Below, piece by piece: positions 1-64,000 of a stretch of DNA of 64,000 bases (position 1 is the first letter of the stretch; each line of letters starts with the position of its first letter). Location of the stretch: assembly GCF_019443125.1 (NCBI RefSeq), contig NZ_JAHYXK010000012.1, positions 62,001 to 126,000 of the forward strand. The letters are read 5' to 3'. The translations under genes were made by a program, and so were the position numbers. Origin of the DNA: Pontibacter aydingkolensis. Its GTDB lineage: Bacteria; Bacteroidota; Bacteroidia; Cytophagales; Hymenobacteraceae. Below the pieces are notes generated by a model. It did no database searches and was not told where the DNA came from. It saw only the letters and a program-made list of their open reading frames with translations.

Positions 1-248
1 AAAATATACTTTGCCTGGTACTCAGCAGGAGCATTCTGATGGATCTCAGCTACAATACAACTCAGTACCTTTTTAGAACCGAACTGCACAATTACCCGCG
101 CACCTACCAGCACCTCATCATTCATCTCGAACGGAATGCGATAGGTATAAAGCTTCGGCAAAGGCAGTGGCAGGATCACATCAGCAAAAAAAGTGACGCG
201 CTCCACAGCCTGCTCTGGCGGGTAATTAAAATTGAGTAGCTCTGACAA
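1..248 (-). CDS. priA: Primosomal protein N' (PriA) helicase, N-terminal fragment
   Basis: Reading the minus strand from about 248 down to the window edge gives an open frame whose residues ADVILPLPLPKLYTYRIP, then VGARVIVQFGSKK and IVAEIH, match the N-terminal DNA-binding domain of PriA, the replication-restart helicase that reloads DnaB at stalled forks. About 82 residues are present; the helicase and zinc domains lie outside the window. No ATG is available in this frame, so I propose the TTG at 248-246; the exact start is uncertain. A TAnnTTTG-like element (GACCTTTG on the minus strand, 283-276) lies just upstream. Identification is by recognised family sequence; the partial length is the main limit. 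Confidence 0.8.
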   Translation of the reverse strand, partial: MSELLNFNYPPEQAVERVTFFADVILPLPLPKLYTYRIPFEMNDEVLVGARVIVQFGSKKVLSCIVAEIHQNAPAEYQAKYI

Positions 249-275
249 AGGGTGAAAGTATAAATGCCTTATCTG

Positions 276-283
276 CAAAGGTC
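276..283 (-). promoter_or_regulatory. Possible -7 element for priA
   Basis: The minus strand reads GACCTTTG, one base off the Bacteroidota -7 consensus TAnnTTTG, about 28 bases before the proposed priA TTG start. No clear -33 TTG was found at the usual distance, so this is tentative. Confidence 0.3.
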
Positions 284-357
284 GGAAAAAAGGAGGTAAA
301 TGTTAATTGTTGAATGGTTTAATTGTTGGATAGTTGATGGTTAATTGGTCGTTGATC

Positions 358-578
358 GTTATCCGGAATGTAGAGACGCAACATTTTGCGTCTTGCTTGC
401 CATAGTAATAAGCCTGATCTGGCACTCTTTCCTGGCGCAAGTGACACTTCGTTTAACACTTGCGCTATGGAAATAATAAAAACAAGATCGAACAACGATT
501 AACCAGCAAAGAATAACGAAACTTACCGTCCTGTAGCAGCCAAGACGCAAAATGTTGCGTCTCTACATTCCGGATAAC
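358..578. repeat. Nested palindromic MITE/BIME-like element with 38-bp terminal inverted repeats
   Basis: Bases 358-395 and 541-578 are perfect inverted copies of each other (38 bp). Each arm contains its own hairpin: AGACGCAA, a 4-base loop, then TTGCGTCT. Between the arms is a further inverted repeat built on GCGCAAGTG / CACTTGCGC around 434-466. The whole 221-bp unit can fold into a long cruciform and contains no convincing gene; the 63-codon frame inside it is a by-product of the palindromes. The layout resembles REP doublets and REPINs, which are moved in trans by a REP-associated transposase, or a non-autonomous MITE. No transposase lies in the window. The flanks (301-357, 579-655) are AT-rich and hold nothing I recognise. 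Confidence 0.75.
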
Positions 579-655
579 CAACAATAATTAACTTATAACC
601 AATTAACTGTCAGTGATATAATAATTAAGCCATTTAAACAATCAGCAATTCGGTC

Positions 656-2722
656 TTATAGCGCAGGGAACTTCTCACTTTCCTGCTTTCCTTTTAGTTG
701 ATCAAGGGCATCTGCTGCATGGTGCACAGGCAACTGGCAGGTTTTATTGTAACATACATAAACAGTGGTTTTGCCGCCAATAGCTACTCTTTGGTTTAAA
801 AGTGGCAATTCACTTTTATCGGTGGTGCCAGCCAGAATTATATTAGGTAAGTAAAAAGAACTGATCTCTGCACGCATTTCCGGAGCTTCTGGGCCTACAA
901 TGGCTACTTCTGCGGTTTGAGCTAGTTTGTAGTAATAAAGTATGGCCCAGTTGCTTAGATGTGATGGCTCTTTTAAGACCAGGTCTTTCATTTTAGCCAG
1001 CATACTTTCAGATAGTTCGGTGTAGTTATGCTCATCAAAGTATAAACCAAGCAGGTGCAGGTTAATGGCCATCACCGAGTTGGAAGACGGTATCACATTA
1101 TCGAATAACTCTTTCTTGCGTGCAATTAGCTTTTCAGCCTCCTGGTCTGTGAAGTAGAACATGCATTCCGCTTCATCAAAGAAGTTGTCTAAAGTATAAG
1201 CCGTAAGTTCCTTTGCCTGCTGTAGCCAGTCTTCGTTAAAAGTAACTTCATACATCCTTATAAAGGCGTTGATAAGTATGGCGTAATCTTCTAAGAATCC
1301 CTCTATAGTCGCTTTACCGTTTTTATAGTTGTGGAAGAGTCTGTTGCCGGTTTTAAAGTTGCGAAGTATAAACTCAGCGTTACGGATAGCCAGTTTCAGA
1401 AAGTGCTTGTTGCCAAAAGTATAATAGGCATCTGCAAGGCCCTTCAGCATAAGTGCATTCCAGGAGCACAGTATTTTATCATCTAAGGCAGGCCTTATGC
1501 GCTCTGCCCGCACCTGCATGATCTTCTCTTTCCAATTTTGCACCATATCCTGCAGCACTTCCAGCTCAAGTTCATTCTCTTCGGCAAAAGCCTCGTCGCT
1601 TATTCTACGGTGCAATATGTTGCGGCCATGCTCAAAATTACCAGCTGCTGTGGCATGGTAATATTTAGAAAAGAGCGGCTCTTCAGAGCCAAATAGCTGG
1701 TGCAGTTCATTCTTCGTGAAAGTATAAAATTTGCCTTCTTCACCTTCGCTGTCAGCATCCAGGGAGGAGTAGAAACCACCTTCAGGACTCATCAATTCAC
1801 GCTCTGCAAAAGCAATGGTCTCATATACTACATCATGGTATAGGGTTTCGCGGGTAGCCTGGTATGCCTCGGCGTAAAGTGAAATTAACTGGCCATTGTC
1901 GTATAGCATCTTCTCGAAATGGGGTACGAGCCATTCCTCGTCTACAGAGTAGCGTGCAAAGCCGCCGCCAGCCTGGCCGTAAATGCCACCATAGGCCATT
2001 TCGCGCAAGGTCAGGTGGAGGTGTTTTAGTGCTTTTTCGTCGTTGGTATGGTGGTAATAGCGCAACAGCCACAAGTAATTAGTAGGCATCGGGAATTTAG
2101 GGGCAGGAGAGAGGCCGCCGTGTTTCCTGTCAAATCTGGAGCTAAGGGCCTGGTATATTTTTGTCAGGTCTTCTTCATGCACCTGTAGCTTGCTTTCCTT
2201 TAAACCATATGCCTCCAGTTCGTTTCGGTTCAGGTGTTGGCCAAACTGTTCGGCAGAGCTATCCAGCTCCTGACGGTTTTGTGCAAATGCGGCGGTGATG
2301 TTGTGCAGCAGCGTTAGCCATTGCTGTGGCTGAAAGTATGTGCCGCCGTAAAATGGCTTTGCTTCCGGGTTAAGAAAAACGTTTAAAGGCCATCCACCTT
2401 GTAAGCCCATTGCCTGCAACGCATCCATGTACACGGCATCTACATCAGGTCTTTCTTCACGATCTACTTTAATGCACACAAAATGCTGGTTCATCACTTC
2501 AGCTATCTTCGCATTCTCAAAAGACTGATGCTCCATTACATGGCACCAATGGCAGGCAGCGTAGCCAATGCTTACAATAATGGGTTTGTCTTCCTGCTTT
2601 GCTTTTGTAAGCGCTTCCTCTCCCCATGGATGCCAGTCCACTGGGTTATATGCATGTTGCAGTAGGTAAGGGCTACTCTCTTTTATAAGCCTGTTCGCTT
2701 TCTTATCCTTAATTTTTGCCAT
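656..2722 (-). CDS. DUF255 / YyaL-type thioredoxin-domain protein
   Basis: This 688-residue protein belongs to the widespread DUF255 family (bacterial YyaL, animal SPATA20). Residues 1 to about 165 form a thioredoxin-like domain that opens with the family signature [15 protein letters not shown] and carries a CHWC redox motif (Cys57, Cys60) within [13 protein letters not shown]. The remainder is an alpha/alpha-barrel like that of N-acylglucosamine 2-epimerases and six-hairpin glycosidases, with [10 protein letters not shown] and [21 protein letters not shown]. Length is normal for the family. No signal peptide is seen, so it is probably cytoplasmic. The physiological reaction is unknown; a thiol-disulfide role is inferred only from the CxxC. 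It is a single gene with clear space on both sides. The ATG at 2722 fits the family N terminus. Confidence 0.9.
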
Positions 2723-2820
2723 ACGATTGCCTTTAATACTTGCCGTGAGATACTAATAATTACGGGCAAGCTGTGCAAAAGTGTTGGGCTGGCTAAAAGG
2801 GATGTTGTTAAAGTATAACC

Positions 2821-3804
2821 TTATCGTGTGATTAGTTGCTGTCGGAGGGTCTGTTGTTCCTGGGTTACATCAATGTTATACTTTTCCGAAAACTGTTTAA
2901 GCAATACATCAGTGTTTTTGAGGAAAGCCTGGTGGCTATCGGATTCCGGATGGAAAGGCCTGTGGGCCAGTGCGCGTGATATTTTCTCCCATTCACCGGT
3001 AAACTCCTGGAAATGCTCGTCGTAATAGGCTTTCACAAATTTATCCCAGATGTAGTTTTCAGCCAATGTGGTAGGGTGCAGCATGTCGTCTTTGTAATAA
3101 CGGTAATCCCGCAGGTCGTCCATCATTATCTCAAACGCCGGAAAGTATAGCACATCCTGCTGCCTCTCCTGTAGGTTATGGCAGAGCAGGCGCAACGCAG
3201 ACTTGCTAACGCTGTTTATGGGAAGCGTTTCCTTAACATGGCGTACAGGGCTAACAGTAAAAAGTACTTTAAGGGCAGGGTTTATACTTTTGAGGTAGTC
3301 TAAAGTCTTTTCAAAGTATAACTGCGTGTCCTGCAGGTTTAGAAGCGTGCGGTTAAAATTTTTGGCGGGGAGCTTATGGCAATTGGCAACAATGTTACTT
3401 GTTTGGGTTAACTGGTAGGCTACAGCAGTTCCTAATGTAAGAATCAATAGAGAGGAATTCTGTAGATACTGGCTGGTAAGTTGTAAACGTTCCTCTATTT
3501 GTTGTAGCAATTTTTCTTTGTCAGGAGAGGAAATGGAAGAGTGCAGATCGTAGGCATACCAAATACCATTATGTTGCACCAGGTGCTCTTCAAAATTATA
3601 CTTTACGCCTAATGCCGCCTCTAATAACCGGCAAACCGATACCGGGTTAAAGATTGTACCAAACGGATTGGTCAATACATCTACCTTATGCTGCTGCAGT
3701 TTAGAGCCAATTACTTCAGCAAAGCAGGAGCCGATAGTCATTACCTTGTCCTGTAACGTCAGGTTGAGCCCCGATTTTGCAATAGTTACTTCTGTACGGA
3801 ACAT
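2821..3804 (-). CDS. GSCFA domain-containing protein
   Basis: A 327-residue protein with the name-giving motif GSCFA at residues 25-29 (VMTIGSCFAEVIG). The GSCFA domain is related to SGNH/GDSL hydrolases; here the Ser of the motif and the downstream DDMLHPT stretch would supply nucleophile and catalytic Asp/His. GSCFA proteins are common in Bacteroidota and usually annotated without a known substrate. There is no signal peptide, and length is typical. It lies between the DUF255 gene and the ribosomal protein operon, all on the minus strand, but gaps of about 100-200 bp suggest separate transcription. Assignment to the family is secure; function is not known. Confidence 0.88.
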   Translation of the reverse strand: MFRTEVTIAKSGLNLTLQDKVMTIGSCFAEVIGSKLQQHKVDVLTNPFGTIFNPVSVCRLLEAALGVKYNFEEHLVQHNGIWYAYDLHSSISSPDKEKLLQQIEERLQLTSQYLQNSSLLILTLGTAVAYQLTQTSNIVANCHKLPAKNFNRTLLNLQDTQLYFEKTLDYLKSINPALKVLFTVSPVRHVKETLPINSVSKSALRLLCHNLQERQQDVLYFPAFEIMMDDLRDYRYYKDDMLHPTTLAENYIWDKFVKAYYDEHFQEFTGEWEKISRALAHRPFHPESDSHQAFLKNTDVLLKQFSEKYNIDVTQEQQTLRQQLITR

Positions 3805-3950
3805 AGTGCAGGTATTTGTTAAAGCTTATTAGAGTATAAAACCCGGATTAGTGCAGTAAGCAATCTGAATTTGCACAGTTTATACTTGGCAACATACAAC
3901 TACTTCTGGTTAATTATACTTTTATTCGCTTTAGTTTGATCCCAAAAGTA

Positions 3951-3987
3951 TAAAAAAAAGCGTTCTGCCTTGTGAGCAGAACGCTTT
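3951..3987 (-). terminator. Intrinsic terminator after rplI
   Basis: AGCGTTCTGC (3959-3968) pairs perfectly with GCAGAACGCT (3976-3985) across a 7-base loop. On the minus strand the stem is followed by a run of T, as expected downstream of the rplI stop codon at 4009. Confidence 0.85.
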
Positions 3988-4008
3988 AATAGTAGTCTTT
4001 TTGTACTG

Positions 4009-4452
4009 TTATTCAGCAACCACGTTGAATTTAATCTGGTGCTTCACTTCTTTATGCAGGTTAAGTGTTGCAGTATATTCACCTGCAGACTTCACATCCT
4101 GATCAAAAGAGATACGCTTACGGTCTACATCAAATCCTCTAGCCTTAAGGGCCTCAGAGATCTGAAGTGTAGTAACTGAACCGAAGATCTTGCCAGTCTC
4201 GCCAACTTTAGCCGGGATCTCAAGTGTCAGATCACCGATGTTGTTTGCCAACTCCTGTGCATCGCCCTGAATCTTCTCAGCTTTGTGAGCAGCCTGACGG
4301 ATGTTCTCAGCAACAACTTTTTTGTTTGAAGTGCTTGCAATAACTGCCAGTCCCTGTGGGATAAGGTAGTTACGGCCGTATCCTGGCTTTACTGTTACTG
4401 TATCGTTTTTGTAGCCTAGGCCCTTAACGTCATCTTTAAGTATTACTTCCAT
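4009..4452 (-). CDS. rplI: 50S ribosomal protein bL9
   Basis: At 147 residues this is the usual length for bL9, which binds 23S rRNA near the L1 stalk and limits frameshifting. The N-terminal rRNA-binding domain starts MEVILKDDVKGLGYKND and contains the family signature PGYGRNYLIPQGLA; a long connecting helix and a C-terminal domain (VGETGKIFGSVTTLQI) follow. It is the last gene of the rpsF-rpsR-rplI operon, 12 bp after rpsR, and is closed by a clear hairpin terminator. Confidence 0.98.
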   Translation of the reverse strand: MEVILKDDVKGLGYKNDTVTVKPGYGRNYLIPQGLAVIASTSNKKVVAENIRQAAHKAEKIQGDAQELANNIGDLTLEIPAKVGETGKIFGSVTTLQISEALKARGFDVDRKRISFDQDVKSAGEYTATLNLHKEVKHQIKFNVVAE

Positions 4453-4464
4453 CGTTTGCCCTCC

Positions 4465-4716
4465 TTATTTTAAAGAATCTGTTACATAAGGTAAAATAGC
4501 AAGGTGTCTTGCTCTGGCAACCGCCTGAGATACTTTGCGCTGGAATTTCAGGCTAGTACCAGTAAGTCTTCTAGGAAGGATCTTACCCTGCTCGTTCACG
4601 AACTTAAGCAGGAAGTTTCCGTCTTTGTAGTCGATATACTTAATTCCGCTTTTCTTGAAACGGCAGTATTTCTGACGGTTTTCTTGTTTGTGTACTCTTT
4701 CGTTAACTAAGCTCAT
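4465..4716 (-). CDS. rpsR: 30S ribosomal protein bS18
   Basis: An 83-residue protein with the bS18 signature [16 protein letters not shown] and the conserved C-terminal [27 protein letters not shown]. bS18 pairs with bS6 in the platform of the small subunit. Its ATG overlaps the rpsF stop codon by one base (TAATG on the minus strand), a typical translational coupling. The first residues are a Bacteroidota-style short leader rather than the longer one of Proteobacteria. Confidence 0.98.
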
Positions 4717-5084
4717 TACCCTTTAACCTCCTCTTTTTTAGCTTGTGATTTGAACTCTCCGTTTCTTCTGCGCTCGTTGTAAGCAACTGCGTGCTTGTCA
4801 AGTACAGTAGTAAGGAAACGAACAACTTTTTCGTCACGGCGATAAGCAAGCTCAAGCGCGTCAACGATGTTCGTTGTAGCCTTAAACTCGATCAGGTGGT
4901 AGAAACCTGTAGACTTCTTCTGGATTGGATAAGCCAGTTTGCGAAGACCCCAGTTCTCTTCGTGAATAATGTCGGCGCCATTTTCCTTAAGCACCTGTCT
5001 GAACTTCTCGACCGTTTCTTGCATCTGAACATCGCTCAACAGCGGAGTCAGGATGAAGACCGTTTCGTAATTTCTCAATTCCAT
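4716..5084 (-). CDS. rpsF: 30S ribosomal protein bS6
   Basis: A 122-residue bS6 with the ferredoxin-like fold signatures [41 protein letters not shown] and [13 protein letters not shown]. It binds the central domain of 16S rRNA together with bS18. It is the first gene of the operon; a strong promoter of the Bacteroidota type lies 34-64 bases upstream of its ATG. The C-terminal tail is short and basic, within the normal range. Confidence 0.98.
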
Positions 5085-5117
5085 TCGGTTCGATATAAAA
5101 TTTTTAATTTAAGCGTG

Positions 5118-5148
5118 CAAATATAGAAGGAAATATTTTGAATAGCAA
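5118..5148 (-). promoter_or_regulatory. Promoter of rpsF-rpsR-rplI
   Basis: The minus strand has TTG (5148-5146), a 20-base spacer and TATATTTG (5125-5118), an exact match to the Bacteroidota consensus TTG-N(19-22)-TAnnTTTG. Confidence 0.75.
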
Positions 5149-5159
5149 ATGTGACGGGA

Positions 5160-5578
5160 TTAAATAAGTAGAGTGCTACAGAGTGCGTGTGAAACGGCAG
5201 CTGAATCAGTTGGGTAACCGCATCTCTATATTATATATAGTGTAGCGAGGGTTTTCAGATCAACAATTTGAAAACATTCTATTGATAAATATGTTTTTTT
5301 TAGGACGCTCCAGGCTTAACACAAAGTGTACTTCTATAAAAAAAATTGCATCAGAATTAATAGTAAAAAACAGCGAAATTTTAAATCTATTATTTAAAAT
5401 TGTTCTAAATAAAAAGCCTCTGAAAGTAAAAGAAATGGGGTTTTGGCTCTTTGTAGGGAATGCAATGCGTAGTAGTCCAAAAATACACTTATTATATTTG
5501 ATTAATGGATTTCGCATAGTAAGTTTGTGCCCGTAAAGTAAATTCACCATTATACTAAACACACAAGTGATCTTGGCT
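5160..5578. other. Gene-free AT-rich leader upstream of the actA operon
   Basis: This stretch separates divergent rpsF and actA. Frames of 84 codons on plus and 116 codons on minus overlap here, but neither resembles a known family, neither has a ribosome-binding context, and the DNA is uniformly AT-rich; I treat them as chance. A TATATTTG element at 5493-5500 is a possible -7 box for the respiratory operon, but no good -33 TTG sits at the right distance. An imperfect palindrome, CTATATTATATATAG, occurs at 5226-5240 and resembles the one in front of the fur gene. Confidence 0.5.
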
Positions 5579-6898
5579 ATGATTAGCTGTATACTTAAAA
5601 CTAAATCCAAAATCTTCTTTGCCTTCTTACTTGCGTTGGTAGTTTCTTTTGGCGCCTTTGCCCAAGAGCAAGCTAGCGATCAGGCTGAAGTAGCAACAAA
5701 AGGAGTAGAGCCCGGTGCTACGCAAGGCGCAACCACTGATGCAACCCCTGCAGGTGATCCTGCTGTGATTGATGCAGGCGAAGCCCTTTTCAAAAACAAC
5801 TGTGTAGTTTGTCACTCTGCCGGGACTGATGTTATAGTTGGTCCTGGACTGCAAGGCATCACGCAGAAGAGAAACGAAGGCTGGTTGATCAAGTGGATCA
5901 AAAATTCACAGGCTCTGATTGCTGCTGGTGATAAGGATGCCGTAGCCATTTACAACGAGTTCAATAAGCAGGCTATGCCTTCTTTTGCGTTCTCTGACGA
6001 TGAGGTAAAGTCAATTCTGGCTTATATCAAGTCTGGTAAAGGTGTTGTTTCTGCTCCTGTTGCAGGTCCTGAAGGCGTAACTCCGGGAGAAAATGTAGGC
6101 ACAGAGGCTATTGGCGCGGTTGGTAATTACCTGGATATAGTACTTGTTGTGCTTATCGTAGTGTTGATCGTTCTGGTGGTGACACTCTTACTGATTACCT
6201 CTCTTCTTAAGAACTACCTTAATAAGAACCGTAAGCTGGATGAGTACGATAACGAGGTGGTAAACCAGCGTTTCGATTTCTCCAAGATATACAAATCAAA
6301 AGCTGTACGCACGCTTGTAGTGCTCATCTTTGTGGTAGTACTGTTGGACCTTACAATTGATAAAGTAATGGGAATCGGTATTCAGCAGGGATATGCACCA
6401 AAGCAGCCAATTGCTTTCTCGCACAAACTGCACGCTGGTGAGCATCAGATTAACTGTAACTACTGCCACACAACAGTTTACGAAAGCAAGAGTGCCAGCA
6501 TTCCTTCAGCGAACATCTGTATGAACTGCCACAGTCAGATCAAAACAGAGTCTCCTGAAATTCAGAAAATATACAAAGCTATTGAGCGTAACAGACCAAT
6601 CGAGTGGGTGCGTATTCATAACCTGCCTGATCTGGCATACTTTAATCACTCCCAGCACACCCAGGTTGGTGGCGTAGAGTGCCAGACCTGCCATGGTCCA
6701 ATTGAGGAAATGGATGTTGTTTACCAGTATTCTCCACTAACAATGGGCTGGTGTATCGACTGCCACCGCGAAACTCCGCTTAACACAGAAGGCAACGAGT
6801 ACTACGACAAGCTTGTAGAGCTGCATGAGTCATCTTCTAAAGGAGCCTTTACGGTGTCATCGAATGGTGGTACAGAGTGTTCTAAGTGCCACTATTAA
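5579..6898 (+). CDS. actA: Alternative complex III subunit ActA, multiheme cytochrome c with extra N-terminal heme domain
   Basis: ActA passes electrons from quinol oxidation toward cytochrome oxidase. I prefer the ATG at 5579 (439 residues) over the GTG four codons earlier, because it gives a clean signal peptide ending GAFAQ. An N-terminal monoheme domain carries CVVCH (about 75-79). Two membrane segments follow (about 184-210 and 244-261). The C-terminal part, facing the periplasm, carries five more motifs: CNYCH, CMNCH, CQTCH, CIDCH and CSKCH. Five hemes is the number described for ActA, so the leading monoheme domain is an addition. First gene of the act-cox block; actB follows after 43 bp. 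Confidence 0.93.
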   Translation: MISCILKTKSKIFFAFLLALVVSFGAFAQEQASDQAEVATKGVEPGATQGATTDATPAGDPAVIDAGEALFKNNCVVCHSAGTDVIVGPGLQGITQKRNEGWLIKWIKNSQALIAAGDKDAVAIYNEFNKQAMPSFAFSDDEVKSILAYIKSGKGVVSAPVAGPEGVTPGENVGTEAIGAVGNYLDIVLVVLIVVLIVLVVTLLLITSLLKNYLNKNRKLDEYDNEVVNQRFDFSKIYKSKAVRTLVVLIFVVVLLDLTIDKVMGIGIQQGYAPKQPIAFSHKLHAGEHQINCNYCHTTVYESKSASIPSANICMNCHSQIKTESPEIQKIYKAIERNRPIEWVRIHNLPDLAYFNHSQHTQVGGVECQTCHGPIEEMDVVYQYSPLTMGWCIDCHRETPLNTEGNEYYDKLVELHESSSKGAFTVSSNGGTECSKCHY

Positions 6899-6941
6899 TC
6901 AATATCATTTCATTTAGTATTCGAGTTTTCTAGATATTAAT

Positions 6942-9932
6942 ATGCAAGACAGAATAAAATACTGGAAAGGAATTGAGGAGTTAAATAACACTCCTGAGTT
7001 CGCGAAGCACGCTCATAACGAGTTTCCAGAATTCCTGCCACTAGACGAAGCGAAAGGTGAAAGCTCGTCTTCTAACGGTAAAACCCAGCGCAGGGACTTT
7101 TTAAAGCTTCTTGGCTTTAGTATGGCTGCAGTTTCTCTGGCTTCATGCGAAGCTCCAGTAAGAAAGGCAATTCCTTACTTAAACAAACCAGTAGACGTAG
7201 AGCCTGGTGTAGCTAACTGGTACGCTTCTACTTACTACCTGAACGGTGATTATAACAGCATCCTTGTTAAAACACGTGAAGGTCGTCCGATCAAAATTGA
7301 GCCAAATCCTTCTTCATCTGTAACACCATACGGTACCAGCTCAAGAGCACAGGCATCTGTACTTGGTGTTTATGATAACAACCGTCTTCGTTTCCCTTTG
7401 ATTAAAGGTAAAGAAGCGAAGTGGGAAGAAGTAGATAAGCAAATTGCTTCCCGATTGGCTTCTGTAAGCGGTAAGGTTGCATTAGTGTCCTCAACAATTA
7501 TCAGCCCTTCAACCAAGCAGCTGATTGATGAGTTCGGGTCACGCTTCAGCAACTTTGAGCATGTAATGTACGATGCAAACTCTGCTTCAGCGCTGCTTGC
7601 AGCAAACGGTGGCGTATTCCCTGGTTATGATTTCAGCAAGGCTAATATCATTGTAAGCATTGGCGCTGATTTCTTAGGTACATGGGGTGCACCGATTCCT
7701 TTTGCAAAGCAGTATATCCAAAACAGAAAAATAGACGCCGACAATCCTACGATGTCACGTCACTACCAGTTTGAAACAATTCTTTCGATGACTGGCGGTA
7801 ACGCTGATATTCGTGTACCTATTAAGCCATCTGAAGAGGCGGCTGTAGTTACGGCTATATATAACGCAATTACAGGAGGTGGTTCAGCATCGGCTAATGT
7901 TGGTGATGCAAAAGCACTTGCTGCTGCAATTAAGGACCTTCAGGCTAACACAGGCAAAGCCCTTGTGGTATCTGGCTCAAATGATCCTGGAGTACAGGCG
8001 ATGGTAACTGCCATTAACCGCGCATTAGGAGCAGAAGGTACAACTATTGATTCAGCTTCTCCATACTTTACAAAGCAGGGTAACGATGCTCAGATGATCC
8101 GTCTGATCAACGATATGAATGCTGGTTCGGTTGGCGCTGTATTCTTCTACAATGCAAACCCTGCATTCGATCATCCACTTGCTGATAAAGTAATTAGCGG
8201 ACTTCAGAAAGTTGGCCTTAAAGTATCTTTTGCCGACAGGGCAGACGAAACAGCATCTCTGGTAGACTTTGTTACTCCGGATAACCACTACCTGGAGTCT
8301 TGGAACGACTTTGAGCCGAAGAAAGGATTCCTGAGCATCGCGCAACCGGTGATCAGCCCAATCTTTACTACACGCCAGATGCAGGATAGCTTACTGACGT
8401 GGAGCGGTAACAACACCAACTTCTACGAGTATATCCGCAATAACTGGAGAAAATCGGCTACCGGCGACTTTAATAAATTCTGGGAGAAAGCCGTACACGA
8501 CGGTGTGCTGGAAAACGGTACAAGCATGCTGAAAGTGGCTGCTCCTACCGTAGCTGTATCTACGTCAACTAGAACTGTTAAGCCAACTGGAATTGAGGCT
8601 GTACTTTACGAAAAAGTAGGTATAGGCTCAGGCGCTGAGGCGAACAACCCTTGGTTGCAGGAATTGCCAGATCCTATTTCTAAAGCTACATGGGGTAACT
8701 ACGTAGCAATGCCAATTGCTTTGGCAAAAGAGATGGGTGTTGTGCAAGGTGATGTAATGGCTGTTACTTTAGCCAACGGTAAAACGATTGAGCTTCCAGC
8801 CCTTATTCAACCAGGTCAGGCAAACGGTACTGTAGGTATAGCTATGGGTTATGGCCGTGAGCTTGATTCTGCTCCTGTTGCAAAAGGCTTAGGTGCTAAT
8901 GCAATAGCAGTGGCTACAGTAGTTGATAATGGCTTGGCTTATAGCAGTTCAGTTCAGCTTAAGAAAACAGGTTCTACATCTCCGATTGCTCAGACACAGA
9001 CACACCACACGATCATGGATCGTTTGGTTGTTCAGGATAACACGCTTGCAAATTATAAAGCTAACCCTAAAGAGGTAACAGAATACATTCGCATTGCAAC
9101 CCACGAAGGGCCTGCAAAGCCAGCTGCTATCTCCCTTTGGGATGATTACGAGTACAAAAACCACCACTGGGGTATGGTTATCGACCTTAACTCATGTATT
9201 GGTTGCGGATCTTGTACGATCAGTTGTAATGTAGAGAACAACATACCTGTGGTTGGTAAGGCAGAAGTTCTTAATCGCCGTGAAATGCACTGGATGCGTA
9301 TCGACAGATACTACAGCGCTGTAGAGCACGAAGAGAAAGACTATGCTACAATGGAAAATCCGGCTGAGAACCCTTCAGTTATTTTCCAGCCAATGCTTTG
9401 CCAGCACTGTAACCACGCACCATGTGAAACGGTTTGCCCGGTAGCTGCAACGATGCATAGCTCTGAAGGTATAAACCAGATGGTTTACAACCGTTGTGTT
9501 GGTACACGTTACTGCGCTAACAACTGCCCTTATAAAGTACGTCGCTTCAACTGGTTTGCTTATGCAAACAACGATAAGTTCAACTTCAACGAGCCAATGA
9601 ACAACGATCTTGGCAAAATGGTGTTGAACCCGGATGTAACCGTTCGTGGCAGAGGTGTAATGGAGAAATGCTCGTTCTGTGTTCAGCGTGTGCAGCTAGG
9701 TAAGCTAGAGGCAAAACGTGAAAACAGAAGACCTAAAGACGGTGAAATCGTGACAGCATGTGCGCAGTCTTGCCCAACTGAAGCGATCGTGTTCGGTGAT
9801 ATGAAGGATCCTGAGAGCCGCATATCCAGAATATTACAGCGTCAGAAAGGTGAGCGTGCGTTCCACGTACTGGAGGAGCTTAACGTTCAGCCAAACGTAA
9901 CATACCTGACTAAAATTAGAAACTTAGCTTAA
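6942..9932 (+). CDS. actB: Alternative complex III subunit ActB, molybdopterin-oxidoreductase-like iron-sulfur protein
   Basis: A 996-residue fusion typical of ActB. The N terminus has a twin-arginine stretch (RRDFLKLLG from residue 50) and a lipobox-like LASC (Cys69), consistent with export and lipid anchoring. Residues about 80-700 resemble the large subunit of molybdopterin oxidoreductases; in characterised complexes this part does not bind molybdenum. The C-terminal third is a ferredoxin-like subunit with Cys clusters CIGCGSCTISC, CQHCNHAPCETVCP, CVGTRYCANNCP and CSFC...CAQSCP. ActB of studied complexes holds three [4Fe-4S] clusters and one [3Fe-4S]. It lies between actA and actC. Confidence 0.96.
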   Translation: MQDRIKYWKGIEELNNTPEFAKHAHNEFPEFLPLDEAKGESSSSNGKTQRRDFLKLLGFSMAAVSLASCEAPVRKAIPYLNKPVDVEPGVANWYASTYYLNGDYNSILVKTREGRPIKIEPNPSSSVTPYGTSSRAQASVLGVYDNNRLRFPLIKGKEAKWEEVDKQIASRLASVSGKVALVSSTIISPSTKQLIDEFGSRFSNFEHVMYDANSASALLAANGGVFPGYDFSKANIIVSIGADFLGTWGAPIPFAKQYIQNRKIDADNPTMSRHYQFETILSMTGGNADIRVPIKPSEEAAVVTAIYNAITGGGSASANVGDAKALAAAIKDLQANTGKALVVSGSNDPGVQAMVTAINRALGAEGTTIDSASPYFTKQGNDAQMIRLINDMNAGSVGAVFFYNANPAFDHPLADKVISGLQKVGLKVSFADRADETASLVDFVTPDNHYLESWNDFEPKKGFLSIAQPVISPIFTTRQMQDSLLTWSGNNTNFYEYIRNNWRKSATGDFNKFWEKAVHDGVLENGTSMLKVAAPTVAVSTSTRTVKPTGIEAVLYEKVGIGSGAEANNPWLQELPDPISKATWGNYVAMPIALAKEMGVVQGDVMAVTLANGKTIELPALIQPGQANGTVGIAMGYGRELDSAPVAKGLGANAIAVATVVDNGLAYSSSVQLKKTGSTSPIAQTQTHHTIMDRLVVQDNTLANYKANPKEVTEYIRIATHEGPAKPAAISLWDDYEYKNHHWGMVIDLNSCIGCGSCTISCNVENNIPVVGKAEVLNRREMHWMRIDRYYSAVEHEEKDYATMENPAENPSVIFQPMLCQHCNHAPCETVCPVAATMHSSEGINQMVYNRCVGTRYCANNCPYKVRRFNWFAYANNDKFNFNEPMNNDLGKMVLNPDVTVRGRGVMEKCSFCVQRVQLGKLEAKRENRRPKDGEIVTACAQSCPTEAIVFGDMKDPESRISRILQRQKGERAFHVLEELNVQPNVTYLTKIRNLA

Positions 9933-9953
9933 AAATAAAATTTCGAGAGCGTT

Positions 9954-11381
9954 ATGCAGCATGTATCTCCGATAAGAGAGCCTCTAGTAACGGGGGGTAA
10001 AACATACCACGACATCACCGAAGATGTCTGCAGACAAGTGGAGGCAAAACCCAACGCACGTTGGGCAGCCGCTCTTGCTGTATCGTTAGTCGGCTTAGCT
10101 ATATTTATGTACTCGGTTTACCGTACCTTATGGTTTGGTATTGGCGAGTGGGGATTGAATAAGACAGTAGGCTGGGCATGGGATATCACCAACTTCGTAT
10201 GGTGGGTAGGTATTGGTCACGCCGGTACACTGATCTCAGCTATCCTTCTGTTGTTCCGCCAGAAATGGAGAACTTCTATCAACCGTGCAGCCGAGGCGAT
10301 GACAATTTTCGCCGTAATCTGCGCAGCAATGTTCCCGGTACTTCACATGGGACGACCTTGGTTGGCTTACTGGGTTCTTCCATTGCCAAACACCTTTGGT
10401 TCGCTTTGGGTTAACTTTAACTCACCGCTTCTTTGGGACGTATTCGCAATTTCAACGTATTTCTCTGTTTCCCTGGTATTCTGGTACATTGGTCTTATTC
10501 CTGACTTTGCTACCATCCGCGACAGAGCTACAGGTCCTATAGCGAGAAGAGCATATTCAGTACTTTCTTTCGGATGGACTGGTTCAGCTAAAGCATGGTC
10601 ACGTTACGAAACCGTATCATTGATTCTTGCTGGTCTTGCAACGCCGCTTGTACTATCTGTACACACCATCGTATCAATGGACTTTGCAACGTCTGTAATT
10701 CCAGGCTGGCATACGACAATCTTCCCCCCATACTTTGTGGCAGGTGCGATTTTCTCTGGTTTTGCCATGGTGTTAACCCTAATGATTATTACCAGAAAAA
10801 CTTTCAAGCTCGAGCACTACATAACACTGGAGCACGTGGAGTCTATGAACAAGGTAATTATCCTGACAGGTTCAATCGTGGGTATAGCTTATACTACGGA
10901 GTTCTTCATTGCCTGGTACTCAGGTGTGGAGTATGAGCAGTATGCATTTATCAACCGTGCCTTCGGGCCATACTGGTGGGCTTACTGGTCAATGATGACT
11001 TGTAACGTAATTACTCCTCAGTTATTCTGGTTCAGAAAGATCAGAAGAAGCCTAACCGCTACATTCATCATCTCTATCTTTGTGAATATCGGTATGTGGT
11101 TCGAGCGTTTCGTAATTATCGTAACCTCGCTACACAGAGACTACCTTCCATCTTCATGGGCAATGTTCTCTCCGACAATGATAGATGTTGGGGTATATGT
11201 AGGAACAATTGGTCTGTTCTTCACGCTTTTCTTCTTATTTGCTAAGTTCTTCCCAGTTGTTAACATGGCTGAAGTAAAAGCAATCTTGAAGTCATCATCT
11301 GGTGTGACGCATAACCCACACAAGACCATGCATGGCACTGATAAGGATTTGAACACTAATACACATCACAGCAATGAATAA
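9954..11381 (+). CDS. actC: Alternative complex III subunit ActC (NrfD/PsrC-like membrane protein)
   Basis: A 475-residue polytopic membrane protein of the NrfD/PsrC family with about ten hydrophobic segments. In alternative complex III, ActC is one of two such subunits and forms the quinol-binding side next to the iron-sulfur chain of ActB. Recognisable stretches include [20 protein letters not shown] and [15 protein letters not shown]. The C-terminal tail is His- and Asn-rich and overlaps the start of actD by 8 bases, so the two are translationally coupled. Length is normal. Confidence 0.95.
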
Positions 11382-11898
11382 GAAATTTGTTCTAGGTATT
11401 TATGATGATGAAGATGTGCTGTTAACAGCCATCGAAAACATCCGCGCTGCCGGTACTAAGATTTACGATGTATTTTCACCATATCCTGTACACGGAATTG
11501 ATGATGTGTTAGGTATAAAGCGCTCAAGATTACCAATCGTAGCTTTCTTCTGCGGTTTGTTCGGAACATCGTTCGCACTTTGGATGCAAATCTGGATGCT
11601 GGGTTTTGACTGGCCAATGATTATTGGTGGTAAACCCCACATTTCGCTTCCTGCTTTTATCCCGGTAACATTTGAATTAACCGTACTTTGTGCGGCATTC
11701 GGCATGGTGATCACTTTCTTTATCGTGAGTAAGTTAAAACCATCGCTGCGAGTGAATGTATTCGATAAGCGCTCTACAGACGATAAGTTTGTTATGGCTA
11801 TTGAAGTGAAAGAAGGAGTGACTGATTTATCTGCTTTAAATAACCTGCTTCGCACAAACGGTGCAATAGAAGTTAATGAGAAGGAGGTAGTAAAATAA
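11374..11898 (+). CDS. actD: Alternative complex III subunit ActD (DUF3341)
   Basis: A 174-residue DUF3341 protein with an N-terminal soluble domain ([33 protein letters not shown]), two membrane helices (about 56-76 and 98-118) and a short C-terminal soluble tail. ActD is a non-redox membrane subunit of alternative complex III. It overlaps actC by 8 bases and touches actE: the final A of its TAA is the first base of the actE ATG. No unusual features. Confidence 0.95.
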
Positions 11899-12587
11899 TG
11901 AAAAGACTATCTAAAATGGGCCTTAGAGCCTCAGCTATACTTTTTTCATCTGCATTGGTAGTTGCATGCAGCAACGACCAGAATCCAGGTCTGGAGTATG
12001 CGCCGGATATGTATCATTCTGTTCCGCTTGATCCATATTCTCAGATAAAAGAGAACAAGTTTAACCCAGGTGGCATGAACATGCGTCAGCCTGCAGAAGG
12101 TACTGTAGCACGTGGTAAAATGGGCTATAACGATTATCTAACTAAGGATGATGCTGAAACTGCTGGAGTTGAATTAACTAATCCGCTACAGCGTAATACA
12201 ATCAACCTGGAAGAAGGTAAAGTATTGTATACAAGATTCTGCTCACCATGCCACGGAGAACAAGGTGATGGTCAGGGATTGGTGGGCCAGAAGTTTAAAG
12301 GTGTACCATCTTATACTGCTGGTCGTGTTGCTACACTGCCTGGCGGCCATATCTATCACGTAATTGCAAACGGTAGAGGTCGTATGATGCCGCATGGATC
12401 ACAAGTATCTCCAACTGAGCGTTGGAAAATTGTAATGTATGTGCAGCAGCTTCAAAAAGGTGAAACAGCAACAGCTGTAGATGCTGATTCTCAAGTTAAA
12501 GATGAAGCAAGTGGTGAGTCTATAACAGACAATCCTGTAACTGGCACACCTTCAGGAACTCCAACTAAAGAAACACCTAAAAACTAA
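11898..12587 (+). CDS. actE: Alternative complex III subunit ActE, monoheme cytochrome c lipoprotein
   Basis: A 229-residue protein with a lipoprotein signal peptide (hydrophobic run ending VVACSN) and one heme c site, FCSPCHGEQGDGQG, with a downstream methionine-rich GRGRMMPHG that can supply the axial ligand. ActE is the monoheme electron exit of alternative complex III. The C-terminal 40 residues are a low-complexity Thr/Pro/Asp tail. It shares one base with actD and is 25 bp before actF. Confidence 0.94.
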   Translation: MKRLSKMGLRASAILFSSALVVACSNDQNPGLEYAPDMYHSVPLDPYSQIKENKFNPGGMNMRQPAEGTVARGKMGYNDYLTKDDAETAGVELTNPLQRNTINLEEGKVLYTRFCSPCHGEQGDGQGLVGQKFKGVPSYTAGRVATLPGGHIYHVIANGRGRMMPHGSQVSPTERWKIVMYVQQLQKGETATAVDADSQVKDEASGESITDNPVTGTPSGTPTKETPKN

Positions 12588-12612
12588 GTCTAAGGCATAA
12601 CTATAAAGGATA

Positions 12613-13902
12613 ATGACAGAAGAAAGACTCATCATTTCCAGAAAAACGAACAACAAGTTTTTCTTAATGATAGCTATAGGTGTTGTGTTACTTATAGCAG
12701 GCATAATCTTTATGGCCGCAGGCGGAGTAGCTGATCATGGCGAAGGTCACGGTGAGGCTGCTGCAGCAGGCCATGAAGCAGCATCATGGACAAAAAGATT
12801 ATTTGTAAACCTATGGCTTAATAACGTTTACTTCACAGGTATCGCTATTGTAGGTTTATTTTTTGTAGCAGTACAATATGTGGCATATGCAGGTTGGTCT
12901 GTTTTGATTAAGCGTATACCGGAGGCTCTTAGCTACTACCTGCCGATTGGTGCAGGTGTAATGCTTTTTGTTTTCTTTTTAGGCGGTCATGATATTTTCC
13001 ACTGGACACATGATTACCTTTACAATCAGTACCTGGAAGATGGAGTTACTCCAAACCCACAATATGACCCAATTATAGCTGGTAAGGCAGGGTATTTAAA
13101 TACTCCGTTCTTCCTTATAAGAATGGTGATATTCTTTGCTCTTTGGATCTTGTTCTTTAACTGGTTAAGAAGAAATTCAATTAACGAAGATATTAACGGC
13201 GGTACTTCTTACTATCACAAAAGCATTCGTATTTCTGCAATGTTCTTGGTAGTGTTTGGTATATCTTCTTCTATTGCGGCATGGGACTGGGTATTATCGA
13301 TTGATACGCACTGGTTCTCAACAATGTTTGCATGGTACGTATTTGCAAGCTGGTTTGTATCAGGCTTGGCAGCAACCACGCTAACAGTGATCATCTTGAA
13401 GCAGAACGGTTACCTTAAAATGGTAAATGCAAACCATCTGCACGATCTAGGTAAATTTGTTTTTGCTTTCTCTATTTTCTGGACCTATGTGTGGTTCTCT
13501 CAATTTATGCTGATCTGGTATGCAAACATACCTGAAGAATCAATCTATTTTATTGAGCGACTAAGTGGAAACAATGGAAAGTATACCTGGATATTTTTCT
13601 TTAACCTGTTGATAAACTTTGCCTTTCCTTTCCTTGTTCTAATGACAAGAGATGCAAAGCGCCAAATGATTATGTTAAAGATTGTAACTATCGCGATTCT
13701 GATTGGCCACTGGTTCGACTTCTACCTTATGATGATGCCAGGTACAATGCGTGGCGATGCAGGTTTAGGGTTCATAGAAATTGGTACGGCACTTATATTC
13801 CTGGGTGTATTCCTGATTACCTTTACTAAAGGGTTAACCAAGGCATCTTTGGTACCGGTAAATCACCCGTTCCTGGAGGAGAGTGTTCACCATCATGTTT
13901 AG
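12613..13902 (+). CDS. actF: Alternative complex III subunit ActF (NrfD-like membrane protein)
   Basis: A 429-residue integral membrane protein with about ten helices, the second NrfD/PsrC-like subunit of alternative complex III and a relative of ActC. Near the N terminus, after the first helix, there is a His/Glu/Ala-rich loop (HGEGHGEAAAAGHE). Conserved-looking stretches are SSIAAWDWVLSIDTHWFSTM and FSQFMLIWYANIPEE. It lies 25 bp after actE and 24 bp before the subunit II gene, completing the act set in the standard A-F order. Confidence 0.94.
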   Translation: MTEERLIISRKTNNKFFLMIAIGVVLLIAGIIFMAAGGVADHGEGHGEAAAAGHEAASWTKRLFVNLWLNNVYFTGIAIVGLFFVAVQYVAYAGWSVLIKRIPEALSYYLPIGAGVMLFVFFLGGHDIFHWTHDYLYNQYLEDGVTPNPQYDPIIAGKAGYLNTPFFLIRMVIFFALWILFFNWLRRNSINEDINGGTSYYHKSIRISAMFLVVFGISSSIAAWDWVLSIDTHWFSTMFAWYVFASWFVSGLAATTLTVIILKQNGYLKMVNANHLHDLGKFVFAFSIFWTYVWFSQFMLIWYANIPEESIYFIERLSGNNGKYTWIFFFNLLINFAFPFLVLMTRDAKRQMIMLKIVTIAILIGHWFDFYLMMMPGTMRGDAGLGFIEIGTALIFLGVFLITFTKGLTKASLVPVNHPFLEESVHHHV

Positions 13903-13926
13903 AGACTTTACTAAAAGCGTTATATA

Positions 13927-14997
13927 ATGATTACGTTCGCCATAGGTTTATCCATAGTTTTATTATTTGTTATCCTGTTCTTACTGTTCAGGATAGGTAC
14001 GCTGGCTTCTATTTTCAGAGGCTCTTCTCAACGTGCCGTAGGTACAACGAGAACCAGTAACCGTGTAAACAGTGTACTTTTCCTATTATTCTTAATAGTG
14101 GGAGGAGCTGCCTTTGCATGGTCGTTTGCAGACTCATGGGACACGATGAACTTACCATTAGCTTCGGTGCATGGTGAGTGGACAGACGATTTGTTCTGGA
14201 CAACCATGATCGTTATTGGTGTTGTATTCGTGATTACCCAAATCCTTTTATTTTATTACTCTTACAAGTATCAGCATCAGGATGAAAAGCGTGCTTACTA
14301 CTATCCGCACAACAACAAATTGGAGATTGTATGGACAATGATTCCAGCGGTAGTAATGGCTCTTCTGGTGTTTGGTGGCTGGAAAACCTGGACAAAAATT
14401 ACAAGTGCAGCTCCAGAGGACGCAGTTGTGATCGAGGTGATGGGTAAGCAATTTAACTGGATGGTACGCTACCCGGGTGCTGACGGCCAATTAGGTGTAG
14501 CGAAGCACACATTAATAGATGCTACTAACGAATTCGGTATTGATTTTAGTGATCCTGCAGCAATGGATGACTTCATGCCGATGGAGATCCACGTTCCGAA
14601 GGGACAGCCGGTTCTGTTTAAGATCAGATCAAGAGATGTAATTCACAGTGTGTTCCTGCCGCACTTCAGAGTTAAGATGGATGCTGTACCAGGCATGCCA
14701 ACGAAATTCTGGTTTGTACCATCAAAGACTACTGATGAGATGCGTAGCGAAACCGGAAACCCTGATTTCAAATATGAGCTTGCTTGTACAGAAATCTGCG
14801 GTCGCGGTCACTTTGCAATGCGCTTTATCCTTGTAGTTGATGAGCCGGAAGATTACCAGGCTTGGTTAGCTAAGCAGCCAATATTTGCAGAGCAAAATCC
14901 AGAGGTAGTAGCTAAATTCTCTTCTTCTTTCAGCCAGCAGGCTGTTGCAGAAAATAAGACAGGAGAGACAGCTGCAGAGGTTAAATCAGAATTGTAG
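13927..14997 (+). CDS. coxB: Cytochrome c oxidase subunit II
   Basis: A 356-residue subunit II with three hydrophobic segments before the cupredoxin domain, one more than in most. The Cu-A site is complete: a His in RDVIHSVFLPHF and the CTEICGRGHFAM loop with its two Cys, His and Met. It takes electrons from the cytochromes of the act complex and passes them to heme a. The aromatic stretch KQFNWMVRYPG lies near the electron entry site. There is no fused cytochrome c domain at the C terminus, so this is an aa3- rather than a caa3-type subunit; the ActA/ActE hemes presumably fill that role. Confidence 0.96.
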   Translation: MITFAIGLSIVLLFVILFLLFRIGTLASIFRGSSQRAVGTTRTSNRVNSVLFLLFLIVGGAAFAWSFADSWDTMNLPLASVHGEWTDDLFWTTMIVIGVVFVITQILLFYYSYKYQHQDEKRAYYYPHNNKLEIVWTMIPAVVMALLVFGGWKTWTKITSAAPEDAVVIEVMGKQFNWMVRYPGADGQLGVAKHTLIDATNEFGIDFSDPAAMDDFMPMEIHVPKGQPVLFKIRSRDVIHSVFLPHFRVKMDAVPGMPTKFWFVPSKTTDEMRSETGNPDFKYELACTEICGRGHFAMRFILVVDEPEDYQAWLAKQPIFAEQNPEVVAKFSSSFSQQAVAENKTGETAAEVKSEL

Positions 14998-15016
14998 CAT
15001 TTAAATACTTTTGAAA

Positions 15017-16843
15017 ATGTCTAGTACAGATATCTCTATTCATCCAGATGTACATCATGCACACGATGAGCATGATCACCATCACGATCAGAACTTCCTT
15101 GAGAAGTACATCTTTAGCCAAGACCATAAAGTAATTGCTAAGCAGTTCTTGTTTGCAGGTATTTTCTGGGCCTTTATTGGAGGTTTTCTTTCGGTCATAT
15201 TCCGTTTACAGTTAGGTTGGCCTGAGGCTACCTTCACATTCCTGGAGCCAATCCTGGGTGGATGGATTCAGAACGGAAAGTTAGACCCTGAATTCTATCT
15301 TGCTTTGGTAACAATGCACGGTACGATCATGGTATTCTTCGTTCTTACTGCAGGTTTGAGTGGTACATTTGCCAACTTCCTTATTCCATTGCAGATTGGT
15401 GCCAGAGATATGGCTTCCGGTTTCATGAACATGCTTTCTTTTTGGATATTTTTCCTGTCAAGTGTGATCATGTTCTGGTCTCTGTTCCTTGAAACAGGTC
15501 CTGCAGGCGGTGGCTGGACTGTTTACCCTCCGCTTAGTGCATTGCCACAGGCGATCAAAGGTTCTGCTTCAGGTATGACCATGTGGTTGATTTCGATGGC
15601 ATTGTTTATCGTGTCTCAGCTACTGGCTGGTGTAAACTATATTACCACGATTATCAACCTGAGAACAAAAGGTATGTCGATGACAAAGCTTCCGCTTACA
15701 GTATGGGCTTTGTTCTTCACAGCTATACTTGGTTTGCTATCATTCCCAGTTCTTTTCTCAGCTGCGTTACTATTGATCTTCGACAGAAGCTTCGGTACTA
15801 GTTTCTATCTGTCTGATATCTATATTGCCGGAGAAGCTTTAACAAATACAGGTGGTAGCCCAATTTTATTCCAGCACTTATTCTGGTTCCTTGGTCACCC
15901 GGAAGTATACATTGTAATTCTTCCTGCATTTGGTCTGGTATCAGAAGTAATCGCTACGAACTCTCGTAAGCCAATCTTCGGTTACAGAGCCATGATCGGT
16001 TCTATGATCGGTATTGCCATACTTTCATTCGTTGTGTGGGCGCACCACATGTTCGTAACAGGTATGAACCCTTTCCTTGGTTCAGTGTTCATGTTCCTTA
16101 CACTGATTATTGCGGTTCCTTCTGCAGTAAAAGTGTTTAACTGGATCGCTACATTATGGAGAGGTAATATCCGTTTCTCTACTGGTATGCTTTTCGCTAT
16201 AGGGTTTGTGTCATTGTTTATCTCAGGAGGTTTAACAGGTATCATACTTGGTAACTCAGCGCTTGATATACAATTGCACGATACATACTTCGTAGTTGCT
16301 CACTTCCACCTTGTGATGGGTGCGGCTGCTTTCTTTGGTATGTTCTGCGGAGTTTACCACTGGTTCCCTAAAATGTTTGGTCGCATGTTGGATGAGAAGC
16401 TTGGTGCAGTACACTTCTGGATGACTTTCATCGCGGTATACCTTGTGTTCATGCCAATGCACTATATTGGTATTGCTGGATTCCCAAGAAGGTACTATAA
16501 CTGGACAGGTTTTGAGACATTCAATATCTTCACAGATATGAACACATTTATCAGCTTAGCTGCCATCATTGGTTTCGGTGCTCAGTTCTTGTTCCTGTTC
16601 AACTTTATTTACAGCATCTTTAAAGGCCGAAGAGCAACACAGAACCCATGGCATTCTAACACGCTGGAGTGGACTACACCTGTATTGCCAGGTCATGGCA
16701 ACTGGCCAGGAGAGATACCAACTGTTTATAGATGGCCTTACGACTATAGTAAGCCTGGTGCTCCTGAAGACTTTATTCCACAAAATGTGCCTTTCTCTGC
16801 AACGCAGTCATCAAACCTGCCAAACGAGAAAGACTTAGAATAA
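15017..16843 (+). CDS. coxA: Cytochrome c oxidase subunit I
   Basis: The catalytic heme-copper subunit (608 residues from ATG 15017; a TTG two codons upstream is a less likely start). Signatures are HGTIMVFFV (heme a ligand), HPEVYIVILPAFG (Cu-B His and cross-linked Tyr), WAHHMFVTGM (Cu-B His pair) and HFHLVMGAAAFF (heme ligands). The N terminus is unusually His-rich (HHAHDEHDHHHDQ), a possible metal-binding tail. About twelve membrane helices. It follows coxB closely and precedes the heme A synthase gene by 7 bp. Confidence 0.97.
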   Translation: MSSTDISIHPDVHHAHDEHDHHHDQNFLEKYIFSQDHKVIAKQFLFAGIFWAFIGGFLSVIFRLQLGWPEATFTFLEPILGGWIQNGKLDPEFYLALVTMHGTIMVFFVLTAGLSGTFANFLIPLQIGARDMASGFMNMLSFWIFFLSSVIMFWSLFLETGPAGGGWTVYPPLSALPQAIKGSASGMTMWLISMALFIVSQLLAGVNYITTIINLRTKGMSMTKLPLTVWALFFTAILGLLSFPVLFSAALLLIFDRSFGTSFYLSDIYIAGEALTNTGGSPILFQHLFWFLGHPEVYIVILPAFGLVSEVIATNSRKPIFGYRAMIGSMIGIAILSFVVWAHHMFVTGMNPFLGSVFMFLTLIIAVPSAVKVFNWIATLWRGNIRFSTGMLFAIGFVSLFISGGLTGIILGNSALDIQLHDTYFVVAHFHLVMGAAAFFGMFCGVYHWFPKMFGRMLDEKLGAVHFWMTFIAVYLVFMPMHYIGIAGFPRRYYNWTGFETFNIFTDMNTFISLAAIIGFGAQFLFLFNFIYSIFKGRRATQNPWHSNTLEWTTPVLPGHGNWPGEIPTVYRWPYDYSKPGAPEDFIPQNVPFSATQSSNLPNEKDLE

Positions 16844-16850
16844 GCTGTTA

Positions 16851-17924
16851 ATGGCTAATAAATCTTTTCATAAAAGGTTTAAAAATATAGGAGTACTTAC
16901 AGTTATTGCTGTATACTTTCTAATATTAGTTGGAGGAATCGTTCGTAGTACGGGTTCAGGGATGGGTTGTCCGGACTGGCCTAAGTGCTTTGGAAGTTGG
17001 GTTCCTCCAACTGATGTTAGCCAATTACCAGAAGATTACCTAGAGGTTTACAAACAGAAACGAATAGAAAAGAACCAGAAGCTTGCTGGATTTCTCGATA
17101 ACATGGGTTTCGAGAATTTATCAGCTTCCATTTTCTCTCATCCAAGTCAATACATCGAAACTGAGTTTAATGTAACTAAGACCTGGATTGAGTATCTGAA
17201 TCGCTTAATCGGTGTATTGATAGGTTTTTTTATTTTCATGACCGTAATCTATTCCATACCTTATCTTAAAACAGACCGAACTATTTTTTACCTTGCATTA
17301 GGTAGCTTTGTGTTGGTTGGTTTTCAGGGGTGGTTAGGCTCTATTGTAGTATCTACTAACTTATTGCCGGTTACAGTTACCATCCACATGGCGCTGGCAC
17401 TTATACTTGTAGCGCTATTGCAGTACGCCGTTACAAGACCAGAGAAACAAAGTTTTGCTGGCACTGCCATGCTCAGCGGTAAGATTAAGCTTCTGTTGTG
17501 GCTTGTTACAGGTGTAACATTTGCCCAGATATTACTTGGGACGCAGGTAAGGGAAGAGGTTGATATGGTTTCATTTGCAATGAATGGTCAAAACCGGGAT
17601 ACCTGGATTGATGCGTTGGGTAGTAGTTTTTATGTACACCGAACGTTCTCGATATTGATACTGGGTTTGCATGTGTTACTAGCTTATAATCTGTACAGGT
17701 TAAATAACAGAACGCTTGCTAAACTGACATCAATAATGTTGTTCCTCGTAGGAGCGGAGGTTGTTATTGGTATAGTGATGGCTTATTTTGCCATTCCGCC
17801 GGTTCTACAGCCTTTACACCTGACATTTGCGGCACTTCTTTTTGGAGTGCAGTTTCAATTACTTTTAGTTTATTATTATGCCTCTAAAAGGGCAGTATTA
17901 AAAACAATAGCTGTATCTAAGTAA
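16851..17924 (+). CDS. ctaA: Heme A synthase (COX15/CtaA family)
   Basis: A 357-residue membrane protein that oxidises heme O to heme A for the oxidase. Family markers are the N-terminal GGIVRSTGSGMGCPDWPKCF with a Cys pair, two internally similar four-helix halves, and conserved His in YLNRLIGVLIGF, VTIHMALAL, VHRTFSILILG and LHLTFAALL. The stop codon overlaps the ctaB start by one base, so both heme-modifying enzymes are co-expressed with their target oxidase. Confidence 0.95.
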   Translation: MANKSFHKRFKNIGVLTVIAVYFLILVGGIVRSTGSGMGCPDWPKCFGSWVPPTDVSQLPEDYLEVYKQKRIEKNQKLAGFLDNMGFENLSASIFSHPSQYIETEFNVTKTWIEYLNRLIGVLIGFFIFMTVIYSIPYLKTDRTIFYLALGSFVLVGFQGWLGSIVVSTNLLPVTVTIHMALALILVALLQYAVTRPEKQSFAGTAMLSGKIKLLLWLVTGVTFAQILLGTQVREEVDMVSFAMNGQNRDTWIDALGSSFYVHRTFSILILGLHVLLAYNLYRLNNRTLAKLTSIMLFLVGAEVVIGIVMAYFAIPPVLQPLHLTFAALLFGVQFQLLLVYYYASKRAVLKTIAVSK

Positions 17925-18820
17925 TGAGTATCCATACTACAGATTCGCTGTCGTTACCCCTATTTATGGCACACAAAGCATCTGCATATTTCAAGCTTCT
18001 AAAATTTAGACTCAGCTTTACAGTAGCTTTCTCTAGTGCAATTGGTTATATACTTGGTTATCCCGGAGCTTCCTATATAAGTATTGCGATGGTAATGCTA
18101 GGTGGCTTACTGGTTACAGGTTCTGCAAATATCATAAATCAGGTACTTGAAAAAGACCTTGATAGATTGATGAAGCGTACTGCTAAACGGCCATTGCCAA
18201 CTGGTGAACTTAGTGTAGCAGAAGCTATTGTATTCTGTGTATTATTGGGCATTGCAGGTATTAGTTTACTGGGGTTGTACTTTAATGCACTGGCGGCAGC
18301 TTTGTCTTTATTGTCTCTGGTACTGTATGGTTTTATATACACACCACTGAAGAGAATAAATCCTATCTGTGTTTTTGTAGGAGCTATACCTGGCGCTATG
18401 CCTCCGCTTATCGGATGGGTGGCTGCGTCCGGATCAATTGATATTGAAGCTATTATTTTATTTGGTATACAGTTTTTCTGGCAGTTTCCACATTTCTGGG
18501 CTATAGCCTGGGTATTAGATGATGATTACAAAAAAGCAGGTTTCAAAATGCTGCCTACCGCTGGTGGCAAAGATCTGAAAACTGCAGTACAAATCATGAT
18601 CTATACGCTCATGCTGATTCCGTTGAGTTTGTTGCCACTGCAATTTGGGATGACCGGATCAACCTCGGCTATGATAGCTGTAGTTTGCGGTGTGTTGTTT
18701 TTAGCCCAGACATTTTACCTCATGCGTACCTGCACCAAAAAAGCAGCCATGAATATTATGTTTGGTTCATTTTTATATCTGCCTATTGTGCAGATAGCTT
18801 TTGTTTTAGATAAAGTATAA
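17924..18820 (+). CDS. ctaB: Protoheme IX farnesyltransferase (heme O synthase)
   Basis: A 298-residue UbiA-family prenyltransferase that adds a farnesyl group to heme b to give heme O. The first Asp-rich motif is NQVLEKDLDRLMKRTAKRPL and the second is WVLDDDYKKAGFKMLP; YTPLKRINPICVFVGAIPGA is typical of CyoE/CtaB. About nine helices. An in-frame ATG 27 codons downstream (MAHKASAYFKLLK) is an alternative start that would remove a poorly conserved leader; the first ATG overlaps ctaA and is kept. Subunit III follows after 3 bp. Confidence 0.95.
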   Translation: MSIHTTDSLSLPLFMAHKASAYFKLLKFRLSFTVAFSSAIGYILGYPGASYISIAMVMLGGLLVTGSANIINQVLEKDLDRLMKRTAKRPLPTGELSVAEAIVFCVLLGIAGISLLGLYFNALAAALSLLSLVLYGFIYTPLKRINPICVFVGAIPGAMPPLIGWVAASGSIDIEAIILFGIQFFWQFPHFWAIAWVLDDDYKKAGFKMLPTAGGKDLKTAVQIMIYTLMLIPLSLLPLQFGMTGSTSAMIAVVCGVLFLAQTFYLMRTCTKKAAMNIMFGSFLYLPIVQIAFVLDKV

Positions 18821-18823
18821 TCT

Positions 18824-19414
18824 ATGATCATGGTTGATAATAGAATTGATAACAGTCCAACCTCATCTGGCGTGCATCCATTAAAGTTTTCGCTGTGGTT
18901 GATTATTATAAGTATTATTATGATGTTTGCAGCCTTTACAAGCGCTTATATTGTAAGAAGGGAAGAAGGTAACTGGCTAGAGTTTGAATTGCCGACAATA
19001 TTACTTGTTAATACGCTAATTATAATTTTAAGCAGCGTTGCCATGCAATGGTCTTATATTTCTGCTAAGAAGGATAATTTAAGTTCTGTTAAAACTGGCT
19101 TGATACTAACCTTTGCTTTGGGCATAGCCTTTTTAGTTGGGCAGTGGAGCGGCTGGGCAGAGTTAGTACAGAATAATATTTATTTCGGAGGCTCTACAAG
19201 TAACCCATCAGGTTCATTTTTGTATGTATTAACAGGTGTACACGGTTTTCACCTTATTACAGGGCTTGTTTTCGTTCTGTTAACTCTAATTGGAAGCCTA
19301 AAGTATAAAGTTCATTCTAAAAATTTGCTGCGTATACAGTTGTGTACCGTATATTGGCACTTTTTAGGCGGACTTTGGCTATATTTGTACATATTCTTAA
19401 GAATTAATCACTAA
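18824..19414 (+). CDS. coxC: Cytochrome c oxidase subunit III, short form
   Basis: A 196-residue subunit III with five helices. Motifs include MMFAAFTSAYIVRRE, GSFLYVLTGVHGFHLITGLVF and YWHFLGGLWLYLYIFL, the HxxH-type region shared by heme-copper oxidase subunits III. It is one of two adjacent subunit III genes; this pairing is common in Bacteroidota act-cox clusters. The first coding ATG may instead be the one at 18830 (MVDNR), two codons later. Confidence 0.92.
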   Translation: MIMVDNRIDNSPTSSGVHPLKFSLWLIIISIIMMFAAFTSAYIVRREEGNWLEFELPTILLVNTLIIILSSVAMQWSYISAKKDNLSSVKTGLILTFALGIAFLVGQWSGWAELVQNNIYFGGSTSNPSGSFLYVLTGVHGFHLITGLVFVLLTLIGSLKYKVHSKNLLRIQLCTVYWHFLGGLWLYLYIFLRINH

Positions 19415-19439
19415 ACACATTTTTTTCATTACATAAACT

Positions 19440-20186
19440 ATGTCTACTTCAACTACGCTGGAAGAACCTAAAACAGGTACATGGGACGGTGGGAATGAGC
19501 CGTTAAAGGCGAGCTACGGAAAACTAATGATGTGGTTTTTCCTGCTTTCTGATGCTTTTACTTTTGGAGCCCTTCTAATCGTTTATGGTTTGTCGCGCCA
19601 TGCGCACCTGCCGTATACAGGAAAACCAGAGGACTTTTCGTTCTCTACAGAATATTGGCCAATTCCTGAGAAAGTTTATAATGCTTTCCCTGGCTTGCAT
19701 GGTATGGACCTTCCACTTGCATTTGTGGCATTAATGACCATGATCCTTATCCTTAGTTCTGTAACAATGGTATTGGCTGTTGAAGCAGGACACCGTATGG
19801 ATAAGAACGATGTACAGAAGTGGTTACTTTGGACTATACTGTTTGGTACGACTTTCCTTGGTTGCCAGGCTTGGGAGTGGGCTCACTTTATAACCGGTAC
19901 CGATGAGGGTATGATTTTAGCTGACGGTTCTCGTGTATTTGGCGCAAACCTCACGGTTAATCAATACGGACCGCCCTTGTTCGCAGATCTATTCTTTTTC
20001 ATAACAGGGTTCCATGGTACACACGTATTATCAGGTGTAGTACTTTTAGTTATGATCTTCATCAATACCGTAAATGGTGTATATCATAAGCGCGGACATT
20101 ACGAAATGGTAGAGAAAGTTGGTTTGTACTGGCACTTTGTAGACCTTGTATGGGTATTCGTATTTACCTTCTTCTACCTGATTTAA
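19440..20186 (+). CDS. Cytochrome c oxidase subunit III, second copy
   Basis: A 248-residue subunit III homologue with an N-terminal polar leader, then helices with KLMMWFFLLSDAFTFGALL, WLLWTILFGTTFLGCQAWEW, ITGFHGTHVLSGVVLL and YWHFVDLVWVFVFTFFYL. It is longer than the preceding paralogue and keeps an insert (about residues 55-85) between the first helices. The two probably derive from an old duplication. Subunit III stabilises the oxidase core and does not bind a redox centre. Confidence 0.92.
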   Translation: MSTSTTLEEPKTGTWDGGNEPLKASYGKLMMWFFLLSDAFTFGALLIVYGLSRHAHLPYTGKPEDFSFSTEYWPIPEKVYNAFPGLHGMDLPLAFVALMTMILILSSVTMVLAVEAGHRMDKNDVQKWLLWTILFGTTFLGCQAWEWAHFITGTDEGMILADGSRVFGANLTVNQYGPPLFADLFFFITGFHGTHVLSGVVLLVMIFINTVNGVYHKRGHYEMVEKVGLYWHFVDLVWVFVFTFFYLI

Positions 20187-20252
20187 TAAGAATTAAAGTA
20201 TAATTAACTGTAAAAGATGCCTGCTTAAACAGGCTAATAAACAGAAAGAAAT

Positions 20253-20591
20253 ATGGCAACGCATCACGATCACGATCTTCCGGCTGGAGAAATTCCAAAG
20301 CCACAGACTAAAGCAATCTGGAAGACATTTTTTATACTTGTTGGCTTAACTGCAGTTGAATTCGCGTTTGCTTTTGCGATGGAGGCTGGCACAGCACGTA
20401 ATGCTATCTTTATTATTCTTACCATTTTCAAGGCTTTCTACATAGTTGCTGAGTTTATGCACTTAAAGCATGAAACAAAAGGACTTATTTGGGCTGTTTT
20501 GTTACCTATGGCACTGGTTGCATGGTTAATGGTAGCATTGATTTCAGAAGGTAGTTATTACTTCGAATCGATCACAAATTACTTTAAATAG
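20253..20591 (+). CDS. Cytochrome c oxidase subunit IV family protein
   Basis: A 112-residue protein with three helices of the prokaryotic subunit IV (CtaF/COX4_pro) type: KAIWKTFFILVGLTAVEFAF, NAIFIILTIFKAFYIVAEFMHLKHE and a C-terminal hydrophobic segment. The His-rich start (HHDHDLPAGE) echoes the subunit I N terminus. Position after subunit III and before sco fits an oxidase assembly subunit. Confidence 0.9.
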   Translation: MATHHDHDLPAGEIPKPQTKAIWKTFFILVGLTAVEFAFAFAMEAGTARNAIFIILTIFKAFYIVAEFMHLKHETKGLIWAVLLPMALVAWLMVALISEGSYYFESITNYFK

Positions 20592-20602
20592 GTTTTATTA
20601 TA

Positions 20603-21274
20603 ATGAGTAATATAAAGGCACTGGTATTAGGTCTCCTACTACTAGTGCCTATTTTCGTTTTTATATTTATCACTACATTCGGGGAGCACCACTTTTCTTT
20701 AAAGACGTATTTTCCTGAATTAGATGATAGCGGAGAAGTCGTATATGATGCCAAAGGCGATACAGTTTTCCGTAAAATCCCTGACTTCTCATTAACCTCC
20801 CAGACAGGTGAAACTTTTACCAAGTCTCAGGACTTTAAAGGTGATATCTATGTAGTTGATTTCTTTTTTGCTACATGCCCCGGTATTTGCAAAAAGATGT
20901 CGTCACAGCTAGCGCGTGTGCAGGAGGCCTACCGTGAAAATCCTAACATTAAATTAGTATCTATTACCGTAAATCCTGAACAGGACTCAGCTGCTGTGCT
21001 GCAGGATTATGCAGATCAGTATAATGCTGAAACCAAGAAATGGTATTTCCTGACCGGGCCCCGTGAAAAAATATATACTTTGGCCTCCGAATCTTTCTTT
21101 TTGCCAGTACAGCAGGTTCCTGGTCAGCAGGACTTTATTCATAGTGAGAAATTCATGCTAGTGGACAAAGAGCAGCGCGTGCGCGGAATTTACGATGGCA
21201 CTGATTATGAAGATGTAGATAGGCTTATACTTGAAATAAATGTGTTGCTAGATGAATACAGTAAAATCAAATAA
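20603..21274 (+). CDS. Sco1/SenC-type copper chaperone
   Basis: A 223-residue membrane-anchored thioredoxin-fold protein. After one N-terminal helix comes PDFSLTSQTGETF, then the copper-binding CPGIC motif in FFFATCPGICKKMSSQL and the third ligand His in QDFIHSEKFMLVD. Sco proteins deliver or reduce copper for the Cu-A site of subunit II. The 3' end overlaps the DUF420 gene by 23 bases in another frame, implying coupled translation. Confidence 0.94.
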   Translation: MSNIKALVLGLLLLVPIFVFIFITTFGEHHFSLKTYFPELDDSGEVVYDAKGDTVFRKIPDFSLTSQTGETFTKSQDFKGDIYVVDFFFATCPGICKKMSSQLARVQEAYRENPNIKLVSITVNPEQDSAAVLQDYADQYNAETKKWYFLTGPREKIYTLASESFFLPVQQVPGQQDFIHSEKFMLVDKEQRVRGIYDGTDYEDVDRLILEINVLLDEYSKIK

Positions 21275-21809
21275 CGAACTAATCTCTGACCGCGACAGAA
21301 AATATCTGACGCTGATCGCAGTACTATCAGTTGCTATTCCTTTGGTAGTAGCAATACTTTTTTTTATGCCCAAGTCTGGGGATGCAAGCGTAGATGTTTC
21401 TTACTTGCCTGCTTTTCATGCAATACTTAATTCCTGTACTGCCATTTCGCTTGTAGTGGGGTACTATTACATAAAGCAAAACAACACGAATGCACATCGT
21501 GCTGCAATGTTGGTTGCCTTCGGCTTATCGTCAGTTTTCCTGATATCTTATGTAACATACCATTTCCTGGGAGAGCGTACAATCTACGGAGGTGATGGAA
21601 TGCTAAAGTATATCTATTATTTTATACTTCTTACGCATATTGTGCTTGCTATCATAATTGTTCCGCTCGTTTTACTTTCGGTATATTTTGGTATTACAAA
21701 CCAGTTGGCAAGGCACCGCCGCATTTCCAGGTGGACATTCCCAATATGGCTGTATGTAGCCATAACAGGAGTACTGGTATACTTGCTTATATCTCCTTAC
21801 TATACTTGA
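21252..21809 (+). CDS. DUF420 membrane protein
   Basis: A 185-residue protein with five predicted helices and conserved His in LPAFHAILNSC, TNAHRAAM, VTYHFLGE and ILLTHIVLAI, the usual DUF420 (YozB/CtaM-like) pattern. DUF420 proteins sit beside heme-copper oxidase genes in many Bacteroidota and Firmicutes, and some relatives are needed for oxidase maturation; that role here is inferred from context. It overlaps sco. The first codons lie inside sco, so the start could be the ATG of MNTVKSN as given. Confidence 0.88.
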   Translation: MNTVKSNNELISDRDRKYLTLIAVLSVAIPLVVAILFFMPKSGDASVDVSYLPAFHAILNSCTAISLVVGYYYIKQNNTNAHRAAMLVAFGLSSVFLISYVTYHFLGERTIYGGDGMLKYIYYFILLTHIVLAIIIVPLVLLSVYFGITNQLARHRRISRWTFPIWLYVAITGVLVYLLISPYYT

Positions 21810-21842
21810 AACCTGTAAGCTACCATAACTGTTATTAAAGTG

Positions 21843-22106
21843 ATGAAGCGAAAACTAAATAAAATATTAGCCATTACAGCTCTGGTCCTCTCTTTTGCGC
21901 TGTTTTCCTCAGATGCTTATAGCCAATGTGCCATGTGTCGCGCTACAGTAGAGTCTAATGTTGGTACTGGCAGTAAAGAGCCTGAGTCTGAAGTTGGCTC
22001 CGGACTCAACACAGGTATCTTGTATTTGATGGTTGTTCCTTATTTGTTGATTGGCACAGTTGGCTTTTTATGGTATAAGAGCAACAAGAAAAAGAAGAAT
22101 ACCTGA
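21843..22106 (+). CDS. Small exported membrane protein with CAMC motif
   Basis: An 87-residue protein from ATG 21843 (one codon after a tandem ATG). It has a signal peptide (KILAITALVLSFALFSSDAYS), a short periplasmic part beginning QCAMCRATVESN, a Gly/Ser/Glu linker, and a C-terminal helix followed by a Lys-rich tail. Similar small proteins ending the act-cox block are familiar from Bacteroidota but have no assigned role. The CAMC pair next to a copper chaperone suggests metal or thiol chemistry; this is inference only. Confidence 0.7.
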   Translation: MKRKLNKILAITALVLSFALFSSDAYSQCAMCRATVESNVGTGSKEPESEVGSGLNTGILYLMVVPYLLIGTVGFLWYKSNKKKKNT

Positions 22107-22122
22107 GCCGAGCAAGCTAGGC

Positions 22123-22483
22123 GCAGTTATTGCTAGTAAATGCCCACGGTGCAGGCAAGATGAAGTATTTACTCATTCTGCCTTTAACCTACGCTAGTTT
22201 GACCATATGCATAAAACTTGCCCTGTTTGCGATTGTATTCTGAAACAGAAGTAGGGCTGTTTTGGGGTTCCATGTATATTAGCTATGGCTTTTCGGTAGG
22301 CATTACAGTTGTATTGGGAGTTTTGCTTTATTCCTGGCAAACGACCCTCCTGCATGGGTATATTTAGGTGTTGTTGCTGCTATTGTGTTTTTAACAATTC
22401 CTTTGCTTTGCAGATATGCCCATGTACTTATGTTACACTTTTTTGCTGGTGTTAAGTACGATTCTACCTTTAGTAGAGGCTAA
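22123..22483 (+). pseudogene. Broken DUF983 family gene
   Basis: Reading across three frames reconstructs a DUF983 protein: AVIASKCPRCRQDEVFTHSAFNLR, then a TAG stop, FDHMHKTCPVC, a frameshift, TEVGLFWGSMYISYGFSVGI, a second frameshift, and FLANDPPAWVYLGVVAAIVF with a C terminus ending in HFFAGVKYD. The two CxxC zinc-knuckle pairs and the two membrane helices of DUF983 are all recognisable. At least one stop and two frameshifts make it non-functional unless these are sequencing errors. DUF983 genes commonly follow the DUF420 or oxidase-maturation genes, so this is a decayed last member of the respiratory block. Confidence 0.8.
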
Positions 22484-22547
22484 ATTCAATAGGAATTTAT
22501 AGGGGTTATCTTGCGTTTTACTTAAATTCGTAGATAAACACATTACT

Positions 22548-25500
22548 GTGAACCAGAAGGCAACTCCCTTAATTCTACTTTTCTTTGCGCTACTCTGCTT
22601 TTTTGCTGCGGCAGCATTACATTTTAATTTTCCTGATTGGGCTGATAAAGCCGATTACAGTTCTCAGCTATCTTCTGTAACCACACGTACGCATGAGCTT
22701 ATAAGAGATGCTCAGAATGAGGGCACTCAAATCAGCCGGCATTTAAGAAAAGATTCCCTCTCTTTTTCCGATTTCCTCCAGGAAGTAGATTATCCTACAT
22801 TTATTTTCAAAGGCAGCAAATTGATTTTCTGGTCAGAGCACGCTATTGTTCCAGATCTGGATATTACCAATACCGTTTCAAGGGTTAGTACTGCCAGGAG
22901 CAAGTATGGCACCTTTGTCATTGTGCCGCATCAGGCAGGTGATTATTCGATTTACACAGTTGTACCGCTGCAGTTAAACAGTAAATTTAATATCCTTAAT
23001 TCTAAGAGTAAAGGAAGAGGAGAAATACTGAAGGGTATTGACGCAAAGCCAGAATTGGAGAGATACCAAAACTTGCCGGTTGTATTAACAGAAGATGGCA
23101 GGTTTTTGTTTGCATTGAATTTTAAAGAAGAGCAGAAACAATCAGAGCGTGAGTGGCTGGAGTTGGTTCTAATTTTGTCAGGCACTGTTCTCTTTGTAAT
23201 GTTTGGTTTTGCGCTAGCCCGCAGGCTGGCTATGCGAGGCATGCATAATGAAGGTGTGATTCTTTTTTTAACATTGTTAGTGCTGTTCAGGTTAACACTT
23301 TTACTGCTCAATCTTCCTTTCTCTATTGCTGAAGTAGAGGTTTTTGACCCTAAACTATATGCTGCTTCGTTCTGGTCGCCATCTGTAGGAGACTTGGCCC
23401 TGAATATGTTGCTGCTTGTAACTGTTGCCGGGGCAGGTATATATCTATTTAGGTACAACCGGGTAATTGCGCAACTCAAAGAGCTTAAAAAGCAACAGGC
23501 TAAATGGTACATCATCAGTTGTATTATTATTTTTTATATACTGCTCATTGTCCTTTATCAGTTCTACCACGGCTTGTACCACAACTCACCTCTGGTGCTG
23601 GATATTACACAATCACTGGAATTTACAAAGTATAAAGTCGTCATCTATGGTATTATGCTGGGGCATACCGTTGCTGTAGCTTTGTTTACCTATATACTAA
23701 GTACAGTAGTATCGGTGCTTTTACAGCGTACATATAACCTGTGGCCCTATAAAGTGTTGCTGCTGCTTACAGTTTTGCTATTAGCTATTATTGCTGTTTT
23801 TGAGTTATCCTTTTATGCAACCATACTAACAGGAACTATTTTCTGGCTTATTGTAATAGTTGCTGCCCAAAGGTCAAATGCCATAAGTTTGCCTTACAGA
23901 ACATACCTCTTTTTTTTCCTGATGGTGATGGTAAGTGCTGTTGTTGGTGCGTTTTCTCTATACAACCACTACCAGGAAGAAGTAAAACTATACAAGCAGA
24001 AATTTGCTTCCAGCTTATTGCAGGATAACGATGTTTTAGGTGAATACCTTCTCGACGAAATTTCCGGAAAGATTGCCAGAGACAAACTGATACAAACTAA
24101 AATGATGGGGCCATACATCGATGCAGGCTTTATCAAACGCAAAATATCAAAACAATATTTAAAGGAGTATTTTGATAAGTATGAAACGAATGTGCTTTTG
24201 TTTGATAGCGAGGGCCGTACCCTGGAAAGTGCCGATACAACAACAGCCACTTTGCAAGAACTGCTGTTAAAGTATGATACTCCAGACACACAGACAGAAA
24301 GACCAAATTTATTTCTGGTAAAGGACCCCAGCAGGTATAATGCCCGCACTTATTTTAAAGTAATAGATGTGCCAGTTAGTAAGTATCTTAAAGGCACCAT
24401 TGTACTGCAGCTTAGCCTAAAGCGCATGCTACCGCATAGCCTTGTACCTGAATTACTCAGCGACAAGCAACATAGCCAGCCTTTCCGGGTAAACATGCTG
24501 AGCTATGCCATTTATGAAGATCGTAAACTTAGTTATAGCGAAGGAGAGTACGATTACGCCACTAACCTGGACCCGGTGCACATCGGCCATTCTGAGTTTT
24601 ATGTAGATGGGCATAACCAGGGTGACTACCACCATTTTGGTGTGCCTGCAGGTAAAGACAAGGTGCTTGTTGTTACCAACGAAAAGTATAACGTAAAGGA
24701 AATTCTTTCTAATTTTTCTTTCCTGCTTCTCATATACATTGCTGGGTTTATACTTTTAGGGCTACTTATCTTGTTGTCCCGACGCAAGTATATCCGTGAG
24801 TTCAGGCCTAACTTTAGTACCAAGATACAGGTGTTCCTCAACTTTGGTATACTTTTACCGCTATTGCTTGTAAGTATAGCCATCGCCAGCCTTGTAACGG
24901 CATCTTATAAAAAAGATCTCATGACCACTTATGAGCAAAGGGGAAGAGCAATCCAGGAAAACCTGAACTCATTTATTGGCTCAGGTACGCTGGAAAACAG
25001 GAGAGTGCTTCAGAAAAGGATTTCCGAAATTGCCTCCATATCAGAAACAGATATAAACCTGTACGATCGCCGTGGCAAACTGCTTGTAACAAGTCAGCCA
25101 TTGATCTTTGAAACGGGTTTACTCTCCGACCTGATCAACCCAGAGGCTTTTGCTGCTATTTCAGAGAGGCAAGCATTGCGTGTACTGGCCGATGAGCAGG
25201 CTGGCAATTTAAACTTTAATGCTGTATACCTGCCCATCCGAAATGATGATGGCGCTGATGAATTGATTGGGTTTATCGGTATCCCATTCTTTGATTCTGA
25301 AAAAGAACTAGATCTGAAGCTTATTGAGCTGATCACGACTACGATGAACATCTTTACAGTTATGTTCATCATGTTTATGGTACTTACCTTTTTTGCCTCA
25401 AGGGCTTTAACTGTACCGCTGCGCATGCTGGCCGACAAGCTAAAGCGTACCTCCCTTACAGGGAAAAACGAGATGCTGGCCTATGAAGGCACCGATGAGA

Positions 25501-26252
25501 TTGGAATGCTTGTAAACGAGTATAACCGGATGCTGTTAACGCTGGAGCAGAACAAGGAAGAACTGGCCATGCAGGAGAAAGAGGCAGCCTGGCGGGAGAT
25601 GGCACGTCAGGTGGCGCACGAAATCAAGAACCCGCTTACGCCAATGAAGCTTTCTTTGCAGTACTTGCAGAAAGCTATAGCAGAGAAAAAACCGAACACA
25701 GAGCAGTTAATAGAAAAGATATCGCACACGCTTATCACCCAAATCAACATACTGAGCGATATTGCTACCTCGTTCTCCAGTTTTACCTCGATGCCAGAAC
25801 CGAAGCAGGAGCGCATAGACGTGGCAGCTGCCTTACGCAAGTCTGCTGACCTGCACAACGATCCGGCCACTGCTATTGTAGAAACAAATTTTGATGGGCA
25901 GGAGGTAGTTGTAGTGGCAGACGAAAACCTAATGGTGCGTACGTTTAATAATCTGTTATTAAATGCAATACAAGCCGTGCCTGCTACCCGGAAACCTCAT
26001 ATCAGGATAAGTTTAAACCACCAGCCCGGCGATAAGGTGCTGATAGCCATTAAAGATAATGGTAGCGGAATTCCGGAGGATATAAAAAAGAAAGTGTTTA
26101 TTCCCAATTTCAGCACCAAGTATACAGGCTCAGGTATAGGGTTGGCTGTGGCTAAAAGAGGAATTGAGAACGCAGGCGGCCAGATTTGGTTTGAGACGGA
26201 AGAGGGGAAAGGCACAACGTTTTATATTTCTTTACCACTGGCTAAAGTATGA
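22548..26252 (+). CDS. Large multi-membrane sensor histidine kinase, NtrY-like core
   Basis: A 1234-residue kinase starting at a GTG. The first helix is residues 8-26, followed by a periplasmic segment. Seven or so helices follow (about 200-470), then a second large periplasmic domain, a helix near 720, another near 770-790, a sensor loop, and a helix before the HAMP domain (about 975-1030). The phospho-acceptor motif is RQVAHEIKNPLTPMKLSLQY, as in NtrY. The ATPase domain has NNLLLNAIQAVP, DNGSGIP and GSGIGLAVAKRG. It is about twice the usual length. No response regulator is adjacent. Its stop overlaps the next gene by 4 bases (ATGA). Confidence 0.9.
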   Translation: MNQKATPLILLFFALLCFFAAAALHFNFPDWADKADYSSQLSSVTTRTHELIRDAQNEGTQISRHLRKDSLSFSDFLQEVDYPTFIFKGSKLIFWSEHAIVPDLDITNTVSRVSTARSKYGTFVIVPHQAGDYSIYTVVPLQLNSKFNILNSKSKGRGEILKGIDAKPELERYQNLPVVLTEDGRFLFALNFKEEQKQSEREWLELVLILSGTVLFVMFGFALARRLAMRGMHNEGVILFLTLLVLFRLTLLLLNLPFSIAEVEVFDPKLYAASFWSPSVGDLALNMLLLVTVAGAGIYLFRYNRVIAQLKELKKQQAKWYIISCIIIFYILLIVLYQFYHGLYHNSPLVLDITQSLEFTKYKVVIYGIMLGHTVAVALFTYILSTVVSVLLQRTYNLWPYKVLLLLTVLLLAIIAVFELSFYATILTGTIFWLIVIVAAQRSNAISLPYRTYLFFFLMVMVSAVVGAFSLYNHYQEEVKLYKQKFASSLLQDNDVLGEYLLDEISGKIARDKLIQTKMMGPYIDAGFIKRKISKQYLKEYFDKYETNVLLFDSEGRTLESADTTTATLQELLLKYDTPDTQTERPNLFLVKDPSRYNARTYFKVIDVPVSKYLKGTIVLQLSLKRMLPHSLVPELLSDKQHSQPFRVNMLSYAIYEDRKLSYSEGEYDYATNLDPVHIGHSEFYVDGHNQGDYHHFGVPAGKDKVLVVTNEKYNVKEILSNFSFLLLIYIAGFILLGLLILLSRRKYIREFRPNFSTKIQVFLNFGILLPLLLVSIAIASLVTASYKKDLMTTYEQRGRAIQENLNSFIGSGTLENRRVLQKRISEIASISETDINLYDRRGKLLVTSQPLIFETGLLSDLINPEAFAAISERQALRVLADEQAGNLNFNAVYLPIRNDDGADELIGFIGIPFFDSEKELDLKLIELITTTMNIFTVMFIMFMVLTFFASRALTVPLRMLADKLKRTSLTGKNEMLAYEGTDEIGMLVNEYNRMLLTLEQNKEELAMQEKEAAWREMARQVAHEIKNPLTPMKLSLQYLQKAIAEKKPNTEQLIEKISHTLITQINILSDIATSFSSFTSMPEPKQERIDVAAALRKSADLHNDPATAIVETNFDGQEVVVVADENLMVRTFNNLLLNAIQAVPATRKPHIRISLNHQPGDKVLIAIKDNGSGIPEDIKKKVFIPNFSTKYTGSGIGLAVAKRGIENAGGQIWFETEEGKGTTFYISLPLAKV

Positions 26253-29200
26253 GTGTAAGAGGGTTGTGCCTGCTGTTGCTGCTGTTCTGGCTTAGCTTTC
26301 CGCTGGTAGCCCAAACCACTTTTAGTAACCAGCGCTGCAAACTGCTGCCTGTTACCGGAGAGGCATTTATACTTGACTCACTCACCGTCGAGCCCGGCAC
26401 CATTTCAGTTGTGCACCCCCACAAAGAACAATTTGCCTTTGACTATAACTACAGTACACAAGAGTTTAGGTTTACCCGGTTTCCTGCGGCGGATTCTATT
26501 CTGATAGACCGTGCTGGCACTCTGATTCCTGCGCCAGATTCTGTGCTGGTTTGTTTCAGGGTAATGCCGCTTAACCTTACTAAACCAGCTTTTAAGCGCG
26601 ATATTACAAAGCTGGAGCTAAACCCATTCCAGCGAAATGTTTACCAAGAAGATATCAGCACCAAAGAAGAAATCTTCAGGACACCGGGGCTAAATAAAAC
26701 AGGAAGTATAAGCAGGGGTATTTCGTTTGGCAACACCCAAAGTGTTTTTGTAAACTCTGCGCTGAACTTGCAACTGGACGGTAAACTTACTGAGGATATA
26801 AGTATAACAGCCGCTATCACTGACCAAAACATCCCTTTTCAGCCGGAAGGCAATACCCAGCAGCTGCAGGAATTCGATAAAGTATACATTACGCTTAATC
26901 ACAAACAATGGCAGTTAACAGCCGGGGATGTGGTGCTGCGTAACAAACCTTCATACTTTCTGCAGTACTACAAAAATGTGCAGGGCGCAGCTTTCGAAAC
27001 CGTATTCGGTAAATCGCCGGAGAGGCAGGGCGTAACAGCAGTGGCAGCTTCGGTATCAAAAGGCAAGTTTGCCTCGCAGCAGGTAGAACCTTTGGAGGGA
27101 GTTCTAGGGCCTTACCGGTTACGCGGCCCTAACAACGAACGCTTTATTATTGTGTTAGCTAACTCGGAGCGGGTTTTTATTGACGGCAGGCTACTTACTA
27201 GAGGCTACGACTACGATTATGTGATTGACTATAACCAGGCCGAGATTACCTTTACCACACGCCATGTCATTACCCGAAACACACGCATCAGGGTAGACTT
27301 TGAGTACTCGGACCAGAACTACAGCCGGGGCATCTATACGTTGAACCACTACCAGAACATGGGCAAACTGAAAGTATACGGCAACTACTACAATGAGTCC
27401 GATAACCCGAATAACCTTATTAACCTGGACCTGCAGGACGAGCAGAAGCGCCTGCTGGCAAGTATAGGCGATAACCTGGATCAGGCTGTAACCCCAGGCG
27501 CCGATAGTGTTGCTTTTGACCCGAGCCAGATCCTGTATGCCCGTCGCGATACGGTTTACAATAACGGGCAAAGTATGGCCAGCGTTTATGTGTACAGCAA
27601 TAATCCCGAGAATGCCTTTTACAATGTACGCTTTACAGAGGTAGGAGCTAACCAAGGGGATTATGTGGCATCTACGGATGCTGTAAATGGCAGGGTATAC
27701 CGTTGGGTTGCACCTGTTAACGGTGTGCCACAGGGTAACTTTGCACCGGTTCGGATATTGCCTACACCCCGAAAAAAACAGTTAATGACCTTTGGCGGTA
27801 ACTACGAACTCCAGAAAGGTGTAAATGTATTTGCCGAAGGGGCAGCCTCAGAGAACGACCTTAACCGCTTTTCGGATGTTGATTCCGGCGACGATAAGGG
27901 AAAGGCCGTACGCTTGGGCTATACTGTTCAGGATAAGGAAATAGAGTTACTTGGGAAGTATAAACTAAATAGTACCTTAAACTACGAATACACCGATCAG
28001 AACTTTAGCCCTATAGATCGTTACCGGCCTATAGAGTTTGACCGTGACTGGAGTTTGCCGCTTAACAATGAAAACGCAGAAGATCACATTTTTAATTTCT
28101 CGTTAGGAGCTGCAAAGGATGCTGCCAACTTTTTTAATTACCGCATCAGCCGTCGCTACCGCGATGAGCAGCTGGATGGCGTGCAGCATTACCTCGACGC
28201 CTGGAAAAAGCTGGGACGCGTGGAGTTGCGAAACAACTTTTTTATGCTCAACAGCGAACAGCAGGAGCGTGAGTCGGAATGGTACCGGGGTGATGTGGGC
28301 GTAAAGTATAATCTGAGTAAAATTGCTCCGGGCTATATCTATCGTTTCGATAAAAATAAACTAACCGCGCTGGGCACCGACTCTGTGACAGGCTCTGCCA
28401 TGTACTTTGATGAGCATGTAGTTTACATTGAGAGTGCCGATACAGCACGTACCCGCTTTCGTGTAGACTACAGTTACCGTAAAGACCTGCGCCCAACCGG
28501 AACCGGTGAACTCGGCCTCCCGGAAGTCGGGCAGACTTACAATGCCATACTGCAAACTTTACTTGGCCCTGAAAGCGATCTGGCAGTACAGGCCACTTAC
28601 CGCAAATTAGACCTGGAGAATGCCAAGAATGAAGAAAATGTACAAGCACGTACAGACTGGAATGCCGGTTTTCTGAATGGAAGTTTCAGGTCGGAGATGA
28701 GTTATTCGATAGGCACCGGACGAGAACTGAAGCGTGTTTTCATTTTCAGGGAAACTCTGCCGGGGCAGGGTACGCATTACCTTCGTGAAGGCGGCAACCT
28801 AAACGACCTTAATGATTACCTGGAAGCACAGACTGTAGACCAGCAGCGCTACATAAAAATTTTCTTGCCTACAGATGAGTATGTAAACGCATATACCAAC
28901 CGCTTTACGTACCGCCTCAACACCAATAGCCCGCGCAGCTGGCGCAGCCAGAAAGGTATAAAGGGGCTGGCCTCCAAATTCTCGATGCTCAGTTTTGTAA
29001 GTATAGATAAGAAAACAACCGACAGCGACCTGGGTAACCGCTTCAACCCATTTAGCCAGAATTTTGAAGATGAGTTCCTGATCTCGATGGCAAAGTCGCT
29101 GCGGAACACATTATACTATAACCGCAGCAATCCACAGTATGGCGTGGAATATACGGCGCAGCAAAATCAGCAGAAGTCTTTATTGGCCAACGGTACCGAA

Positions 29201-29740
29201 ACACGCAATGTAGGCAGCCACCAGTTAGTTGGCAGGTTAAACCTGAACGAGGTGCTAAGCACACAGTTAAGAGCAGTGCAGGCTATCCGCGAGAACCAGT
29301 CCAACTTTCTTGAATCGAAGAACTTCCGGATTGTGTCGCAGGAGTTAACGCCGGAGCTTTCTTACCAGCCCAACACCCGTTTGAGGTTTACGGGCACGTA
29401 TCAGTTTGCTAACCGTGAAAATGAGTTTGCTCCTGAAGATGATAAACAAGAGGCCATATTTAACGAACTAGGGCTTGAGGCAAAACTGAGCCAGGTAAGT
29501 AAGCGGACCGTAACTGGTAACTTCCGGTTTGTGAACATAAAGTATACTGGCAACATCAATTCGTATGTAGGTTACGAGATATTAAATGCGCTACGCCCCG
29601 GCAACAACCTCACCTGGTCGCTAAACCTGCAGCAACGCCTGAGCAACGGCCTTAACATCGCGCTTAATTACGATGGCCGCAAAGCCAACGGAATAGGGGC
29701 AGTGCATACAGGGAGAACGCAGGTGTCGGTGCTCTTCTAG
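26249..29740 (+). CDS. Large secreted, probably outer-membrane barrel protein of unknown function
   Basis: A 1163-residue protein with a signal peptide (GLCLLLLLFWLSFPLVAQ). I do not recognise a named domain. Residues about 150-230 contain NKTGSISRGISFGN and LDGKLTEDISITAAITDQN, followed by LQEFDKVYITLNHKQWQLTAGD, a pattern seen in large Bacteroidota surface proteins. The C-terminal half is rich in alternating aromatic and polar residues with many Tyr and Arg, ending LNIALNYDGRKANG...TQVSVLF, which looks like beta strands of an outer-membrane barrel. Its start overlaps the kinase stop by 4 bases, so the two are translationally coupled and may act together in envelope sensing (inference). Confidence 0.75.
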   Translation: MSVRGLCLLLLLFWLSFPLVAQTTFSNQRCKLLPVTGEAFILDSLTVEPGTISVVHPHKEQFAFDYNYSTQEFRFTRFPAADSILIDRAGTLIPAPDSVLVCFRVMPLNLTKPAFKRDITKLELNPFQRNVYQEDISTKEEIFRTPGLNKTGSISRGISFGNTQSVFVNSALNLQLDGKLTEDISITAAITDQNIPFQPEGNTQQLQEFDKVYITLNHKQWQLTAGDVVLRNKPSYFLQYYKNVQGAAFETVFGKSPERQGVTAVAASVSKGKFASQQVEPLEGVLGPYRLRGPNNERFIIVLANSERVFIDGRLLTRGYDYDYVIDYNQAEITFTTRHVITRNTRIRVDFEYSDQNYSRGIYTLNHYQNMGKLKVYGNYYNESDNPNNLINLDLQDEQKRLLASIGDNLDQAVTPGADSVAFDPSQILYARRDTVYNNGQSMASVYVYSNNPENAFYNVRFTEVGANQGDYVASTDAVNGRVYRWVAPVNGVPQGNFAPVRILPTPRKKQLMTFGGNYELQKGVNVFAEGAASENDLNRFSDVDSGDDKGKAVRLGYTVQDKEIELLGKYKLNSTLNYEYTDQNFSPIDRYRPIEFDRDWSLPLNNENAEDHIFNFSLGAAKDAANFFNYRISRRYRDEQLDGVQHYLDAWKKLGRVELRNNFFMLNSEQQERESEWYRGDVGVKYNLSKIAPGYIYRFDKNKLTALGTDSVTGSAMYFDEHVVYIESADTARTRFRVDYSYRKDLRPTGTGELGLPEVGQTYNAILQTLLGPESDLAVQATYRKLDLENAKNEENVQARTDWNAGFLNGSFRSEMSYSIGTGRELKRVFIFRETLPGQGTHYLREGGNLNDLNDYLEAQTVDQQRYIKIFLPTDEYVNAYTNRFTYRLNTNSPRSWRSQKGIKGLASKFSMLSFVSIDKKTTDSDLGNRFNPFSQNFEDEFLISMAKSLRNTLYYNRSNPQYGVEYTAQQNQQKSLLANGTETRNVGSHQLVGRLNLNEVLSTQLRAVQAIRENQSNFLESKNFRIVSQELTPELSYQPNTRLRFTGTYQFANRENEFAPEDDKQEAIFNELGLEAKLSQVSKRTVTGNFRFVNIKYTGNINSYVGYEILNALRPGNNLTWSLNLQQRLSNGLNIALNYDGRKANGIGAVHTGRTQVSVLF

Positions 29741-29773
29741 ACCGGTGATTAAGGGGATTTTAGTGATTGGGAT
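29740..29773 (-). repeat. 34-bp intergenic repeat, copy 1 (abuts a stop codon)
   Basis: Starting with the last base of the TAG of the preceding gene, this sequence (ACCGGTGATTAAGGGG then ATTTTAGTGATTGGGAT) is the inverted counterpart of 30392-30425 (29 of 34 positions agree) and of 30991-31024. Copies 1 and 2 face each other across the GxxExxY gene. Confidence 0.8.
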
Positions 29774-29793
29774 AGATTTTCTTTGCCTAAAGG

Positions 29794-29844
<51 letters not shown>

Positions 29845-29914
29845 CGGCAGATTTGAATTTTAATTGATGGTTTGTAGTTGAGTTGTTTTATGATTTCAAT
29901 TGATCATTGTAAAC

Positions 29915-30342
29915 ATGTACAAAGCTACTCAGTTAGATGGTTTGCAGAATGTGCTTAGCAGAAGCCATAAGTATGCGGATATTACCTCAAAGTCATTGGC
30001 TCCTCAATGGAGGTTCATTGCATTTTAAAAAATGGGTTTCAGGAGGTAATTTATCAGCGTGCCTTGGAAAAGGAAATGCAGTTACAAGGCCTGAAAATTA
30101 AGAGAGAATTCGAAATGCCAATTTTCTACAAAGGAGAAAAAGTTGGAGGCAGAAGGGTTGATTTTCTTGTAGACGGAATTATACCAGTTGAAATAAAGGC
30201 CGTTGCTAAACTAGAAGATGTGCATTTGGCGCAGGCAGTAAATTACCTCGAAGCCTACAATCTGGAAATAGGTATGCTGTTAAATTTCGGATCAAAAAGC
30301 CTTGAGTTCAGAAGACTTATCAACCCAAAGTATAAATCATAA
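29915..30342 (+). pseudogene. GxxExxY family gene with one-base frameshift
   Basis: The frame from ATG 29915 encodes a start like that of GxxExxY proteins and reads HKYADITSK up to about 29992; the family then continues in the next frame as VIGSSMEVHCILKNGFQEVIYQRALEKEM and on to a normal C terminus at 30342. The name-giving motif appears as GFQEVIY, and the PD-(D/E)XK-like core as RRVDFLVDG and VEIKAV. One missing base near 29993 separates the halves. A shorter open frame from ATG 30007 encodes 111 residues and could still yield a truncated protein. The function of the family is unknown. The gene lies between inverted copies of a 34-bp repeat. Confidence 0.8.
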
Positions 30343-30391
30343 AAGACTTCTCTACTGAAAATAATCTTTTTAAGCTTATTAGAGAAAATCA

Positions 30392-30425
30392 ATCCCAATC
30401 ATTAAAATCCCATTAATCTGTGGTC
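30392..30425 (+). repeat. 34-bp intergenic repeat, copy 2
   Basis: ATCCCAATCATTAAAATCCC followed by ATTAATCTGTGGTC. It abuts and overlaps the stop codon (30424-30426) of the minus-strand YCII-like gene and is inverted relative to copy 1. Confidence 0.8.
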
Positions 30426-30882
30426 AGGGTTTCATTTTCGCTATTTTCTCACTAGCCGGCAAGTACATCGGCAGCGCAGCAGAACCATACCACGGATAAA
30501 GTTCTATATCAAAAATCTTGGCCTTAACAGCAGGGTCCGTTTCGACTAGCTTCTGTGCTTCTTCTACAGTCTTCACATCAAGTATAAAAATACCGCGGTA
30601 AGTCTTATCGTTCTTGCCCAACGGACCTGCTACAACTAACTTTCCCTCTTTTGCCAGCCTGCCAATATTCTCCATGTGTCCCCGGAAATATTTATTCAAC
30701 TCTTCTTTGTCAGTGGTGGTGTTAGAGCCGGTTTTAAGTATAGCCAGCACATACTGCTTCATACCATTATCATCAGCACCCAGCGAGTCGGCTAACGCCT
30801 TGTTGTAAGCTGGATTTTGAGCCTGCACATTGGCGGCAAAACCAACACAGAAAAATATAGCAAGGGCAAAAATATATTTCAT
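30424..30882 (-). CDS. Exported YCII-related domain protein
   Basis: From ATG 30882 this encodes 152 residues; an upstream TTG would add four residues before the Lys of the signal peptide and is less likely. Residues 1-22 form a signal peptide (KYIFALAIFFCVGFAANVQA). The rest resembles YCII/YciI-like ferredoxin-fold domains: KQYVLAILKTGSN, HMENIGRLAKEGKLVVAGPL and GIFILDVKTVEEAQKLVETDP. YciI domains occur in small enzymes of uncertain activity, and the exported version is common in Bacteroidota. Function unknown. It stands alone between copies of the 34-bp repeat. Confidence 0.85.
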   Translation of the reverse strand: MKYIFALAIFFCVGFAANVQAQNPAYNKALADSLGADDNGMKQYVLAILKTGSNTTTDKEELNKYFRGHMENIGRLAKEGKLVVAGPLGKNDKTYRGIFILDVKTVEEAQKLVETDPAVKAKIFDIELYPWYGSAALPMYLPASEKIAKMKP

Positions 30883-30990
30883 AAGTATAAGCAAACTTTA
30901 ATAAGAATTCTGAATCTATAAATTACATCTTTTAAATAATAGGCAAGTATAGCCTAAACCATACTTGCCCTAATCGTTATTTAGAAAATC

Positions 30991-31024
30991 ACTCTAATCA
31001 TTAAAATCCCCTTAATCACCGGTC
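30991..31024 (+). repeat. 34-bp intergenic repeat, copy 3 (abuts hldD stop)
   Basis: Contains AATCATTAAAATCCCC followed by TTAATCACCGGTC and ends at the hldD stop codon. It shares a core of about 26 bases with copy 1, differing at one position there. On the minus strand it begins directly after the stop, as the other copies do after their genes. Confidence 0.8.
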
Positions 31025-31989
31025 TAGTAATACTTTCCCGGTATCAAGTAATTCTGCACGTAATCCTTTACACCCTCTTCCAAAGTATAAAACGGCTTGT
31101 CGTACCCGATAGAGCGAAGCTTACTCATGTTGGCCTCCGTAAAGTACTGGTAGTTGTCGCGCAGGTTCTCAGGGGTATCCATGAAATCAATTTCAGGGGT
31201 TATACCCATGGCATCAAAAGTGTTAAGCGCTAATGCCATAAAAGTGCGTGCCTTGCCGGAGCCCAGATTGTAAATTCCTGAGTTTTTACGGTGGTGCATC
31301 AAAAACATGCACACTTCCACCACATCCTTCACATACACAAAATCACGCATCTGCTCGCCATCAGCAAAATCTGGGTGGTGTGAGCGGAACAGCTTCATGC
31401 TACCTTTTTCCTTTATCTGGTTATAAGCATGGAAAATAACTGAGGCCATTTTGCCTTTGTGGTACTCGTTAGGGCCATACACGTTAAAGAACTTTAGGCC
31501 AGCCCAGAAGAACGGCTTGGCTGTTTGCTCAAGTGCCCAGATGTCGAAATCGTTCTTGGAGTCACCGTAAGGGTTAAGCGGTTTTAGAAGCGGAATGGTA
31601 GCCTCATCGTCGTCGTAACCTAAGGTGCCGGAGCCGTAGGTAGCAGCCGAAGATGCATATACCAACGGAATCTGGTATTCGCAGCAGGCATTCCATACTT
31701 TCTTGGAGTAGTTCAGGTTAAGCAAGTCGAACACATCTTTGTTAAACTCGGTAGTGTCGGTGCGGGCCCCCAGGTGGAAGATAAACTCTACTTCTTCGTA
31801 GTTCTCGTCCAGCCACTCAAAAAAAGCGTCGCGGTCTACATACTCTTTTATTTTTTTGCCTTTTAGATTGCTCTCTTTTTTGGCTACCGAAAAGTTATCT
31901 ACTACTACTATGTCGTTAAAGTTGGCTTGGTTTAGTCTGCTTACTAGGCAGCTCGCGATAAAGCCTGCCGCACCGGTTACTACTATCAT
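31024..31989 (-). CDS. hldD: ADP-L-glycero-D-manno-heptose 6-epimerase
   Basis: A 321-residue short-chain dehydrogenase/epimerase that makes the heptose donor for lipopolysaccharide core. It has the NAD-binding GAAGFIAS near the N terminus, HLGARTDTTEF typical of HldD, the catalytic region YASSAATYGSG with NPYGDSKNDFD (Tyr-x3-Lys), and FNVYGPNEYHKGKMASVIFH. Length matches the family (about 310-330). It is transcribed away from the ABC importer genes. Its presence fits a Gram-negative envelope and agrees with lpxB nearby. Confidence 0.95.
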   Translation of the reverse strand: MIVVTGAAGFIASCLVSRLNQANFNDIVVVDNFSVAKKESNLKGKKIKEYVDRDAFFEWLDENYEEVEFIFHLGARTDTTEFNKDVFDLLNLNYSKKVWNACCEYQIPLVYASSAATYGSGTLGYDDDEATIPLLKPLNPYGDSKNDFDIWALEQTAKPFFWAGLKFFNVYGPNEYHKGKMASVIFHAYNQIKEKGSMKLFRSHHPDFADGEQMRDFVYVKDVVEVCMFLMHHRKNSGIYNLGSGKARTFMALALNTFDAMGITPEIDFMDTPENLRDNYQYFTEANMSKLRSIGYDKPFYTLEEGVKDYVQNYLIPGKYY

Positions 31990-32078
31990 AGGTTTAAATT
32001 AAATCCTGTATCGAAATTTGCGCTAAATTTACGAAAATAAACTACGCAACCTTGGCAATACGCACCTATACTTTGGCA

Positions 32079-32996
32079 ATGAACACGAAGCCTATGCTTT
32101 TGAAGTATACCATACTTTGTGTTGCTGCTTTCATACTTTTGCTGATTTGTGGCTGCGGTAGTAATACGCATAAAGATGAAGCAGCTGCGAGAATCATACT
32201 TGAAGATGACCTGGGGCGAAAGCTGGAACTAAAAAGCCAGCCAAAGCGTGTCTTTGCCTTTGCCTCTTCTATGACGGAAATGCTGTATGCAGTGCTCGAT
32301 ACCAGTACTATTATTGCCAGAACCCCGAACGACGATTATCCCGCAGCTGTTTATTCTAAGCCAATAGTTAGCAATTACCCGGTAGATTATGAGCAAGTAC
32401 TGCAGCTAAAGCCGGACCTGATTTTTACTGTTGAGGGCATTACACCGCTGGATGTGGCGGAGAGGCTAGGGGAGCTGGGTGTGCCGGTTTATTATCAGAA
32501 GTATAGAACCGTAGAAGACGTTTTTACCGGCATGGAGAAAATTGGCCAAATTATGGGTCGGGAAAAGGAGGCTCACTACCTAGCTGATTCTCTTCGTAAA
32601 GAGGTATCAAGTATGGCTCAAAAGTATAAAAATGTAAAGCAGCCGCAGCAGGTGTTGGCTATCACCTGGAAAGATCCGATTTATGTATACGGGCAAAACA
32701 CCATCTTTACAGATAAACTCAGAATTTTAGGCGCAGAGAATGCCGTGAAGGAAGTCTTTGAGCAACCTTATCCGGCGCTTACCCGCGAGTACATTTTAAA
32801 GCTTGACCCGGATGTATTGCTGGGAGGTTCTAAAGAAAAACTGGAAAACGAATTTTTCGGCCTTTACCCGGAGCTGCGAAAAATAAAAGCATATCAGAAT
32901 AACCGCATCTACGACCCAACCGACAATTTACAGTCCAGGCCAGGACCACGGATAGTAGAGTCGCTGAGGGAGTTGGAGGGCTTTTTATACCCATGA
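32079..32996 (+). CDS. ABC transporter substrate-binding lipoprotein (BtuF/FepB-like)
   Basis: From ATG 32079 it has 305 residues (a TTG nine codons upstream and an ATG five codons downstream are alternatives). The signal peptide ends in a lipobox, LLLICGCGSN. The mature part is a helical-backbone metal receptor fold with DLGRKLELKSQPKRVFAFASSMTEMLYA, LQLKPDLIFT and the C-terminal RPGPRIVESLRELEGFL. Such proteins bind corrinoids, heme or ferric siderophores; the substrate cannot be told from sequence. The stop codon overlaps the permease start (ATGA). No ATPase gene is adjacent. Confidence 0.9.
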   Translation: MNTKPMLLKYTILCVAAFILLLICGCGSNTHKDEAAARIILEDDLGRKLELKSQPKRVFAFASSMTEMLYAVLDTSTIIARTPNDDYPAAVYSKPIVSNYPVDYEQVLQLKPDLIFTVEGITPLDVAERLGELGVPVYYQKYRTVEDVFTGMEKIGQIMGREKEAHYLADSLRKEVSSMAQKYKNVKQPQQVLAITWKDPIYVYGQNTIFTDKLRILGAENAVKEVFEQPYPALTREYILKLDPDVLLGGSKEKLENEFFGLYPELRKIKAYQNNRIYDPTDNLQSRPGPRIVESLRELEGFLYP

Positions 32997-34003
32997 TAGG
33001 CCGTAGTTTATACTTTATACTTGCACTGCTGCTTATTGTGGTAGTGTTGGGGCTGGGGTTGCAGGTAGGTTCTTTCGAGGCCAATGCTGCTACCATTTGG
33101 GATGCCATTTTCCACTACGATGCCAACAATACAACCCACTTTGCCATACTTCATCTGCGCTTGCCGCGTTTGCTGCTGGCTTTGGTAGTTGGTGCATCGC
33201 TGGCTTTTTGCGGTTACCTGATGCAGGCGATGGTAAACAACGGCCTTGCCGATCCATACTTGCTGGGTACGGCTTCAGGAGCATCATTAGGTGCTGTTAT
33301 CGTCTTCTTTGGCTTTGTGCCTGTAAGTATGGCCGGTTTATACTTGCCATCTGTTTTTGCTTTTGCAGGTGCATTTCTGGTTACGCTGGTGGTGGTTATA
33401 CTTGGCTATCGTAAGCGGCAGCTTATCCCGAGCCAAATGCTGCTGGCCGGCATTGCCATGAGTTCGCTTTGTACGGCTATGGTTGGTATGCTCACTTTTC
33501 TGTCAGATTCTGAGGGTAAACTGAAGTCAGTTATTTTCTGGTCGATGGGGAGTTTTGAGCGGGCAACCTGGCAACTGGTGGCGTATCCGGCTGTTACTAT
33601 TTTACTGGCGCTTTTGTTTTTTGCCTTTTATCAGAAACAACTAAACATACTTTTGTTAGGCTCGGAGCGGGCGCAGGCAATGGGAGTAAAAGTGGCCCAA
33701 ACCAGGTGGGTAATTATGGGCGTGGTATCGGTGGTTACGGGTTTTGCTGTGGCTACTTCAGGTCCGGTTGGTTTTGTTGGTTTGATCATACCGCATGTAA
33801 CGCGTGCTGTGATGGGAACAACAGGCCGTGGTAACCTGCTTTTCTGTGCTTTTGCAGGCGGTTTTTTTATGCTTTTGTGTGATTTGCTGTCGCGTGTAAT
33901 TTATCCGCCGGCTGGTCTGCCAATTGGAATCATTACTTCGTTCTTTGGTGTTCCTTTCTTCGTATATTTGCTGTTCAAAAAGAATTACAATTTTAGAGGT
34001 TAA
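32993..34003 (+). CDS. FecCD/BtuC family ABC transporter permease
   Basis: A 336-residue permease with about ten helices. Typical stretches are LRLPRLLLALVVGASLAFCG, NNGLADPYLLGTASGASLGA, LLLGSERAQAMGV and SGPVGFVGLIIPHVTRAVMG, the last containing the coupling loop that contacts the ATPase. It overlaps the substrate-binding gene by 4 bases and ends directly before the pterin synthase gene. The third component (a BtuD/FecE-type ATPase) normally follows; here its place is taken by an unrelated enzyme. Confidence 0.93.
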   Translation: MIGRSLYFILALLLIVVVLGLGLQVGSFEANAATIWDAIFHYDANNTTHFAILHLRLPRLLLALVVGASLAFCGYLMQAMVNNGLADPYLLGTASGASLGAVIVFFGFVPVSMAGLYLPSVFAFAGAFLVTLVVVILGYRKRQLIPSQMLLAGIAMSSLCTAMVGMLTFLSDSEGKLKSVIFWSMGSFERATWQLVAYPAVTILLALLFFAFYQKQLNILLLGSERAQAMGVKVAQTRWVIMGVVSVVTGFAVATSGPVGFVGLIIPHVTRAVMGTTGRGNLLFCAFAGGFFMLLCDLLSRVIYPPAGLPIGIITSFFGVPFFVYLLFKKNYNFRG

Positions 34004-34429
34004 ATGATTTACGTAAGCAGGTTAGAGCACTTTAATGCAGCCCACAAGCTGTATAACCCGAATTGGTCGATGGCGAAGAATAAAGAAGTGTTCGGCCCTT
34101 GTGCCAACGTTAACTGGCATGGCCACAATTTTGAGCTTATCACTACTGTAAAAGGCAAGCCAGACCCTGACACGGGTTTTGTTATTGACCTGAAGCAACT
34201 GAGCACGCTTATCCGCAAGCACATCATCGAAAAGGTAGACCACAAGAACCTGAACATGGATGTGCCTTTTATGGAAGGCAAACTGGCCAGCACCGAAAAC
34301 CTGACCATTGAGTTCTGGAAAATTCTGGAGCCTCGCATTACAGAAATTACCGGCGGCAGAGCAAAATTACACAGCCTGAAACTGTACGAAACACCACGTA
34401 ACTACGTAGAGTATTTTGGTGAGGAATAA
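34004..34429 (+). CDS. 6-pyruvoyl-/6-carboxy-tetrahydropterin synthase family protein
   Basis: A 141-residue tunnelling-fold enzyme. Zinc ligands are His in FNAAHKLYN and the HGH pair; the catalytic Cys is in FGPCANVNWHGHN. The Cys is separated from HGH by five residues, as in 6-pyruvoyl-tetrahydropterin synthases, rather than the three of Escherichia coli QueD. It may therefore act in pterin or in queuosine/7-deazaguanine synthesis; the split cannot be made here. DHKNLN and STENLTIEFW are conserved active-site stretches. Its ATG directly follows the permease stop, so it is probably co-transcribed with the importer. Confidence 0.88.
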   Translation: MIYVSRLEHFNAAHKLYNPNWSMAKNKEVFGPCANVNWHGHNFELITTVKGKPDPDTGFVIDLKQLSTLIRKHIIEKVDHKNLNMDVPFMEGKLASTENLTIEFWKILEPRITEITGGRAKLHSLKLYETPRNYVEYFGEE

Positions 34430-34498
34430 TCCTTCCACTACAATCCCAATTTTTATTTTTACCGCCTTTACAGGTAGCCCAGAAAGTACACGGATTGC

Positions 34499-35620
34499 AT
34501 GAAATATTACATTATAGCTGGCGAGCGTTCCGGTGACTTACATGCCTCAAATTTAATAAAGCAACTGCGCCTGCAGGACCCTGATGCGGAAATCCGCGGT
34601 TGGGGCGGCGACATGATGCAGGCAGCCGGTATGAACCTGGTGCGCCACTACCAGGAAATGGCCTTTATGGGTTTTGCCGAGGTATTCAAAAGCTTGCGCA
34701 AAATTTTGGGTTTCCTGAAAGAGTGTAAGGCCGATATTCAGACCTGGCAGCCTGATGTAGTGATACTGGTAGACTATGCAGGTTTTAATATGCGTGTTGC
34801 TAAGTTTGCCAAGAAGCAGGGCATGAAAGTGTTCTACTACATATCTCCCAAGATATGGGCCTGGAACCAAGGGCGCGTGCACAAGATAAAAAAAGTAGTG
34901 GACCGTATGTTCGTGATCATGCCTTTTGAGGAAGAGTTCTACGGCCGCTTCGATTATAAGGTAGATTATGTGGGCAATCCTGTGAATGACTCTGTTACAG
35001 ACCATGTAGCTGTTTCCGATTTCCGGGCCAAGAACAAAATCTACCACAACAAGCCTATCATTGCCATACTTCCGGGAAGCCGCAAACAGGAGATAGAGAG
35101 CATGCTGGATGTAATGCTCAGCGTACTGCCGTCCTTTCGCGATTACCAGTTTGTGGTGGCTGGGGTATCTAACTTCTCCAAAGAGTATTACGAGCAATAT
35201 AACAAAGACCCAAACATCAAGATTATCTACGACCAGACTTACGATCTGCTGGCGCACTCCAAAGCGGCATTGGTAACGTCAGGTACTGCAACTCTGGAAA
35301 CAGCCTTGTTTAATGTGCCGCAAGTAGTTTGCTATAAAACCAGCGCCATTTCATACTTTATCGCTAAGCTGGTTATTAAAGTCCCATACATTTCGCTGGT
35401 AAACCTCATCGCTAATAAGCCTGTAGTTACCGAGTTAATCCAGGATGACTTTACGCCTAAGAAGATCGTGGCAGAGCTGAAACAGGTATTGTTCGATAAA
35501 TACTTCTTGAAAAAGCAACTGGATGGGTACGAACTGGTGAGAAAGCAAATTGGCAACTACCGTACTGCTGAGCGTGCTGCCGAGCTGATGGTGGATTATT
35601 TGAAGGAAGAGAAAGTATAA
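34499..35620 (+). CDS. lpxB: Lipid-A-disaccharide synthase
   Basis: A 373-residue GT19 glycosyltransferase that joins lipid X and UDP-diacylglucosamine in lipid A synthesis. Signatures are IAGERSGDLHASNLIK at the N terminus, MGFAEVFKSL, LVDYAGFNMRVAKFAKK, YYISPKIWAWNQGR and ILPGSRKQEI. It ends with a Glu/Lys-rich helix. It is preceded by 69 non-coding bases and followed by a long perfect-stem terminator. It pairs functionally with hldD for the outer-membrane lipid. Confidence 0.96.
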   Translation: MKYYIIAGERSGDLHASNLIKQLRLQDPDAEIRGWGGDMMQAAGMNLVRHYQEMAFMGFAEVFKSLRKILGFLKECKADIQTWQPDVVILVDYAGFNMRVAKFAKKQGMKVFYYISPKIWAWNQGRVHKIKKVVDRMFVIMPFEEEFYGRFDYKVDYVGNPVNDSVTDHVAVSDFRAKNKIYHNKPIIAILPGSRKQEIESMLDVMLSVLPSFRDYQFVVAGVSNFSKEYYEQYNKDPNIKIIYDQTYDLLAHSKAALVTSGTATLETALFNVPQVVCYKTSAISYFIAKLVIKVPYISLVNLIANKPVVTELIQDDFTPKKIVAELKQVLFDKYFLKKQLDGYELVRKQIGNYRTAERAAELMVDYLKEEKV

Positions 35621-35634
35621 AATCATAAACTTCG

Positions 35635-35691
35635 AAGTATAAAAAGCAGGAGCCCCAGCTACTTTAGCTGGGGCTCCTGCTTTTTATACTT
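35635..35691. terminator. Perfect 26-bp stem terminator after lpxB
   Basis: Bases 35635-35660 are fully complementary to 35666-35691 around a 5-base loop. The GC-rich centre (GCAGGAGCCCCAGCT) is flanked by A-rich and T-rich arms, so it can end transcription on either strand. The outer arms are AAGTATAA and TTATACTT, the abundant motif of this genome. Confidence 0.9.
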
Positions 35692-35784
35692 TATATAACA
35701 AACTTTAATATTAGTTGTATCCGTATAGCAGTATAAACGCTGTAACAACTACAGGGAGAACTTAATGCTAATTTCTGAACGACT

Positions 35785-35898
35785 ATGAAATCTATACTAA
35801 TTGCCTTAGGACTTACCGGCCTGATGATATCCATTTTACTTATCAACGCTTCTCGTACTATTCCCTTTGTTGACGAAGACTTGGATATGGAGCTGTAG
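35785..35898 (+). CDS. Small single-helix membrane protein (37 residues)
   Basis: A frame too short for usual gene calling: MKSILIALGLTGLMISILLI, then NASRTIPFVDEDLDMEL and a TAG. It has one hydrophobic helix (about 4-22) followed by an acidic tail. It lies alone between two strong hairpin terminators, which isolate it as its own transcription unit. A purine-rich GGGAGAA lies about 30 bases upstream, farther than a normal ribosome-binding site. I do not recognise the family; it may be a small regulatory membrane peptide or a chance frame. Confidence 0.45.
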   Translation: MKSILIALGLTGLMISILLINASRTIPFVDEDLDMEL

Positions 35899-35911
35899 TA
35901 ATTAATCCATA

Positions 35912-35960
35912 AAAGTATAAAAGCAGAAGCCCCGGCTATATGAACCGGGGCTTATACTTT
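35912..35960. terminator. Bidirectional terminator between small ORF and clpX
   Basis: AAGCCCCGG (35927-35935) pairs with CCGGGGCTT (35945-35953) across a 9-base loop; AAAGTATAA and TTATACTTT lie outside as a second, bulged pairing. It can serve the small plus-strand ORF and the minus-strand clpX gene, which converge here. Confidence 0.8.
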
Positions 35961-35973
35961 GTACTACTTATAC

Positions 35974-37197
35974 CTAAGCTACCTTAAGTTGCTTCAGCGT
36001 AGATTTCTCAAATTTCTCGCGGGCATAATCACCGGTAATTACCAGTTCTTTCGTCCCTTCTTCAGATGGTAACTCAAACATGGCATCAGTCATGATGCCT
36101 TCGCAGATAGAGCGCAAACCGCGTGCTCCTAGTTTATACTCTGCAGCTTTCTCCACAATGTAATCCAATGCACTATCATCAAAGCTTAGATTGATGTTCT
36201 CCATCTCGAACAGGCGCTTGTACTGTTTTACGATAGAGTTCTTAGGCTGTAATAAAATTAGTCGAAGTGTTTCCTTATCTAATGGGTTAAGGTGCGTTGT
36301 AACTGGCAGTCGGCCAATAAGCTCTGGTATCAAACCAAAGTTCTTCAGGTCCTGTGCTGTAATATACTTCAGGAAGTTCTCGTTTTCTTCTGTTTCGTCC
36401 ATTTTCGACTTAGAGAAGCCGATAGGGCGGGTGTTCAAACGGTTTTTGATCAATCTGTCGATACCTACAAAGGCGCCACCGCAAATAAACAGGATGTTCT
36501 CTGTATTTACCGTGATCATTTTCTGCTCAGGGTGCTTGCGGCCACCTTGCGGCGGAACGTTTACTACAGTACCTTCTAATAACTTAAGTAAAGCCTGCTG
36601 AACACCCTCGCCACTCACGTCGCGGGTAATAGATGGGTTATCGCTTTTGCGGGCAATCTTGTCTATCTCGTCAATGTATACGATACCACGCTCCGCTGCT
36701 TCTACGTTATAGTCTGCTGCCTGCAGTAAGCGTGTAAGTATACTTTCAACGTCTTCGCCTACATAACCGGCTTCTGTAAGTACAGTAGCATCAGCAATAC
36801 AGAAAGGCACCTGAAGTATACCGGCCATCATGCGGGCAAGGTATGTTTTACCAGTACCAGTTTCACCCACCATAATAATGTTAGACTTCTCGATCACTAC
36901 ATCGTCATTCTCCGTTGGCTGCATCAAGCGCTTATAGTGGTTATAAACAGCCACCGACATCACCTTCTTGGCGTCATCCTGGCCAACCACAAACTGATCA
37001 AGGTAGGTTTTCATCTCCTTCGGCTTCATCAGGTTGAACTTCGGAGTACGGCTGTTGGCGCGTATCTTATTTTCTTCATTCAGAATCTGCTGCGCTTGTC
37101 CGATACAACGATCACAGATGTGTGCGTTTATACCGGAAATCATCACAGATACATCCTTTTTGTTTTTGCCGCAAAATGAGCAGGTAATTTCAGCCAT
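35974..37197 (-). CDS. clpX: ATP-dependent Clp protease ATP-binding subunit ClpX
   Basis: I choose the ATG at 37197 (407 residues) because [16 protein letters not shown] is the usual start; a TTG six codons earlier is less likely. The N-terminal zinc-binding domain has CSFC and CDRC. The AAA+ core has Walker A GETGTGKT, Walker [10 protein letters not shown] and the pore loop GYVGEDVE. It unfolds substrates and feeds them to ClpP, which lies upstream (350 bp away) on the same strand; the large AT-rich gap with its own promoter boxes and the clpP terminator indicate separate transcription. Confidence 0.97.
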
Positions 37198-37215
37198 ACG
37201 AAACGATTGATCCAA

Positions 37216-37492
37216 AAATGTCTAACTCCGGGTACCGGAGCAAAACAAAGGTACAAAATTGCAAATTTATACTTGCATAAATATTTGAATACAAATATTA
37301 CTATTGTCCCAAAAATAAGGTTTAAATTCTAAAATCTATATTTTTTAATTAATATGCAACTATTTGATAAACAAATATTTACAATTGTTGTGTATCCACA
37401 TATGTCTGTTGATAATTTTTTTAAAATTTTAGCGTTACAAAGCTTTTCAGCTCATTTAGTCTACTTAAAAATGTCCGAAAGGGTTAAACAAG
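37216..37492 (-). promoter_or_regulatory. AT-rich promoter region of clpX
   Basis: Two -7 matches are present on the minus strand: TACCTTTG (37253-37246) and TAAATTTG (37269-37262). The second has a TTG 22 bases further upstream (37294-37292). The rest, to 37492, is AT-rich with no gene, repeat or recognisable operator. Confidence 0.5.
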
Positions 37493-37522
37493 AAACCCGC
37501 CACAGGTTACTGAGGCGGGTTT
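37493..37522 (-). terminator. Terminator after clpP
   Basis: AAACCCGCC (37493-37501) pairs perfectly with GGCGGGTTT (37514-37522) across a 12-base loop, directly downstream of the clpP stop codon on the minus strand. Confidence 0.85.
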
Positions 37523-37546
37523 AATTAATTTTGAAACGGTTTATAA

Positions 37547-38248
37547 TTAAGCTTTTTTGCGGGTTAATACCTCGTCAATCAGGCCATACTCTTTTGCTTC
37601 ATCGGCTTTCATCCAGTAGTCACGATCAGAGTTGTCGTATACTTCCTGGTATGTTTTGCCTGAGTGTTGGGCAAGTATCTCATAAAGCTCCTTCTTCAGC
37701 TTCAGGATCTCACGGGCTGTGATTTCGATATCAGATGCCTGGCCTTGCGCACCGCCCATTGGTTGGTGAATCATAACGCGAGCATGCGGTAGGGCAGAGC
37801 GCTTGTTAGGTGCACCACCTGCCAGAAGGACAGCACCCATCGAGGCAGCAAGACCAGTACAGATAGTAGCTACATCAGGGCTTACATACTGCATGGTATC
37901 ATAAATGCCAAGGCCGGCATAAACAGAGCCACCCGGGCTGTTAATGTATAGAAGGATGTCTTTCTTTGCATCTGCCGACTCCAGGAACAGCAACTGCGCT
38001 GTAATAATGTTGGCAATAAAGTCATCTACCTGTGTACCCAGAAAAATAATCCTGTCCATGATTAGGCGCGAAAACACGTCAATCTCACGGAAGTTAGTTG
38101 GTCTTTCCTCGATTACAGAACGGGTCATACTTTCTATAGTATGCATAGCCCTGCCTTCTACGTGGCTAATATATTGATCTACGCCCAGGCCGCTCATGCC
38201 CTGGCCTTTTACAGCAAATTTGCGGAACTCGTCTTTGTTAAACATCAT
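37547..38248 (-). CDS. clpP: ATP-dependent Clp protease proteolytic subunit ClpP
   Basis: A 233-residue serine protease. The catalytic Ser is in [11 protein letters not shown] and the His in VMIHQPMGG; the Asp falls in the DRDYWM segment. [19 protein letters not shown] is the oxyanion-loop region. About 40 residues precede the conserved core ([20 protein letters not shown]), longer than in E. coli but usual in Bacteroidota, where the propeptide is extended. It lies 81 bp after tig, separated by a terminator, and is the proteolytic partner of ClpX. Confidence 0.97.
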
Positions 38249-38278
38249 CTTGTTTAGGTTTACGGTTTTCTCAAAAAT

Positions 38279-38309
38279 AAAAAAAGGTCCTTAAAAAAGG
38301 ACCTTTTTT
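38279..38309 (-). terminator. Terminator after tig
   Basis: AAAAAAGGTCC pairs with GGACCTTTTTT around a short A/T loop, giving a symmetric rho-independent terminator between tig and clpP on the minus strand. Confidence 0.85.
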
Positions 38310-38329
38310 CAATATTGTTTTTATTCGTC

Positions 38330-39655
38330 TTATTCAAACGACATGTTTCTGAAGTCCTCAGCAGTAACTGTCTTTTCAGCAACAGTTAATTGTTCTTTAA
38401 GTTTAGCTAGCACCTTCTCGGCTAGTAATTGCTCGTACTCGTTAATGTAGTTACGGCCATTATCCTGCTGCAGGTATTGGTTTGCATAATTGTTCATGCT
38501 CTCCATTAACTCCTCAGGTATTTCCGGCATGTTAAACTGAGCAAGCATCTTCTCTTTTGTAGCGTTAACTACCTCTTCGTTGCTTACTTTAAGCTCATTC
38601 TCCTCAACTACCTTGTTCTTGATCATAGACCACTTCAGCTCACGAACATACTTGTCGAAGTTCTCCTCGATCTGCTCGGCAGTTAATTTGCCTTCGTTCG
38701 TAACCTGTATCCAACGCTTAAAGAACTCAGTAGGCAATTCTACATTAACGTTATCTACTAATGTATCGATGATATTGCGGTACAAAAGGTTGTCAGCCTC
38801 ACGCTCGTAGTTCTCCTTAATCGTCTCACGGATCTTGGCGTCAAACTCTTCTTCTGTTTTTACTTCGTCTTTACCGAAAAGCTTATCAAAAAGTTCTTGG
38901 TTAAGTTCAGCAGCCTCTGTACGGTTGATCTTGTCAACTGTGAATTCAAACTCACCATTCAGGTCAGCTACAACTTCTTTGCTCAGTCCAGTTACGTGTG
39001 CAAGTGCAGCGTTGTCATCACCGAAAGCCTTACGGATATCGAACTTAATTACATCGCCTTCCTTTACGCCAACAAACTGATCTTTACCTTCAACTACGCG
39101 TGTGGTAGGGATAAGCGTTTTAGACTGGAACTCGCCGTCTACCTGCTTCAGCTCACCAGAGATAAAATCACCTTCTTCAGATGTCTCAGGGTTTACTGTT
39201 TTGCCGAACTGGCGCTTCAGGTTTTCGTAGGCCTCGTCAATCGTTTTCTTGTCAACCTCTATTGCGTAACCCTCTACGCTTTTATCCAGCGGAAGGTTAA
39301 AATCAGGAAGAAGACCAACACTGTAGTTAAACTCAAATTGCTTCTGGTTGTCCCAGTCAATGTCAGAATGGTTTGGCTCAGGAAGTGGCTCACCTAAAAG
39401 CTTTACATCGTTGTCCTTGATGTACTTTGAGATCTCTGCCTGCAAAAGCTTGTTGATTTCCTCTACCAGGATGCTCTTGCCATACATTTTCTTTACAAGG
39501 CCGGCAGGTACCTTACCAGGTCTGAAGCCCTTAATCTGAGCTTTTTTGCTGAATTCTTTAACCTGCTGATCTACTTTGGGAGCGTAATCGGCCTCTTCCA
39601 GAACTACCTTCAGTTGTGCGTTAGTGCTGTCGGTTTGGTTTAATGTAATATTCAA
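38330..39655 (-). CDS. tig: Trigger factor (ribosome-associated chaperone)
   Basis: A 441-residue trigger factor. The ribosome-binding tail has IKGFRPGKVPAGLVKKMYG (the GFRxGxxP signature). The central FKBP-like peptidyl-prolyl isomerase domain is degenerate, as in other Bacteroidota, with GEFQSKTLIPTTRVVEGKDQF. The C-terminal chaperone arms are rich in Glu and Asn. The tig-clpP-clpX order on one strand is classical and links nascent-chain folding with proteolysis. Confidence 0.95.
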   Translation of the reverse strand: MNITLNQTDSTNAQLKVVLEEADYAPKVDQQVKEFSKKAQIKGFRPGKVPAGLVKKMYGKSILVEEINKLLQAEISKYIKDNDVKLLGEPLPEPNHSDIDWDNQKQFEFNYSVGLLPDFNLPLDKSVEGYAIEVDKKTIDEAYENLKRQFGKTVNPETSEEGDFISGELKQVDGEFQSKTLIPTTRVVEGKDQFVGVKEGDVIKFDIRKAFGDDNAALAHVTGLSKEVVADLNGEFEFTVDKINRTEAAELNQELFDKLFGKDEVKTEEEFDAKIRETIKENYEREADNLLYRNIIDTLVDNVNVELPTEFFKRWIQVTNEGKLTAEQIEENFDKYVRELKWSMIKNKVVEENELKVSNEEVVNATKEKMLAQFNMPEIPEELMESMNNYANQYLQQDNGRNYINEYEQLLAEKVLAKLKEQLTVAEKTVTAEDFRNMSFE

Positions 39656-39691
39656 GGCTTTAAAAATTTAATTTTGGAATATCTAGTAAAA

Positions 39692-39722
39692 ACAAACCCC
39701 CAACATGGCTGTTGAGGGTTTG
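39692..39722 (-). terminator. Terminator after tRNA-Leu
   Basis: ACAAACCCCCAACA and TGTTGAGGGTTTGT form a stem with one mismatch and a 4-base loop. On the minus strand it follows the tRNA gene and ends in a T run. Confidence 0.75.
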
Positions 39723-39730
39723 TGTTGTGT

Positions 39731-39811
39731 GCGGATGGAGGGACTCGAACCCCCATGCCTCGCAGCGCTAGATCCTAAGTCTAGTGCGTCTACCAATTTC
39801 GCCACATCCGC
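39731..39811 (-). tRNA. tRNA-Leu (anticodon TAG)
   Basis: The minus strand folds as a cloverleaf: acceptor GCGGATG with CATCCGC, a D-arm, an anticodon stem CTAGA/TCTAG around the loop CTTAGGA (anticodon TAG, reading CUA), a long variable arm as in leucine tRNAs, and a T-arm containing GGTTCGAGTCC. The 3' CCA is not encoded. It is preceded by a consensus promoter and followed by a hairpin. Confidence 0.95.
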
Positions 39812-39840
39812 TTGAAGTGTGCTTGTTTGTTATTGTGATG

Positions 39841-39870
39841 CAAAGGTAAGCAACGTTTTTTTATTTGCAA
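39841..39870 (-). promoter_or_regulatory. Promoter of tRNA-Leu
   Basis: On the minus strand TTG (39870-39868), a 19-base spacer and TACCTTTG (39848-39841): a perfect Bacteroidota promoter about 30 bases before the tRNA 5' end. Confidence 0.85.
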
Positions 39871-39950
39871 TACCTCTCAAAAAAAAAATTCAAATATTTT
39901 TCAACTCAGATATACTGGCACATTCGTACTACCTTTAACACAGGCGGTTA

Positions 39951-39980
39951 TTGATTGCAGCCCAGAATCAGTTATATTTG
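39951..39980 (+). promoter_or_regulatory. Promoter of rel
   Basis: TTG (39951-39953), a 19-base spacer and TATATTTG (39973-39980), an exact consensus match. A second TATATTTG follows 11 bases later. The untranslated leader to the rel ATG would be about 85-90 bases. Confidence 0.7.
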
Positions 39981-40074
39981 AAATATATTTGAAACTTATA
40001 AAGCCACTACCCACTTATACTTAATAGCAGGCTTCCTTTCTTTAAAAGGCTGGTAGCTTACTTTAAAACAGCAT

Positions 40075-42276
40075 ATGGTAACAACAATTGATCCGGAAGC
40101 AGAACGCAAAGAGATCTTAAGATATTACAGAAGATTATTAAGGTACGCGAAGCCTTTTTTAAAGGACAACGACGCTAAAATAATTAAGAAAGCATTTAAT
40201 ACCTCTGTGGAGGCGCACAAGGATATGCGCCGTAAATCCGGAGAGCCTTATATATATCACCCCCTTGCCGTAGCCCAGATAGCTGTAGAAGAAATAGGGC
40301 TGGGCACTACTTCTATTGTTGCCGCACTTTTGCATGATGTGGTAGAAGATACCGATGTGGAAATTGCGGATGTGGAGCGTGAGTTTGGTCCGAGTGTGGC
40401 GCGTATTATCGAGGGGCTTACGAAAATTTCCGGCGTTTTTGATTACGGCTCTTCGCAGCAGGCCGAGAACTTCCGTAAAATGCTGCTTACCCTCAGCGAC
40501 GATGTTCGGGTTATACTAATTAAGCTGGCTGACCGCCTGCACAACATGCGTACGTTGGATAGCATGCCTCGCCATAAGCAGCTGAAGATTGCATCCGAAA
40601 CCATGTACCTGTACGCGCCGCTGGCTCACCGCCTGGGCTTATATGCCATCAAATCGGAGTTGGAAGACCTGTACCTAAAGTATACCGATACCGAAACGTA
40701 CAAGGATATCTCGAATAAGATCCGGCAGACACGCAGCGCGCGAAGCAAGTTTATAAAAGACTTTATTTCTCCGATTGAGGAAGAACTGCGCAAGTATGGC
40801 TTTAAATTCAATATCAAAGGAAGGCCCAAGTCTATATACTCTATCCTTAAAAAGATAAAGAAACAGAACATCACTTTTGATGAGATATACGACCTGTTTG
40901 CCATACGCATCACACTGGATGTACCCCTAGAGAACGAGAAGGCAGCTTGCTGGCAGGTGTATTCTATCATAACAGATTTTTACCAGCCAAACCCCGACAG
41001 GCTGCGCGACTGGGTAAACACGCCTAAAGCCAATGGCTACGAATCGCTGCATACTACGGTAATGAGTAAGTCAGGGCAGTGGGTAGAGGTGCAGATACGC
41101 ACCAAACGTATGGATGAGATTGCCGAGCGCGGTTATGCAGCCCACTGGAAGTATAAAACCGATAGCGCGCACGGTGGCGAATCCGGACTGGAAATGTGGA
41201 TCAACAAAGTGCGCGATATGCTGGAGAACAACACGGCTAATGCGCTCGAGTTCATGGATGAGTTCAGGAAGAACCTCTTCGTAGAGGAGGTATTCGTGTT
41301 TACGCCGAAAGGAGAACTGATCATACTTCCGGATAAAGCCACAGCCCTGGACTTTGCCTTTGAGATACATAGCCAGATAGGCTTGCAGTGTTTAGGAGCA
41401 AAGGTAAACCAGAAACTGGTTCCGCTGAGCTATAAACTGAAGAACGGCGATCAGGTAGAAATACTAACATCGCAGAAGCAAAAGCCCAACGAAGAGTGGC
41501 TGCAGTATGTGGTTACCTCCAGGGCTCGCTCTAGAATTAAAGAAGCCTTGCGCGAAGAGCGTAAGAACCGTGCCGAGCAAGGTAAGATCATGCTGGACCG
41601 ACGCCTGGAGCAGCTCCATGTACAGGATACGCAGGTGAACATGAACAAGCTGATGGCATTCTTTAATGTGCCTTCTTTGCAGGACCTGCACTATAGAATT
41701 GCCACCGGGCATATTGATATCAAGAATATAAAAGAAGTTATCTTCACGGCCACTTCTGAAAAGGGAGCCTCCATGCTCGACCTTAAGTCTTTTGATAAAG
41801 AGGTACAGAAGATAAGAGGCGTTAACTCAGACATGCTGGTGATAGGGGAGGATACCTCTAACATGGCATATAGGGTAGCTACCTGTTGTAATCCTATTCC
41901 GGGAGACGATGTGTTTGGTTTCCAGACAGAGGATGATGGCATTGAGATACACCGCACCAACTGCCAGCGCGGCATCGAACTGATGTCTAACTACGGTAAC
42001 CGTATTATTAAGGCAAAGTGGACAGATCAGAAAGAACTTGCATTCCTGGCAGGTATCCGCATCAAAGGCACTGACCGCGTTGGTCTGGTAAACGACTTAA
42101 CCAGAATTATCTCAGCCAGTTTAAAAGTAAACATGCGCTCCATCACCATAGATTCTCACGATGGTATATTTGAAGGTAACATCATGGTGTTTGTAAACGA
42201 CACCAGCCACCTGGAGAAACTGATTCAGCGCATGAGTAAAGTAAACGGTGTGCTTACTGTAGAGCGATTCGACTAA
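40075..42276 (+). CDS. rel: Bifunctional (p)ppGpp synthetase/hydrolase (Rel/SpoT)
   Basis: A 733-residue stringent-response enzyme. The N-terminal HD hydrolase domain is intact (YIYHPLAVAQI, ALLHDVVEDTDVEI), the synthetase domain has GRPKSIYSILKKIKK, YDLFAIRIT and GYESLHTTV, and the C-terminal regulatory half has a TGS domain (VFVFTPKGELIILPDKATALDFAFEIHS), a Cys-containing zinc-finger-like segment (ATCCNPIPGDDVFGF) and a final ACT domain. Both activities should be present. It begins a plus-strand group with the Fur-family gene (33-bp gap) and the STAS gene. Confidence 0.96.
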   Translation: MVTTIDPEAERKEILRYYRRLLRYAKPFLKDNDAKIIKKAFNTSVEAHKDMRRKSGEPYIYHPLAVAQIAVEEIGLGTTSIVAALLHDVVEDTDVEIADVEREFGPSVARIIEGLTKISGVFDYGSSQQAENFRKMLLTLSDDVRVILIKLADRLHNMRTLDSMPRHKQLKIASETMYLYAPLAHRLGLYAIKSELEDLYLKYTDTETYKDISNKIRQTRSARSKFIKDFISPIEEELRKYGFKFNIKGRPKSIYSILKKIKKQNITFDEIYDLFAIRITLDVPLENEKAACWQVYSIITDFYQPNPDRLRDWVNTPKANGYESLHTTVMSKSGQWVEVQIRTKRMDEIAERGYAAHWKYKTDSAHGGESGLEMWINKVRDMLENNTANALEFMDEFRKNLFVEEVFVFTPKGELIILPDKATALDFAFEIHSQIGLQCLGAKVNQKLVPLSYKLKNGDQVEILTSQKQKPNEEWLQYVVTSRARSRIKEALREERKNRAEQGKIMLDRRLEQLHVQDTQVNMNKLMAFFNVPSLQDLHYRIATGHIDIKNIKEVIFTATSEKGASMLDLKSFDKEVQKIRGVNSDMLVIGEDTSNMAYRVATCCNPIPGDDVFGFQTEDDGIEIHRTNCQRGIELMSNYGNRIIKAKWTDQKELAFLAGIRIKGTDRVGLVNDLTRIISASLKVNMRSITIDSHDGIFEGNIMVFVNDTSHLEKLIQRMSKVNGVLTVERFD

Positions 42277-42285
42277 AAGTAGTAC

Positions 42286-42300
42286 ACTATATTATATAGT
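42286..42300. promoter_or_regulatory. 7-1-7 palindrome in front of the Fur-family gene, candidate operator
   Basis: ACTATAT, a central T, ATATAGT: a perfect 15-base inverted repeat ending 9 bases before the ATG of the Fur-family regulator. Boxes bound by Fur, PerR and Zur proteins have the same 7-1-7 layout, so this may be an autoregulatory site. The AT-rich sequence makes chance palindromes possible. Confidence 0.45.
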
Positions 42301-42309
42301 ATAGAAAAC

Positions 42310-42810
42310 ATGGCATTAGATCATATTAAATTTGAAGAGGTAAAGAAGATCTTTACCGCATACTTAGAAAGCAAGGGCCTGCGCAAAACGCCGGAGCGTT
42401 ATGCTATACTTGAAGAGATCTACTCACGCGACGGGCACTTCGATGTGGAGTCACTCTATATAAGTATGAAAAACAAGAACTACCAGGTTAGCCGCGCTAC
42501 AGTATATAATACATTAGACCTGCTGGTTGAGAACGACCTGGTAAGCAAACACCAGTTTGGCCGTAACCTGGCACAGTACGAAAAATCATACGGCTATCGT
42601 CAGCACGACCATGTTATCTGTACAGAGTGCCATAAGGTGGTAGAGTTTTGCGATCCGCGCGTGCACCAGATCCAGACAATGGTGGGTGAACTGCTAAATT
42701 TTCATATCTTGCACCATTCCCTAAACCTATACGGTATTTGCGGCGATTGCCGTGCCAAAAAAGCTACAGAGGAGAAGCAACATGAAGTATCAGGCAGAGC
42801 TGAAGGATGA
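42310..42810 (+). CDS. Fur family transcriptional regulator
   Basis: A 166-residue metalloregulator. The winged-helix domain has [28 protein letters not shown] and [19 protein letters not shown]. The metal-binding domain has [18 protein letters not shown] with a structural CxxC, and a second CxxC in GICGDC. Whether it senses iron, zinc or peroxide cannot be decided from sequence. It follows rel by 33 bp and overlaps the STAS gene by 29 bases, so all three may be transcribed together. A palindrome just upstream could allow self-control. Confidence 0.92.
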
Positions 42811-43132
42811 TATCCTGTATTTAAGACTGGAAGGTGACCTGATTGCAGGCACCGATACACAGCAGATGATTGATGCTGTAGACAGCGAGCAGGATGGTAA
42901 AGTTTTACTGTGTGCTGTAGATTTGTCTAATGTTCGTTTTATGGATAGTAGTGGTATGGGTGTGCTGGTATCACTTCTTACCAAGTTTAGAAATCGGGGT
43001 GGAGAGCTTGTACTTATTAAGCCATCCAATCATATCCGGAAGCTGCTTATCGTTACAAAGCTAAATGCGATTTTTACTATCGCAGAAAACGATAACTTTG
43101 CAGCTCAATTCTTAAAGGAATCAATTTACTAA
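42782..43132 (+). CDS. STAS domain protein (anti-sigma factor antagonist-like)
   Basis: From ATG 42782, 116 residues; a longer frame from 42752 would add ten residues lying within the Fur gene. The fold is a single STAS domain with [12 protein letters not shown] and the phosphorylatable Ser region [16 protein letters not shown], as in SpoIIAA/RsbV. No kinase or sigma factor is adjacent. Its last 15 codons and stop lie inside a 60-bp sequence that is repeated exactly in front of purA, showing that this gene was formerly directly upstream of purA. Confidence 0.9.
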
Positions 43133-43146
43133 AACCATAATGGCAG
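43087..43146 (+). repeat. 60-bp direct repeat, left copy
   Basis: Identical at all 60 positions to 61944-62003. It contains the last 15 codons and stop of the STAS gene, a 7-base spacer and ATGGCAG, the first seven bases of purA. The reading after it (GGTGCGTGGTAG) diverges from purA. Confidence 0.95.
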
Positions 43147-43186
43147 GTGCGTGGTAGCCTATAAAGGCTTAACAGTACCTGCCATT
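43139..43186 (+). terminator. Stem-loop after the STAS gene
   Basis: AATGGCAGGT (43139-43148) pairs with ACCTGCCATT (43177-43186), with an inner AGCC/GGCT stem. It follows the STAS stop and is succeeded by a T/C-rich run. Its left arm consists mostly of the end of the 60-bp direct repeat. Confidence 0.55.
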
Positions 43187-43561
43187 TCTCTTGTAATCTC
43201 TCCCGGTACTGTAGCTGCCATACGCTTTCCTTCTAAATTTATAAAGTACTGCTTCCTTGCCATGTTGCTCTGGCGCATATGCTCATGTCCCTGCTTTTAA
43301 GCACTTGTACAGTTTGCCAGTGTTTTATCAAGCCGCAACACTCTCCTGCTATAGCTATAAACTACATCAAAAAACTACTGTAAAGTTTGAAGTAATAGAA
43401 ATTTGATGCAATTTTATATCGCAAAATATAGATATATTAATTAAAGCTTAATAAGAGCTGTATTTGGCATGTTTTGCTTCCTGTAAGAATAGACCTGTAA
43501 GAATAGAATAGAGTTTTCCTGAACTACAGGAAAACTTTATGCATTTGAAAACAAACTTTAT
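43187..43561. other. Gene-poor leader of the surface-protein block
   Basis: No confident gene. A 34-codon minus-strand frame (43159-43263, MARKQYFINLEGKRMAATV...) looks protein-like but has no ribosome-binding site and may be a fragment. The downstream half is AT-rich, with a tandem CTGTAAGAATAGA (around 43482-43508) and a hairpin GTTTTCCTG / CAGGAAAAC (43513-43535) just before the first adhesin gene; these may form its leader. No consensus promoter was found. Confidence 0.4.
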
Positions 43562-46500
43562 ATGATAAAACGTTTACTTCAGTATTCATTTATTGCTGTT
43601 GCGACACTAGTTATGCTGTTGCAGTTCTATGGTAACAGCACCGCCACTTCTTTCGGCGAAAACATCCAATCTACCTTCAAAGCATTATTAGCAGATCCTG
43701 TTGCTCTTTCTGCCGATTCTGTTTCTGCTATGCCAGATACAGAGGTAGTGGTGCCTGTGCGTGTAAAAAGCTTTAGAAACATCATTACAGGCCAGGGCAC
43801 CATCTCATTTGACCCTGCAGTTGCAAGTTTTGTAGGAGTAGAACAGTATGGCTTACCTGGCATGGGAAGTTCAAACTTTGGAACAGCTCAGGCTAGCAAC
43901 GGTAAGGTTATCTTCTCCTGGGATGATGCCACACTGGCAGGAAAGACTTTGGCGGATAATGCCGTTATTTTTGCTATCCGTTTTAAGGTGGTTGGGACAT
44001 ACGGCAAAAGCAGTAACATCAGCTTTATTAACAGTCCTGCAGCTATAGAGTTCGTTGATAAGGATTTTATTACGATACCTACTACTCTCAAAGCTGGTAA
44101 GGTGCAAGTGCCGGCATACTCTATCACAACAAGTGCTTTAGCTAGCAACAGCTTGTGCACAGAAAGCAACGTGAGGGTTGCCTTTACAACAGAAGGTACT
44201 TATACTTCTGACAACTTATTTACAGCGCAGCTTTCAGATGCTAACGGATCTTTTGCTGCCTCGACGGTTATTGGTACAGGAACTGCTAGTCCAATTGCTG
44301 CAACGATACCTTCAACTGTCGCTGAAGGTACAGGTTACCGTATCAGGGTGATAGCTTCTTCACCTGCTATTACCGGAACGAATAACGGCAGCAACATTTC
44401 TATCAGCACAACACCTGCTGCACCAACTACAACTGGAGCAGAACGTTGTGGATCGGGTACAGTAACTTTAACAGCTAGCGGAGCTCCAACAGGCGGTTCT
44501 TACCGCTGGTATACTACTTCCACAGGCGGAACAGCCATAGCTGGTGAAACAGGTGCTACCTATACTACTCCAAGTATAAACGCTACTACAACCTATTATG
44601 TAGCAGCGGTTAGTAGCTCAGGTTGTGAAAGTATTAGGGTAGCCGTTGAAGCGAAAGTAATACCGGCCTTGGCTAATAATACCATATCTTCAGATCAGAT
44701 TATATGTAGCGGGGCGACTCCTGCTCAGCTTACTGGTACGCTTCCAACAGGCGGGACTGGCACATACACTTATGCCTGGGAACAGAGTACAGATGGATCA
44801 ACTTTCACAGCTATAGCTGGTGCAGCTGATCAGAACTATACACCTGGTGCCCTTACAGCAGATACTTGGTTCAGAAGAAAAGTAGCTTCAGGTAGTGTGT
44901 GCTCCGAAAGTATAAGCAGCACGATAAAAGTCTCTATTTCTCCGATGCCAGCCGCTCCTACGGCCAGTGACGCGGTAATATGTGAAGGCGCAACTGCCAC
45001 ACTAAGTATAACCTCTCCGAACGCTGCCTATACGTACCGCTGGTATACAGCTGAAACAGGTGGTACATTATTAGCTTCAGGCGCTTTTTACACTACACCT
45101 GTACTAAGTGCAACCACAACTTATTATGTAGAAACGCTGAGTGCTGCGGGCTGTATGAGTTCCAGAACAGCAGTTACTGTAACTGTAAATGCTGTGCCTG
45201 CTGCGCCAACTGTTACAGGTGCTGAGCGCTGTGGTACTGGTGCTGTTACTTTATCTGCTTCAGGTGCACCGATAGGGGCAAGCTATCACTGGTATACGGC
45301 TGCTGTTGGCGGTACAGCCATTAGTGGAGAAACAGCTGAAACTTACACTACTACAAGCCTTTCATCTACGGCTACTTACTATGTATCAGTAGTGAGCAGC
45401 TCAAACTGCGAGAGCCCTAGAACGGCTGTAACGGCTACAATAAATTCTGTGCCAACTGCCCCAACTGCTTCTGATGTTGAACGATGCGGAGCAGGTACAG
45501 TAACCTTAACAGCCAGCGGGGCGCCATCAGGAGCTAGCTACCGCTGGTATACAACAGCTACTGGCGGTACTGCCATTAGCGGTGCTACGGGTGCTTCTTA
45601 TACTACTCCAAGCTTGAGTGCAACCACTACTTATTATGTGTCTGTAGTTAACGGCTCAAACTGCGAAAGTACCCGAACAGCAGTTACGGCTACGGTTAAG
45701 GAAGTGCCAGCCACACCTACCGCTACAGCTGCACCTGTTCAGGTTGGAGGCACGCTCAACTTAAGTGCCAGCACAGTAGCAGGAGCCACCTATACCTGGA
45801 CCGGGCCAAATAGCTTTACTTCTACCATGCAATATCCTGCCATTGCAAAGGCAACACTAGCAAACTCTGGTACTTACAGCGTGGTAGCAACCATTAATGG
45901 CTGTAGCAGCGAAGCAGGTACTGTAGACGTAACGGTAATAGATGTGCAACCAGTAACTTTTGATGCAGACTCTCTAAGCGGTTATCAGAATACGGAAGTT
46001 GTGATTCCTGTAAGGGTAAAAGGTTTTGCCAACATTGTAAGCATGCAATACAGCGTAAACTGGGACGCTACTGTAGCAACTTTCATGGCTGTAGAAGACT
46101 TTGGCTTAACTAACCTTACTGCTACAAGTTTTGGCACCAGCCAGGCATCTACTGGTAAACTGATGCTATCCTGGAGCGATGCTTCTCTAAACGCCTACTC
46201 TCTGCCTGATACAACTGTACTGTTTAACCTTCGCCTGAAATTAACTGGTGCCATGGGTGCAAGCACACCGGTTACTATAACAGGCACGCCTACTCCTATA
46301 GAGGTGTCAGAAAAGAATGGCTTTGTTGTACCTGTTAAAACTCTAGCCGGAGCCGCTACCGTGCGTAAGCTGCTTAAGATCAGCGGAAAAATTAAGTCTG
46401 AGCAAAGTGAGGGGATACGTACTGTAAATGTTATAGCATCCGGTGGCACTACTCCAGTACCATTTGAGACGAAGCCGGACGGACTGTATGAGTTTGAGGT

Positions 46501-47629
46501 GATGCAGAATGGTACTTACACTATCAGTCCTTTCAAAAACAATGATGTGGAGGCGTACAATGGTATCACTACCCTGGACATTGCCTTGATCAGAAGACAC
46601 ATCTTAGCTGTTACGGCTTTAGGATCGCCTTATAAAATGCTGGCAGCAGATGCGGATAACTCCGGTACTATCACTACAACCGACATTGCCACCATACGAA
46701 AAGTTGTATTAACTATCGACACTCACTTCCCAGGGAAGCGTCAATGGAGGTTTGTGCCGCAGAATTTTACATTCAGCGATCCAGCTAATCCTTTCCCGTT
46801 CAAAGACTCTGTACAGGTACATACCAATATTGTAAAGGCACTAACAGGGCAGGATTTTATAGGTGTGAAAATAGGTGATGTAAACAATACCTGGGATGCC
46901 AGCACGGCAAGACTAGCTACTGCCGGTAACCTGCAGGTACAGCTAAATGATCAACAGGTAATCCCTGGCTCTGAAGTACTGGTGCCTGTAAAGGTGTATG
47001 ATTTCAAGAACGTGAGTAGTTACCAGTTCACGCTTAATTGGGATCCAAAAGTGCTGGAATATCAAAGTATAGAAAACGGGGCTACGCAAGCTGCATTCGG
47101 TTCACATAGAGTAAGCGAAGGAAAACTGACCACAGCCTGGGACGACCCCGCAGGTAAGAGCCAGACCTTAACGGAAGGAAGCGCGATCTTCTACATGAAG
47201 TTTAAAGCCATAGGGGAGGTGAACACACAAACTGATGTGGCTATTACTTCTGACCTTACCCGCAGCGTTGCCTATAACCAAAACCTGCAGCAACTGAATG
47301 TAAAGCCAATAAAGGCAAGTATAGCGCTTCGAAGTACAGCTGTTCCTGTTATAACAGGGTATACTTTACACCAGAACGCTCCGAACCCATTCTCACAAAG
47401 CGGTACCACTATCCGCTTCAGCATACCGGAGCAGGAGGAGGTAACTATCAGCGTCTACAACTCTTTGGGCCAGCTGGTAAGAACTTACCGCAATACCTAT
47501 GCCGCTGGTGAGCATGAGATTTTCTGGGACGGCAAAAACAGCAAGGGCCACGCACTAAGCAAAGGCACCTACTTCTACCGTATGGAGGCCGGAAAATTCA
47601 CAGAGGTTAAGCGAGCCATCCTTTTCTAA
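43562..47629 (+). CDS. Secreted multidomain surface protein with three cohesin-like, one dockerin-like and Ig-like domains, T9SS-sorted
   Basis: A 1355-residue protein with a signal peptide (about 1-30). In order: a cohesin-like domain (46-185, ADSVSAMPDTEVVVPVRVKS), a beta domain (190-290), about six Ig-like repeats with the pattern CGSGTVTLTASG...YRWYTT...TTYYVAAV (290-800), a second cohesin-like domain, a dockerin-like module with NGITTLDIALIRRHIL and AADADNSGTITTTDIA, a third cohesin-like domain, and a C-terminal T9SS sorting domain (about 1257-1355, NAPNPFSQSG ... GTYFYRMEAGKF). Probably displayed on the cell surface. It is the first of four related genes in an apparently inserted block. 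No catalytic domain is seen. Confidence 0.88.
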   Translation: MIKRLLQYSFIAVATLVMLLQFYGNSTATSFGENIQSTFKALLADPVALSADSVSAMPDTEVVVPVRVKSFRNIITGQGTISFDPAVASFVGVEQYGLPGMGSSNFGTAQASNGKVIFSWDDATLAGKTLADNAVIFAIRFKVVGTYGKSSNISFINSPAAIEFVDKDFITIPTTLKAGKVQVPAYSITTSALASNSLCTESNVRVAFTTEGTYTSDNLFTAQLSDANGSFAASTVIGTGTASPIAATIPSTVAEGTGYRIRVIASSPAITGTNNGSNISISTTPAAPTTTGAERCGSGTVTLTASGAPTGGSYRWYTTSTGGTAIAGETGATYTTPSINATTTYYVAAVSSSGCESIRVAVEAKVIPALANNTISSDQIICSGATPAQLTGTLPTGGTGTYTYAWEQSTDGSTFTAIAGAADQNYTPGALTADTWFRRKVASGSVCSESISSTIKVSISPMPAAPTASDAVICEGATATLSITSPNAAYTYRWYTAETGGTLLASGAFYTTPVLSATTTYYVETLSAAGCMSSRTAVTVTVNAVPAAPTVTGAERCGTGAVTLSASGAPIGASYHWYTAAVGGTAISGETAETYTTTSLSSTATYYVSVVSSSNCESPRTAVTATINSVPTAPTASDVERCGAGTVTLTASGAPSGASYRWYTTATGGTAISGATGASYTTPSLSATTTYYVSVVNGSNCESTRTAVTATVKEVPATPTATAAPVQVGGTLNLSASTVAGATYTWTGPNSFTSTMQYPAIAKATLANSGTYSVVATINGCSSEAGTVDVTVIDVQPVTFDADSLSGYQNTEVVIPVRVKGFANIVSMQYSVNWDATVATFMAVEDFGLTNLTATSFGTSQASTGKLMLSWSDASLNAYSLPDTTVLFNLRLKLTGAMGASTPVTITGTPTPIEVSEKNGFVVPVKTLAGAATVRKLLKISGKIKSEQSEGIRTVNVIASGGTTPVPFETKPDGLYEFEVMQNGTYTISPFKNNDVEAYNGITTLDIALIRRHILAVTALGSPYKMLAADADNSGTITTTDIATIRKVVLTIDTHFPGKRQWRFVPQNFTFSDPANPFPFKDSVQVHTNIVKALTGQDFIGVKIGDVNNTWDASTARLATAGNLQVQLNDQQVIPGSEVLVPVKVYDFKNVSSYQFTLNWDPKVLEYQSIENGATQAAFGSHRVSEGKLTTAWDDPAGKSQTLTEGSAIFYMKFKAIGEVNTQTDVAITSDLTRSVAYNQNLQQLNVKPIKASIALRSTAVPVITGYTLHQNAPNPFSQSGTTIRFSIPEQEEVTISVYNSLGQLVRTYRNTYAAGEHEIFWDGKNSKGHALSKGTYFYRMEAGKFTEVKRAILF

Positions 47630-47643
47630 GAACACCTTAAAAA

Positions 47644-47675
47644 GTAGCTGCAGGAATTACTGTGGCTACTCTTCC
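47644..47675 (+). terminator. Hairpin in the spacer after the first surface gene
   Basis: GTAGCTGC and GTGGCTAC form an imperfect stem followed by TCTTCCTT. The same hairpin occurs in the next spacer (51641-51672), so the spacer was duplicated with its gene. Confidence 0.5.
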
Positions 47676-47720
47676 TTATTTGGTGCAATTAATAATCTGT
47701 TCTTTCTCTGAAGCAAAAGC

Positions 47721-50700
47721 ATGAAACAAATTTACTTGCTGCTGTCTTATGTAAATAAGGTAAACTCATTGAAGTTTACTGTGCTGACAGTTTTGATATT
47801 AATCTCAAAAAATCCTTTACTGGCCCAAGCACCCATAACTAAAGAATGGGATAAAACTTTTGGGGGTGGTGAATGGGACCACTTTACAACCCTTGCATTA
47901 GCTACTGATGGCGGCTATCTAGTAGGCGGTTTTACTGATGCAAATGCTGGTGGCGACAAAAGCCAAAATTCAAAAGGTAGTTGGGATTATTGGGTGGTCA
48001 AACTCAATGCCGATGGAACAAAGGCTTGGGACAAAACCTTTGGGGGAGACAGTTCAGACTTACTTTATTCGGCAGTATCAACCTCAGATGGAGGCTTCTT
48101 ACTCACAGGATATTCTAACTCTACAAAAAAGCCTAATAGCGATAAAACTGAAAACCCTAAAGGTTCCGATTACTATAATGACTATTGGGTAATTAAGCTT
48201 AATGCCGACGGTACAAAAGCTTGGGATAGAACTTATGGGGGCGATAAAGATGATCATTTGTCATCCGTCATATCTACACCTGATGGCGGCTTTTTATTAG
48301 GCGGCTCCTCTTATTCAGGAAGTAGTGGAGAGAAATCAGAGGAAGCTAGAGGTCTTAGGGATTATTGGATAGTAAAGCTATATGCCGACGGTACAAAGGC
48401 TTGGGACAAAACCTATGGAGGAAGTGGAGATGATTTTTCTCCTGTTCTTACAGTATCACAAGATGGCAATTATTTAATAGCTGGCAATTCTAACTCTAGT
48501 TCTGATGGTGACAAAACTGAAACTAATAAAGGTAGCTATGACTATTGGATAATAAAAGTTGATACAAATGGTAATAAAATATGGGATAAAACCTATGGTG
48601 GGAATGGTTATGACTACTATCCTACTTTGGCCATATCACCGGATGGGGCAATATTATTAGGTGGATTTACTGACTCTGGTATAGGCGGTGATAAAACTGA
48701 TGCTTTAAAAGGCGGAGAAGACTATTGGGTGCTTAAGCTCAGTCCTGATGGTACGAAGATGTGGGATAAGAGTTATGGAGGTCCAAATCAAGACTGGCTT
48801 AAGTCTATAGTGGTGACAGCTGATGGTGGATACTTATTAGGTGGGTGGTCAAGCTCTGCGTCAATGGGTGATAACAGTGGGTCTGGCTATGGTTATTCAG
48901 ATTATTGGATAGTGAAAATTACTGCTGATGGCACAAAGGTTTGGGATAAGACCTATGGAGGGACTGGTTCTGATATGTTAAAATCTATGATTGCTACAGC
49001 AGAGGGCGGATATCTTTTAGGTGGAGAGTCTGACTCGGAGGCTAGTGGAAATAAGGTGGATGGAGTTAAGAGTGGCTGGGACTATTGGGTAGTGAAAATT
49101 AATGACAATGGTACTAAGATTTGGGACAAAAGCCTTGGAGGAAGTGCCTATGATAGTTTTCGTACTCTTACTTTGGCTATCGATAATGGATATCTTTTAG
49201 CAGGGAGTTCCTCTGCAGGTTCAGGCTCTGGTGCTGGTAGCAATAAATCAGAAGTCTCAAAGGGAGCAACCGATTATTGGGTAGTAAAGCTTGATGTAGA
49301 TGGCAAAAAGGAGTGGGATAGGACCTTTGGTGGACGAGATGGAGAAGATTTACAAGCTGTAATAAAAACAAAAGATGGAGGTTATTTGCTAGGAGGAAGC
49401 TCTGGTTCATATGCAAGCCATGATGTAACTGAAAATTCTAGAGGCATTACAGACTATTGGGTTGTAAAGCTTGACTCTAATGGTAATAAAATTTGGGATA
49501 AACGATTCGGAGGAGACGGTTATGATGATTTATATTCATTGGCCGAAACCCCTGACGGAGGGTATTTGCTCGCTGGAAACTCAAACTCAAGTGTCAGCGG
49601 TGACAAAACGGAAAATAATAGAAGTAGCTATGACTATTGGATCGTAAAAATTGACGCAAATGGTAACAAAATGTGGGATAGAACTTATGGGGGGAGTGGC
49701 TATGAACGCCTTTTTAGTATTCTTACAACACATGATGATAAGATTATATTAGGAGGAGAATCTAACTCAGAGGCAGATGGGGATAAGACTGAAAACTCAA
49801 AAGGCACGTTTGATTATTGGGTAGTAAAGTTAAATGATGATGGGTCTAAAATATGGGATAAAACTATTGGGGGAAGTAAAATAGATGTACTTTATTCCAT
49901 TTCATCTACCCTTGATAATAAATATTTGTTAGGTGGATGGTCAGATTCTGGGGCGGATGGTGACAAGACTGAAAGCTCGGTAGGTGGGGATGATTTTTGG
50001 GTTGTCAAAATTGATAGTGACGGAAATATCGTTTGGGATAAGACCATTGGAAGTAGCGGTTATGACTATTTATATTCCATCTCAAAAACTGCAGACGGAG
50101 GCTTTCTGCTGGGGGGAACCTCTAGCTCAGAAGTCAGCGGAGATAAGTCAGAGCCATCTAAAGGTGGAATAGATTACTGGGTCGTCAAGATTGATAGTGA
50201 CGGAAATATCGTTTGGGATAAAACCATTGGAGGGAAAGGGAACGATGATTTACCTTCTATTGCAACGACTGCAGACGGAGGCTTTCTACTAGGGGGAACC
50301 TCTAGCTCAGAAGTCAGCGGAGATAAGTCAGAGCCATCTAAAGGTGGAACAGATTACTGGGTATTGAAATATGTGTCTGCCATGGCTCCCACAGTTACTC
50401 TATCTGGTACAATCAACTCCCCAAGAGGTACTCCAATAAACAACTCTAGGGTGAAGTTGAAGGGTAGTAATGACAAACAAACCCTTACAACTTCTTCTAT
50501 TGGTAGTTTCTCTTTTACTCCTACCGAAACAGGTGCCTATAGCCTAGCTCCGGCGAGCAGAGGAGAGATAGACGCGACAAACGGCATCACCACCTTGGAT
50601 ATAGTACAGATTCAGCGCCATATTCTAGGAGTGAAACCGCTTGCAACACCTTACAAAATTATAGCGGCTGATGTAAATAACTCCGGCTCAGTTACCACTT

Positions 50701-51626
50701 TGGATATTGCGCTTATTCGCTCGCTTATCCTGCACAACAGTACCAGCTTCCCAGGCAATAGAAACTGGGCTTTCGTAAAGAGCGATTTCTTATTCACTGA
50801 TCCAACCAACCCTTTCCCTTTCGACAGCACCCGCACTTATAGCAAGGTTTCGGAGCTGAGTGATCAGGACTTCATCGGTATTAAGCTCGGAGATGTGAAC
50901 GACTCCTGGGATGCATCGGTAGCCAGAATAGCTTCTGCCGGAAATCTGTACTTTAACCTGCAGGATCAGCAAGTTAAACCCGGCACAGAAGTAGTTGTAC
51001 CGGTAACAGTAAGCGACTTCAAGAACGTGAGTGGGTATCAGTTCACCCTGAGTTGGGACCCGGAGGTGCTAGAGTTTTCCAGAGTAGAACATTCCGAGTT
51101 GGAAGCTAACTACGGCATGCAGAGTATTAAACAGGGGAAATTAACAACTGTATGGGCGGAGCCGAATGGCGGGAGCCTGAGCTTACCTAACGGTGCAGAA
51201 GCATTCAAGGTAAGGTTCAGGATAGTAGGAGGGAGCAAAGCGGAAAGTAAGGTGGAAATAGGCTCGGCGCTTACTAGGAGCGTGGCCTACACCGATGAAC
51301 TAGAACAGCTCAATGTCCGGTCTGAGCATGCTGTGGTTAAAGTAAAAGCACCTGCTTATTCTCTGTTCCAGAACTATCCAAACCCATTCTCGCAGAACGG
51401 AACAAGCATCCGTTTCAGCATTCCAGAGCAGGATGAGGTGAGCATCAGCATCTACAACTCTCTGGGCCAAGTGGTAAAAACCTTCAAGTGTACCTATGAG
51501 GCCGGGGAGCACGAACTTCTTTGGGACGGAAAAAACCAGCAGGGACAAAGGCTCAACAGGGGCGCTTACTTCTATCGCATGGAGGCCGGCAGGTTTACAG
51601 AGGCCAAACAAGCCATTATTCAATAA
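47721..51626 (+). CDS. Secreted protein with 14 propeller-like repeats plus dockerin- and cohesin-like modules, T9SS-sorted
   Basis: A 1301-residue protein. Residues about 42-890 are 14 tandem repeats of about 60 residues, each running WDKTYGGxGxD...DGGYLLGGxSxS...GDKTE...DYWVVKLxxDGxK; the spacing suggests one or two beta-propellers. The last two repeats share nearly identical DNA with a 180-bp period. Then come a dockerin-like module (NGITTLDIVQIQRHIL, AADVNNSGSVTTLDIA), a cohesin-like domain (LQDQQVKPGTEVVVPVTVS) and a T9SS sorting domain (NYPNPFSQNG). The N terminus is odd: MKQIYLLL, copied from the next gene's start, precedes a second hydrophobic signal. Codon use in the repeats is more AT-rich than in neighbours. 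Confidence 0.87.
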   Translation: MKQIYLLLSYVNKVNSLKFTVLTVLILISKNPLLAQAPITKEWDKTFGGGEWDHFTTLALATDGGYLVGGFTDANAGGDKSQNSKGSWDYWVVKLNADGTKAWDKTFGGDSSDLLYSAVSTSDGGFLLTGYSNSTKKPNSDKTENPKGSDYYNDYWVIKLNADGTKAWDRTYGGDKDDHLSSVISTPDGGFLLGGSSYSGSSGEKSEEARGLRDYWIVKLYADGTKAWDKTYGGSGDDFSPVLTVSQDGNYLIAGNSNSSSDGDKTETNKGSYDYWIIKVDTNGNKIWDKTYGGNGYDYYPTLAISPDGAILLGGFTDSGIGGDKTDALKGGEDYWVLKLSPDGTKMWDKSYGGPNQDWLKSIVVTADGGYLLGGWSSSASMGDNSGSGYGYSDYWIVKITADGTKVWDKTYGGTGSDMLKSMIATAEGGYLLGGESDSEASGNKVDGVKSGWDYWVVKINDNGTKIWDKSLGGSAYDSFRTLTLAIDNGYLLAGSSSAGSGSGAGSNKSEVSKGATDYWVVKLDVDGKKEWDRTFGGRDGEDLQAVIKTKDGGYLLGGSSGSYASHDVTENSRGITDYWVVKLDSNGNKIWDKRFGGDGYDDLYSLAETPDGGYLLAGNSNSSVSGDKTENNRSSYDYWIVKIDANGNKMWDRTYGGSGYERLFSILTTHDDKIILGGESNSEADGDKTENSKGTFDYWVVKLNDDGSKIWDKTIGGSKIDVLYSISSTLDNKYLLGGWSDSGADGDKTESSVGGDDFWVVKIDSDGNIVWDKTIGSSGYDYLYSISKTADGGFLLGGTSSSEVSGDKSEPSKGGIDYWVVKIDSDGNIVWDKTIGGKGNDDLPSIATTADGGFLLGGTSSSEVSGDKSEPSKGGTDYWVLKYVSAMAPTVTLSGTINSPRGTPINNSRVKLKGSNDKQTLTTSSIGSFSFTPTETGAYSLAPASRGEIDATNGITTLDIVQIQRHILGVKPLATPYKIIAADVNNSGSVTTLDIALIRSLILHNSTSFPGNRNWAFVKSDFLFTDPTNPFPFDSTRTYSKVSELSDQDFIGIKLGDVNDSWDASVARIASAGNLYFNLQDQQVKPGTEVVVPVTVSDFKNVSGYQFTLSWDPEVLEFSRVEHSELEANYGMQSIKQGKLTTVWAEPNGGSLSLPNGAEAFKVRFRIVGGSKAESKVEIGSALTRSVAYTDELEQLNVRSEHAVVKVKAPAYSLFQNYPNPFSQNGTSIRFSIPEQDEVSISIYNSLGQVVKTFKCTYEAGEHELLWDGKNQQGQRLNRGAYFYRMEAGRFTEAKQAIIQ

Positions 51627-51640
51627 GAGCATTTATAAGG

Positions 51641-51672
51641 GTAGCCGCGGGAAATACTGTGGCTACTCTTCT
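51641..51672 (+). terminator. Hairpin in the spacer after the second surface gene
   Basis: GTAGCCGC pairs with GTGGCTAC across a 10-base loop, followed by TCTTCTTT. It is the paralogue of the hairpin at 47644. Confidence 0.55.
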
Positions 51673-51718
51673 TTATCTGTTATTCTACCAATACCCATAA
51701 TCACCCTAAAGCAAAAGC

Positions 51719-54700
51719 ATGAAACAGATTTACTTGCTGCTATTTCTCTTTGTTTTCTTAGGCTGCGGCTCTGCATTTAGCCAAACCTATATCCTGAACG
51801 AAGACTTCTCCTCAGCCTCAGAGGCTACTCCTCCAACTGGCTGGGCAAACACAACCGTTACCGGAGTGGCTACAGATAAGTGGCGCTTCGATAACATTGG
51901 TAACCGCAACCTGCCTTACCCATTCACGGGCAAGTTTGCCATTTTCGACAGCGACAACTACTCTAAAGCAGACGGTGCCGAGAATGTGATCCTAGAGTCG
52001 AAGTTCTTTGATGCTTCTATCAGTAACAATACTTTGATCACCTTTGACCACTTCTTCTCTGGAGGTAAAAATGGTAAAGGGACTTTAGAAGTATACAACG
52101 GCAGCAGCTGGAGCATTATTGCTACTTTCACCGATAGTACGGCACTTCCGGAAAGCAAGCTTTATAATCTTTCTTCTAAAGTAGGCGGTGTTACTAACGC
52201 GAAGGTCCGTTTCCGCTGGCAGGGTGATGCTTCTTATTTCTGGGCTATAGATAACATCCGGATTTACTCGCCACTCTCACGCGATGGAGGTATGGTGAAG
52301 CTTAACTCACCGGAGATGCCTTTCAACTCCGGAAGTCAGGCAATCAAAGTAACCTTAGCAAACTTCGGTATTGATGCATTAAAGAAGACAACGATAAAAT
52401 GGACAGTTAACGGAGTAGTGCAGCCTTCTAAAAACTGGACAGGTTCTTTGGCTATTGGAGCGACAGAAGAGAATATTAGTCTAGGCAATTTTACTTTCCA
52501 GCAGGGCAAGCAGTATCAGTTTAAGATTTGGCAGGAGAACCCGAATGGGCAGCCAGATTTGAATGCGCTGAATGATACCTCGTATGCGACTTTGTATAGC
52601 AGCCTTTCCGGCGTCTACACAATCGGCGGCACGTCTCCAGATTTCAAGACCTTCACGGAGGCTGTGACGGTGCTCAACAACGCCGGGATTGTGGGCCCTG
52701 TGACTTTCAGGGTCAGGAACGGCACCTACAGTGAGCAGATCGTGATCGGCAAGGTGACGGGAGCCTCGGCGGCGAATCGTATCGTTTTCGAGTCTGAGAG
52801 CGGGGACAGCACCAAGGCAGTTCTAAATTATACTATGAACAGCGTGTTAGATTACACCTTGCTTATTAACGGGGGGCAGCATCTCTCCTTCAGAAAGCTT
52901 GGCTTTAGAAGAATGGAGGGCAGATACTTGGTTAAGATCGAGAAAGGGAGTCAGTATGTGGGCTTTGAGAACTGCCATTTTGAAACTACTTATTCTCAAA
53001 GCGGAATAAATATTGCCGCCTCAGGCAATATAAGAATCTCCCAAAGCAACCTAAGCCAAGCCAAGATAAGCATTGGCAACTCTGGCGAATACCAGGATTA
53101 TACGCGTGTTAAAGACATCACGATTACGGGTAACACGATAGACAGCTACAGTTTTTACTCAAACGCCATAGAGGCCAATGGCTACTACGGGGGCATCGAC
53201 AACTTGATTATCGACTCCAACCAGACTACGGGGCAGATTACTTTAGCCAGTGGGCTTAGCAACAGCAGCGTAACAGGCAATAAGATAGGAGCCAGGCTAA
53301 CCTTTGACAACAATACTTATTATACCGGCACGGGCTATGTCTCTAATATGCCGGGCAACGTGATCTCGGGCAATATTATCACAGCCTCATCTCAGACCGG
53401 TACGGGAATGTATGTCACCAATCGCGTAGCCGAGGTGAGCGGCAACACTATAACCGGTGTTACCAACTCCATGGGCATGGGGCTAATCTCATTGAACGGA
53501 ACTTTGGTGGCCAATAACTTTATTCAGACCCAGGGGCAGGGAACCACCTACGGCATCTCCTTGAGCAACAGCTCAGACGTGAGGCTGGTCTTCAACAGCG
53601 TGCACACCACGGGCACGGATCTGAGCCAGGCGCGCGCCTTCCACTCGGCAACCGGCAACAGTAACCTGACGGTGAAGAACAACATCTTCTCAAACTCAGG
53701 CGGGGGCTACGCAGCCGTGTTTGAGGCGGCGCCTTCGGGCACAAACGACATCGACTACAACAACTACCACTCCTCGGGCGGCAGACTAGGGAAGTATACA
53801 GGCACCGATTACACGTCTCTCTCAGCCTGGGGGCAGGCGGTGAAGGGCGACGCCAACTCCAAATCAGTCAACCCCTTCTTCAAGTCAACAACAGGTCCGA
53901 GTGTAAATCATATAGTACTAAACAATGCAGGCATACCTGTTAACGGTATCGCTAAGGACATTAACGGTACCACGCGAAATACGAGCAAGCCGGACATCGG
54001 CGCCAAGGAATATACGCCTGCAGCGGTTGACGCAGGCTTGGATGCCTTTGTTTCCCCGACAAGTCCGCTCACCGGCACTTCAGCTCCCGTGAAAGTGCTT
54101 CTACGTAACCAAGGCCTAAGCCTCCTTTCTTCTGTGTCCGTTCAGTGGACGGTGAACGGTGTGGAGCAGGCACCCTACAACTGGAGCGGGAGCTTGGCAA
54201 ACGGCGCGGAGGAGGAGGTTACGCTGAAGACATACACCTTTACGGGTGCCCCGATCTTCAACATCAAAGCCTGGACAAGCAATCCTAACAGTCAACCGGA
54301 TCCGAACCGTTACAATGACACGGCTTCGGTGAAGAATCTTGTTGCAGCACTTTCCGGCGTCTACACAATCGGCGGCACGTCTCCAGATTTCAAGACCTTC
54401 ACGGAGGCTGTGACGGTGCTCAACAACGCCGGGATTGTGGGCCCTGTGACTTTCAGGGTCAGGAACGGCACCTACAGTGAGCAGATCGTGATCGGCAAGG
54501 TGACGGGAGCCTCGGCGGCGAATCGTATCGTTTTCGAGTCTGAGAGCGGGGACAGCACCAAGGCAGTTCTAAATTATACTATGAACAGCGTGTTAGATTA
54601 CACCTTGCTTATTAACGGGGGGCAGCATCTCTCCTTCAGAAAGCTTGGCTTTAGAAGAATGGAGGGCAGATACTTGGTTAAGATCGAGAAAGGGAGTCAG

Positions 54701-57700
54701 TATGTGGGCTTTGAGAACTGCCATTTTGAAACTACTTATTCTCAAAGCGGAATAAATATTGCCGCCTCAGGCAATATAAGAATCTCCCAAAGCAACCTAA
54801 GCCAAGCCAAGATAAGCATTGGCAACTCTGGCGAATACCAGGATTATACGCGTGTTAAAGACATCACGATTACGGGTAACACGATAGACAGCTACAGTTT
54901 TTACTCAAACGCCATAGAGGCCAATGGCTACTACGGGGGCATCGACAACTTGATTATCGACTCCAACCAGACTACGGGGCAGATTACTTTAGCCAGTGGG
55001 CTTAGCAACAGCAGCGTAACAGGCAATAAGATAGGAGCCAGGCTAACCTTTGACAACAATACTTATTATACCGGCACGGGCTATGTCTCTAATATGCCGG
55101 GCAACGTGATCTCGGGCAATATTATCACAGCCTCATCTCAGACCGGTACGGGAATGTATGTCACCAATCGCGTAGCCGAGGTGAGCGGCAACACTATAAC
55201 CGGTGTTACCAACTCCATGGGCATGGGGCTAATCTCATTGAACGGAACTTTGGTGGCCAATAACTTTATTCAGACCCAGGGGCAGGGAACCACCTACGGC
55301 ATCTCCTTGAGCAACAGCTCAGACGTGAGGCTGGTCTTCAACAGCGTGCACACCACGGGCACGGATCTGAGCCAGGCGCGCGCCTTCCACTCGGCAACCG
55401 GCAACAGTAACCTGACGGTGAAGAACAACATCTTCTCAAACTCAGGCGGGGGCTACGCAGCCGTGTTTGAGGCGGCGCCTTCGGGCACAAACGACATCGA
55501 CTACAACAACTACCACTCCTCGGGCGGCAGACTAGGGAAGTATACAGGCACCGATTACACGTCTCTCTCAGCCTGGGGGCAGGCGGTGAAGGGCGACGCC
55601 AACTCCAAATCAGTCAACCCCTTCTTCAAGTCAACAACGGAGCTCCGAGCATACCAACGAGCACTAAACGGTGCCGGTATACCAGTTGCAGGCGTAGTGT
55701 TGGACATAGACGGAGAGATCAGAAACAGCTCAGCCCCGGATATTGGAGCAGACGAGTTTATGGTAGACTTTGGTATTACCCGTTTGATCAGCCCAACTTT
55801 GGATTGCGACCAGACAGCAACAGAAGCAGTAACGGCTAACATTGCGCAGTTCGGTGATATTCCTTTTACAGACCTGAAGATCGCCTATCAGGTAAACAAG
55901 GGCACGATCTATACTGAGACTATAAAAGGCCAGATCAATACAGACATCGCCCATACTTTCCAGCAGGTGCAGAACCTGCTTCAGGACGGGCGCTATGATT
56001 TTAAAGTATGGCTGGTGGGCATTCAAGATGATAACGTGAACAACGATACCCTGTATGTGGCCCGCTTCAAGAAGCCAAGACCGAACGCCAGCTTCAACTT
56101 CAAGGCAGAATGCGCTGGTGTGGCGGTTTCCTTCCAGGGAAATGCAAGTGTGAACCCTGGTAAGATTGCACGCTACGAATGGGATTTTGGTGACGGAGAG
56201 ATGGCGCATGAGCAGAATCCGAAGCACATTTTTGCTAAGTCAGGTACCTATACAGTTACGCTGCGTGCTTACTCAGAGGAAGGTTGCTACGGTTCAGTTA
56301 CACGTGAAGTAACTATTACAACTACTCCAGAAGCCAAGTTCTCTGCGGCTAACTCATGTGCCGGTGCACCACTTACCTTCAAAAATGAAAGTACGGTAAG
56401 CGCTGGCACCATCACCTACCTGTGGGATTTCGGCGATGGCACAAGTTCTACAGAGCAGCATCCAACCAAAACATACAGCAAAGCAGGAACCTATAAAGTT
56501 CAACTTACTGCAAGCAATAACTCAGGCTGTAGCAATGTATACTTCAAGAATGTGGTAGTGAATGAACTACCTGCTGTTACATTTGCAACTTTCAATCCTG
56601 TTTGTGCAGAGGCCCCGGCCTTTAATTTAACAGGAGGCTTGCCAAAAGGAGGTATTTATTCAGGTAAAGGTGTGGTAGATGGTATGTTTAACGCTACGAC
56701 GGCTGGTATTGGCACACACACCATAATTTATACTTATACAAACGAGAACGGCTGTATCAGTACTGCTACCAACACTATACAGGTGAAGGCATTGCCAACT
56801 GTTTCTTTCTCGGGTCTGCCGGCAACTATTTGCTCTAGTGCGGCTGCGGTTACGTTAACTGCTTCGCCGGCTGGTGGTGTTTGGGTAGGTAACGGCATGA
56901 ACAAGGATGGCGTGTTCACACCGGCCACAGCAGGAGTGGGCACCCATAATGTTGAGTATATTTATTCTGATGCGGGAGGTTGTACAAACAAAGTTACCAA
57001 AACAGTAGAAGTAACTTCAGTAACGGGAACATTAACAGCCAGCAGCAACAGCCCTGTAAAAATAGGAGAAACGCTAAACCTGTCAGCTTCTACCATTACA
57101 GGCGCTACTTATAGCTGGACCGGTCCGAATAGTTTTACATCAACTTCTCAGAATCCGTTTATAGCAAATGTTACCAGCAAAGCAGCGGGTGCTTATACTG
57201 TAACGGCTACAGTAGATGGTTGCAGGATTTCAGCTATAATTGATGTTGTTATCGATCAACCTACTGTAATTGCCAGTTTTAGTCCTATAAATGGAATAGA
57301 GGGTACAAGTGTAACAATAAAAGGAAGTGGTTTTACTGGAGCTACCCGAGTTCAATTCCGCAATGCAAGTGCTAATGGTTTTAAAATAGTTGATGATGAA
57401 ACAATTGTTGTTGCTGCACCAGGTTGTTGTACTGGCCCCATAAGTGTAACTACATCTACTGGTACCGTTGTAAGCAAAGAAGTCTTCACAGTGTTAGATA
57501 ATACTATTACTATTTCTACATTGCCAAATGGCGCTACCTACTGTGCGGGAGGTTCTATCAATATACCATTTACAGTAACTGGTACTTATACTTCAGGCAA
57601 CTCATTCACAGCACAGCTGTCTAATGCCTCTGGTAGCTTTGCTTCGCCGGTTAATATTGGCACGATGAGCGGTACAGCATCCGGCACCATTTCAGCAACT

Positions 57701-59959
57701 ATACCTGCAGGTACTACACTTGGCAATGGCTATAGAGTAAGAGTTATATCTGCAAGTCCAGCTATTATAAGTGGTGATAATGGTGCGAACCTGTCTGTAC
57801 AGAACAAGCCTGCAGCACCAGGTGCTATTACAGGTGTTACTAGCATTTGTAACGGCTCTGAAGTTACCTATACAATCACGGCCGTAAGTGGCGCTACTTC
57901 TTATGAGTGGACTGTGCCGAACGGATGGGGAATTACATCTGGGGAAGGCACAACTAGTATAAAAGTAACAGTCGGAAGTACAGGTGGCAACATTACAGTG
58001 ACCGCAACCAATTACTGTGGCACAAGCAGCGCGAGTACTAAGGCTGTAAGTATAACAACAGTAACCGCCCCTACAGTATCAGCAAACACGCCACAAGTAG
58101 GAGAAACCCTTAACCTTACAGCCGGCAGCATCAGCGGTGCAACGTACAGCTGGACAGGGCCATTAGGTTTTACTTCTACCGAGCAAAATCCAACCAGAGC
58201 AAATGCTACAGCAGCAATGGCGGGTACTTATTCTGTTACAGCTACGGTAAATGGCTGTACAAGTGCAGCGGCAACTGTTACAGTAACTGTTGGCGAAGCT
58301 AATGCGCTAACCATCGCTGTAGATTCTGTTAGCGGAAGCTCTAATGCAGAAGTACTGGTACCAGTACGAGTAAAAGACTTCAAAAATATCCTTTCCATGC
58401 AGGGAAGTATAAACTGGAACAGCAGCATTGCCACATTTGTAGGCGTGGAGTCTTTCGGCTTGGAAGGTATGAGCAGCGCAAGCTTTGGTCAAACTAATGT
58501 GACTAACGGGCAATTGACCTTCTCATGGCATGAAGCGAGCTCTACGCCAGTTATACTTTCTGATGATGCGGTTATTTTTGCTTTAAGGCTCAAATTGGTT
58601 GGAGCAGCTGGTTCGAGTACTGCTGTAACTGTTACAAATACTCCAGTTAAGATAGAGGTGACAAACAATAGCTTTACAGCCATTCCTGTTACTACCAAAG
58701 TTGGTGCTGCTATCATAGCAAGTGAGGTTACTGTTGCTGGTACTGTTAAATCTCAGTTGGGTACATCGCTTACCAACGTAACTGTAAGAGCAACAGGTGG
58801 GGCCAACAGTAAGTCAATTACAACAGGAGCCTCAGGTGCGTTTAGCTTTGATCTTACAGAGGGCGCCAGTTATACTTTGGCGCCTACCAGACGCACTGAA
58901 GTTGATGTGACCAACGGTATAACTACCCTAGACCTGGTGCAGATACAGCGCCACATTTTGGGTATGCAGTCACTGGCATCGCCTTATAAGATTATTGCGG
59001 CAGATGTTAACAATTCAGGCTCTGTTACTACCCTGGATGTTGCCCTGATACGTGCGCTCATCCTTTACAACATTACCAGCTTCCCTAAAGAAAGAATGTG
59101 GGCCTTTGTGAAGAGCGATTACTCCTTTGCAGATCCTACCATGCCTTTCCCTTACGACAGCACAAGAGTGTATAGCAAAGCTGCTGGTTTAAGTAGTCAG
59201 AACTTTATAGGTGTAAAACTAGGGGATGTAAATGACAGCTGGGATGCCTCTACTGCCCGATTGAAGGTGGCTGGTGAAGTGGCCTTTAACATGGAAGATC
59301 AACTGACAGCGCCGGGTACAGAAATAGTGGTACCTGTTTCGGTTCAGAACTTCAGTGATGTGTGTGGTTATCAGTTCACACTATCATGGGACCCGAAAGT
59401 GCTGGAGTTCTCCAGGGTGGAGCATGCCGGAGTGGAGAGTGTTTACGGAACCCATAGCATCGGCAAAGGTAAGTTAACAACAGTGTGGGCCGAGCCGAAC
59501 GGCAGAAGCTTAAGTCTGACAGATGGTACTAAAGTCTTCTATGTTCGATTTAAAGTAGTCGGAGAGAACGGAGCGGAGAGTAAAGTGGAGATAGGCTCAG
59601 CTCTTACCAAAAGTGTGGCTTACACTGGTAGCCTGGCGCAACTGAATGTGCAGTCGCAGCATGCAGTAGTAAAAGTTAAGGCACCTACTTACGCTTTATT
59701 CCAGAATTACCCTAATCCATTCAACAGCCAGACAACCCTTCACTTTGAGCTAGCTGAAGAGCAGGAAGTACAGTTCACAATTTACAATGCTCTAGGACAG
59801 GTTGTGAAGCAGATCAGTGGTAAATATGCTGCCGGTGAGCATACTGTTGTCTGGAAAGGAGATGACGGAAAAGGCAACAGGTTAAGCAAAGGAACTTACT
59901 ATTGCCGCATGCAGGCAGGTAAGTATACAAACGCTGTACAGATCATACTTGCCAAATAA
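51719..59959 (+). CDS. Giant surface protein (2746 residues) with duplicated beta-helix, PKD, IPT and cohesin/dockerin-like domains, T9SS-sorted
   Basis: A signal peptide (MKQIYLLLFLFVFLGCGSAFSQ) leads to a jelly-roll-like domain (about 25-190, FDHFFSGGKNGKGTLEVY) and a CARDB-like segment. Two right-handed beta-helix domains follow, identical in sequence (from SGVYTIGG to NPFFKSTT), each followed by a CARDB-like linker. Next are two PKD domains (YEWDFGDGE, YLWDFGDGT), Ig-like repeats, an IPT/TIG domain (FSPINGIEGTSVTIKGSGF), a cohesin-like domain, a dockerin-like module (AADVNNSGSVTTLDVA), a second cohesin-like domain and a T9SS sorting domain (NYPNPFNSQ). No catalytic site is evident, though beta-helices of this type often bind or cut polysaccharide. 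Confidence 0.87.
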   Translation: MKQIYLLLFLFVFLGCGSAFSQTYILNEDFSSASEATPPTGWANTTVTGVATDKWRFDNIGNRNLPYPFTGKFAIFDSDNYSKADGAENVILESKFFDASISNNTLITFDHFFSGGKNGKGTLEVYNGSSWSIIATFTDSTALPESKLYNLSSKVGGVTNAKVRFRWQGDASYFWAIDNIRIYSPLSRDGGMVKLNSPEMPFNSGSQAIKVTLANFGIDALKKTTIKWTVNGVVQPSKNWTGSLAIGATEENISLGNFTFQQGKQYQFKIWQENPNGQPDLNALNDTSYATLYSSLSGVYTIGGTSPDFKTFTEAVTVLNNAGIVGPVTFRVRNGTYSEQIVIGKVTGASAANRIVFESESGDSTKAVLNYTMNSVLDYTLLINGGQHLSFRKLGFRRMEGRYLVKIEKGSQYVGFENCHFETTYSQSGINIAASGNIRISQSNLSQAKISIGNSGEYQDYTRVKDITITGNTIDSYSFYSNAIEANGYYGGIDNLIIDSNQTTGQITLASGLSNSSVTGNKIGARLTFDNNTYYTGTGYVSNMPGNVISGNIITASSQTGTGMYVTNRVAEVSGNTITGVTNSMGMGLISLNGTLVANNFIQTQGQGTTYGISLSNSSDVRLVFNSVHTTGTDLSQARAFHSATGNSNLTVKNNIFSNSGGGYAAVFEAAPSGTNDIDYNNYHSSGGRLGKYTGTDYTSLSAWGQAVKGDANSKSVNPFFKSTTGPSVNHIVLNNAGIPVNGIAKDINGTTRNTSKPDIGAKEYTPAAVDAGLDAFVSPTSPLTGTSAPVKVLLRNQGLSLLSSVSVQWTVNGVEQAPYNWSGSLANGAEEEVTLKTYTFTGAPIFNIKAWTSNPNSQPDPNRYNDTASVKNLVAALSGVYTIGGTSPDFKTFTEAVTVLNNAGIVGPVTFRVRNGTYSEQIVIGKVTGASAANRIVFESESGDSTKAVLNYTMNSVLDYTLLINGGQHLSFRKLGFRRMEGRYLVKIEKGSQYVGFENCHFETTYSQSGINIAASGNIRISQSNLSQAKISIGNSGEYQDYTRVKDITITGNTIDSYSFYSNAIEANGYYGGIDNLIIDSNQTTGQITLASGLSNSSVTGNKIGARLTFDNNTYYTGTGYVSNMPGNVISGNIITASSQTGTGMYVTNRVAEVSGNTITGVTNSMGMGLISLNGTLVANNFIQTQGQGTTYGISLSNSSDVRLVFNSVHTTGTDLSQARAFHSATGNSNLTVKNNIFSNSGGGYAAVFEAAPSGTNDIDYNNYHSSGGRLGKYTGTDYTSLSAWGQAVKGDANSKSVNPFFKSTTELRAYQRALNGAGIPVAGVVLDIDGEIRNSSAPDIGADEFMVDFGITRLISPTLDCDQTATEAVTANIAQFGDIPFTDLKIAYQVNKGTIYTETIKGQINTDIAHTFQQVQNLLQDGRYDFKVWLVGIQDDNVNNDTLYVARFKKPRPNASFNFKAECAGVAVSFQGNASVNPGKIARYEWDFGDGEMAHEQNPKHIFAKSGTYTVTLRAYSEEGCYGSVTREVTITTTPEAKFSAANSCAGAPLTFKNESTVSAGTITYLWDFGDGTSSTEQHPTKTYSKAGTYKVQLTASNNSGCSNVYFKNVVVNELPAVTFATFNPVCAEAPAFNLTGGLPKGGIYSGKGVVDGMFNATTAGIGTHTIIYTYTNENGCISTATNTIQVKALPTVSFSGLPATICSSAAAVTLTASPAGGVWVGNGMNKDGVFTPATAGVGTHNVEYIYSDAGGCTNKVTKTVEVTSVTGTLTASSNSPVKIGETLNLSASTITGATYSWTGPNSFTSTSQNPFIANVTSKAAGAYTVTATVDGCRISAIIDVVIDQPTVIASFSPINGIEGTSVTIKGSGFTGATRVQFRNASANGFKIVDDETIVVAAPGCCTGPISVTTSTGTVVSKEVFTVLDNTITISTLPNGATYCAGGSINIPFTVTGTYTSGNSFTAQLSNASGSFASPVNIGTMSGTASGTISATIPAGTTLGNGYRVRVISASPAIISGDNGANLSVQNKPAAPGAITGVTSICNGSEVTYTITAVSGATSYEWTVPNGWGITSGEGTTSIKVTVGSTGGNITVTATNYCGTSSASTKAVSITTVTAPTVSANTPQVGETLNLTAGSISGATYSWTGPLGFTSTEQNPTRANATAAMAGTYSVTATVNGCTSAAATVTVTVGEANALTIAVDSVSGSSNAEVLVPVRVKDFKNILSMQGSINWNSSIATFVGVESFGLEGMSSASFGQTNVTNGQLTFSWHEASSTPVILSDDAVIFALRLKLVGAAGSSTAVTVTNTPVKIEVTNNSFTAIPVTTKVGAAIIASEVTVAGTVKSQLGTSLTNVTVRATGGANSKSITTGASGAFSFDLTEGASYTLAPTRRTEVDVTNGITTLDLVQIQRHILGMQSLASPYKIIAADVNNSGSVTTLDVALIRALILYNITSFPKERMWAFVKSDYSFADPTMPFPYDSTRVYSKAAGLSSQNFIGVKLGDVNDSWDASTARLKVAGEVAFNMEDQLTAPGTEIVVPVSVQNFSDVCGYQFTLSWDPKVLEFSRVEHAGVESVYGTHSIGKGKLTTVWAEPNGRSLSLTDGTKVFYVRFKVVGENGAESKVEIGSALTKSVAYTGSLAQLNVQSQHAVVKVKAPTYALFQNYPNPFNSQTTLHFELAEEQEVQFTIYNALGQVVKQISGKYAAGEHTVVWKGDDGKGNRLSKGTYYCRMQAGKYTNAVQIILAK
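52604..53892 (+). repeat. 1289-bp intragenic direct repeat, copy 1
   Basis: Encodes the first beta-helix domain. I found no difference from 54350-55638 at DNA level; the offset is 1746 bases, a multiple of three, so the frame is kept. The segment looks more GC-rich than the flanking Ig-like parts. Confidence 0.95.
54350..55638 (+). repeat. 1289-bp intragenic direct repeat, copy 2
   Basis: Second copy of the beta-helix coding segment. Sequence diverges sharply at both ends (before CTTTCCGG and after TCAACAAC), which marks exact duplication borders. Confidence 0.95.
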
Positions 59960-59983
59960 AAAGAAGCTGAAAGAGGAGAATAG

Positions 59984-61717
59984 ATGATGAGGCAGATCTT
60001 GTTAATAACTGTGCTTTTAGTAGGCTTCCTAACGGCAGCTGCATCGCATACTTTTGGTCAGGCTACAGAGGTACTGCTTTCTGCAGACTCTGTAGCAGGC
60101 CTTCCTGGTACTGAGGTGCTGCTGCCTGTGCGTGTGAAGGGGTTTGATAATGTGATCACGGGACAGGGTACTGTTGCCTTTGATCCTAAGGTTGTAGAGC
60201 TGGTAAGTATAGAACAGCACGGGTTAAGCGGTTTAGATGCCTCAAGTTTTAACACAGCTAAGGCCGCCAGTGGGATCATACTATTTTCCTGGGATGATGT
60301 CTCTCTAAGCGGACAGTCTTTACCGGATGATGCTATTTTGTTTGCAATTCGCTTTAAGATTACAGGCACCTACGGCGCAAGTAGTAGTATTAATTTTGTT
60401 AATAGTCCGACCAGGCTAGAGTTTTCTAATAAGAGTTTTGAGGAGGCAGATCTAAAGCTAGCGAGTGGTAAAGTGCAGGTGCCAGTATATGCCATCAAAA
60501 CCAGTTCTATGGATGCCAGTGCTTTTTGTGCTGGTAGTAGTATTAGTGTAGCATATACATCCCAGGGTGATTTTCCTGACGGAAATATTTTCTCTGTTGA
60601 GCTCTCTGATAGTAGAGGATCTTTTGCTAATGCAACAACCATCGGAAGCGGAGGAGTTAGTCCGATCCAGGTAAGCTTGCCTGCAGATATGGGAGAGGGG
60701 GCTGGCTATAGAATAAGAGTTAGTTCCTCGGCACCTTTAGTAGCTGGCAGTGACAATGGAAGCGACTTAGCAATTAGTTTTGTGCCTGCGGCCCCTGTCG
60801 TAACAGGAAGCAGCAGCTGTGGTCCGGGAGTGCTAACATTATCAGCTAGTGGGGCTCCAGTTGGAGGAAGCTACCGTTGGTATACAGATGCGAACAGCAA
60901 CCGGGCCATACACGACCAAAAAGGTGCAACTTACATTACCAGAATCATCCATACTACCTCCACATTTTATGTATCAGCTGTAAACAGTTTAGGCTGCGAA
61001 AGTGAAAGGGTGCCAGTAGAAGCACAGATCTATGATTTAAATTCAATTACAGCAGGTCCTGACGAGGAGACATGTATTACAGATGCCCCCTTCATCCCTA
61101 AGGGTGTCTCGCCCGCAGGAGGTATCTGGTCCGGAACAGGTATGAATGATGCTGGCCTTTTTGATCCGTCATCTGTAGGTGCGGGTATTTATACTATAAA
61201 ATATACTTTCACATGTCTTAACGGGAGTATAGGAGAAGCTTCTAAAAAAGTTAGAGTTATAGACCTAGAACATAAACCTGAAATCAAGCAGATAAATGCA
61301 GACATACTGGAAGTTGATTTGATCGGCTCCGAATATGAATGGGTAGGCAATGGAAAAGTGTTTACTTCTACAACGAACCGTATTAAGATCGATGAGCCGG
61401 GCTTTTATAAGGTTAAGGTGCTTGATAGTGCATGTGCTTCAGTAGATTCTGATATTTTTGTCGCATCTTTTTACTCAGACTATGTGGTATATCCTAATCC
61501 AAGCTTTGGAACGGCGACAATATCTGGGCCTACTTTAGATGAGGCACTAGAAATTGAAGTTTATAATACAGTAGGTAAGAAAGTTTTTTCTAAAAGCTTC
61601 AGAAGCTTTACCGGGCGAGAGCGGTTGGAGTTGTACCACCTAAGCCCCGATATGTATTTTATGTCGATCAGAACAGCAAATACGAAAAAGATAGTGCGAT
61701 TTGCTGTTGCGATTTAA
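59984..61717 (+). CDS. Secreted cohesin-like and Ig-like domain protein, T9SS-sorted
   Basis: A 577-residue protein with a purine-rich ribosome-binding site (AGAGGAGAA) just upstream; two ATG codons in tandem open the frame. A signal peptide (1-25) is followed by a cohesin-like domain (about 27-165, LSADSVAGLPGTEVLLPVRVKG) closely similar to that of the first surface gene, a beta domain, one Ig-like repeat (CGPGVLTLSASGAP...YRWYTD), a segment with GGIWSGTGMNDAGLF, and a C-terminal sorting domain (YPNPSFGTATISG) more divergent than the other three. It lacks a dockerin-like module. It lies 24 bp after the giant gene and is probably co-transcribed. Confidence 0.85.
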   Translation: MMRQILLITVLLVGFLTAAASHTFGQATEVLLSADSVAGLPGTEVLLPVRVKGFDNVITGQGTVAFDPKVVELVSIEQHGLSGLDASSFNTAKAASGIILFSWDDVSLSGQSLPDDAILFAIRFKITGTYGASSSINFVNSPTRLEFSNKSFEEADLKLASGKVQVPVYAIKTSSMDASAFCAGSSISVAYTSQGDFPDGNIFSVELSDSRGSFANATTIGSGGVSPIQVSLPADMGEGAGYRIRVSSSAPLVAGSDNGSDLAISFVPAAPVVTGSSSCGPGVLTLSASGAPVGGSYRWYTDANSNRAIHDQKGATYITRIIHTTSTFYVSAVNSLGCESERVPVEAQIYDLNSITAGPDEETCITDAPFIPKGVSPAGGIWSGTGMNDAGLFDPSSVGAGIYTIKYTFTCLNGSIGEASKKVRVIDLEHKPEIKQINADILEVDLIGSEYEWVGNGKVFTSTTNRIKIDEPGFYKVKVLDSACASVDSDIFVASFYSDYVVYPNPSFGTATISGPTLDEALEIEVYNTVGKKVFSKSFRSFTGRERLELYHLSPDMYFMSIRTANTKKIVRFAVAI

Positions 61718-61853
61718 GCGTTGTGGTCTGGCTATTATTACTTTCTTATTTTGCTGCTGTTTTGAATCTGTATGTGTGGTTACTGACGTTGAACGATAGT
61801 TCGTGCGGTTCGATAATTTCTTAAGATGTTATAGAATGGAGTAATAAATTCAT

Positions 61854-61861
61854 TACTTTTG
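61854..61861 (+). promoter_or_regulatory. Possible promoter element for purA
   Basis: TACTTTTG matches TAnnTTTG; a TTA rather than TTG lies 22 bases upstream. It is inside the block between the last surface gene and the right 60-bp repeat and could supply transcription to purA after it was cut off from the fur-STAS operon. The rest of 61718-61943 shows nothing recognisable. Confidence 0.4.
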
Positions 61862-61943
61862 AAAGTATAAAGAATTTTGTCAGACTAACTTGCTGAGTTC
61901 TTTAGAAGGAAGCTAAGCCATGTGTGTCGTTTTGGTAGTGATC

Positions 61944-62003
61944 AAACGATAACTTTGCAGCTCAATTCTTAAAGGAATCAATTTACTAAAACCATAATGG
62001 CAG
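61944..62003 (+). repeat. 60-bp direct repeat, right copy
   Basis: Exact copy of 43087-43146. Here the STAS gene's terminal codons are an orphan remnant in front of purA, and ATGGCAG is the true purA start. Confidence 0.95.
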
Positions 62004-63283
62004 TTGATATATTAATAGGTCTGCAGTGGGGCGATGAAGGAAAAGGAAAGATCGTCGACGTACTGGCACCAACCTATGACATAGTTGCCCGTTTCCAGGG
62101 CGGACCAAATGCAGGTCATACATTAGAATTTGAAGGTACAAAGCACGTGCTGCACCAGATTCCTTCCGGTATTTTCCATCCACATATCAAAAATATCATC
62201 GGTAATGGCGTGGTGCTGGATCCTATTGTATTCCGTGCCGAGATGCAGAAGTTGACTGACAGAGGTGTTGATGCTGCCAAGAACTTGTACATCTCAAAGA
62301 AAGCATCGCTTATACTCCCGTCTCACAAAGTGCTGGACAGAGTATCAGAAGAAGCGTTGGGGAGTGGTAAAATTGGATCTACTTTAAAAGGCATAGGCCC
62401 AACTTATCAGGATAAAATAGGCCGCGTTGGATTACGAGTGGGCGATATACTGGCAGATGACTTTCAGGAAAGATATAACAGGCTGGTAGAACGCCACAAA
62501 AAGACAGTGGAATTCTATGGACAACAACTGGAACTAGGAGATCAGGAGCAAACTTTCTTTGAAGCTGTTGCATACCTGCGTACCTTAAACCTGGTTGACA
62601 GTGAATATATGATCAATGAAGCATTACAGAGCGGCCAGCGTATTCTTGCTGAAGGAGCTCAGGGTTCATTGCTTGATGTTGACTTTGGTACATACCCTTT
62701 TGTTACCTCATCAACTACATTAGTGGCTGGTGCCTGTACCGGATTAGGTGTTGCTCCTAAACATATAGGAGAAGTATACGGAATCTTTAAAGCATACTGC
62801 ACCCGCGTGGGTAGTGGACCATTCCCGACTGAGTTACTTGACGAAGTAGGAGAGGAGATAAGACAAGCCGGTAGAGAGTTCGGATCTACAACAGGCCGAC
62901 CACGCCGTTGTGGATGGGTAGACCTACCAAGCCTGAAGTATTCTATTATGCTTAATGGCGTGACGCAACTAAACATGATGAAAGCGGATGTGCTTACAGA
63001 GTTTAACACTATAAGTATATGTACACATTATAAGCTTCCTTCCGGAGAGATAACAGATAAAGTGCCGCACTCCTTAGAAGAGGGTAATGTAGAGCCGATA
63101 TTTACTGATCTGCCAGGCTGGAAGGTTGATTTAAATCAAATTGATTCAGTTGACCAGTTACCAGAGGCATTCAAAAACTACTTAGCTTTTATAGAGGAGC
63201 ATCTGCAGGTGCCCATAACTATAGTATCAGTAGGACCCGACAGGAAAAGCACACTAAAGAGAGATGCTGTGAATGTAGGCTAG
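61997..63283 (+). CDS. purA: Adenylosuccinate synthetase
   Basis: A 428-residue enzyme that joins IMP and aspartate with GTP in AMP synthesis. The P-loop region is GLQWGDEGKGKIVDVL, with QGGPNAGHT, the IMP-binding GSTLKGIGPTYQDKIGR, EGAQGSLLDVDFGTYPFVTSS and the C-terminal GRPRRCGWVDLPSL. Length is normal. Its first seven bases lie in the 60-bp direct repeat. The 15 STAS codons and stop sitting seven bases before its ATG indicate that it once was the next gene of the fur-STAS operon. A strong terminator follows. Confidence 0.98.
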   Translation: MAVDILIGLQWGDEGKGKIVDVLAPTYDIVARFQGGPNAGHTLEFEGTKHVLHQIPSGIFHPHIKNIIGNGVVLDPIVFRAEMQKLTDRGVDAAKNLYISKKASLILPSHKVLDRVSEEALGSGKIGSTLKGIGPTYQDKIGRVGLRVGDILADDFQERYNRLVERHKKTVEFYGQQLELGDQEQTFFEAVAYLRTLNLVDSEYMINEALQSGQRILAEGAQGSLLDVDFGTYPFVTSSTTLVAGACTGLGVAPKHIGEVYGIFKAYCTRVGSGPFPTELLDEVGEEIRQAGREFGSTTGRPRRCGWVDLPSLKYSIMLNGVTQLNMMKADVLTEFNTISICTHYKLPSGEITDKVPHSLEEGNVEPIFTDLPGWKVDLNQIDSVDQLPEAFKNYLAFIEEHLQVPITIVSVGPDRKSTLKRDAVNVG

Positions 63284-63300
63284 ATACAATTCAAAATCAT

Positions 63301-63339
63301 ACAAAGCGTCCGGTTCAAAAGACCGGACGCTTTGTTTTT
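63301..63339 (+). terminator. Terminator after purA
   Basis: ACAAAGCGTCCGGT and ACCGGACGCTTTGT form a perfect 14-bp stem with a 7-base loop, followed by TTTTT. Confidence 0.92.
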
Positions 63340-63412
63340 AGAAGCAGTTGACAGGTTAGATGAAATACCTGCCTGAGCAGTGAACTAAAGGGCAGGTGGC
63401 GGGGTTATCCTT

Positions 63413-63448
63413 CCCGCTGCGGGAGTGGAACCCGCTGCGGGAGTGGAA
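63413..63448 (+). repeat. Two tandem copies of an 18-bp GC-rich unit
   Basis: CCCGCTGCGGGAGTGGAA occurs twice in direct succession (63413-63430 and 63431-63448). Each unit contains a small palindrome, CCCGCTGCGGG. No gene is seen in 63340-63579. Confidence 0.9.
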
Positions 63449-63579
63449 AAGCTAGAGGCAGCGGCCAGGCGGAGCAGCCCCCAGAGAGCATTAAAAAGTA
63501 AAGGAAAAAAGTCTTAAAAATATTCTACTTCAGAATCAGCAGCTTAAGTAAAAGTATAAACTTTTTTTAACCCCGGCCC

Positions 63580-63610
63580 TTGCAAAGTCGAAACTCTTTT
63601 CTACTTTTGC
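63580..63610 (+). promoter_or_regulatory. Strong promoter P1 of a probable rRNA operon
   Basis: TTG (63580-63582), 19-base spacer, TACTTTTG (63602-63609), followed by CATCCCGG. It is the first of four similar modules. The TTG/TAnnTTTGC pattern with a C-rich start region is typical of Bacteroidota rRNA promoters. Confidence 0.75.
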
Positions 63611-63730
63611 ATCCCGGTTCGGCAGGAACAGGGGAGTTAGAGGAGGGAAAGGGAGTTTAAAAAGGCCCTTGTAGCTGCTGAGAAGGCAGATCGCTTCCAA
63701 AAAAACCTTGAAATTTTTTCACCCCGGGTG

Positions 63731-63761
63731 TTGCGGATTCGAAAAGAGTTCTTACCTTTGC
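63731..63761 (+). promoter_or_regulatory. Strong promoter P2 of a probable rRNA operon
   Basis: TTG (63731-63733), 19-base spacer, TACCTTTG (63753-63760), then CAACCCGG. It is the best consensus match of the four. Confidence 0.8.
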
Positions 63762-63843
63762 AACCCGGTTCTGAGGGTAGCTCGGATGGGGAAAGGGAAA
63801 CAGAATGACTTCTGAAAACTTTAAAAAACTTTCTTGAAAAAGC

Positions 63844-63877
63844 TTGCAATGAAATAAGAAATGTTTCTTACCTTTGC
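63844..63877 (+). promoter_or_regulatory. Strong promoter P3 of a probable rRNA operon
   Basis: TTG (63844-63846), 22-base spacer, TACCTTTG (63869-63876), then CAGCCCGC. Confidence 0.75.
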
Positions 63878-63963
63878 AGCCCGCTTCAAAAGAGAAGCCC
63901 TTCTGGGAGGGGCAGCCTGAAGAGGAAGGAAAGAAAAGAGAGGAAATTCCCTGAAAATAATTG

Positions 63964-63995
63964 TTGCGGATTCGGAAAAGTTTTCCGACCTTTGC
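63964..63995 (+). promoter_or_regulatory. Promoter P4 of a probable rRNA operon
   Basis: TTG (63964-63966), 20-base spacer, GACCTTTG (63987-63994), then CACCCC at the window end. Its upstream part (TTGCGGATTCG) repeats that of P2. The transcribed gene lies beyond the window. Confidence 0.7.
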
Positions 63996-64000
63996 ACCCC

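Follow-up and report, generated by a model that had tools for sequence, protein, structure and literature searches.

Cohesin- and dockerin-bearing proteins with type IX sorting tails encoded in an insert beside purA of Pontibacter aydingkolensis

Cohesin- and dockerin-like modules reportedly occur outside cellulosomes as well (Peer et al. 2009, as cited by PMC9012536). Within cellulosomes, the end of the scaffoldin CipA of C. thermocellum (Coh-X-Doc; PDB 3kcp, 4fl4) unites on one chain a cohesin with a small beta-sandwich and a dockerin. In the sca cluster of R. flavefaciens, PMC2930009 (section 15) describes dockerins on ScaA-C and, for ScaE, a surface signal without a dockerin. A noncellulosomal protein with a dockerin and several cohesins is described for ANME archaea in PMC9012536 (section 32), and PMC8542988 reports for Ca. 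Stygibacter (Cloacimonadota) a cohesin scaffold with a C-terminal surface-attachment domain, its dockerins being on separate enzymes. The original prediction for the locus considered here set it apart from cellulosomes, on the ground that cellulosomal cohesins and dockerins reside on different proteins; this contrast was incorrect because scaffoldins also have both modules on one chain (PDB 3kcp_A and 4fl4_C; PMC2930009, section 15).

The locus lies in a window of 64,000 nucleotides from the P. aydingkolensis genome. It comprises four genes on the forward strand, A to D (43562-61717, the ORF ends agreeing exactly with the predicted span), which were inserted at this site as part of an 18,857-bp segment with perfect 60-bp direct repeats. 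The left repeat (43087-43146) extends from the end of a STAS gene to the first bases of purA, and the right repeat (61944-62003) overlaps the purA start. The insert is missing from all 29 congener loci read, and congeners L232 and L233, which have no insert there, match the 60-bp repeat at 58 of 60 positions of that site. A seemingly truncated purA in G020 and G021 corresponds to runs of N in those sequences. Two congeners (G027 and G007) have the cluster elsewhere in their genomes, giving a different place in each of the three genomes; in the stretches compared, the clusters are not flanked by direct repeats of 15 bases or more (G027) or 13 bases or more (G007). Of the marks of a mobile island, the insert-free site and the direct repeats are present, while an integrase or transposase of its own was not found between the repeats, where the open reading frames of at least 150 aa are A-D and one antisense frame only. 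Frames starting at ATG in the spacers are limited to 34 and 39 aa.

Gene A (43562-47629, 1355 aa) encodes a cohesin of a first type (cohX), Ig_7 repeats, a second cohX, a module termed reg, a dockerin, a linker, a cohesin of a second type (cohY) and a T9SS tail. The product of B (47721-51626, 1301 aa) has a propeller-like head followed by reg, dockerin, linker, cohY and T9SS tail, and that of C (51719-59959, 2746 aa) carries a beta-helix-like duplicate, PKD and cohX ahead of the same series; within gene C, a stretch of 1,289 nt is exactly repeated (52604-53892 and 54350-55638). Gene D (59984-61717, 577 aa) encodes cohX, Ig_7 and the T9SS tail, with no dockerin match. A C-terminal block of reg, dockerin, linker, cohY and sorting tail is common to A, B and C; directly ahead of reg, A and C have another cohesin, cohX. 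A shared stalk is favoured because the heads differ while this tail is constant. The predicted heads fared unevenly: the Ig_7 domains of A and D and the PKD of C score over the cut-off in whole-protein hmmscan against Pfam, the propeller-like repeat of B scores under the NCBIfam cut-offs, and the beta-helix of C, for which Pfam gave no match, is recognised only through the G027 counterpart, which matches Beta_helix at 42.8 bits. Pfam and NCBIfam scans of the whole proteins found no catalytic domain in A-D, in agreement with the expectation of an enzyme-free set.

All seven PF00963 cohesins found by the genome scan (three in A, one in B, two in C and one in D) exceed the curated cut-off of 24.1 bits, with 37.6-53.6 bits and E 8e-9 to 9e-14, and there is no other in the genome at E 0.001. 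The cohX type occurs twice in A (43694-44125, 45.3 bits; 45953-46381, 39.6 bits), in C and in D (60065-60499, 47.5 bits), and cohY occurs in A (46913-47347, 53.6 bits), B (50928-51362, 45.4 bits) and C; the three domains of A were also placed by alignment. Both cohesins of C are absent from the whole-protein hmmscan list and were found by the genome scan and by their predicted fold. The same genome scan gave one PF00404 dockerin each, over the cut-off, in A (46529-46723, 28.6 bits), B (50550-50744, 31.1 bits) and C (58883-59077, 30.9 bits), with E 1e-6 to 8e-6; a custom profile matches all three, and in whole-protein hmmscan that of A scores 22.7 bits, slightly below the 22.9 cut-off. The predicted presence of cohesins in all four proteins, and of dockerins in three of them on the same polypeptide as a cohesin, is borne out by these matches. 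The search for further dockerin-bearing proteins that had been proposed returned none in the genome beyond A, B and C. With neither PF00404 nor PF00963 outside A-D, and no catalytic domain within them, a cellulosome was ruled out.

Cohesin folds and dockerin helices were predicted by AlphaFold2 in the modelled stretches of B and C, which include three of the seven cohesins. The cohX of C matches 5nrm_A (Z 18.1, rmsd 1.8 over 132) and its cohY matches 4dh2_C (Z 16.8, rmsd 1.9 over 135); the cohY of B matches 4ums in the VIA search (Z 16.8, rmsd 1.9 over 135), and the VIA fold-search lists were filled by cohesins. The reg-dockerin-linker-cohY stretch of B (50388-51362; pLDDT 95.0, pTM 0.92) is predicted to form one rigid unit in which the 'linker' is folded, pTM being the sole basis for its rigidity. 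The stretch of C from cohX to cohY (58298-59698; pLDDT 94.2, pTM 0.82) has CipA Coh-X-Doc (3kcp_A, 4fl4_C) as its best multi-module structural match, the order of cohesin, small beta-sandwich and dockerin along the chain being shared. The arrangement of the domains differs from that of CipA, since residues 1-257 of the C model align to 4fl4_C with an rmsd of 9.9 over 226 residues. In contrast to cellulosomal scaffoldins, A-C have a folded linker and a cohesin after the dockerin as well as a T9SS tail, and the enzymes here are without dockerins.

The T9SS type A sorting tail TIGR04183 scores over the cut-off in all of A-D (in A at 47381-47620, 36.4 bits), among 82 matches genome-wide, and the sortase PorU is also encoded in the genome (1400 bits). 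By these sequence features the four proteins are probable T9SS type A cargo, as originally proposed; their N-termini are hydrophobic, as judged by eye. In having cohesins and a C-terminal domain with a presumed role in surface attachment, the set resembles the Stygibacter scaffold, from which it differs in that the dockerins there are on separate enzymes, and the union of dockerin and cohesins on one protein recalls the ANME protein. Relative to both, the present locus is set apart by its composite of one dockerin and one cohesin, conserved linker, different heads and mobile insert.

The distribution of the block was surveyed in 79 relative loci (L011-L089), 50 of them titled Saprospiraceae, in which one protein is counted twice owing to the overlap of L052 and L053. 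Among the 110 frames every one has one dockerin, and in 103 of them the linker and a cohesin follow it. These loci were chosen with the block as query, which is a point against reading the pattern as a stalk in which dockerin and cohesin meet in cis. Proteins of L012-L089 share with A-C the tail of reg, dockerin, GDVN linker and cohesin in the same spacing; in the aligned rows they are 27-42% identical to C. A and C differ from them in having a cohesin ahead of reg, a feature of only two of the 110 frames, one being in the P. harenae record L011. Over 101 rows, the distance from the last loop Asp is 62-69 residues to GDVN and 111-131 residues (interquartile 117-119) to the cohesin Gln. The dockerin and the linker (in A at 46724-46912, with K-x-GDVN; alignments, and custom profile at 118 bits) are best conserved, with mean entropies of 1.39 and 1.76 against 2.46 for cohY. 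A cis pairing of dockerin and cohesin is favoured because of this near-fixed spacing, the pTM values of the B and C models and the conservation of dockerin and linker.

The residues expected at the interface point the same way. The dockerin-contacting cohesin Gln (Gln37 of 2y3n) is retained in 101 of 101 cohY rows, and recognition positions 10/11 of the dockerin are mostly Thr/large hydrophobic in both repeats, and the cis reading is favoured because of both. In dockerin helix 1, positions 14-15 are hydrophobic and His19 is present in 100 of 101 rows; position 15 of helix 3 is mostly polar in relatives and Leu in B and C. Mean-field DCA of the 101 sequences, a weak data set, counts against cis contact in that dockerin-cohY pairs make up 23 of the top 150, about 27 being expected, with no enrichment; the highest-ranking pairs resemble contacts within sheets and between dockerin and linker and are too weak to place cohY.

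That the modules might be rigid beta-sandwich and EF-hand spacers, making no cohesin-dockerin contact in cis or trans, is suggested by the occurrence of such modules outside cellulosomes and by calcium loop 1, which deviates from the canonical pattern. In 86 of 101 rows this loop lacks two residues, and in the window proteins it has full length but Tyr or Thr at position 5; loop 2 has Asp1, Asn3 and Asp12. A class-wide sample of 29 loci picked by PF00404 alone bears on this too: the full block is present in three, and the 26 dockerin loci without it agree with simple spacers. The same three of 29, together with a Pfam cohesin on only seven of the 29 frames, speak against the cis stalk, and a rule that every Bacteroidota dockerin has this tail was ruled out. 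Custom cohesin profiles match in 14 of the 29 loci, partly off the dockerin frame. Among the best 25 of 44 families, a glycosyl-hydrolase-31-type domain occurs on at least three of the 29 frames and a lysyl oxidase domain on at least one; by eye, L159 of this sample resembles a TonB-dependent receptor. The joint conservation of dockerin positions 10/11 and of the cohesin contact Gln argues against a mere spacer, which would not need recognition residues. This explanation seems improbable.

A different reading starts from the closed composition of the set, as all seven Pfam cohesins and all three dockerins of the genome are within A-D. Dockerins of A, B and C would pair with cohX, cohY or both on adjacent molecules to give a self-assembling surface scaffold, with A (two cohX) branching, C (one cohX) extending, B (no cohX) capping, and D (cohX and surface tail, no dockerin) anchoring or terminating it in the manner of ScaE. 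The parallel is with the sca cluster, in which three dockerin-bearing proteins likewise accompany one surface protein without a dockerin; the structural match to CipA Coh-X-Doc, a true scaffoldin end, is in line with this. Each of the three cluster-bearing genomes also encodes a cohesin-only protein alongside: D in the window, a 576-aa counterpart with 54% identity to it in G007, and a 719-aa protein of G027 that lies ahead of A and resembles D in the cohesin part only (57% over 138 residues). The contact Gln is retained in 19 of 20 cohX, to which the cis stalk gives no role; G052 pairs a block protein with a 167-aa frame having only cohX; and several block proteins adjoin in some relatives, as do the four dockerin frames of L018, which also fits assembly.

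Against assembly in trans, none of the three dockerins is without a cohesin of its own at a near-fixed distance, and results of the order-wide searches count against it as well. The block matched in 16 of 291 genomes, 10 of these at less than 100 bits, and five genomes from other genera of the order (G342 having two copies, of 915 aa) have it on one protein kind only; it cannot need other cluster members there. For cohX, 21 of 291 genomes matched, of which 12 (11 of one genus, and G053) were left out as weak, partial matches of 21-26 bits. It is present in G321, which gave no PF00404 match, and also in G285 and G389, where the sole PF00404 match is a different dockerin in a frame with no match to the custom cohesin profiles; in G389 that frame is a 269-aa fragment. 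Furthermore, A-D each have their own T9SS tail, and an anchor protein is therefore not needed. Trans assembly is regarded as rather doubtful. The fuller picture, of a horizontally mobile, enzyme-free T9SS scaffold that builds a fibre or coat by head-to-tail joining of its members, so that a scaffoldin network would shape the surface instead of displaying enzymes, appears unlikely. The originally proposed binding of neighbours to one another is not supported so far, and the evidence leans to the outcome that had been named as telling against it, packing of the dockerin within the chain that carries it, given the frames with linker and cohesin after the dockerin, the B model and the single protein kind in the five genomes.

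The explanation judged probable, with considerable reserve, is that the genes encode a mobile set of proteins for delivery by T9SS and that their dockerin, packed in cis, belongs to a stalk. The 18.9-kb insert would have brought in four large secreted proteins. One cassette, with reg as a small beta-sandwich in place of the cellulosomal X module, is common to A, B and C. The dockerin most probably docks or packs in cis and forms with the cohesin of its own chain a rigid, putatively calcium-stabilised stalk, holding exchangeable heads (Ig array, propeller-like, beta-helix/PKD) off the cell after export and presumed attachment. The whole might form a layer on the cell surface that serves in adhesion or protection.

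The block occurs in many Saprospiraceae and in some members of Cytophagales; a literature search pairing dockerin with Saprospiraceae or Pontibacter by name gave no title on it, and a description may exist under other names. If the block is locked in cis, a very strong protein pair would have become a fixed part of a stalk, and a dockerin in Bacteroidota should not be taken to indicate a cellulosome. If it acts in trans, it would build an enzyme-free surface polymer. In either case, the locus offers a small, testable system.

The four adjacent proteins A-D, predicted to combine cohesins and dockerins with sorting by the type IX secretion system (T9SS) and to lack any enzyme, are encoded by ORFs spanning precisely 43562-61717 (A, 43562-47629; B, 47721-51626; C, 51719-59959; D, 59984-61717). 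A Pfam scan of the genome found seven cohesins (PF00963) and three dockerins (PF00404), all within A-D, and the whole-genome PF00404 search detected no further dockerin-bearing protein outside them. Each of the four proteins carries a type A sorting domain at its C-terminal end, among 82 such matches genome-wide, and the T9SS sortase PorU is also encoded in the genome. Domain searches of A-D listed no catalytic domain. The cohesin of C is absent from the whole-protein hmmscan listing and the dockerin of A scored 22.7 against a cut-off of 22.9; both were above cut-off in the genome scan. The proposed repeats of the variable N-terminal heads held up in part: the propeller of B scores under the NCBIfam cut-offs, and the beta-helix of C is read from its counterpart in genome G027. 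The propeller-like part of B (48001-50000) shows a strong excess of G over C (skew 0.32).

The whole cluster is flanked by perfect 60-bp direct repeats (43087-43146 and 61944-62003), comprising the end of a small STAS-domain gene (42752-43132, alternative start 42782), located between fur and purA, and the start of purA; the repeat-to-repeat length of the insert is 18,857 bp. An inverted ATTC...GAAT pair lies within the repeat, a feature that would suit an attachment site. Among 50 genomes searched, all 29 other congener loci read with fur then purA lack the insert, the distance between the two genes being 332-339 bases in 27 of them and 607 and 646 in two. No integrase was found among the ORFs and spacer frames of the insert. 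A misassembly at the 60-bp repeats is conceivable. Genomes G007 and G027 carry the cluster at another genomic site, and their purA sites are without it (334 and about 1,166 bases, respectively). A phage-type integrase (L118, 8713-10161, minus strand) directly adjoins the G027 cluster. Elsewhere in the window, genes for a multihaem cytochrome, molybdopterin/Fe-S proteins, NrfD and a terminal oxidase lie in a row (5567-16843), an arrangement similar to that of an operon for alternative complex III and an oxidase.

By best segments, the G007 proteins are 74% identical to A, 46-52% to B and 54% to D, and identity to C is 75% over the C-terminal part and 92% over the first 308 residues; those of G027 are 61-70% identical to A, 45-49% to B and 55-66% to C, and match D in the cohesin part only (57% over 138 residues). 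The G007 cluster is broken across two contigs (C22 and C16) within C, and an ambiguous base (N) disrupts the frame of B there. Gene C contains an exact 1,289-nt repeat (52604-53892 and 54350-55638; 430 identical residues), and the assembly break in G007 would fit a similar repeat there. The 40 bases at 43402-43441, upstream of A, are 92.5% identical to the corresponding G007 region and are possibly regulatory.

The cohesins form two types, cohX (twice in A, and in C and D; 32-56% mutual identity) and cohY (A, B and C; 43-67%), with 21-29% identity across types. In A, B and C, cohY follows the dockerin and a linker and precedes the sorting tail; with reg, a small beta-sandwich just before the dockerin, these modules make up a common block. 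cohX lies ahead of reg in A and C and close to the N-terminus in A and D. AlphaFold2 modelling of residues 2194-2660 of C (101-sequence alignment) gave pLDDT 94.2 and pTM 0.82, and the block of B modelled alone gave 95.0 and 0.92; the part lying between dockerin and cohY is predicted to be folded. Structure prediction bore out the cohesin fold for both types in C (VIA-align), cohX matching 5nrm_A (Z 18.1, rmsd 1.8, 132 residues) and cohY 4dh2_C (Z 16.8, rmsd 1.9, 135 residues).

The top four Foldseek matches of the C model were the Coh-X-Doc end of the cellulosomal scaffoldin CipA (4fl4, 3kcp). Residues 1-257 of the model align with 4fl4_C over 226 residues (Z 16.9, VIA-align) at an rmsd of 9.9, so domain orientations differ. 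The original prediction held that cellulosomal cohesins and dockerins sit on separate proteins; section 15 of PMC2930009 and the CipA chains, which bear both together as A-C do, correct this. In ANME archaea, too, a dockerin and several cohesins are described on a single protein (PMC9012536). The scaffoldin-like module order, the closed set of cohesins and dockerins within A-D and the cohesin-only protein accompanying every cluster are consistent with a trans scaffold, dockerins linking to cohesins of other molecules, which we nevertheless regard as rather improbable.

Across 101 rows, dockerin and linker (mean entropy 1.39 and 1.76 bits) are more conserved than reg and cohY (2.47 and 2.46). 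At dockerin positions 10 and 11, specificity determinants according to PMC8063739, Thr and a large hydrophobic residue respectively predominate in both repeats. In 86 of the 101 rows calcium loop 1 falls short by two residues, the window proteins being exceptions, and loop 2 is canonical. The Gln matching Gln37 of 2y3n, which contacts dockerin (Table 2 of PMC8063739), is kept in 101/101 cohY and 19/20 cohX rows, the residue being equated by alignment range and its letter visible in the 3l8q alignment only. That the block acts solely as a spacer, with cohesin-dockerin contact absent altogether, is unlikely.

In named genomes the block survey produced at least 586 pattern matches; 496 of the matches listed encode a relative, and the best of these yielded 79 loci, 50 with a Saprospiraceae title. 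In these loci, selected with the block as query and with one protein counted twice (L052/L053), all 110 dockerin frames have exactly one dockerin, followed by linker and cohesin in 103; a cohesin stands immediately before reg in two. In some relatives several block frames are neighbours, L018 having four. A class-wide sample picked by PF00404 alone (matches in 45 of 198 genomes, 29 loci read) contained the full block at 3/29 loci and a Pfam cohesin at 7/29. We lean slightly towards the block being a cis unit, its dockerin packed on the cohesin of its own chain, because each block pairs a single dockerin with a single cohesin at a nearly constant distance, the linker is conserved and predicted to be folded, the block protein stands alone in other genomes, and pTM is high.

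Within the genus, cohesins occur in 3/50 genomes and dockerin matches in seven, above cut-off in five. Two more giant frames of G027 (contigs C60 and C2; 3954 and 3876 aa) have a Pfam dockerin then a Pfam cohesin, and the profiles built here match them weakly or not at all. Block matches above 100 bits were found in 6 of 291 genomes of the order; in each of the five that lie outside the genus, cohX is matched 53-65 residues upstream of the dockerin. Three genomes (G285, G389 and G321) have cohX without the block; the first two each encode one different PF00404 dockerin on a frame without a cohesin match, and G321 has zero PF00404 matches. The heads in the order's block genomes outside the genus include Rax2, NHL and FG-GAP propellers. 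The constant unit of A-C is the tail cassette, and the head is the variable part.
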